Source of the DNA: Owenia fusiformis | Taxonomy: Eukaryota > Annelida > Polychaeta > Sabellida > Oweniidae | Assembly (NCBI GenBank): GCA_903813345.2 | Contig: CAIIXF020000008.1 | Coordinates: 26,272,822-26,336,821, forward strand | DNA length: 64,000 nucleotides | Reading direction: 5' to 3' | Shown: piece after piece, positions 1 to 64,000 of the stretch | How the letters are laid out: the number at the start of each line of letters is the position of its first letter | How positions within the stretch are numbered: position 1 is the stretch's first letter | Notes under the pieces: model-generated | Told to the model about the DNA's origin: nothing | Seen by the model: the letters and a program-made list of their open reading frames with translations, nothing else | Database searches by the model: none | Translations under genes and position numbers: made by a program

Positions 1-3000
1 TCTTACAGAGCAATTCCTAGAAACTCAAGTGAGTCAACGATTGTTTACTTATTTTCTAATTATTATGTCTTCCAGAAGTGTTTTGTAAAATATTATAACA
101 ACCATTGACATACTTCAGTTTCCGTTTCTGTTTCGTTTTCAATCTAAAGAATCCTTCCATAATGTCTGTCTGACAAAACCTATGTAATAATCAATTGAAA
201 TCTAGAATCAGCATTGGAGATAAATCTAATGCTTAATCTAAAGTGAAAATCTATATTAGGTATAAATATGATATACACTTTGAAAGATAGATTAGTAGAT
301 GAAAATAAATCAAAAAAGAAAACCATCACAAATCTTGATACATTAATCGGACATAGTGATTGAAACAGAAAGGCAAAAAATTAGATGTATGTTTTGCCAT
401 GAGGTGTAAATTGTAAATTTCATGAAAAGCTCTGAACATTGTGCTGTATTGATAGAATTCAAGCCACAAACAAAGATATTTATAAGGATCTCAAATTCCT
501 GTAAATTAAGTCATTTTGACAGATAAATACCACACCATTCAATTAGTTCCTAGAAAATGCTCCTTATTTTTTATGTCATATGAACTTATTGAACAACCTG
601 ATATATCGCTTGAAAATGTGTAATCTTATTTGCAGAATGTGACAAAAGGTGCTAGACACAAAATTGTACTAAGTATTGCCAAACTGAGAGAAAGACCAGG
701 GTTGCTCAAACAATTGGAAAAGGTAAGGGCAACTTGTTACTCAATCCAAACACAAAATATGGGTTTTACCACCTGATTAGGATTTATAAAAAAACACCAT
801 AATCTAATTTTGGGAAATGATATAATATCATTTCAGCTGAACTCATGTTCCTGTAACTTTGTCAACTTGAACTTTAGGAAAACATACTGCGTATCTGGCA
901 TATGTTATTTAGTGAATGAATAGAAACAGTTTTAAGAACTCAATGAGAAAACATGAATTCAAGAATATTTATGGGATTCTTTTACCACCATTGAATGGAA
1001 AGTAGAACATATTTTCTCTTATAAGACAAGGAGTGAATGCAAAGTACGGGAATTAATCGGGAAATTAATTTTCCACAGCGTTCAAAAGTAAGAAGACAAA
1101 TTGCCTGTAAGGATTTATGCTGATTTTTCTTAATATTCAAATTCAATTCTCAATTTAGTTCAAAAATTCTTACAGTATAGTATAGATGTTGTATTTAAAA
1201 AACACATTTGTAATGAACCATGTTGCAGGAGGTTATAGAAGGAGGATCAATTAAATCAGCTTTGACTGAAATGCGGGGCATTCTTCAAACGCCAATTAAA
1301 CTATACAGACAGCCCTCCAATGAGACGAATGAATCAGCCGACTCTGCCCTCCCATCCCCAACAGGGACAGAGGGAGATGGTTCAACAATTCCTGAGTTAG
1401 ATCTTGCCAGCAGGTTCACCAGGGTCATGGGAAAAGGTCAGTTAGATTGAGAACTCAGAACAACCTCTAAAACTGCTCTGAAATTAATCCAATTTAACAG
1501 ATGATCAGTGAAAATGTCATCTCTAACGACATCAACATAAGGTATCAAATTAAATTTAACATTTTTTTAAATACTGTAGATTGGGTTAATTTGGTGCTAC
1601 TTAATTTGGCGATTTTGCCATTTTTGGCATATTGGCGGCTATTTAATTTGGCGGATATGAAAAAAAATGTTAATACAACGTTATACTTGCGCTATTAGCG
1701 AACTACCATGTAAATGGGCATGTTTGGCTATGTTCATTCTTTAAAAGTCCTCAAAAGTTGAGGACCACTGGCGATATTCACCATGTTTGTACATTTTTGT
1801 GAGATCATCCTTTACATTTTGCACCTCGATCGATGCTGCTACTATACCTCACCTTTTCCCTGAGTATTAATGAGTGACTGACCAGTTCTAAGCCAATTTA
1901 TGAGAGACATTTTTTCATATTTTTGTAAAAAATTTAACCGGAAGTGACCTAAATACACTGGACGAAATACCCTAGATAATTCCCGGGGATTCATTCTAAA
2001 TTTTGGCGAAGATTTATATTGGCGAATTTTTCAATTTCGCCAAATTCGCCAAATTAAAGCGGGCGCCAAATTAACCCAATCTACAGTATTATATATCGTA
2101 ATTTATTTAAGAAATGTATTATTTCCAGTTTGTACACAGCTGCTGGTGTCCAGTCACACTGATGATGAATGTTGTAACCTATACACACAGCTGATTGACA
2201 AGTGCATCAACCATGAGGTACATTCTTTATAAAAAGCCTGACTCTGGAGATCATTAAAATGGCAATATTGTAAATTACCACAATTTCAAAGTATATAAGT
2301 GCCACAAAATGATTACCAATAATGTTTGCATTTGATATAAGTTACAGTGACTTGCAAGTTGGATATTATCATGATTTAACAAATTGGGGTGATTTAGTGT
2401 CAAATACTGTTAATAGCTTCCAAAACAAATTATACATAAATTTGATCCTTTAGTTCCTCCCTGTCAAAAATCCAAAACCTCCAAAAGTCCAGTACATAGC
2501 CTTATAATGTCTTTACTCAGGTCTACGAAAGTGACATGACCTTTGCCAATCATATTATGAAAGTAAGATATGTTTGTAAAAGTACTTTTTTCCATTCCAG
2601 GCCTTCACCCAGAAACAAAAGAAGTTGTTGTTCTCTTGGAAACAGCAACTGCAGAAGATCTGGCAGCCACATCCTCAACGTTATGGAGCTGACAACAGGC
2701 CCAAACGCAAGTAAGTCATTAAGAACATTCACTCAATACTCACATTGCTCACCTTATATGTGATCCAACCAAAATACTGAGATGCAATCCCTGAATTCTA
2801 ACTGTCTGACTGGCTCCTAAAAACTGCCTGATCACTATCATTCAAAGCTGATTCTTCACTTAGGAAAACTCAGATTAGCAATTGAGTGATGAAACTTGAG
2901 AGTTAAAGACCTTATGCATTCCCTGCAATTCTCACTTAAATGCTCTTCCATGTGTATGCCAATTTCGCCAAAGCAATTTTATATACTAAAGGAATGTGTT

Positions 3001-4835
3001 TTATAGATTTGTATGGGTTGTTTGATTAAGAATATGTTTTTCATCGATATCTGGCCCAAGGACCATATAGGGAGTAATATGTGCCTGAAGGATTCATCTT
3101 TTGACAACTTTGAAAATTGATCTTCATTCCAGCTCATGGGGAACATTTCCAAGAGGGACGGGGAATGCTCCATTTGCGACAAACAACATCCAACGCAGAT
3201 TGAGTGCCCATGCTCAGCCAACTGGTCAAACGACATGGAGCTTTGGAAACTCCAAAAAACTGATTGGAAACAGTGGCACTGGGGGTCACACTGCACTTGC
3301 CAGGAATTCATCATTCAATCTAGCAGTGACGCGGCCAAGTTCTATTGATGTGAGTTAAAAACATAATCACATGTTGAGAATATTTCTTCTATTAAACTTC
3401 ATGTATTTATTTTACCATTGAAAAATTTCAAACAAAGCATCTGATCTACTCTGTCAAAAGTTCAAAATTTTGCTTTTCCTGTGATAAATCTTTTTATGAT
3501 TCCTTGAATAAGTGTTATTTATTGGTATTTCCCTCATAAACAATATTGTTTCTTTGAAAATAATGAACATTTAGGATGTTCATGTGACTTGTTCTAACTT
3601 AGATGGTCCAATGTCTGTTTTGTGTATTCTCTTTTCTCAACAAATTTGTCAACTTGTATATTTCAGGAAATGAAGAAACAAGTGACCCGTACACACTCAC
3701 TGCCTTCCAGGGCCAACCCGTCATCTACGTTCTACAGGCAACCCAGTAAGTAAAGTTAAAAAACACTCAAGGAAATTTTCTCTGGTTAATGATAACTAAT
3801 TTTGTATTTACTTCATTTGCTTCATTTCATGGCATCACAAATGTGTTGGATGTATTGGAAATACATTTTTTATTAAAACTTGAATCATTCTGAATTTTTG
3901 TTTGCTTATTTTGACCCATTAAATACTACTTTAACTATTTCCTTATAATACATTTTCAAATTTTCCAGCTGCCCCTGAAAATAGTGCCACGGAGCCAGAA
4001 ATTAATGCACGATTAGACTCACTGTGTTTGAGTATGACGGCTCATGCACTTGGTGGATTTGGTAAGCATTTCACAAAGAAATTATTATGACAAAAATGTT
4101 AACAGGTATCTTATATAAACTACCAGTTATGTTTTGGCTGTGTGAGCCAAATATAATATCCACAAGTTGATTAAAGGTGGAATAGCAGTAAATTGGGAAT
4201 AATTCCTAAGAAAAAAATCATTGGTACCTTAAACCTGTCCTGGAGATTGGCTATGACCCCAACTTACTTTTTTCAAAATACCAGAGTCTGAAAAAATCAT
4301 TCACCTCGATATTGATGAAAGAAGTTTCAGTATTGATCGACTGCTGAAAGGTTTTTGTTCAGTGTGATATTAACATGGTTTTCACTAATTTTGCACCCAA
4401 TAGAGGGCTTTTGACCTTTTTTTTATTACATCACGTGGTGACCGTCAATTTTCCCTTGAAAATGTCAAAAGGCAAAACTAAGTACAAGAAACATTGTCAC
4501 CTATTGTAAGTTGATCGAGTTAAATTGATATTTTTGAATGAAGGAAGAAAATTTGCATAAAAATCGTAAACTCCACTTGATGTGTTCTTCATCACTATAT
4601 CGTCATTTTCTTGATACATATTGGAACTTATGGTTCATATCCATTTAATATTATGAATATTCTTCCTTTAAGTAGATTCATTCTGCCCTTTGGCAAGTTG
4701 TAAAGCAAGCCCCCCCCAAAAGCTCATATTGACCCAACATCTTGTTTAATTACTAAACCTTATTGCCATCTATCCTTACAAAAAATGATTGAACTTCTAT
4801 TTCCAGATACAATGGACAAAACCTCTACATTTTAG
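1..4835 (+). CDS. SAMD4: Smaug / SAMD4 homologue, 3' portion (nine coding exons)
   Basis: Smaug proteins bind stem-loops in mRNAs through a SAM domain and repress translation or recruit CCR4-NOT deadenylase in the cytoplasm. Coding exons joined by frame and GT-AG sites are 1-28 (enters from outside the window), 636-722, 1229-1436, 2129-2217, 2601-2710, 3133-3349, 3667-3745, 3969-4061 and 4807-4835 (TAG). They give about 312 residues with consistent phases. Visible parts are the end of the SAM domain (LTEQFLETQ, then [18 protein letters not shown]), the EGGSIKSAL...TPIK linker, FTRVMGK leading into the PHAT domain ([39 protein letters not shown]), a low-complexity middle, and the conserved tail [16 protein letters not shown] ending DKTSTF. 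The match to vertebrate SAMD4A is from memory but runs the whole length, including the C-terminus. The N-terminal half lies upstream. Intron 3 carries a TIR element (1574-2086). Confidence 0.93.
1574..2086. mobile_element. TIR element (MITE) in SAMD4 intron 3
   Basis: The ends are inverted copies of CTGTAGATTGGGTTAATTTGG, and each is bordered by TA (1572-1573 and 2087-2088). TA duplication suggests a Tc1/mariner-type non-autonomous element. The inner part repeats TTGGCG/CGCCAA-rich sequence. No transposase is visible. It sits between the exons ending at 1436 and starting at 2129, in the intron that splits the linker from the PHAT domain. Confidence 0.75.
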
Positions 4836-5495
4836 CCAAAGCTCCTATTTGTGAGAGATATTTTCAATAAAATGAAGCATCATAAGACCCAGTGCTCAAA
4901 CTATTTCTCTACTGATTTTGTCACCATGGCAGCAATAGAGCTTGATGGATATATCTCATCTCTATGGAAACTGATGAAACTGAAGACTTGAGATGAATGA
5001 TGACCATTATAACATTGAACTACATTGTTATGTGAAATTGATGCAGATATGTCATTGAAGTTATATAGGACATTGCTACTTGTTTCAATCTAATCTGGAG
5101 TCAACCATAGAACTTTGTCACACCAGCATCTATCTGATTGTTTTAGTTGCCAGAGTAATATGGTTGACATAGAAACATGGTTGTCATGGATGTTATAGAA
5201 GTATTATTGCCTTACAAATATAGTTGCCATAGAAGCATGGTGACCAATGGAAGATGATGTTCACATTGAATATGATTATGTTAGAAAAATGGTGGCCATA
5301 AAGATATGGTAACCATGGTAAAAGGGTTGATATGGTTGTCATAATAGTATGGTTGCCATTCATGAAGAATTAACTGTTAAGGATGTGTATGTTGCTATGT
5401 AGCATATATATATTTGGTGGTTAGGGGTTTTCTAAGATGACAGATCATGCATTTAACAATGAAATGATGAACACATTTGCCAAGTAATTGTTAAG
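4836..5495 (+). other. Probable SAMD4 3' UTR with degenerate repeats
   Basis: Non-coding sequence follows the SAMD4 stop. An AATAAA lies at 4866-4871, only about 30 bases after the stop, and another at 5607-5612 inside an inverted-repeat element, so the true 3' end is not settled. From about 5155 to 5365 there are loose repeats of an ATGGTTGCCATAGAAGCATGG-like unit. No coding region is supported. Confidence 0.5.
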
Positions 5496-5649
5496 AAAGG
5501 ACCAGGTGTGGTATGGTAAATGTTTTTAGGCAGTCATAACTTAGACCATGACTATTCTGACCATAAATACAACATTTTTATTAAAATAAAATGTAGTAAT
5601 TGGGGCAATAAACGCATCAATCCATCTGCCATACCATACCTGATCCTTT
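5496..5649. mobile_element. Short inverted-repeat element
   Basis: AAAGGACCAGGTGTGGTATGG on the left is mirrored by CCATACCATACCTGATCCTTT on the right, enclosing about 110 bp. This is typical of a MITE or foldback element. No clear target-site duplication is visible. It may lie in the SAMD4 3' UTR and supplies an AATAAA at 5607-5612. Confidence 0.55.
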
Positions 5650-8243
5650 TTGTATTTTTGTGGAAAACTGGCAAATTAGCTTACAGTTGCACTTTATAAC
5701 ATGAAGTACAACTGTTAAATAAATGTACGGTTTATATATTTTTCATGACTTCATGCAAATTTTACTATTTCCATGAAAAACACATTTCATACTTTTTATT
5801 GAAAAATATCTGGAAATAGGAAAATTTGTTAGAAGAATAAGAATTCATGTAAAGGTGGGTTGACACTACTCATTTCACCATTTTGTAGGTTGAATAGTGA
5901 TCCTTTTCCGATCAGTGAGATGAAGTATTTATGACTACCCCAGATTTTGGTTTATGAATCCAACAGTAAGAATGTCATTTGTCCAACATAATTAGTTCAT
6001 CAACCAGTAAAGGGGGATTCTCAAATCTAGGCTTTTGTTATAGAATTCAATATTTTTTGTGTCTATTAAACAGGGAATACTGAATGTGAGGTTCATCATT
6101 GTAAAGAAGTTTTAAATGCTTTGTTAAGGTTCAAATGACAGTATTATCATACCTCTGACACTCTGTGCAATTTTATTTTGTTTAAAGGGCATGCACATAC
6201 AAAAAATGCCATGGTTATCAATTACCTTAACAGTGAACACCTATTACTTTGTAAAATGTTCAGTCAAACGAATTAAACTATAAGCTCATTTCTGTATGTT
6301 TTGATATACATGTAAGCTGTATCGAAATTACATCTGGAAATTGACCCTCTGGCATTACGCATGTACATCAATGTGGTTTATACTTCTTGTTATAATTCAC
6401 AGAATGCTGAGCTGGGTTCTTCCTTTACAGCCAGTAAATTAACTCTATTGACATAATTTTATCCCTAAAATCTGAGAATAAAGGAGTCATACTTATGTCA
6501 TGTCTTATCTTTAACAAGTTATGAAACAAACTTGAGCAGATGTGAGGGAAATTCCAGCAGAATGTATTGTTTAGAAAAAGATAATAATTTTCCTATTGAA
6601 AATGGTTCCTCAGAATCTACCAGCTGAAGAGAATTAATACAATGTACATGAAAATAGAATGCCAATGAAAATAGGATGCCAATGAAAATAGTTAATGTCC
6701 TGTCTCGGTAGTGCTTGAACTTCATTCAAAGCAATACTGTGAAATTATTTGTATGTGCATCCTTATGTAGTGGATTGAATCCACATGGAATCCAACGTTG
6801 ACGTGGATACCTTGTAATTGGCGGAATCTAAGATTGGGTGCCTTTGCCTCAAATTATTCCTATATAATGCCATATAAAATATGAAAAGTTTATAAAAATG
6901 CAGCGTATAATCATATGTGCACTGCTTTGTGAAGTCTGCTTTCTTTATGTCATCCAATTGAAAAAATAAAAAAGTCATCCTATTAAAGCTCAGTTAACAT
7001 CTGCTGAATGCACAGTTTACCGTTTATAGATCAGCGACATTTCTTTCAATAATATTCGACAATAGATAATAGAATTATCGAAGATTTCAAATTGGTTCTA
7101 GTCAAAATCCATGACAGAAATGTAGCTGAAATGATGTCTCTGATATACAAACTTATGAACTTGCATTAAAGTGTGTGCAATAGCAAACCGATTGTGAATC
7201 TCGTTTAATATTGTTTAATACTAGCTATAGACGATACATTATAAAATAGTTATTTTGCAAAACAGTGCCTTTTAAGTGTTTAGTTAAGGTTTGACATCTT
7301 CACTACAAGTTAGTAATAGTAATAATAATATATACAATGTATTATTTTAAGTATAAAATGTAACCGAAGCTTTAAAACATATCCAAAATTAACCAATGCT
7401 AGGTCCACCTAGTGTGGCATTTTCTACAGAATAACTGAAAGCTGGACTTTGTAATGAGTTTATAACTTTGTAAATAGGTTTGCTAGATGAACACTATGGA
7501 TTTATAATGGATGAGGAGTGACCATTCATTGAAGATAATTAATGTGAAATTCCCCTGGGTGAGGTGTCACAGTGGTAGGGGTTACAGTGGTAGGGGTTAC
7601 ATTGGTAGGGGTTTGTGATCGGTGTCTGTAACAAATGACAGGTGGTGACATTTTGCATGTTATTGCCTTTTTTCCTTCAAAGTTCATACTTAAATGGTAC
7701 CTGTTACATGTCTTTTGATAACTTGAACTTGAAAAAGTAATGGTCAGATTTTTGGCGAGAATTACTGATGTACCAAATTATAGTTTCAACAGGTCCTGTG
7801 TTCAACCATTTAACCAGCTAGCGACATCTTATTATTTCAGAATATCCTTGCAATTACCTACTTGGTCATTGCTGGATATTTCTTTAACTTTGTGAAACAG
7901 GTTGGGTACTTGTTAGGGGGTGGGCACTGAATTTGGCGGTTACGCTGTATGTACCATGTATATTATTACCACTGTGACGTTACATTCAAGGCATTCTTGT
8001 TCATTGTGTAGATTGTAGTGTCTAGATTTTGATGTCATCTATGTTAATAAGATGTCATCTATTACAAGTTTATATGTTATTTGTTCTATCTGATGTCATG
8101 CATGTGTATTTTGATGTCTTATATATACATAAGACAAATATATTTGAATGTAGTGTATGTTTCAAAACTCCTACCCTGTACTGTAAATCTGCTTATTTTT
8201 GCAAAAATCTTCACTTGCTGACTTCAATATGTCATAAGAAAGA
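5650..8243. other. AT-rich non-coding stretch
   Basis: No gene is supported. Short open frames here are AT-rich chance frames. A small tandem repeat of an 18-bp unit (about GAAAATAGGATGCCAAT) lies at about 6648-6695, and three copies of AGTGGTAGGGGTTAC lie at 7571-7613. It may include the distal SAMD4 3' UTR. Confidence 0.5.
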
Positions 8244-8374
8244 GACCTTTCCAATAAACCCTGCCACCTATTGTTACATCAAATAGCTGATATATTAACT
8301 AGATTCATGAATACAGCCACTAAATGAATGTTTCTTCGATGTACCAAAAGGGGGCAGGGTTTATTGGAAAGGTC
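8244..8374. repeat. Inverted repeat with 22-bp perfect arms
   Basis: GACCTTTCCAATAAACCCTG and two further bases at 8244-8265 are exactly mirrored at 8353-8374. The arms flank 87 bp of AT-rich sequence. It is probably a small MITE, but no target duplication is evident. Confidence 0.65.
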
Positions 8375-9133
8375 TATTACTACATAGAATATTACGATTG
8401 CAATCAACATGTAAATCAGTTTTAGTAAACATTTTACAGTAGTATTGTATAGCCATGAGAGTCGATTAAATAGAAAAACAATGAGCGCCTTCAGGATTGA
8501 ACTATAGGACATGTTGTATATTTAGGCGAATTGTTGTACATTACAACTCTACAGTCAAATGTTAATGATAAGTCACTGCAGGCTTACCAAAAGCAGCCCC
8601 AGGTCTTTTGAAAGTACAGTAGATCATGTAATGTATTGTTTTCTCAATTGCTTGCTTTTTCCACCAACTTTGCATACTTACCTAAGGTTAACACTCAACA
8701 TGTATATGTACATGTAAACATATACAGTACATCTACATGTATTATTTAAGCCTGAAGTTGTGAATGAGGATTCAGTACATGACTACAGTACATGGAGTAC
8801 ATATATATGTAAGACGCAAGCTCTTTGTATTGTGGCTGTAATATAGTAGCTAGAATGATATAATTGTAGAAGGTTAAATATTTATTGAAGATGAAAAGTG
8901 AAAAGCATATTATTAAGTATTAGTCAGGAGGAGAATACATACATTGAAAGTAATATAGTTCGTAAACTGTTTATTATGAAGTCGCTAAGCTAAAATTGTA
9001 CACTGAAAATAATTCCATCCTCAATGTCAAGTTTTCTGATTTCAAACACCTTGTACCACTTGTACTTTGATTATGAGGTTAAATTTAAAACACTAGATAG
9101 ATTTGAGATCAGTGCAGAGTGTTGTCTTATATA
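8375..9133. other. AT-rich spacer, nothing recognised
   Basis: No long open frame, RNA gene or clear repeat structure is seen. The stretch at 8690-8810 is rich in TACATGTA-type dyads. Confidence 0.5.
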
Positions 9134-9375
9134 AGGGGGGGGAGAAACCCCAGGATTCAAAGATGACATACGCTTATAATGTAAATCTGTTTTGAGATGA
9201 CATCGTCGCTGATTGGTTTAGCGAGTCGATCGTTGATTGGTTTAAAAATAGGTCAATTTGAAAACTTTGAAAACCAAGATGGAGGGTAAACAAATATACG
9301 TACTTCCGGGAAAGGAGGTGCGCGAAGGAGGAAATCGTATGTCATCAATTGAATCATGGGGTTTTCCCTCCTCTT
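9134..9375. mobile_element. TIR element with 10-bp target duplication
   Basis: The left end (AGGGGGGGGAGAAACCCCAG, then GATTC and GATGACATACG) is an imperfect inverted copy of the right end (CGTATGTCATC...GGGGTTTTCCCTCCTCTT). GTCTTATATA occurs directly outside both ends (9124-9133 and 9376-9385). A 9-10 bp duplication fits Mutator-like elements; if only eight bases count, hAT is possible. The 242-bp body has no coding capacity. Confidence 0.75.
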
Positions 9376-9385
9376 GTCTTATATA

Positions 9386-10134
9386 TTACTAGAACTATAT
9401 GGTTATTCAGTAATGCAAAGTGAATAAGAAGGTAACATTGTATCTAGTCTACACATTCTACTGAGACAAACTGTATCAGCAGGAAATGCTCGAGAACTTA
9501 AAAACATTTGCTCATAGATAAATAGAAACATAGTATGATTCTAAACTAGTATCAGTTTGTATGATTTTGCAGAAAAGTAGATTTTCACAAAAAGGATATT
9601 TCTTCAGTAGAATGTGTCTCTAGTTTGCTTCTGATATTTCTCTTTCTATATCCTCTTGAGCATGTGGCACTATGTCCCTGGCCAGCATGTTGATTTGAAA
9701 AACTTAAAAGTTGAACTGATTGTCCTGTGATGACATAAAAGCATCATTTACTTTTGGGAATTAAATTTAGAAAATCTTTCTTATGTAACTTTTTTTTTTA
9801 ATTATGAAGAAATTGAAGCACATTTGGGTCAAGAGAATTACGTCATTGTAGAATAAAGCGACATAAATTAGGTGAAATGTGAGATCCAATTCAAAGGTTT
9901 TTTCAAAATTACTGTTTTCAAAAAGGAGTAAAATCTCATTTTCTGTCATTTTGACATGGAAGGATAAGGTTGAAACATAAGCTGTACTGTATTGAAGAAT
10001 TTGAAATGCATTAACAAATAACATTTTAGCATGTATTCTAGGATTAATGGGATTTTTTTTGTTGTAAAACAGGGAGGATATTTAAAATACCTCGATCACC
10101 CTGTTAAAATATTTGGAAAGATAGGCTACATGCA
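9386..10134. other. AT-rich spacer, nothing recognised
   Basis: No supported gene. Only short AT-rich open frames are present. Confidence 0.5.
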
Positions 10135-10496
10135 TTCTTATTATCCCAACGAACAAAGTTCGGTAGGGATTTAGTGAAGTCTTCCTAGTTCCAACCTTAT
10201 TTAAGTTGTCTGTCTGTCCATCCATCGGTCTGTCCATCCATCTACCTGTCTGTCTATCCATCCATTTGTCTGTCTGTCCATCCATCTGTCTGTCCATCCA
10301 TCCATCCATCCATCCATCTGTCAGTCCATCCATCTGTCTGTCTGTCTGTCCACCCATCCATCCATCCATCTGTCTTGTCTCCAACTGTCTTGTTTGTCTA
10401 TCCATGCGTTTGTCTCTCCAGGTAGTTCCTTAAACATAATAACGCATTTTTTTTGTTCATTGGGATTCACTTCCCCACGGAGTTGCCATTTTTTGA
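10135..10496 (-). repeat. Dispersed repeat family A, near-complete copy with internal microsatellite
   Basis: Read on the minus strand, it starts with AATGGCAACTCCGTGG, passes a long tetranucleotide array (TCCA/TGTC units, 10206-10390 on the plus strand) and ends with AATCCCTACCGAAC and GTTCGTTGGGATAA. Related copies or pieces lie at 11862-12090, 13791-14350, 21750-22090, 25820-25870 and 30019-30255. The array is open in several frames on both strands only because of its composition. This is a non-autonomous element with a satellite core; I cannot name the family. Confidence 0.65.
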
Positions 10497-11861
10497 CTTC
10501 TTATAACATTGTGTTCAAGTTGTGACCTATACTGTACTTGTAGGTCTATAGAGGACATTTGTAGTTAGTATATGCTTGTACTGTGCTTAGTAATTAGATG
10601 TAATTTGGACATTACTGGATAATATTTAGCCATTTAGACCTGGAGATTTTCATTGATGGAAAATCATAGTAAATAATGTTCGGGGAATCTTTATTTTTCA
10701 AATGTAGCATATTAAAAGATTCTTGTCTGATTTTCCAAGCAAGGGGACATTACAAAAATTGCTTAAATGAGTTTTCACCTTGCCCTTAACAGAGTGTTTG
10801 GGACTTGATGTAATATTAGGCAAACATAAAGGATATATTCTAAAATATATATATTGGCAGACATTTTCATTCAATAATAATGTCATTCACTTTCACTGCG
10901 CATCCTAATGATAACAAAAAACACAAGTGCCATCTCTTATCAACACTGCTTGCATTGAAAAATCCGTTTTTATGCTACAATTTGTAAAAATTAGAAATCC
11001 CAAATATTACCAGGTTTAAATAAGATACAGAGGTTTCATTTTTGAAACCTGATTGATGTATTTTGGCAATGTTGTTGTTAAGCTACTAGGTGTAGTTAAA
11101 TGTATTCCAGAATTTTGTATGCCTTAATGATATGATGGATGACATAGTCTGAGACTGTGCATTCTTTAGTATGTTCTACAGCAAGCCTGTATGTAGTTAC
11201 CTAAGGGATTTGGAAATAAATTGTATTCAGTATTAAATGTTTTGTTCAGAATGTTGGGTTGATCAGAAAAATGAATTAACATCCCTAAAATAAGTAATAT
11301 TATTATTATCTCCCTGTCAAGTTTCTCATTCTTTGATTGGGATGCTTATTGTTATTGGTTAAGTGGCCCTTGTTTTGAAAAGCAAATATTCCCTAGACTC
11401 CATTTTTATCCCTCTTTTTTCAAAGTGCTATATTGTCATCATTTTGTGGTGATGAGTGTGTGCGCATCTGACAGTCTGTCTATCTCAGCGAGCCCCACAT
11501 TAAATCAAACACCGAACACATTGAGAGGAAATTGGACATTGAAGCATTAAGATAAGAAAACAATTTAAACAAAATGATGATAGGTGTTCATTTAGTGACC
11601 AAGAATGAATTGCTACTGACAAGAAATCGAAGTTTTGAAGTTAAATTCATGGAAAATATCTTGTACCCTGTATCCAAATTGAAATTTTGATATGTCCCAT
11701 GTTTGACCCACATGTCTCTGATAAACATGTAAAATCTATGCATTTCCTTGAATAAGATCTGTAATTAAGAACATTTTTAAGATATTAGCTCAAATTATTC
11801 TGAAATTGAGTCAATTTTGAAAGATTTTGATCGCAATCTATGCTTTTACTTTAATATATTA
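10497..11861. other. Spacer, nothing recognised
   Basis: AT-rich sequence without a supported coding region, RNA or repeat array. Confidence 0.5.
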
Positions 11862-12103
11862 ACTAGAAAAACAGCAACTCCATGGAGTAGGAAATCGCTC
11901 CGAACAAAACATATTTTGATAATAAGTGGCCATCTTGAAAATTTCTTCTTGAACAGAGCATATCAAGAATATAAAATTTGAACCAAATCCATTCTCTGGT
12001 ATTTGAGTTATCAAAGATTACGTGGCCATTTTGAAATTCAGCTACCATCTTGAAAATCTCTTCTTGAAGAGAGCTATTGTGTCCTTAGGCATCAGCATAC
12101 ATA
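11862..12103 (+). repeat. Dispersed repeat family A, partial copy
   Basis: It contains CAGCAACTCCATGGAGTAGG near 11873, then GAACCAAATCCATTCTCTGG and TTTGAGTTATCAAAGATTAC, the recurring phrases of family A. It runs directly into a 17-bp satellite. Confidence 0.6.
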
Positions 12104-12225
12104 TATATACTTGTATATCATATATACTTGTATATCATATATACTTGTATATCATATATACTTGTATATCATATATACTTGTATATCATATATACATATA
12201 TCATATACATATATATACTTGTATA
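12104..12225. repeat. 17-bp tandem repeat (about seven copies)
   Basis: The unit is ATATACTTGTATATCAT, with the last copies degraded to TA-rich sequence. It makes a chance open frame. Confidence 0.85.
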
Positions 12226-13790
12226 TCACATCATAATTAATTCACTTGAGACCTCGGTAAAAAGTGCAATGTAAAGCTTTAAGTATGATAAATATGACAT
12301 GTTTCTTTAAAAAAACAGAATATGAATATGTTTTATATACATATCTTTTATATACACATTTTCACATAAGAAGACTTCAAATGTGACACCATTAATAAAT
12401 GAATCAAGAATTGATGCACATATAAATTGTGCATACTTCCATTCATCTACAATTTATACTTATCACGCAAAGCAACTATTGAATATTTTAGTTTTTAAAA
12501 CCATATATGTAGTTCCACACAAGTCATGAAATAAATGTTATATTCTATAAGGATTTTTGTATGGGGACAGCACCTTACTGGCTTTGGGTGGGCCCAGAAA
12601 AAAATTTTGAGCCAAAGAAGGGGGCCTTTTTGGTAATTATTTTTTAATTTCAGGCCAAATTGGGCCCAGAAAATGGGCCTCAAAATTTGGGGGGCCCAAA
12701 ATTTTTTTCCACGCAAGCGCGAAAGTTTTTTTCTCTGACCTGAAATTTGGGACCCCCCCTTGTTGGTTCCCAGATCTGCCCCTGTTCACTCTGAATAATT
12801 TGGGTAGGTATGTGCAATTTTGCCATAAACCATGGAAACTTGCCAATCTGAGAGGAAAAACATAGAAATATTATTGAAGAAGGTAACTTTTTGGGTCAAA
12901 ATTCATTTTTCTGCAAAAAATGGTATTAAATTGGTTAAAATCAGTTGCCGGGGCTTTGAACAAATCAATGGAGAACTGGATTTTCTAGTCAATTTTAATG
13001 CTATTTTGAATAATTTAGTCCCTGCAAACTCAGGGAATTAAACATGGAAACCTTCAATCTTGAGAGGAAATTAACAAGGAAAAATGCTCAAGAAGGAGGT
13101 CTTTGGCATGGCACATAGGTATTAAGAAGTATGTATATTGGAGTGAAACCCCCGATGGACAGTAGTTGTCAAAAGATGCCAATATCAAAATTTTAAAGCT
13201 CACTTCAGTTTAATTGAAAGGTGTGCAAGTGTGTAGGTTTTACATCCACCATTATATCTACTATCTTGAATAAACATTATTCTTTTGCTTGTAGCAAACA
13301 AAATTGCCAACTTTCTTCTTACAAACTTCTTTACTTGTGGCTTATAATGCAGTTCTACAAAGCCGCAGACATGTGCTTGTTATATGTTAGTTATATATGG
13401 AAATAAATCATTAATAAAAAAAATTCTATTAGTTTTACAATGAGAAATTCGATCAGTTATGATTTTATGTTTTGCAACCTTTTGAAAAACTGATCTCTAA
13501 ATTATAATGTATGGGAATTACATGTCTTAAAATCTATAGAAAATGGTGGGAGGGATTTAAAAGTTTAACAAACGCCTATAATACAGTTCTTTCAATTACG
13601 TATACTTTGCATAGCATGAGAAGACTTTATTTTTTATAAGGTTTCTAATAATTTTGATAGATGCCCACACCCCATTTCAAAAATGTTAGGATGGGGTAGG
13701 ATGTTTTGACAATTAGTTTGGTATGACATGTGTGACTCGTAACATTCGTGCATAAACTAAACTAGCTTCTTTCACTTTCCAGGAACTTTT
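12226..13790. other. Spacer with old repeat fragments
   Basis: From 12570 to 12780 there is a GGGCCC/AAATTT-rich segment in the style of the hAT-like element at 47412-49023. From about 12830 to 13110 two loosely similar segments share ATGGAAAC...GAGAGGAAA...AAGAAGG. No gene is supported. Confidence 0.45.
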
Positions 13791-14354
13791 CATGTTTCGA
13801 ATTCAAATAATAAATGACACATAAAAATTTACCAATACAGCCATTTTTCTTATTCCGGAGCCAGGGGGTTTGAAATTTGAACCAAATCCGTTCACTGGTA
13901 TTTGAGTTATCAAAGATTACTTTTTTATGAAAAATAGTGACCATTGAAATTGAAAATCTCTTCTTGAACAGAGCCACTATATCCTTAGGCACCAGCATAT
14001 ACAATTTTAACCAAATCCATACATTGGTATTTGAGTAACCAAAAATTACTTTTCAGTGGCTATCTTAAAAATCACTTCATGAGCAGACCTCCTTGGTCCC
14101 TAGGCATCAGCATAAAAGATTTGAATCAAATCTGTCAACTAGTATTTGAGTTATCAAAGATTAATATTTTTATCAAAAAATGATGGCTTTTTTTAATTGA
14201 GTAGCCATATTCAAAATTCCTTCTCAAGCAGAGGTTCTATATATAATTCTGATATTCGAGTTACCGCTAGGAAACACAAATGGACGAATGAAAGGACGGA
14301 CGGATGGACAGCTTCTTTATATCCCTCTCAATCTTCGTACGGTAGCATAATAAA
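13791..14354 (+). repeat. Dispersed repeat family A, copy with several internal units
   Basis: Three to four copies of a roughly 120-bp unit are seen (GAACCAAATCCGTTCACTGG, TTTGAGTTATCAAAGATTAC, then a CTTCTTGAACAGAGC-like phrase). They end in a GGACGGACGG microsatellite and TATATCCCTCTCAATCTTCG. The downstream LINE begins immediately after, so the LINE probably inserted at the 3' edge of this copy. Confidence 0.6.
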
Positions 14355-14371
14355 ACAGATTTTTGTCCAAA

Positions 14372-15505
14372 ATGTTCAAGTCTACTATATTGGATCTTGA
14401 AAACAGGCTTAAAATATCTGATAAGCAACGCCTGGATGAGATCAAGATTACAAATGCAACCAGTGTGATGAAAGTACAGGATCTGGAGAAAGAAATACTG
14501 AACTATGAAAATAAATTGTCAATTCTAACTAAGGAACTACATGGATCAAAGACAGACAATGAGACCCTATATCGTAAAGTGAATTCTCTGCTGAAGCAAG
14601 TAGAAAGTGAAACAATTAGTTGCAGTGCCCCTCAGAGCATCATTAACCATAATAAAGACCAACATCGCAGCCCTAGACCTCATTCATCTACTGAGTCTAC
14701 ATCAGCAAACTCATCCTTGAACCGCACCAGTCCTAAAAATACTCATTTGCCTAAACCGAACCGAGCGACTCCTACTAAAGTGAACCGCACCAGTCCCAGA
14801 AACACATATCCAGATGAGCAGAATCGAGTCCCTCCTACTAAACCTAGCCCTGGTCAGTTTACACGTACAAGCAACATACTAACAGAGGCCCCTCCAATCC
14901 CCTCAGTACAAATAATGTATGACAGTAATGGAAAGAAGCTAACTGAATCAATGAAGCGGAAATCTCCCCAGAACATATCTGTTACTGGCTCAATCTACAG
15001 CGGTTGTACAATAGATTTTGCGACAAAGAGTATGCAACAAGGAGACCTTAAGCAGTCAACAGATTTCAAGTTTCTCGGATTTGGCACAAACAATGTCAAA
15101 ACAGATGACCCACAAGACATGGTCTATGAACTAAAAAATCTGTTACTGACAGCTAGCAATAAGCATCCACAAACTAAACTTATCCTATGTGGAATACATC
15201 ATCGTGGTGATAGTGACAACCCTAAAATAGTAGCAGAATGGAATACCAAGATAGACTATGTTAACAAGGAAATGCGTTCCTTTTGTACAAGAAAAGGACA
15301 TGGGTTTGTGGACATCAATGCAGTAAATAATTCTACTGTTGACAATCCCTGTATGAGAGTCCTTTTTAACGACAGACTCCACTTCAACCCTACTGGCCGT
15401 AGCCGACTTGTAGATGCTATGCTCTCCATCATGAATGGAAAACGTCCCACAACATATGCACAGGCTGTAAACCCTACCAAAACCTGGCACAGTGCCAAGT
15501 TTTAA
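14372..15505 (+). CDS. LINE ORF1: coiled coil plus SGNH-like esterase domain
   Basis: Starting at ATG 14372 this gives about 377 residues. The first 80 or so are charged and heptad-like (LDLENRLKISDKQRLDE, VQDLEKEILNYENKLSIL), a likely coiled coil for multimerisation. A Ser/Pro/Asn-rich linker follows, with an internal repeat (NRTSPKNTHLPKPNR / NRTSPRNTYPDEQNR). The C-terminal half resembles the SGNH hydrolase fold carried by CR1-type ORF1 proteins: GFGTNNV for the Asn block, LILCGIHHRG, and DRLHFNPTGRSRL for the catalytic Asp-x-x-His block. The Ser block near VTGSIYSGC is unclear. The role is RNA binding and assembly of the retrotransposition particle. ORF1 ends inside the open ORF2 frame. 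Confidence 0.8.
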   Translation: MFKSTILDLENRLKISDKQRLDEIKITNATSVMKVQDLEKEILNYENKLSILTKELHGSKTDNETLYRKVNSLLKQVESETISCSAPQSIINHNKDQHRSPRPHSSTESTSANSSLNRTSPKNTHLPKPNRATPTKVNRTSPRNTYPDEQNRVPPTKPSPGQFTRTSNILTEAPPIPSVQIMYDSNGKKLTESMKRKSPQNISVTGSIYSGCTIDFATKSMQQGDLKQSTDFKFLGFGTNNVKTDDPQDMVYELKNLLLTASNKHPQTKLILCGIHHRGDSDNPKIVAEWNTKIDYVNKEMRSFCTRKGHGFVDINAVNNSTVDNPCMRVLFNDRLHFNPTGRSRLVDAMLSIMNGKRPTTYAQAVNPTKTWHSAKF

Positions 15506-15762
15506 ATACTGAGTGTGATGTACATTTACTTGCTGACAGTCTACCACTTAATAGTGCAATTAGTACTTTTGACAGTTCAAAAGATGTATATAAGGTTAAT
15601 GACAATTCAAAAGATGTATATAATGTAAATATTGATACTAACTTAAATACTTTAAAAACACAAGGTAATCTTGCAATACATGATATATCTGGGACACAGG
15701 CTACTTCGTCAAATGGAAAAGGTAGTGTTTATAATGAGAATATTCAATCTTCAAATGAACAT

Positions 15763-18700
15763 GTGTCAATTTTACTTTGGAACATAAATAAGATTTCTGA
15801 TAAACTACATGATGGTGAAGATATCCAAAAATGGTTCAATAATTTTCAAATTATATTATTGTGTGAGACATGGTTATCACCAGAATCTGAAATTGCATTC
15901 GAAAACTACACTTGCTATAATCTAGCCAGAAACCCCAAAAATGTACTAAAGGGGCACTACTCTGGAGGGCTGGCTGTGCTAATAAGTGATGTTTATGGTA
16001 AAAATGGTATTGAAATTCTATCACAATCACATGACTTTTTTGTATGGATAAAATTCAATTCCAATCATTTCAATATTACAGAAGATTTATATTTATGCTT
16101 TGTTTATTTACCATTTAAAGGTTCTTCTTATGAATTTGTAACTGGATGTAGTAATATTGACATATTAGAAAAATCTTTAGCTTATTATCAAACATTAGGA
16201 AGAACTATAATATGTGGAGACATGAATGCTAGAACTGCTCAGTTGTCTGATTCTAACATTAATATACCTGGCAATAATGGTGATATTCCCATACTGCTAG
16301 ATGACACTTTATATAATTTGCAAGATGTAAATGAGGTTTTAGTTAGCAATCGCATTTCTATGGATAAAAATGTAAAGGCAGTCTCTCAAACTCATGGCAG
16401 AGAATTTTTATCACTATGCAAAACTGCTAATATGAAAATACTTAATGGTCGTCTTTATCAGGACAAAAATTTAGGGAAATTCACATGTTATCGTAATGTT
16501 ACCCATAAATCTAATACAGACCTAAACTTAGGAAAATCAGTTATTGATTATGTTGCAGCTCAATCAAACATTATTCCCTTATTTTCTGATTTTAAAGTGC
16601 ATGATAGACGTGTTGAATCTGACCACGCACCATTGCATTTTTCTCTATCATTAAAAAGGGATATTGAAAATCAAAGTAAATCATCAAACATTCAATCAGA
16701 ACCCCTGAACATTAAAACATATAAATCATACAAATGGGATCATAAGAAGAAAAATGAATTTAAACAAAAATTAACTGATAATACTAGCATTGATCTCTTA
16801 ACATCTTTTTACACTGAACTTGGATGTAATGATACTGGATCTGATGAACTTGTAAATAAGCTCCTTAACGTAATTCATTATGCATCTAATAACACATTTC
16901 AATTTAAACAATTAAAAACTAAGAAAATGCACACCTTTCCCATCAATTCATGGTTCAATGATGAGTGTAAGTCCTTAAAGAAACAAGTACATGAGGCAAT
17001 AAAACACAAATTTAGTGATGATCTTATAAATAGTTTAACCAAACAATATAATCAAACTAAACAACGAGAAAAGAGAAAGTTTAAAGCAGGAATGCTTAAT
17101 AGTTTAATTCAGAATAAAAGCAAATACTCTACAGATTTCTGGAAACTGATAAACGCAATGCCAGGAAATAAAATTAAACAGATGCCAGTTCCACCTAAAG
17201 ATTTATTCAACTTTTTTAAAAGTCTATCTAAACCCCCAAATATAGAATATTTTGATGACAATGCACTCAAGGAAATGAATCAGTATGTTATGAATTATCA
17301 AGTTTGCCCTGAAGATAAAAATTTACAACTTTGCCATGATACTGTCAACATAAAAATTACTCAAGCCGAAGTCCAGCGTGCTTTGAAAAGAGTGAATACA
17401 AACAAATCAGCTGGTATTGATGGTATTCCATCTAATATTATTAAAAATTGTAAATCTCTCATTTCTGATTTTACATCACTATTTAATGCTATTTTTGAAA
17501 AAGGAGAATATCCAAGTGACTGGAGCATTGGTATGCTCAGTGCACTTTATAAACAAGGCAGCCGTTTTCAAGCTGATAATTATCGAGGCATTAATGTACT
17601 GGCCTGTATAGGAAATTTATTTGACTCAGTTATACAAAATCGTCTTGTCTTTAATGCTGAAGTGCAAAATTCGCCAGACCCACTTCAGGGTGCTTATAAA
17701 GAAAATAGGCGTACAACTGATAATATTTTTATTTTGCAAACACTAATTAACAAATTCAAGCAGCATAAGAAACCATTGTATACATGTATGATTGACTTTA
17801 GGAAGGCGTTTGATTACATAGATCGCTCGGTACTGTTATATAAACTATGTAAATCTGGAATTCATCCACAGACTAAAATGTACAAGATTATAGAGAGCAT
17901 GTACTCTAAATCTAAGTCATGTCTCAAGTTAGAAAATGGAGTCACGGAAACTTTTGACACTGAAATAGGAGTTTTACAAGGAAGTGTTTTAAGTACATTT
18001 TTATTCAATCATTTCATAGATGACTTAAATGAAATATTACCACCCAGATATGGTGTTACTTTGAATGATGCCAATTTTAATCATCTACTATGGGCAGATG
18101 ATCTTGTACTTGTTTCAGAATCACACAATGGACTTCAGTTGTTATTAGATTCACTTTTTGCTTTCTGTAAAATTAATAGACTTATAGTCAACACCCTTAA
18201 GACAAAGGTCCTGATTTTTAACTCTAAATATTCAGATCCTTTCACTTTTAATAATCAAGAAATTGAACGTGTAAATAAATATAAATATCTCGGTGTTATT
18301 CTTACTGATAGCAATAAATTTGATATTAACACTGCTTATCTTAAAGAACAATCACGAAAGGCAATATTCAAAATCAAACAACAGTATAAGAAATTCAATG
18401 ATGTACCACCCGATGTTGCTCTTCACCTTTTTGATTCATTAGTCAGTCCAATACTTTGTTATGGGTGTGAGATTTGGTATGATAAGAAACAGATGAAATC
18501 TATTGAAACATTGCATTTGTCCTTTTTAAAATCTATTCTAGGAGTCAAAACTCAAACAGCTAATCCTGCAGTATATGGTGACCTCGGTAGATTTCCTTTA
18601 TCTATCAAAATTGAATTATCTTTGATAAAATACTGGTTAAGACTTATAAAACTACCAGAAACTAATATTTTAAATCAAGCTTATTTATATTGTCAAGAAA

Positions 18701-19275
18701 TACATGAATTAGGGTTTAAATCATGGTCTGGAAAAGTTTATGATATTCTTCACAAATGTGAACTAACAGAGTATTGGGATGACCAAAGTCAAAATACAGA
18801 CAACTTAGTAAACTTGGTTGACAAGAAACTAAAGAATGCATTTATAAATAATTGGAGAAATGATATTTTACAATATCCTATATTAAGAACATATAAGCTA
18901 TTTAAGAAAGATTTTGAATTAGAACCATATTTAAAACTAGATAATAAAAAATATAGATTAGCAATAGGTAGATTTAGGTTAAGTTCACATCAGCTAAAAA
19001 TAGAATCTGGAAGACACATAAAACCCAAACCTAAACCAGTTAATGAAAGGTTGTGTAATATATGTAAATGTGTGGAGGATGAATTTCATTTTATCATAAA
19101 TTGTACAAAGCATTCTCAACACAGGCAAATATTTTTCAGTAAAATTTCTGAAATATTACCAACATTTGACTTGAATAGTAACGATATATTTATAAATATA
19201 ATTTCTAATGATAATATCATCTTCCAACGACATCTTGGTAAATTTATATACCATTCATTTAACAATTTAGAGTAA
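15763..19275 (+). CDS. LINE ORF2: APE endonuclease, reverse transcriptase, CCHC
   Basis: About 1170 residues. The apurinic endonuclease part spans roughly residues 1-300: LLWNINK, CETWL with the catalytic Glu, GDMNAR and SDHAPLHF. The reverse transcriptase follows: NTNKSAGIDGIPSNIIKN, QGAYKENRRTTDNI, CMIDFRKAFDYI for motif A, LQGSVLSTFLFN, and LLWADDLVLVS with the catalytic Asp pair. A zinc knuckle C-x2-C-x7-H-x4-C (CNICKCVEDEFHFIINC) lies near residue 1100. The frame is open from about 15403, overlapping ORF1, yet has no ATG before the GDMNAR motif; 15763 is a GTG. Translation would need a non-AUG start, frameshifting from ORF1, or reinitiation. The linker carries a 30-bp tandem duplication (15571-15630). 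Confidence 0.88.
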   Translation: MSILLWNINKISDKLHDGEDIQKWFNNFQIILLCETWLSPESEIAFENYTCYNLARNPKNVLKGHYSGGLAVLISDVYGKNGIEILSQSHDFFVWIKFNSNHFNITEDLYLCFVYLPFKGSSYEFVTGCSNIDILEKSLAYYQTLGRTIICGDMNARTAQLSDSNINIPGNNGDIPILLDDTLYNLQDVNEVLVSNRISMDKNVKAVSQTHGREFLSLCKTANMKILNGRLYQDKNLGKFTCYRNVTHKSNTDLNLGKSVIDYVAAQSNIIPLFSDFKVHDRRVESDHAPLHFSLSLKRDIENQSKSSNIQSEPLNIKTYKSYKWDHKKKNEFKQKLTDNTSIDLLTSFYTELGCNDTGSDELVNKLLNVIHYASNNTFQFKQLKTKKMHTFPINSWFNDECKSLKKQVHEAIKHKFSDDLINSLTKQYNQTKQREKRKFKAGMLNSLIQNKSKYSTDFWKLINAMPGNKIKQMPVPPKDLFNFFKSLSKPPNIEYFDDNALKEMNQYVMNYQVCPEDKNLQLCHDTVNIKITQAEVQRALKRVNTNKSAGIDGIPSNIIKNCKSLISDFTSLFNAIFEKGEYPSDWSIGMLSALYKQGSRFQADNYRGINVLACIGNLFDSVIQNRLVFNAEVQNSPDPLQGAYKENRRTTDNIFILQTLINKFKQHKKPLYTCMIDFRKAFDYIDRSVLLYKLCKSGIHPQTKMYKIIESMYSKSKSCLKLENGVTETFDTEIGVLQGSVLSTFLFNHFIDDLNEILPPRYGVTLNDANFNHLLWADDLVLVSESHNGLQLLLDSLFAFCKINRLIVNTLKTKVLIFNSKYSDPFTFNNQEIERVNKYKYLGVILTDSNKFDINTAYLKEQSRKAIFKIKQQYKKFNDVPPDVALHLFDSLVSPILCYGCEIWYDKKQMKSIETLHLSFLKSILGVKTQTANPAVYGDLGRFPLSIKIELSLIKYWLRLIKLPETNILNQAYLYCQEIHELGFKSWSGKVYDILHKCELTEYWDDQSQNTDNLVNLVDKKLKNAFINNWRNDILQYPILRTYKLFKKDFELEPYLKLDNKKYRLAIGRFRLSSHQLKIESGRHIKPKPKPVNERLCNICKCVEDEFHFIINCTKHSQHRQIFFSKISEILPTFDLNSNDIFINIISNDNIIFQRHLGKFIYHSFNNLE

Positions 19276-19485
19276 TCAGCAAAATTTGTGCATCACACTT
19301 TAAAATATTTTGCCTTTCTTGTATGCTTTCTGTAAATATATCAAATCATGTATATTTTTTATAAAGATGTAGTTTTAGTAAGTAGTTTAGTAGTAGATAG
19401 TAGTTTTAGTGAGTAGTTTATGACTAATGTAATCATGTTATGATACAATATGTCAATAAAAGTTATATAATTCATATATTGCAAT

Positions 19486-19737
19486 ATGTATTGATTCGGT
19501 GCAAATAGGAGTATAATCTTATTTTTTAAACATGTTGAACTGTCTGCTCTCTAACACGCTATAAATAACATACAGCATCTAATGATAAAAATAAACACTA
19601 GAATTAATTTACAATTTTATTTAACATATGTATTTTCGCATAACTGCAAATAGTACAATTTTAGAATTACATTTAGTTTTTGATTATATGTCTATTCAAT
19701 CATGTTTAAATTTTCTGACATGCAATTGACTATTGTC
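19486..19737. other. AT-rich spacer after the LINE
   Basis: No gene is seen. The exact LINE 3' end and its target duplication could not be placed. Confidence 0.4.
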
Positions 19738-20190
19738 TACCCTTTGCATTCGTTTGACTTCACTTCTTAAAAGAGAGCTTCGTCTTTAGTTTAACTAGAC
19801 TCTGCACGCAGGGTAACTATTGTCACTGTATCATTCAAGGAGAAATGGCTCCCAGGGTTCCAAATCAATATTTTTTAATCTCCAGCAATTTTCAGTGTAG
19901 ATTTCTACGGAAAAGTTTGCACAAATTAACTCCAAGGAGAATGGCAGATATTTTAGGGACCTTGACCTTGATTGATGAGAACAATGGTGTTATTTTCTGA
20001 CATGATAACTGACTATGAATACATAATCAGTGTTCCAAAAAATTTGAACTAATATCCTGATCTCTACTTGTGTGTTTTGAAATTCTTTGTTGGGAAATAA
20101 GAGATTTAAATTCTGAAGGGAAAAATGGTGGATGTCTGATTTTGAATTTTGTAATCATGACGTGACTCCATTTTTGGCAGAATACTGAGT
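19738..20190 (+). repeat. Dispersed repeat family B
   Basis: It begins TACCCTTTGCATTCG and reaches CTCTGCACGCAGGGTAA at about 19816. It continues with sequence alignable by eye to 49340-49990 (AACTAATA...CTGATC...TGTGTGTTTT, then AAAAATGG.GGA). Its 80-90 bp head recurs at 58353-58443, 58968-59057 (inverted) and 60084-60167 (inverted). Confidence 0.65.
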
Positions 20191-20711
20191 TGGAACCCTT
20201 GGAACCAATCCTTGGTTACCATCAATGAAGCAGAAGGGAAGTATGTTTACCTTTAACAAACAGTATACACTATTTTTTCATTTGTCAAGAATGCAAGAAT
20301 GCCATTTAGAAAATTCCCAGAAACCTTACTTGGATAGTTTTGATTATACATGTACATTTGAAATCCTGAGAAAATACACTTTTAATTACTACTATTTGTA
20401 TTTTTACCCCTCAATGTTTGTGCATTTAATAAAAGTAAATATAGAAACAGAAAAATGCAGCTTAATAATAAGAATTTAAGCAAATGTATTGCAAATGCAT
20501 ATTAAATTGTATCTGTATTTCTTGAAACATAATAAACTGCTCATTTTCTCCTAAGTATCCAATAGGCCTGTAAGGGCTTACAATACATGCCCATAAACAG
20601 GTATTTGACACAACCAAATGTATGTTGGATAACAATACAATTTCTCACACATCTCCAAGACAATAGAGTAAGTATGGCATTATATGAAAATTTGACTCCC
20701 ATATACATGTG
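20191..20711. other. AT-rich spacer, nothing recognised
   Basis: No supported gene; a short AT-rich open frame at 20225-20479 has no family features. Confidence 0.45.
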
Positions 20712-20718
20712 CATTGTG

Positions 20719-20820
20719 TTAGCCTTGCCAAAGTCGGTATTTTTACTTATCTGATCTTTGATTATTACTTAATTAATTGATAATAAAATCAAAAAAAGAC
20801 ACCGACTTGGGCAAGGCTAA
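20719..20820. mobile_element. 102-bp micro-MITE with 7-bp target duplication
   Basis: TTAGCCTTGCCAAAGTCGGT on the left is mirrored by ACCGACTTGGGCAAGGCTAA on the right, with one mismatch. CATTGTG flanks both sides (20712-20718 and 20821-20827). The centre is AT-rich. The crisp ends and duplication suggest a recent insertion; the superfamily is not assigned. Confidence 0.85.
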
Positions 20821-20827
20821 CATTGTG

Positions 20828-21749
20828 TCTATATACATGTATTCATATGATGATATTCACACAATAAGCATATCAATACCCCATAGTATACACATGAAAA
20901 TAAATGTTACCCTTCAAAAAGCAAATGTGTCATGGTTAAGATAAAGACTATAAATGAATAAACAAAAGGAGCTCACAACCTCATGACGAACTATGATATA
21001 CTAATAAAATATAAGAATACAGTACATGTATACCCTTATTGGAAAGCTTCGATGTTATACAATGTATGTATAACCCTTATTTACCAGTAGTATGTTAATC
21101 CCAGACATAAAACATAACTCTCTCCTTCACTGAATTATGCAGTCAACAACTTGTGAATATAATATTTGTGATGTGCAATATACTACATTAAAACAAGGGA
21201 ATGTAATATTTCCTGACTAGTTCAACTGGAAATACATCAACTTGGAATATTTCTTGAAAATTGGCTCAACTGTCTCACGAATGAACTAAGACAGTGTAAA
21301 ATAGAAATTGTAGATCACATTGTTTAATACTGCAGTCTAGGACACATGGCATTAATGAACATTATAGACTTCATGTTGTCATTTATGTTGTGTAATAAAA
21401 TGTATTGCTTAAATTAACTGCCAGTTATATTAATCTTATTCATGACGCATCACAATTTGTGAAAATCTAGTACATAATTATAAGTTTTTTAAAATGTTTA
21501 TCCAGCTAAAAGTAAGGTATACATTTAAAAGTGACATATTTATTTGTTAAGCTGCTCTGTTTATTTAACATAAAAATATGCGTGCACGAGTGAACAACGT
21601 GAAAACGGCAACTCTCAGGAGTAAAAAATCCCACTGAATAAACATAATAAAAATAAAAAAATAAACAGGAGATACTATTGTCTTATGGCAAAATCTTCGC
21701 CAATGAAAGGACATGACACCATATTAGATATATATTCTTCCTCCTATTT
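20828..21749. other. AT-rich spacer, nothing recognised
   Basis: No gene, RNA or array is supported. Confidence 0.45.
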
Positions 21750-22090
21750 AAGTAGAGATCATATGCAATAAAATTTGGACTAAATCCAGTAACCGGTATT
21801 TAAGTTGTCAAGAAAAAAAAAATTTAAGTTGACAAAAGTTATGTTCTGTTCATGAAACATGGTGGCCATTTTTAATTTAGCAGCCATCTTGAAAATTCCT
21901 CCTTAAACAGAGTTCTATGCCCATAAAGCATTGGCGCATGATATCCTGATCAAATCTGACAACTGATATTTGATATTTTCTACAAATATATGGCAGCAGC
22001 TTTGAAGTGAATAGCAATATTGTAAATTCTACGACTTGAGAAGAGGTCCTCTTCCCATTGCTTTACAAAGCCTTTGTGAAAAATGATAAG
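21750..22090 (+). repeat. Dispersed repeat family A, degenerate copy
   Basis: It shows TTTGGACTAAATCCAGTAAC, GGTATTTAAGTTGTCAAG, GCAGCCATCTTGAAAATTCC and a CTTAAACAGAG-like phrase, matching the internal units of family A at 13791-14350. Confidence 0.5.
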
Positions 22091-22420
22091 TACATTCTTA
22101 ATGATGATCCATTTTTGATCCATTTTTCACAGTACCCCTAATTGAACCTATTTCAAACTGAGCAGCAAATATCATTTTCACAGGAGTAGTCATGACTCAT
22201 TTCTAAAGTTGAAGATACATCTAGAGAAAAAGTCTCTGATAAATCATATAGGAACATGTAAGAGAAGTTCATGAAGTCATTTTTTGAATTTTTGGTTTCC
22301 ATAGCAACCATAAAATGTTAAGTAGTAAATGTACACTAATGAAATCTTGCTATCATATTGGACTAAAAATATTCGAGTAATGAAGAACTAAAACATTCAG
22401 AATATTCACAGTACATTACA

Positions 22421-22536
22421 TATCTTTGAAATACTTCATAAGCATTGTACTTCTATATCATATCTTTAAAATACTTCATAAGCATAGTACTTCTATATCA
22501 TATCTCTAACATACTTCATAAGCATAGTACTTCTAT
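22421..22536. repeat. Tandem repeat, about 45 bp x 3
   Basis: Three copies of a unit containing ATACTTCATAAGCATAGTAC followed by TTCTATATCATATCT. Confidence 0.8.
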
Positions 22537-22588
22537 AGCACTGTGCATTAGATGGAAGTAAGACTTCTAAATGTCAATGAAGCTGACT

Positions 22589-23047
22589 CACTGTGGAGTA
22601 ACTCTTCAAACTAGTTATTGGAACGGATCTGTTTTCGTAAAAAACATTGTTGTAGCATGTAAGATACAATTTTTTCTTTTTTCAAGGGATGTAGGCAGAA
22701 TATTCACGACCTTTTTGGCACATATATGTGTCAGCATCATATGTTTATGAAAATCTATGTGAATGAATTGTTCACGAGGCGGCAGAATGATCAAAATAAT
22801 TCCTCACTATCATTGCATAAACATAATGGTTAAAGTGCAGGTTTTAAGCATATCAACGATTCTGTCATCTCATGAATTATTCGTTAGCAAACGTTTAGAT
22901 TTTCTAAAGCATATGATGCTGACACACGTTTTCCCCAAAAAGGTCGTGGAGATTCTGCCAACATCTCATGAAAAAAGAAAAATCCTACCTTTGAGGCTGC
23001 AACATTTTGTTACGAAAACTGACATTTTGAAGAGTTACTCCACAGTG
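22589..23047. mobile_element. Foldback/TIR element, 459 bp
   Basis: The ends (CACTGTGGAGTAACTCTTC at 22589 and its exact mirror ending at 23047) are 22-bp perfect inverted repeats. Imperfect mirroring continues inward (AACATTGTTG / CAACATTTTG, GGCAGAATATTCACGACC / GGTCGTGGAGATTCTGCC, TGTGTCAGCATCATATG / CATATGATGCTGACACA). It is thus a long imperfect palindrome around a non-coding centre. Open frames across it are by-products. Flanks TGACT and TGATT hint at a 5-bp duplication with one change. Confidence 0.75.
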
Positions 23048-23807
23048 TGATTCAGAATAAAACAACATTATAAAATATCTAGAAACATCCATTGTACAAC
23101 TGCAGTAGACTCCTGTATATAATGTATTAAATTTAAGTATTTTGGTCCCCATAACCTTATTATATGACCCTTCAAGTAAATACATAAATATCTATCAACT
23201 TTACAGCATGAGTGAAAAATGTCACAGAATTTGCTTCTAATAATTTTGAATTCCATAGAAATTAAAATGGAAGATGGATTCTTTTCTCAAAGTTATTAGA
23301 AGTATATCTCCCGTGAAGAACATTTGTCTCTCAACCTGCACATGTAAATATACATAAATGTACATATAAATATACAGATACTCTAAAAGCAAAATATTTT
23401 TTCAATAAACATACACCCAACATGGGCTATATGGTACAATACATGTACATCATATAAATGTACATCACTTAATAGTGAATCACCATTTCTATTCTCTAGT
23501 CATATTTTTACACAGAAACCTCATCAATATTTACTAAAATAAAATGTTATTTCAGACTAATAATTGGAAGATGTATATAATTTGGTATCAAACTCTCTTG
23601 ATCTTTTTGCAAGCACTTATATGTTGATATGACTGAAGGTTGATTATTGGCACTAATTCTAGGTCGAAGCAATAATCACTAACACAGGAACTACCAGAGT
23701 CCCAACAGGACTTAATATCAGAGAGGATAGAAAATATCCCTTAGTATTATAACACAAAAGTATTAGAGCAACTAGGAATATTTGTGAACATACTACTATG
23801 CATTTGC
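23048..23807 (-). other. Probable GCH1 3' UTR / downstream region
   Basis: Sequence downstream of the GCH1 stop on the minus strand, AT-rich, with no further coding signal. I did not see an AATAAA on the minus strand close to the stop, so the 3' end is not placed. Confidence 0.35.
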
Positions 23808-46599
<22,792 letters not shown>

Positions 46600-47104
46600 T
46601 CAATTTTTGTTGTCAGAGTACACTGCTGCCGGATTGCGTAGCTACTTACCCGCCAAAATGACGTCATTTTCAAAATTTCCAAAAATTGACAACATGAATT
46701 TTGTGAGTATATTTCGTCGTTAATCTGTTCATTTAGAATTCAAATATAATAGTCTGATATCTTTGCAATGGATTAACTCCAAAACCTTGACTCGTAAGAT
46801 ACAGTTTGACTACTGTTAAGTTGATAAGGTGATCAATTTACACCCAGCAAGGAATTTTTTTCGATTGAAATTTGATTTGTTATTAGGCCTAGATCTACAT
46901 GTAGAAAGTTAAGATACGGTTTGTTCCGGTTGGTGTTATAGTAAGTGTTATGCCTTCTTCCATTGTTTCTTATTGAATGCCCATGTCAGAGTTTGTCGTC
47001 GAACTACGGACAACTTTCTATGGTCATTTCCTCTGACATACCAGCCCCAGGGGGTTCACCGTACATGTATACAAAATTCTGGGGGGTGGTCTTAGGCTGA
47101 ACCC
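46600..47104 (-). other. GCH1 5' flank / 5' UTR
   Basis: Less AT-rich than the introns, with the CRE. No TATA box can be assigned with confidence and no coding signal is seen. Confidence 0.4.
46659..46666. promoter_or_regulatory. CRE (TGACGTCA) 60 bp upstream of the GCH1 start codon
   Basis: A perfect palindromic cAMP-response element in AAATGACGTCATTTTC. Mammalian GCH1 proximal promoters are cAMP-responsive through a CRE next to a CCAAT box (known from rat and human work). I see no CCAAT box nearby. It could lie in the 5' UTR. Confidence 0.55.
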
Positions 47105-47411
47105 TCAGATATCAATATGTTTCCGTACCAATGTGTCAAATTTCAATGTGTTCCCATACCAACCAAAATAACGCTCAAAAGCCATATCAAATGTCCAAAT
47201 ATAAGACCAATGCCATGCCAAATACATCCAAATACATCCAAAAATATAAGACCAAGGACAATTAAAATGTCTAAAGCCCCGGGAAGAAGCCAGATCTTTG
47301 AGGAAAATGATCCAAAACAACCTCAAATTAAGGATATGTGTAACTACTCTACCAATGCCATACTACAAGTGAGATTCTCATACATGAAAGTGAAAAAATC
47401 CGACCATTACC
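47105..47411. repeat. Degenerate CCAAATGT/CCATACCA repeats
   Basis: Loose repeats of CCATACCAAA, CCAAATACATCC and AATATAAGACCAA. The same style resumes at 49024-49135, showing that the 47412-49023 element inserted into this tract. Confidence 0.55.
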
Positions 47412-49023
47412 CATGCCCGTAGCCAGCTTTTTGTAAGGGGGTGCTCGAACCCCCCCCTGCAACCCCCCCCCAAAAAAAAATTCCCCATGCTAAACCAAGC
47501 CCCTTTGTATTGTAAAGAACCAAAATTTAGGCCAAAAATAAAAAAATCTTCACGTACGTTTTTTGAAAAGAAGCACGTAAATTATCGCAAACAATTTCAG
47601 ACGGTTATATCTTGGATTATGAATATTTCCTGACAATGAAGTCAGGTTTATATTTTAGATCCATTCATTATCTCAAAAGAAAATTATATACAGTAATAAT
47701 AAAGTCAAACAAACTCGGAGATATTTAACTAGCAATCAACCCATCAACACACTTTTTGAAGATGTTGACCTCATTTTCACCAAAAATGCAATCATTTTTT
47801 ATATTGTTTAATGCATTACTATTTTTATTTTAATGTATCAAATATTTCTTGAAAGAAAAACTTAATTGCTTTAAGATAAGTGTTCCCCCATGTTATTTCT
47901 CCATTGAAAATCTCATGCTATCCATTGGTTTCAGTTCATTTTGGTCATCCAAATTCAGTTTCTTTAAAGTCCCTGAAGCAATCAACTTTTCCTTTTAGGA
48001 AATAGAACGTGTCTCAAAACACATTCTAATTATGCATTCAACAATGTAATAAAAGGTTGCATTTTTGGTGAAAATTAGGTCAACAGTTTTGAAAAAGTAT
48101 GTTGATTGGTCCATTGCCCCTTCAATATCACTTAGGTCTGATTAATAAATTATCATTATATATACTTTTCTTGAAGATAATGAATGGATCTAAAAGATGC
48201 ACCCATGTTCATGATCAGAAAATATTCATAATTCAAGTTAGAATCGTTTGAAATTGTTTGCGATAACCTACGTGCTCCTTTGGCCTAAAACTGAAAAAAT
48301 AAGGCCCAAAAAGGTCAATTAGATCAAGTAATGCCCAAAATGGCCCACTAAAGAGGCCCTACAATATTTTTGGGCCAACATTTTTTTCTGGGCCCATCCT
48401 ATAGCCGCGTGGAAAACCTTTTAGGGCCCCAGAACCAAAACTTTGAAAATTTATGGCCCGTTTTTCGAGAATTTGGCCTAAAATTGAAAAATAAGGCCCA
48501 AAAAGGTCAATTAAAAAGGTCAAGAGAAAGGCCAACTAAAGAGGCCCAACAATATTTTTGGCCCAACATTTTTTTTCTAGGGCCGCACGTAAAATTTTTA
48601 GGGCCCTAATATCAAAATTCGGGCGAAAATTCTGAAAATTTATGGCCTGTTTTTTCTAAATTTGTCCTTAAATTGAAAAAAAATAAAGGCCAAAAAGGTC
48701 AATTTATGCCCCAAAGAGGCCCACTAGAGAGGCCCTACAATATTTTTGGGCCAATATTTTTTTCTGGGACCATCCTATGGCTGCGTGGAAAACCTTTTAG
48801 GGCCCTAGAACCAAAATTCGGGCCAAAATTTGGAAAATTTAAAGCCCGTTTTTGAAAATTTGGCCTTTAATTGAAAAAATAAGGCTCAAAACGGTCAAGT
48901 AATGCCCAAAAATGCCCACTAATGAGGCCCTACAATATTTTTGGGCCAACATTTTTTTCTAGGCCCATCCTAGGGGTTCCTCCTGAACCCCCAGAGCCCC
49001 CCCCCCCCCTGGCTACGGGCCTG
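47412..49023. mobile_element. hAT-like non-autonomous element with tandem core
   Basis: The ends CATGCCCGTAGCCAG and CTGGCTACGGGCCTG are inverted. C-runs lie inside both (47440-47470 and 48997-49008). The CAGG.GTAGCCAG end is a common hAT-type terminus. The core 48282-48965 holds four roughly 190-200 bp units (AGGCCCAAAAAGGTCAATTA, ACAATATTTTTGGGCCAACA, GCGTGGAAAACCTTTTAGGG). No clean 8-bp duplication could be set in the repetitive flank. Shorter relatives lie at 58487-58732 and 61789. Confidence 0.65.
48282..48965. repeat. About 195-bp tandem repeat, four copies
   Basis: Each copy has GGCCCTACAATATTTTTGGG, AACATTTTTTTCTGGGCCCA and a CTGAAAATTTATGGCCCGTT-like phrase. GGCC/AATATT-rich; small frames here are artefacts. 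Confidence 0.8.
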
Positions 49024-49339
49024 TTGCCATACCTCAAAAGTCATAATATGGCGTACATTCTCATACCAGATCCTCAAATTTGGGTCCATTGCCATACCAA
49101 ATGTCAAAAAAGGAACCCCATGTGCGCCGAGGATCCCATCAATGTTTATATACAGTGAACCTCCCGGGATCCCAGCATAGTTACTTGTAATGAGCATGTA
49201 TTTAGCACGTGTTCCTTCCATTTTGCTGATTGGTTGAGAAAAGGTCAGCACGGTAGATTGGAAATTACCCATGCTGTCACAGGCACCAATCTTCAGGGCA
49301 GGGTTGCCAAACTGTAATATAGTCTATACTAGGCAGACT
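49024..49339. other. Spacer with the resumed CCATACCA tract
   Basis: Continuation of the 47105-47411 repeat, then unassigned sequence. Confidence 0.45.
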
Positions 49340-49990
49340 GTAGTTTATAACTAGACTCTGTGGGCAGGGTAGATCCATGTTGAATTTCATTTCTACATGT
49401 TTACAGCACATGTGTCCTGCAATCTGATTGGTCATGAGGCGGAGCGCGGATCATTTTACGTTTGCAGTAATATCTTGCCAAAATAGCAGGATTGAGGTAT
49501 GAAATTTGATTTTCTAGATACTTTAGGATTACTCGAGTCTCTAGCCAATACTTGGCTAGAGGGGATTGCATCTGGAATACTGTGAACTCTATTTGAAAAA
49601 GCTTGCCGTGGTGTCATAAATTTATTGAATATTTTAAAAATCGCCAGATAAATAAATCATTAATCAAACCGGACCAAGCTCAAATCCTTGATGAGATATG
49701 ACATGATTTCATCAGGATTTCGTCTAAAATTAAAACAAAATGGCTCCAAGAAAAATGGCGATGTTCGAAAACTGGACGAAATGTCGTTAACGTCTGACAT
49801 TAGTAACTGGCTGTAAATTCTAAGTTAGCGATCCAGAAGATGTGAACTAATACACTGATCACTTTATGTGTGTTTTGGAATTTTTGGTGAGGTAATAAGA
49901 CTAAAACTCGCAATTCAAATTGTGATGTGGAAAAATGGCGGACATATGATTTCAAATTTTATGATTACGACATGACCATTTGTTCATGCA
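49340..49990 (+). repeat. Dispersed repeat family B, long copy
   Basis: It starts GTAGTTTATAACTAGACTCT then GTGGGCAGGGTA and later shows GTGAACTAATACACTGATCA, CTTTATGTGTGTTTTGGAA, AAAAATGGCGGACATATGAT and TTACGACATGACC. All correspond to phrases at 19790-20180. Confidence 0.55.
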
Positions 49991-51096
49991 GGAATATATC
50001 TGTACTGGAAGGCCACGATACAGTGGCCTTAGAAGAAGGTAACTTTAGGATCATAAAGATGTGAAATATCCATTTGAAAAACATCAATATTTTTGATGAA
50101 AAAGATTCTGCACTTGTAATTTTAGATAATGATATGAAGAAAATTCTGTTCACTGAGCATCTGTACTGTTCTAGGGTATGCCAGGGTTACATGAGTCTCT
50201 ACATGTAGCCAATACGTTTTGGAATGAATACTCTATTTATTTTGAAAAGAAACAATTCTTCTTTATTTATATTTAGACTGTGCATAGACAGGTTTGTTAA
50301 ACTGCTGCCCCTACCTAGGTGGATTTCCACCTACCTACAGTGTACCCACCAGCCAGGCAGGATCTGATTTCATTTTATGTGCTGGTATTTTTCTTTTACT
50401 GGGGCAAAAGGAGATAATTTTAGGCAAAACGGGACACCCCATGCACAAGTTAAAGAGATCATGTCTCCTAAAAACACAATTAGAGTAACCCCCTGATTTT
50501 TTCGTGTTATTTGATGTAAAACAAGTTTGTTTATCAACTTATCAATTCTGAGGCTTGAATTAATTCGTTAACAGTATCAATTCAATGATTGTTCCTTGCC
50601 ATGAATTTCCACTTACATCAATAGAAATTAAAATCTAAAAAGCCAGCTCAAAGTTCCAGTCTAATTGGCTTTTTCTTTCAGATTATTTTGGCTTAGAGAA
50701 GCCATATTTATTACTTCTAAGGGGTTACAATATAGATAAATCTCCAAAAAACATTGTGTTCTGTTTTCAACTTATTGCGTTCAATTCTGACAGTTGGTTG
50801 TTCTTTTGGTTGTCCTGTTGATATCCTCAATATATTGTCGATATCGTGCTTATGATTTGGTCTCAAGATATATCTAAGGTATATATGATGTTTTATGAGC
50901 AATTATATTGGGACATTACTGATTGTCCAGAATAGAAATCTGGACGACTCGATCTCTTTAAATTAAACACCATTTTTCGGTTATATATTAGTGATGCACC
51001 ATTAAATGCATTTCAACTCATTATCTTTCCAAAGTATGAAATGAAGATTATTTTTGACATTATTTTTTTATTCTAAATGATAACTCAGATGCAGTG
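49991..51096. other. Spacer, nothing recognised
   Basis: No gene supported; short open frames lack family features. Confidence 0.45.
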
Positions 51097-51420
51097 CTCA
51101 GATGTGGGTAGGTAAAAAAGTTACCAGTTTCACCACCAGGTGGCTCATTCGGGTCAGATAGCATGGCGGGTATAGTAGAACGTTCCCTTTAACTTAAATA
51201 TTATCAGTTTTAGTGGTTCAATTTTTATATCACTCTTATGTATCTAATAGTTTTGCAAATTGAAATATGTCCAGTAAAAGAGAATATTATCTGTCCAATA
51301 CAAGATATTTCACTTTTTGTGATTTTATAACATTGGGCCTATGGGGAATCTCCCTGAACTAGAAATCACATTTTCTCAAAAATTAAATTTTCAAAGACGA
51401 TAAACAATTTCAAATTTTCA
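51097..51420 (+). repeat. Relative of the 42234-42630 element
   Basis: TTACCAGTTTCACCACCAGG, ATCAGTTTTAGTGGTTCA and AAATATGTCCAGTAAAAGA match 42234-42440. The terminal inverted repeat is lost on the right. Confidence 0.6.
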
Positions 51421-51700
51421 GGGATGAATCTTTTTATGAAAATCTTGAACTGAGCTAGTCTTTAGAAATTCAGGGTAAATGTAAAGGTGGCCATTTTGGA
51501 TTTTCTGTCCTAAAATCTTGTCTGTTAAGTCTTGTCTACATATGTATGTGTTTCCAGGCGAACCATATGACAGATCGATTTTAAATTTTCAGGCATGATT
51601 CTTTATATGAAATCCCAAACTGACTAGCTTTTTGGCATTCTTGTTGGTGAATATTAAGGTGGCCATTTTGGACATTTTGTCCTATAATTTTGTCTCTTCA
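51407..51700 (+). repeat. Two diverged tandem units of about 170 bp
   Basis: AAATTTTCAGGGATGAATCT / AAATTTTCAGGCATGATTCT and GGTGGCCATTTTGGATTTTC / GGTGGCCATTTTGGACATTT recur in order. Confidence 0.65.
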
Positions 51701-52339
51701 CCTGATTATAGTGTTGGGCATTCAGGATGAAAAATCTATGTAGGAGCCGATCACCCATTGGTGGTGACAATTTGTACTTTGTGTCTTTGTATGTTGTTGA
51801 AACCCGAATTGTATGGGTTTAGCAATACTTTATATTAGGGGAGACACATTTGGTAGATGTGACCATTGGCTCAGAACCCTCAAAAAGCCCATGATGAGAC
51901 CTGAATGTCACATAACTGGGGTGTTGTTTTAAGATGTGTATGATACATCGAATAGATGGCGTTATTATTACGTATATTAGTAGCAGAACAAATTCTGCTA
52001 TTCATTCAAATGTTACTGCTGTTAATATTATTAATGAGAGAGTGTTAGGGCAATTTGTGATGACAGGTAAAACAGGTTATAATATCCAGTTTCAGGTAGT
52101 AAACTTTTTCACTGTTCATATTAACAAATAAACAATAGGTTGATTTATGCTTGAAACCACTAATATACTTATAACTAGTATTTGATGTTTTTAATGTTGT
52201 TTTGTTTCATTGGAATATATGTATATGATACAAAAATTATACACGCCTTGATCAAAATGACTTTTTGGCTTAGTGATGTAGGCTAGCCACTCTTGTAACA
52301 TGTTAAAGAGAAATACTTATTGGTATACTATTTTAAATT
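51701..52339. other. Spacer, nothing recognised
   Basis: Contains CACCCATTGGTGGTGACA near 51750, similar to the terminus of the satellite-bearing element. No gene. Confidence 0.45.
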
Positions 52340-52805
52340 CTGACCTTCCTTTAAAATGCAATATTTTTGCATATATTATCTTTTCCATTTACAACTGTCA
52401 AGACAAATGCTAAATGATATTAAGTTGATGTGGTTATAAACTGTTTTTTTCTGCATCATTTCAAAGCACAACCATTTTATTAGCTGGTAAGAATTTATTT
52501 AAAAAGGTACACTCAATTCTGACCACAGTCTACTGCGTACCAGGCGACAATTGTGACTCTAGGCCACTGAGTTTTTTCTGACTTTGTGTGAATTTAATGT
52601 TTATTATTTTCAATGTTCTAATTGATATTCTAAATTTAGAAATTTTTGAACAACCAAAGAAAAAATCCTCATAATGATACATTTATCATGTGTATTTATA
52701 CACAACATTTGCCCCATTTGTTCATTATTGTATATTTTCTCAAAATATCATTATCAGGTACCCAAAACAACCCACAATTGCTATCTAAAGAAAGGCACAG
52801 GTTTA
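52340..52805. repeat. Degraded relative of the TTAA element 33886-34372
   Basis: It shares the order TGCATATATTATCTTTTCC, TTTTTTTCTGCAT, ACATTTATC.TGTGTATTT, ACATTTGCCCCATTTGTTCA and CCCAAAACAACCCACAATTG with 33905-34372. The end GGCACAGGTTT corresponds to the family terminus. The downstream edge of the sulfotransferase duplication falls inside it. Confidence 0.55.
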
Positions 52806-53062
52806 ACAAAAATAGTAAACGGACATGCAGAATGCAGATGGTAAGGACTCTGTTGAATACTGTTGTTAGTAATACATGTATGTTGATTAACCTTGATAAC
52901 GCTAGTACCAAAAATATATAAATATAAAGAGATAAAACAAAATAATTGAGAATTCCATTTATATATTTTTAGTTTTTTTACAAACATGTACAAAATGTGC
53001 ATGTAAATACCAAGTATCATATTATTTGCAAGTTACAAACACTGGAAAGATTCTGTTATATT

Positions 53063-55248
53063 TTATTGTGTTTCATATTCATAACCAAACAGTTCAAAAT
53101 CATATTTGTATATGTCATAGATTTTCTTGATCATATCACTAGGCAGTTGTTTTAACATGTTTTTCCTAAGTTCTGCTTTGCTAATTCTATATCCATTTGA
53201 AGTTTGATAAAGTTTTAGGAAAAGTGCATATAGTCGTTCTCTGGTGTAGAAATCTGGGTCAGGATTCAGAGTTGGTAGCACTGCACTTTGACTTATATAG
53301 CCCCTAGCAACAAGGCCTTGGAAGGTCCTGACTATTAAATCCTGCATACTGAATTGACACGTCCCATTTTTCTTTTGAATTTCTGAGTAACCCCTGAGTA
53401 GAATGTCAACCTCTCGTGTTATGATGTCACTAGTGTGTTCATCATGCTGTAGATTAGTTGCACCTATTTTCCTTAAGAAATAATTAGTGTCTTCATTGAA
53501 AGTTTCTAAATGTGCTATGACATCATATTTCAGATCCTTACATAGGTTACAATTCTTGTATAGGGGGCGCCAGTGTTTTTCAAAGCTTTTGTGTTTGTTA
53601 TCCTGTTGTATGATAAATCCTAGAAATTCTTTAAATGATATATCACATATACATTGAGGTATCGTCGTGTTTTTTTTAGTTGATATCTCATCGCTTTCAT
53701 TAAAGGATTTAACTGTTGATATGTTATCCATTGACACTTTATCACTTCTGTAGAGGTTGAATATTGTACCCACTATGTTTTTCCTACACCAGTATGATGG
53801 GTTAAAGCTGTACATTTTGTCCCAATATGCAGATATAAGCGGATTAATTGGATCTCGTACAATTATAATTCTAGTGTAATTTTCTATTTTTTTCAACATT
53901 TTTACATCTATGTCATCTTGTTTAACAATATATGTTCTCACATCGCCAATGCTATGTGCTTCTATTGCCTGTATTTTGTAAGGATTGGATATGTTTTTTT
54001 CAAGGCTATATAGAATTCTTTTGAAAGTGCTACTGCCCACCTTTGGAATGTTACAATATACAAAAGGATATTGTTTTCCAACCATAATGGAACGACCTTG
54101 GATATTGTTCTTTGAAATATTTGGGTGTTTGGCACACATTTTCTCCAACTGGAGGCGTCTTTCTTTGAGGATCTTCATTGTTGACAACTCAGCTGACTTG
54201 ACTTTGGGCAATTTAGTTGGCATATTCCAGTCCTTAATTTTGTACTGTGGATTCAATTCAAAGATTTCTGAAATTAAAATGGAAGACATATTGTTGACTG
54301 TCTGGGCAGTATCCAAATTGCTTGTTATGGAAAACAACTGAATAGAGAGATTATGTTGATACTTAATGATACTTGATTTTTTAAATACTTGGAAACATGC
54401 CACATAACATTTAAAGTATAATATGCTAGCTATCCTGGCAATTTTTATATATTTTGTTTTATTTAAGATGAATAAAATAAATGATAATATTTTAAAACTT
54501 TTCAACATATTACTGAAATAAGGTATGCATTTGGGGATTTTTAGAGAATAGACATGACAAAGAATGATATGAGCCAAAAATATCTTAAAATTGAAACTTT
54601 CTGTTAAAACCCCCATATAAAGTTTTAATCATACCCATATAAAGTTCTAGTCTTATCCATTGCTATCAAAAATGTGATGTGTAAAACTTTTTTTAGTTTC
54701 AAAAAGTGGTTTTTGAAGCTCTTTTTGTTCAAAAAATTGTGAATATATTTAAAACTAGATTTTATAGGTCAGATTGACGTTGAAATTTTTTCAAAAAATG
54801 TTTGCCACTTGAGTGACATCAATATGAAGTCACTTATGTTGAAAAATATTTTTAAAACATTAAAGTGGCAAATAATGCATCGTTTGTTGAATCTTCGAAT
54901 TATTTTAAAAAGGTAATGCATTTTGCGCTGTATTGTGGAATATTCGATGATTTTATTTGAAAAAATGGCATGGTTTGAATATTTGAGAAATAAAAAGTTG
55001 ACAACAATTTTCAAAAATAATTAATGGATGATAAAAACATATTTAACCATCTAAATATTACCTTAAATATTTTATATTACAAATTTATATACATACTTTT
55101 CAATGTTGTAATATTTTGGTTTATTTAATTTAGATTATGATAATTATTCCTTTTTATTATTATACATATTGTACTTACCAATAATCAGCGTGGTTCCTAT
55201 GAAGAGACACACCGTCAATGCCACTTTGTGTAAACTTGTTCCACACAT
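53063..55248 (-). CDS. Carbohydrate sulfotransferase (CHST8-14 / Sulfotransfer_2 type), two exons
   Basis: Golgi type II enzyme that would move sulfate from PAPS to a glycan. Proposed exon 1 is 55248-55179 (MCGTSLHKVALTVCLFIG then TTLII), a short cytoplasmic start and membrane anchor ending at donor GTAAGT. Exon 2 runs from about 54297 (phase-matched acceptor CAGACAG) to the TAA at 53063, giving about 434 aa. Catalytic-domain motifs are FVYCNIPKVGSSTFKRILYS (5'-phosphosulfate loop) and RIIIVRDPINPLISAYWDK (3'-phosphate loop; Arg and Ser kept, but the usual ERL/DRL is NPL). Also seen are CICDISFKEFLGFI, HWRPLYKNCNLCKDLKYDVI and ETFNEDTNYFLRKIG. The frame stays open upstream to 54616 by chance. 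The exon-2 acceptor is the weak point. A broken copy lies at 56781-58016. Confidence 0.8.
54604..55045. mobile_element. TTAA-family element in the sulfotransferase intron
   Basis: It begins TTAAAACCCCCATATAAAGT and follows 41393-42210 through CAAAAAGTGGTTTTTGAAG, TTTTGTTCAAAAAATTGTGA and TTTTTCAAAAAATGTTTGCC. The right end is degraded. Confidence 0.65.
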
Positions 55249-55751
55249 TTTCAATTTGTTATTGTGTCTATTAGATCCAGTCTGACATGCAATACACACC
55301 TAGCTGATGTATTTCCAATATATTCAGCTTTTTGGTATTTACCAATAAGCAAAGTTTTTAAAGGAGTATAGAGAAGCTGTCTGTCTATTGGTCTGTTTGT
55401 GTTTTGGCCGTAACTGAAATCAACCAGTGTAATTTAACTCAAATACTACAGGCTGATGTTATGGGAAAAGAATCTGTTTAAGGGGGCTTTCCAATATGGC
55501 AGCTTAAAGAGAAATGCATATCGTTTAGCAAATCGAACGCTCATTCGTGGTGTTCCATTTAGTATAAAAGGCCCGATTCCAGAATAAAACTCAAGGCTAA
55601 GCAGGATAAAGTCAATGTGAAATGACCTCTGCCTGATTGTTTTTAGCATATGATATTTCAATAAGTAAGCTTTATATGTGTAGTTTACAGTTTCTATACA
55701 AATTCTAAATGGCCTCATTTTTTGCTAAAATCTATTTTTAGAAAAATATTA
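55249..55751. other. Sulfotransferase 5' flank, nothing else recognised
   Basis: Upstream of the proposed start on the minus strand. No gene is seen. Confidence 0.4.
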
Positions 55752-55900
55752 ATTTGATCTGGCGCACAGCGGGCATAGTAGAAAGTTCCCTTTAGCTTAA
55801 ATTACATCTGTTTTAGTGGTTCAATTTCCATATAACCAACGTATCTAATAGTTATGCAAATTAAAATATGTCCAGTAAAAGAAAATGTTATCTGATTTTC
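55752..55900 (+). repeat. Relative of the 42234-42630 element, partial
   Basis: GTAGAAAGTTCCCTTTAGCT, TTTTAGTGGTTCAATTTCC and AAATATGTCCAGTAAAAGA match 51170-51300. Confidence 0.6.
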
Positions 55901-56185
55901 AAACAATTTTCGAAACCATATTTGTAGATGTAATTTTACATGTAGATTTCAAAAATGACATCATTTTGACTGACACTCCATCCCTGCTTTTTCAATATTT
56001 GTTGCATCGATATTTAATATCTTGCGTTTTGACACACAGTTAACCCCCTTAGAAGTAATTCCTTTTAGATAAAGTGTAAAACAATATTTCTCATGTTATT
56101 TTCACTCCTCCATTGCTTTCAGCTTAATTTTGGTCACCCACATTGGATATCTTTCAAACCCCTGAAGAAATTACTAATTCCTTTA
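55901..56185. other. Spacer similar to the interior of 47412-49023
   Basis: CATGTTATTT..CTCC.TTG and TTTTGGTCA.CCA.ATT phrases resemble 47890-47990. No gene. Confidence 0.4.
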
Positions 56186-56346
56186 AAGGCCCCATATAAA
56201 GTTTAAACCACTTTGGCTTATATTGTAGTCTTACCCAATGTTATAAAATTTTGATATGTGAAACTTTTTTTTTCAAATTTCAAAAAGTGGTTTTTAAAAG
56301 ACTTTTTGTTCCAAAATTTGTGAATTTATTTAAAACCAACTTTTAG
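56186..56346. mobile_element. TTAA-family element, truncated at the duplication edge
   Basis: TTTAAAGGCCCCATATAAAG and following sequence match 41390-41550 closely, then stop abruptly at TTTTAG where sequence shared with 52606 onward begins. Confidence 0.7.
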
Positions 56347-58114
56347 ATTTTCAATGTTCTAATTAATATTCTAAATTTAGAAATTTTTGAACAACCGAAG
56401 AAAAAAAACTCATAATGATACATTTATCGTGTGTATTGACACAACATTTCCCCCATTTGTTCATTATACCCAAAACAACCCACAATTGCTATCTAAAGAA
56501 AGGCACAGGTTTAACAAGTTAAAATAGTAAACGGACATGCAGATGATAAGGACTCTGTTGAATACTGTTGTTAGTAATACATTTACATGTATGTTGATTA
56601 ACCTTGATGACACTAGTACCCAAAATATAATAATAAAAAGAGATAAAACAAAATAATTGAGAATTCCATTTATATATTTTTATAGTTTTAGTTTTTAACA
56701 AACATGTACAAAATGTACATGTAAATACCAAGTATCATATTATTTGTAAGTTACAAACACTGGAATGATTCTGTTATATTTTATTGTGTTTCATATTCAT
56801 AACCAAACAGTTCAAAATCATATTTGTATATGTCATAGATTTTCTTGATCATATCACTAGGCAGTTGTTTTAACATGTTTTTCCTAAGTTCTGCTTTGCT
56901 AATTCTATATCCATTTGAAGTTTGATAAAGTTTTAGGAAAAGTGCATATAGTCGTTCTCTGGTGTAGAAATCTGGGTCAGGATTCAGAGTTGGTAGCACT
57001 GCACTTTGACTTATATAGCCCCTAGCAACAAGGCCTGTGGAAGGTCCTGACTATTAAATCCTGCATACTGAATTGACACGTCCCATTTTTCTTTTGAATT
57101 TCTGAGTAACCCCGGAGTAGGATGTCAACCTCTCGTGTTATGATGTCACTAGTGTGTTCATCATGCTGTAGATTAGTTGCACCTATTTTCCTTAAGAAAT
57201 AATATGTATCTTCATTGAAAGTTTCTAAATGTGCTATGACATCATATTTCAGATCCTTACATGGGTTACAATTCTTGTATAGGGGGCGCCAGTGTTTGTC
57301 AAAGTTTTTGTGTTTGTTATCCTGTTCTATGATAAATCCTAGAAATTCTTTAAATGATATATCACATATGCATTGAGGTATCGTCGTGTTTTTTTTAGTT
57401 GATATCTCATCGCTTTCATTAAAGGATTTAACTGTTGATATGTTATCCATTGACACTTTTTCACTTCTGTAGAGGTTGAATATCGTACTCGCAATGCTCT
57501 TCCTACACCAGAATGTTGGGTTAAGGCTGTACATTTTGTCCCAATATGCAGATATAAGCCGATCAATTGGATCTCGTACAATTATAATTCTAGTGTAATT
57601 TTCTATTTTTTTCAACATTTTTACATCTATGTCATCTTGTTTAACAATATATGTTCCCACATCGCCATTACCATGTACTGCTATTGCCTGCATTTTGTAA
57701 GGATTGGATATGTTTTTTTCAAGGCTATATAGAACTCTTTTGAAAGTGCTACTGCCCACCTTTGGGATGTCACAATATACAAAAGGATATTGTTTTCCAA
57801 CCATAATGGAACTACCTTTAATATTATTCTTTGAAATATTTGGGTGTTTGGCACACATTTTCTCCAACTGGAGGCGTCTTTCTTTGAGGATCTTCATTGT
57901 TGACAACTCAGCTGATTTGAATTTGGACAATTTAGTTGGCATATTCCAGTCCTTAATTTTGTACTGTGGATTCAATTCAAAGATTTCTGAAATTAAAATG
58001 GAAGACATATTGTTGACTGTCTGGGGAGTATCCAAATTGCTTGTTATGGAAAACAACTTAATAGAGAGATTTTGTTGATACTTGATTTTTTAAATACTTG
58101 GAAACATGCCACAT
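56347..58114 (-). repeat. Segmental duplicate of 52606-54404
   Basis: About 1.8 kb aligned by eye at well over 90% identity, including 3' flank, exon 2 and the start of the intron. It lacks the membrane-anchor exon, and the gap to copy 1 is filled with repeats. Confidence 0.85.
56781..58016 (-). pseudogene. Sulfotransferase tandem copy, partial and frameshifted
   Basis: Copy of exon 2 of the gene at 53063-55248. One extra base near 57036 (GGCCTGTGG against GGCCTTGG) breaks the frame after DLIVRTF; the last 70 or so residues continue in another frame (LPTLNPDPDFYTRERLYALF ... GYEYETQ). No anchor exon is found upstream. Oddly, its 3'-phosphate loop, VRDPIDRLISAYWDK, is nearer the family pattern than that of the intact copy. 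Differences are concentrated around RLISAYWDKMYSLNPTFWCR. It is likely non-functional. Confidence 0.8.
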
Positions 58115-58352
58115 ACACAAGACAAAATCGTATGGAATAAATTGTAATACGATGGTTATTAAGCTTGTTATTATGGTCTTACTAGTGGTTATTATTGAGT
58201 AATGGTACAGGTATCCGATATGGTATTGCAGCTTACACTTAAGTAATGGTACACGTATCCTTGGATTTTAGGCCCGAATACCGAGGTTTATTTTTTTGAT
58301 TATCGTGTATTATTATTTTGTGTTAATATTAGTTAACCATCTAACTATTGGC
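58115..58352. other. Spacer, nothing recognised
   Basis: No gene; ACTTAAGTAATGGTACA-like short repeats at 58197-58260. Confidence 0.4.
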
Positions 58353-58443
58353 TACCATTTGCATTCGTTTGACATCACTTCTTAAAATAGAGCTTCGTCT
58401 TCGTCTTGTAGTTTAACTACATGTAGACTCTGCACGCAGGGTA
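58353..58443 (+). repeat. Dispersed repeat family B, 90-bp head
   Basis: TACCATTTGCATTCGTTTGA ... AGACTCTGCACGCAGGGTAA, as at 19738-19816. Confidence 0.7.
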
Positions 58444-58486
58444 ACTATTGGCATGATATTGATAACCTTGTTATATTAATATAGCG

Positions 58487-58732
58487 CATAGGCGTAGCCA
58501 GGGGGATGCGATGGGATGCGGTCGCACCCCCCCCTCCATAACCAATGAAAATAGAACCATTAGATAGAAGAGAAAAGTCTTAAAATGCTTTTTTTGAAGC
58601 TTCTAGCTCGATTTTGAACGAAGTTGCACCAATTTTTGTAAAATTCAAAACAAATCTTCAAAAACATTTTTAATGCCACGATCGCACCCCTTCCCCCCCC
58701 CCCCCCCCGACTGAAAGCTGGCTTCGCCACTG
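58487..58732. mobile_element. hAT-like MITE, 246 bp
   Basis: CATAGGCGTAGCCAGGGGG is inverted against GCTGGCTTCGCCACTG, with GCACCCC and a long C-run (58692-58708) inside. Non-coding relative of 47412-49023. Confidence 0.65.
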
Positions 58733-58967
58733 TAACGTGTAATCAATACGCTACATTTTGTATGTTCAATTTGTATACTAAAAACTGTTATTAATCCACA
58801 GATTTAGATGAAGACAAGATAAAAATCCGAATCAAGAATGAAAAGGTGTCTAAGTATATAAATCTTAAGGGTAATGCATATTTGAATTAAACAGAGGCGG
58901 GTTAATTTATATTGTACTATGAATTACGCTATTATTCAAAATTGCAGCTAAGATGCCTGTTTTATGA

Positions 58968-59057
58968 TACCCTGCGTGCAGAGTCTAGTTAAACTACGTA
59001 TACACTATAACGAAGCTCTCTTTTAAAAGAAGTGAAGTCAAACGAATGCAAAGGGTA
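58968..59057 (-). repeat. Dispersed repeat family B, 90-bp head (inverted)
   Basis: TACCCTGCGTGCAGAGTCTA ... AACGAATGCAAAGGGTA. Confidence 0.75.
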
Positions 59058-59903
59058 GTTTTATGAAAAATATCACGAAAGATGTATTCTAGATATCAGT
59101 AGTATTCTCAGAAATTTATTATCCGAAACGGATAACATCTGGCCACTCAGACAAACAATCGCAGACATAGGCTAAGCTTGTTTATTTAACAGTTAGATTT
59201 GTTGACTTACCGATCCGTATTTCAATCTCCGGGAAGACGTTCTTTTCACTTTGTATTTGCGTGCAGTGTAATATAAGTTGATACTTTTGTTCAAAAATGT
59301 ACTTTTAATGGCCATTTTATGCCTTTTATTTTCAAATTATGTTTTGATGTAAGTGTGAAAAGTCAAGAAACGTCAACCCCGACTTTTAATTAAAAAATGT
59401 TGGTTAATCACTTATGGCAAATCACAAGGTTGATGATGTCAACGGACCATGATCGTGGAAGGCTATCAATATCAGGTGTATATCGGATAGAAAATAAATA
59501 TAGCTAATTTTTCGCACTGATATGATGATGACTATTCTGGCGAATCGGGTAGATATTTCTCAGTTTTTTCCGATAATAAAACTATTCATTTCTATCAATT
59601 TAACAAACAGGGTCCTTTGAATGCACATTAAAACTATAAAAGTATTTATTGGGCGTACATACTCGTTCTGTCATGTTACTTTCATTTCATTTGCAAGTTG
59701 TCCACATATTAATCCAGCGTTTTGTTTAATCAAATTTCCCGCCCCTTGAGGTTTCCGACTGTAAAACTTAATATTTAATACTAACCAATGCATCAGTTAA
59801 TATTTTCAGAATACAAATTTTCCATTTTTATTTCTCTAATAGATAAAGTCTCATTTTGAATCTGTTCGTGTATTAAAGAGTATGCTTTTATAATGCCGTG
59901 GTC
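59058..59903. other. Spacer, nothing recognised
   Basis: No coding or repeat structure is supported. Confidence 0.45.
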
Positions 59904-60021
59904 ACATTTGCTCAGATTTTCAGCACCGGCGCCCGGCCGATGAGTATTTTGTCCAAAATTGTATTCAATTCAACAAGATACTCAATCGGCCGGGCGCCGT
60001 AATGAAAATCGGAGCAAATGT
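59904..60021. repeat. 118-bp hairpin with GC-rich arms
   Basis: ACATTTGCTCAGATTTTCAG then CGGCGCCCGGCCGATGAGTAT is mirrored, with a few mismatches, by ATACTCAATCGGCCGGGCGCCG then AAATCGGAGCAAATGT around a 30-bp loop. Probably a small MITE; it could extrude as a cruciform. Confidence 0.75.
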
Positions 60022-60083
60022 TATCAAGTCATAACTGATGAAAAATCAAATGAGAACATGAACATGGATAATAGGGGCACTAT

Positions 60084-60167
60084 TACGCTGCGTGCAGAGT
60101 CTAATTATAAACTACGAGAAGACGAAACTCTCATTTAAGAAGTGAAGTCGAACAAATGCAAAGGGTA
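60084..60167 (-). repeat. Dispersed repeat family B, head (inverted)
   Basis: TTACGCTGCGTGCAGAGTCT ... GAACAAATGCAAAGGGTA; the fourth copy of this head in the window. Confidence 0.7.
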
Positions 60168-60429
60168 GGGTACTATAGAAGGGGATCATATAAAAGCACG
60201 ATCTATTTTACAACGCCTTTAAGTTTTGTTGCCCTTTGTGCATTTCAAAAATAAAATATCTTAATCTGATTTGTTCCACCTTTCTTTTCGCTCAGTTCTG
60301 CAATATTATGTCCATATGTTGTTTAGGATTATGTCATTTGCGAAATAGCTGTAAGACATTATGAGAATGAATATGGGAGATTCCACGATAATGTTGTTCA
60401 CATGATTTTATACACATACCTGCACAACA

Positions 60430-60610
60430 ATCGCAGACAGAAGTCTTAATATTGTCCAATAAAAAATAAGAATCTAACATTTAATGATAACAAAAGGATT
60501 AATTGCTTAGTTCTCTTTGTTTTAGTCTTTGTTTTCTTAAATGCGGAAGTGTACCAACATCACCTAGATTACATAAGAGATCATCTAACAGTCTAAAATT
60601 GCTTTTAATG
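60430..60610 (+). repeat. 180-bp direct repeat, copy 1
   Basis: AATAAGAATCTAACATTTAA, ACAAAAGGATTAATTGCT, GCGGAAGTGTACCAACATCA and CAGTCTAAAATTGCTTTTAA recur in order at 60926-61106. No protein is supported in either copy. Confidence 0.8.
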
Positions 60611-60925
60611 CATTCCGACCAAAATTTGTATACCTGTAATTTGGGGGGGGGGGCGATGTTACATCACATAACTACAACGTTCATATAGAAATATACAATA
60701 AGCATGTCCGTATAAAAGCTAAAATTATAAAAACTCATTTCAAAGTCATTCTGTTCATGGAAGCGTCAAGTTATGAAAAACAATGCTAAACACTCAAACA
60801 AATGGACTTGATTACCTTTGAAAACTTCTTGAGAGGAAATGGACAAATGTATTTTTCTAACTCATTAGAACGTCTGTCTGATTGAAATACTATTTTTAAA
60901 TACAAACATAAATGATTTAATCTTG

Positions 60926-61106
60926 GTCAGAAGTCTGAACGTTGTCCAACAAAATAATAAGAATCTAACATTTAATGATTACAAAAGGATTAATTGCTAT
61001 ATATATAGTCTTTGTCTTAGTCTTTGTTTTTCTAACGGCGGAAGTGTACCAACATCACCTTGATTACAGAAGAGATCATCAAACAGTCTAAAATTGCTTT
61101 TAATTC
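60926..61106 (+). repeat. 180-bp direct repeat, copy 2
   Basis: Second copy of 60430-60610, offset about 495 bp, roughly 85-90% identical by eye. The conserved block GCGGAAGTGTACCAACATCA is nearly unchanged. Confidence 0.8.
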
Positions 61107-61788
61107 CCGGGTTTTAATTACATTTTATGTATAGACTTTTTTGCCTCTAATCTCATTTTTAAACCTGTTTCTGTTTGCTTATTTAACAATTGTGATAAAT
61201 TATTCAGTTAGTGTCGAAATCAAAACAATTTTCTACATTATAGTCCCCTCCTCTTGCACTGACTAAATATTAAAATAAGGTAGTCTGATTGCGAATTTAC
61301 AAATCCTGTAAAAGTAGCTTCAAAGCGCCTTTTAATCAGAGAAAACAATAAGTTAATTCATCTGATTGCGAAAATACGAATCAATCTGATTATCTGATCT
61401 CCATGCTATTTGATTCGTGCATTATCTACAAGTCAGTCGGGCAAGGGTGAAATTATTTCATTTGAAAACAGAAATAAATATCAGAACCCCTCTAGCATAA
61501 CTATTCGGAAGAAATTCATACAAAAAATAAGGTACACAACTGATGAAGGGTCGCACACAATGCACGCACCCCTCTCCTCCTCCTCCGTGTTTGCCCACAC
61601 ACGACCATATTTGACAATTTTTCTAAAAGCGTTTTCCGCGGGAATATAGGTGTAGCGGTTGCCAGAAGTCGCACAGCTTGGGAGTCAGGGTATCCTGATC
61701 CATGCCTCAACGCTTGACGGGTCTGATATTTAGAGGGGGCGCAAGAATTATTAGGGGGCGGGGTAAACGTGAAAGTTGCCAAAATATC
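61107..61788. other. Spacer, nothing recognised
   Basis: Repeated phrases ATCTGATTGCGAA (61286, 61361) only. Confidence 0.4.
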
Positions 61789-61832
61789 CATAGGCGTAGC
61801 CAGGAGGGGGGGGGGGGGGGGGGGGGTGCGAT
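61789..61832. mobile_element. Solo hAT-like end with a G-run
   Basis: CATAGGCGTAGCCAGGAGG followed by a G-run of over 20 bases and TGCGATGGGTGCGATA, as in the left end at 58487. No matching right end is found downstream. Confidence 0.5.
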
Positions 61833-62892
61833 GGGTGCGATAACAATAGGCTTTATATATGCTTTAATGTTTTATTTATCATGATGCTTTTATGTAGGCT
61901 ATTAATTACAGTTCTTTTTGCAATATAAAACTGGTATGTTTATGCAAATTCCGATTGGACTAATATAAAGGGATATTGTTTCATTATGTGGAGTTGAGAA
62001 AGTCCGACATACTCATTGCTTTCAACCCAAAACTTAAAATAGGAAGTTATCAAGATCCCAAGAACACGATCGCTACTTAAACAATACGTTTGTAAAATCC
62101 CGGCGATCAAAATGCAATCAAACTTTCGCAATCAGGTGCCTAATTAGTCTTTTGATCTCTAAAGTTTTACGACTGAACGTTTCAATGAACTCGTGAGAAG
62201 CAAGCGCCATCATCATATAAACATTTTTCTAGTAAATCTAAAATAGAGTAAAACCCAGGGAAAAAGATCGCGTGTTCATAGGAATTAGGCATATTTCAAT
62301 TTTGACATAACAAAAGTCAGTCTCGGAAGAATTTTCCAAGCATTCCCTGCTTCGATGCGTTTTTATTGCAAGGGCTGTTTAGCGCCGATGTGAGTTCATT
62401 ATAGGGCATTAGGGTTGTGCTTTATTTGTTTTATTTATATAAAAGTTATAAAATGTGTACGACACTTTAATGAATTATTTTTAGGGTTACAATGCATATT
62501 TGACTTTTCCCTCTAAACGTTTAAAAATCATCTTTTCTTAGTTTGCTTCAATAAAATTAACATTGGATCCCAGACAGTTATCAAATTCTCAGACATTTAA
62601 TTAATATAGATATTTGTACTTCCTTTGACCAGTGGTGCTGGTGTGACTGAGATTCGAATCTAATCCGTTTCATTTTGTATGTAAATTGAGAGGAATAAAG
62701 TTTTATTTTCAGCGTTTTAACAATCTTAACGTTTGGCGTGCAGCTCAACTTAATACACAATCAAAGGTCAGAATACAGAAATAAGAACATGCCTTTTATT
62801 TGTTATTCAAGCTCGAGCAATATCCCCGTTATAAAACCAAAATAACTGCGGTTAGGTACCATATCTTGATTACGGTAAAGACAGGCCATCTC
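61833..62892. other. Spacer, nothing recognised
   Basis: No gene or array is supported. Confidence 0.4.
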
Positions 62893-62972
62893 ATTCTGGT
62901 ATGCCAGAGCCATTCTTATCTGCCGATTGTGGAAGGATAAAGACAAAGGGGTCGCGGCTATTGCGATGAGGC
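62893..62972 (+). repeat. 80-bp direct repeat, copy 1
   Basis: CATTCTGGTATGCCAGAGCC, CTTATCTGCCG, AAAGACAAAGGGGTCGCGGC and TATTGCGATG recur at 63747-63824. Confidence 0.75.
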
Positions 62973-63279
62973 CATCTTATTTCTAGGAATTATTTCTGCC
63001 TCTCATTCCTTAAACCGGCTTCGTTTAACAGTGCCAAAATATATAAGTCGGAGCAAAAAACAAGACTATTTTTATATTTAAATCCCCTCACCTTGTCAAT
63101 GTCTATGCCTGCATCTGGTTTTATACAGATATATACACATAGATTACTTACTGGCCATGGACAGGGGGGGGGCACAGAAACGAACATTCTGGGGTCATAA
63201 GGGATACTTGGGGAAGGGGGAGAGGTGGTGGTGAATAGTGAAGTCCGGGAGTGAAGTTAATGGGTACTGAAATCTTTCT

Positions 63280-63575
63280 TTTGATATTTAGTGCTTGAAT
63301 GGAGACTTGTTTCCACTCCCCGCATTCTAGTAGAATTTAAATATTTGATCCCAAGGAGTTATTTTAAATCAAACTTGCATTCCGATTAAATAACACTCCA
63401 ATGATTGTAACGCTTCACTATTGTCTAAGATAATTATAATGAATTCACGGGACACTATAGTCTTCCTTTTAAACTTTAGTGGTAGGATGGAGACTTGTTT
63501 CCCCACTCCGTACACTAGTAAATTTGTAAATTTTAAATATTTGATTTAGGGAGGTATTTGCAATCCAACTCTGAT
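63280..63575 (+). repeat. Tandem duplication of about 190 bp
   Basis: TGGAGACTTGTTTCCACTCC with TAAATATTTGATCCCAAGGA at 63299-63360 is repeated as TGGAGACTTGTTTCCCCACT with TAAATATTTGATTTAGGGAG at 63488-63555. Confidence 0.7.
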
Positions 63576-63746
63576 GGTGCAAGACTAGCCAGCCAAGACT
63601 AAATTATGAACTTATTATCATTTAGACTATTGAGTTCATTAAATTATAATTCCATAGATATCATATTTAATCCTGTCAACACAATAATGGTATTAATTGG
63701 CATGATATGTAGTCAGAGACGGTTTAAAAAGTTGTTTAGTATAGAT

Positions 63747-63824
63747 ACATTCTGGTATGCCAGTGCCCCTCTTATCTGCCGTTTGGAAGGAAAAAGACAA
63801 AGGGGGCGCGGCTATCGCGATGGT
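63747..63824 (+). repeat. 80-bp direct repeat, copy 2
   Basis: Second copy of 62893-62972 with GGGGGCGCGGCTATCGCGATG. A chance open frame crosses it. Confidence 0.75.
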
Positions 63825-64000
63825 ATAGATAGTATTAGGAAAAATCCTAACTCAAAGTTTTTGTTCTCTCGCAATCCAGAGCAAACCACTCGCCGGCCAA
63901 GCATTCTTTAAAAACGTGAAGTTTTCACCATGTTGAGCAGTTTTGAAAATTGTCCAATCTGAACCATCGCCTTGTATATTTCTGTAACTGCCCCCCCCCC

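Follow-up and report, generated by a model that had tools for sequence, protein, structure and literature searches.

Gene pairs conserved since ancient times form a recognised class: unrelated genes are reportedly kept adjacent across distant animal phyla, as Irimia et al. are said to have described in Genome Res in 2012. The pair considered here, the Smaug gene SAMD4 and GCH1, resembles those ancient metazoan microsyntenic pairs in that the adjoining genes are unrelated, and it may already have been catalogued. In the openly licensed PMC literature, no paper presenting SAMD4-GCH1 as conserved beyond vertebrates was recognised among the matches listed, which does not prove the pair unpublished, and a Fugu synteny paper contains nothing on GCH.

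Two better-defined kinds of gene neighbourhood differ from this locus in their architecture. The BLCA blocks of Robert et al. (2022; PMC8851819) consist of at least three genes within five intervening ones, whereas the unit shared with human here comprises two, and most lophotrochozoan blocks of that kind are gene-dense (PMC8851819), in contrast to the 19-kb spacer that lies between SAMD4 and GCH1. Bidirectional-promoter pairs, for their part, stand head to head over a short shared promoter, whereas SAMD4 and GCH1 point tail to tail and are 18,972 nt apart.

A further counterpart is found in vertebrates. At human 14q22.2, we take SAMD4A (plus strand) to adjoin GCH1 (minus strand) directly and tail to tail, across a gap that we take to be smaller than 0.8 Mb. 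A published account gives the distance as ~0.8 Mb (PMC2903595), and a 1.04-Mb deletion, chr14:54,863,694-55,907,289, covers both genes (PMC6110470); this interval (chr14:54.86-55.91) fits both ~0.8 Mb and a smaller gap. The genes of the deletion, listed alphabetically with their order not given, include CDKN3, CNIH1, GMFB, CGRRF1, SAMD4A, GCH1, WDHD1, SOCS4, ATG14 and others (PMC6110470), and for a marker at 14:55.24 Mb an association table gives, in this order, SAMD4A, GCH1 and WDHD1 (PMC4673997). What this human region (SAMD4A-GCH1-WDHD1; PMC6110470, PMC4673997) has in common with the present locus is SAMD4 together with GCH1, and what human 19q13.2, with PAK4, NCCRP1, SYCN, IL28B, IL28A, IL29, LRFN1, GMFG, SAMD4B and PAF1 (PMC4243240), has in common with it is a group II PAK near SAMD4. 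In teleosts, synteny links socs4a to GCH and WDHD1, and the genes syntenic with socs4b are SAMD4A (in pufferfish) and PAF1 (PMC3296744).

The SAMD4 and GCH1 genes and their spacer

The window, that is, the whole stretch of 64,000 nucleotides that was analysed, is C8:26272822-26336821, read on the plus strand of a contig of 39,264,044 bases (C8) in an assembly of 498 Mb and 525 contigs. SAMD4 lies on the plus strand and begins outside the window, exon 1 being at C8:~26,250,440, some 22 kb upstream; the exon boundaries within the window were read by eye. The 3' end of the SAM-domain exon occupies 1..28, and the 29 residues that complete the SAM domain occupy 636..722. These are followed by exons at 1229..1436, at 2129..2217, at 2601..2710 (where an ORF in another frame was scanned without a Pfam match), at 3133..3349 (whose ORF likewise had no Pfam match), at 3667..3745 and at 3969..4061, the last of which encodes 23 residues that in our judgement resemble the C-terminus of human SAMD4A. 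The last coding exon, 4807..4835, reads DTMDKTSTF and closes with a TAG stop at 4833-4835, also read by eye. Against PDB, the SAM domain matched Smaug (1oxj, E 3.4e-19) above Vts1 (1.3e-5), and a long exon of the gene matched "Protein Smaug homolog 1" (8oik, 102.9 bits, E 2.2e-28) and "Protein Smaug" (8oij, 54.5 bits), which we take to be the human and the fly protein, respectively. A second SAMD4 copy was not found, the one exon used as a query matching itself alone.

GCH1 runs on the minus strand from 46599 to 23808 in six exons with AG/GT at their internal junctions: the coding part of exon 1 at 46203..46599 (Pfam GTP_cyclohydroI 2.2e-7; PDB GCH1 1.4e-11), exon 2 at 32992..33101, exon 3 at 32551..32606, exon 4 at 30607..30638, exon 5 at 24634..24718, and exon 6 at 23808..23937, which ends in a TAG at 23810-23808. 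The joined protein of 269 aa matched the PDB entries for GCH1, namely 1is7 (E 3.1e-96, residues 78-267), presumably the rat enzyme, and 1fb1 (1e-95). A GCH1 search of the genome returned three exon matches, all within this locus, and no second copy. The orthology of SAMD4 and GCH1 is argued from sequence matches and single-copy searches.

SAMD4 and GCH1 stand tail to tail, and the stop-to-stop spacer of 18,972 nt (4836..23807) holds a LINE and tandem arrays, without a recognisable host gene. Its ORFs of at least 80 aa number 20, of which 12 were scanned against Pfam and the remaining 8 fall within tandem repeats or partly coincide with the LINE; two of the 12 are the ORFs of the LINE itself, and the other ten had no Pfam match at E <= 0.1. 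Rfam, run over the window, gave no family at the gathering score. The two genes are directly adjacent with no recognised host gene between them, although short or unrecognisable ones are possible. The LINE, ~5 kb long and on the plus strand (14354..19275), has a first ORF with a GDSL-esterase domain (Lipase_GDSL_2, 4.3e-9) and a second with an endonuclease (Exo_endo_phos, 6.8e-5, below the curated cut-off) and a reverse transcriptase (RVT_1, 1.2e-24), and we take it to be CR1/L2-like. At least 7.9% of the spacer is repeated elsewhere in the 264 kb compared, a share that is a lower bound because the comparison covered those 264 kb of the genome alone.

A non-LTR retrotransposon also sits in intron 4 of GCH1, antisense to the gene (26486..29852, plus strand; RVT_1 6e-18; zf-RVT 2.9e-4, below the curated cut-off). 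Its long reverse transcriptase ORF has a C-terminal stretch, RPDIVLW...IELTVPWEE, that looks to us like a restriction-like endonuclease.

A preliminary description of this DNA had named the two genes, placed them tail to tail with no gene between them and called the spacer repeat-loaded. The names agree with the PDB matches (1oxj and 8oik; 1is7) and the spliced multi-exon structures, the order with a six-exon minus-strand GCH1 beyond the SAMD4 stop and with ten spacer ORFs lacking a Pfam match, and the repeat load with the LINE and the arrays. It had also set the pair at positions 1-46599; the Smaug gene is indeed there, but base 1 of the window is not its start, since SAMD4 begins before the window.

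Flanking genes and the group II PAK

The flanks were read for 100 kb on each side by a codon-usage scan, which can miss genes, and by Pfam and PDB searches. The resulting order is a group II PAK (minus), an IYD-like gene (minus), SAMD4 (plus), GCH1 (minus), two sulfotransferases (minus), a Gag-like ORF and POP7/Rpp20 (plus; E 4.1e-19), the Gag-like ORF between the sulfotransferases and POP7 being recognised by eye only. The gene before SAMD4 matched Pfam Nitroreductase with one exon (5e-5), and we take it to be IYD-like. Before SAMD4 there is an IYD-like gene here, as against what we take to be CGRRF1/GMF in human, and after GCH1 there are sulfotransferase genes, as against WDHD1 in human. The identified flanking genes are absent from the published gene list of the 14q22.2 deletion (PMC6110470). 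The two sulfotransferase copies, each apparently of a single exon (53066-54628 and 56781-58089, minus strand; Sulfotransfer_2), are ~95.5% identical over 1.5 kb, and the second is split across two frames near its 3' end; they are a young duplicate, one copy of which is broken or misassembled.

The group II PAK (C8:26204693-26211773, minus strand) is one gene, the IYD-like one, away from SAMD4. Its CRIB exon scored 71 bits against PAK4 versus 51 against PAK-alpha, and its kinase exon 78 against PAK5 and 70 against PAK4 versus 46 against PAK1. We know of no single human locus at which a group II PAK, SAMD4 and GCH1 occur together, and the relative strands of PAK and SAMD4 seem to differ between this locus and human PAK4-SAMD4B as we take the latter to be oriented. 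The likeness was noticed after the fact, about four identified neighbours having been set against about 25 genes that surround SAMD4A/B and GCH1 in human, and by a rough estimate one such match would arise by chance about once in ten such comparisons. The PAK was therefore rejected as proof of a three-gene block and is kept as a hint only. Group II PAK, IYD-like gene, SAMD4 and GCH1 are together here, whereas human PAK4 is near SAMD4B but GCH1 near SAMD4A (PMC4243240, PMC6110470), and this hints weakly at an ancestral PAK-SAMD4-GCH1 neighbourhood that was split over two paralogous vertebrate regions.

Common descent or coincidence

The evolutionary span of the comparison depends on the host, for which we turned to the Hox genes. 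A homeodomain query containing the KLTGP motif gave 26 matches at E <= 1e-10, 11 of them on one strand of contig C1 at 17.97-18.47 Mb; eleven homeodomain loci in 0.5 Mb look like a Hox cluster. This stretch (C1:17970454-18468341) has Lox5-, Lox4-, Lox2- and Antp-like members, and the starts of the pair at its low-coordinate end are 351 bases apart. Two of the loci continue past the homeodomain as KLKKEKQQIKDLNE and KEKKENQAIKEINE, which we take to be of the Lox4 and the Lox2 type, respectively. Another, at C1:18257146, reads KWKKDNNIEKLTGP and has KLTGP at homeodomain positions 64-68, a motif that is the signature of Lox5 (PMC5431905). A Lox5-type Hox gene with KLTGP assigns the host to the lophotrochozoans or their close relatives, and the comparison with human therefore spans the protostome-deuterostome split.

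Linkage on the larger scale was followed through six further families of human 14q22.2 (CNIH, CDKN3, WDHD1, SOCS4/5, ATG14 and GMF), three of which could be identified. All three (CNIH1, CDKN3 and WDHD1) are on C8, a contig that makes up 7.9% of the assembly, and all are megabases away, spread across 29.7 Mb, so that only SAMD4 and GCH1 are adjacent. CDKN3 is at C8:19.69 Mb, ~6.6 Mb from the pair, and WDHD1 at C8:36.83-36.85 Mb, ~10.5 Mb from it. Both CNIH genes are on C8, and the one at 7.19 Mb is presumably CNIH1-like and the other CNIH4-like, as judged against the human sequences. Two extra families, picked in part from the 19q13.2 lists, lie there too: Pellino at C8:1.69 Mb, whose human relative PELI2 we place near 14q22.3, and PAF1 at C8:20.26 Mb, the human PAF1 being at 19q13.2. 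C8 is not a general magnet for matches, since Cofilin_ADF matches fall on C3, C5, C8 and C12 and homeobox matches on C1, C2, C5 and C10.

The remaining three families were not identified. GMF was not identified among the 7 Cofilin_ADF matches genome-wide and may exceed the reach of the search; two of these matches, which lie at C8:3.31 Mb, ~22.9 Mb from the pair, were considered and rejected because their motifs look cofilin-like. SOCS4/5 and ATG14 had no match at threshold in the assembly, and as PF12610 matched no control either, the corresponding absence is uninformative. At C8:36.805-36.852 Mb, a CNIH gene on the minus strand lies ~26 kb from the first WDHD1 match, on the plus strand, and the 10 kb of intervening sequence that were read contain a LINE. 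This arrangement was rejected as a second surviving piece of 14q22 on account of the CNIH4-like sequence, as judged against the human ones, and dropped as block evidence because the CNIH1-like gene lies elsewhere, at 7.19 Mb.

How often such closeness would arise was estimated by placing both genes at random on C8, with gene density assumed to be uniform. Midpoints as close as the 43,976 bases observed were found in 0.22% of trials, or in 0.056% if the tail-to-tail arrangement is also required (division by 4). With five such genes, at least one of their 10 pairs was equally close in 2.2% of trials, so that the look-elsewhere effect is real. Given the same contig, the adjacency of SAMD4 and GCH1 is rarer than chance. 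Genome-wide figures cut both ways: 256 new blocks were counted at the bilaterian ancestor as against 45, 48 and 56 in shuffled genomes, but vertebrates lost 84% of the bilaterian-ancestor blocks, and the 70 that the vertebrate ancestor inherited are fewer than the 110, 120 and 124 that shuffling gave (PMC8851819). A match in human therefore says less about descent than the 256 blocks alone would imply, and our confidence in common descent was lowered slightly on that account.

Taken together, the shared linkage and the low odds under chance favour descent of the adjacency from the bilaterian ancestor, a reading of the sequence comparison to which we assign a probability of about 0.78. SAMD4 and GCH1 are orthologues of human SAMD4A/B and GCH1, and on this reading their tail-to-tail arrangement would have come down from the protostome-deuterostome ancestor; the ancestral chromosome would survive as C8, together with the other identified 14q22.2 genes, and later rearrangement within it would have scattered the neighbours by megabases and left the SAMD4-GCH1 link unbroken. 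Alternatively, the two genes could have been on the same ancestral chromosome and have become neighbours independently here and in vertebrates. Sharing a contig with the other identified 14q22.2 genes does raise the odds of an accidental adjacency, to ~0.2%, the pair was picked after the fact, and few ancestral blocks were kept by vertebrates (PMC8851819). The matching tail-to-tail orientation, as we take it to be on the human side, lowers these odds to ~0.06%, and we regard independent convergence as unlikely. It is scarcely conceivable that the likeness to 14q22 is empty because the gene names are wrong or because paralogues or retrocopies were compared: both genes are multi-exon with AG/GT splice sites, their PDB matches are strong and second copies were not found.

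The comparison on which common descent is argued involves two lineages, the human one being represented by published gene lists and by its presumed orientation and adjacency. Of the wider proposals in the preliminary description, the lophotrochozoan host, put forward there as a condition, is supported by the Lox5 motif KLTGP at homeodomain positions 64-68. The resemblance to human 14q22 stands for co-location, which published sources give (PMC6110470, PMC4673997), while the human orientation and immediate adjacency are presumed. Its two-gene block kept since the bilaterian ancestor is favoured by the C8 linkage and the odds of 0.22% and 0.056%, for the two lineages compared. The shared regulatory DNA that it placed in the spacer or the GCH1 introns is a possibility taken up below.

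Persistence of the pair

If the adjacency is ancestral, it may have lasted passively, in that no breakpoint in the ~19-kb spacer, which tolerated a LINE of ~5 kb, happened to be fixed. Alternatively, selection may have held the pair together, with enhancers of one gene located in the introns of the other or in the spacer, as a regulatory block or a shared chromatin domain, so that breaks would be harmful. TNF-alpha rapidly induces both SAMD4A and GCH1 in human endothelial cells, where 3C also shows a contact between the two (PMC2903595), and both this co-induction and this contact speak for selection, as does the fact that the pair stayed adjacent while CNIH1, CDKN3 and WDHD1 dispersed over 29.7 Mb of C8. 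However, SAMD4A also contacted SLC6A5 and PTRF, which are on other chromosomes (PMC2903595), so that its contacts are not specific to its neighbour; large transposons were accepted both in the spacer and in a GCH1 intron; and chance survival is compatible with a single link persisting out of the few that were tested. We consider selection possible, at less than even odds, and passive survival slightly more likely, because lophotrochozoans, taken as a clade, have kept 93% of the blocks that were new at the bilaterian ancestor (PMC8851819), because transposons occupy the spacer and the intron, and because genes that are tail to tail have no shared promoter.

Here we speculate further that SAMD4-GCH1 might form a minimal regulatory unit with an age of more than 500 million years and with an ancestral group II PAK on the SAMD4 side; vertebrate genome duplication would have split this trio between 14q22 (SAMD4A-GCH1) and 19q13.2 (PAK4 ... 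SAMD4B), while SAMD4 and GCH1 would still be prevented from separating by enhancers that they share in the spacer or introns. We hold this extended scenario to be improbable.

An ancestral adjacency would provide a clean test case, limited to two genes, for the question why some neighbours stay together for half a billion years, and in it the surviving link stands out against identified human neighbours scattered over C8. The regulatory DNA of GCH1, a gene linked to tetrahydrobiopterin and dopa-responsive dystonia, might then also lie inside or beside SAMD4A. Under mere inertia, SAMD4-GCH1 would be one more marker for the reconstruction of ancestral chromosomes.

Several smaller repeats were recorded within the locus. 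Intron 4 of GCH1 contains ~41 copies of a 19-base unit with the consensus TACATCCTAAACACACATC (24806-25581), and the stretch 24806-25704, which comprises the 19-base arrays and related repeats, has a GC skew of -0.35. Intron 1 of the same gene carries tandem arrays with periods of ~126-157 and 284 bases (42744-44320), which are adjoined by a 49-bp unit present in two exact copies. Finally, an 87-nt inverted repeat, with arms at 22671-22757 and 22896-22982 that are 84% complementary and 138 nt apart, sits in the spacer just downstream of the GCH1 stop.
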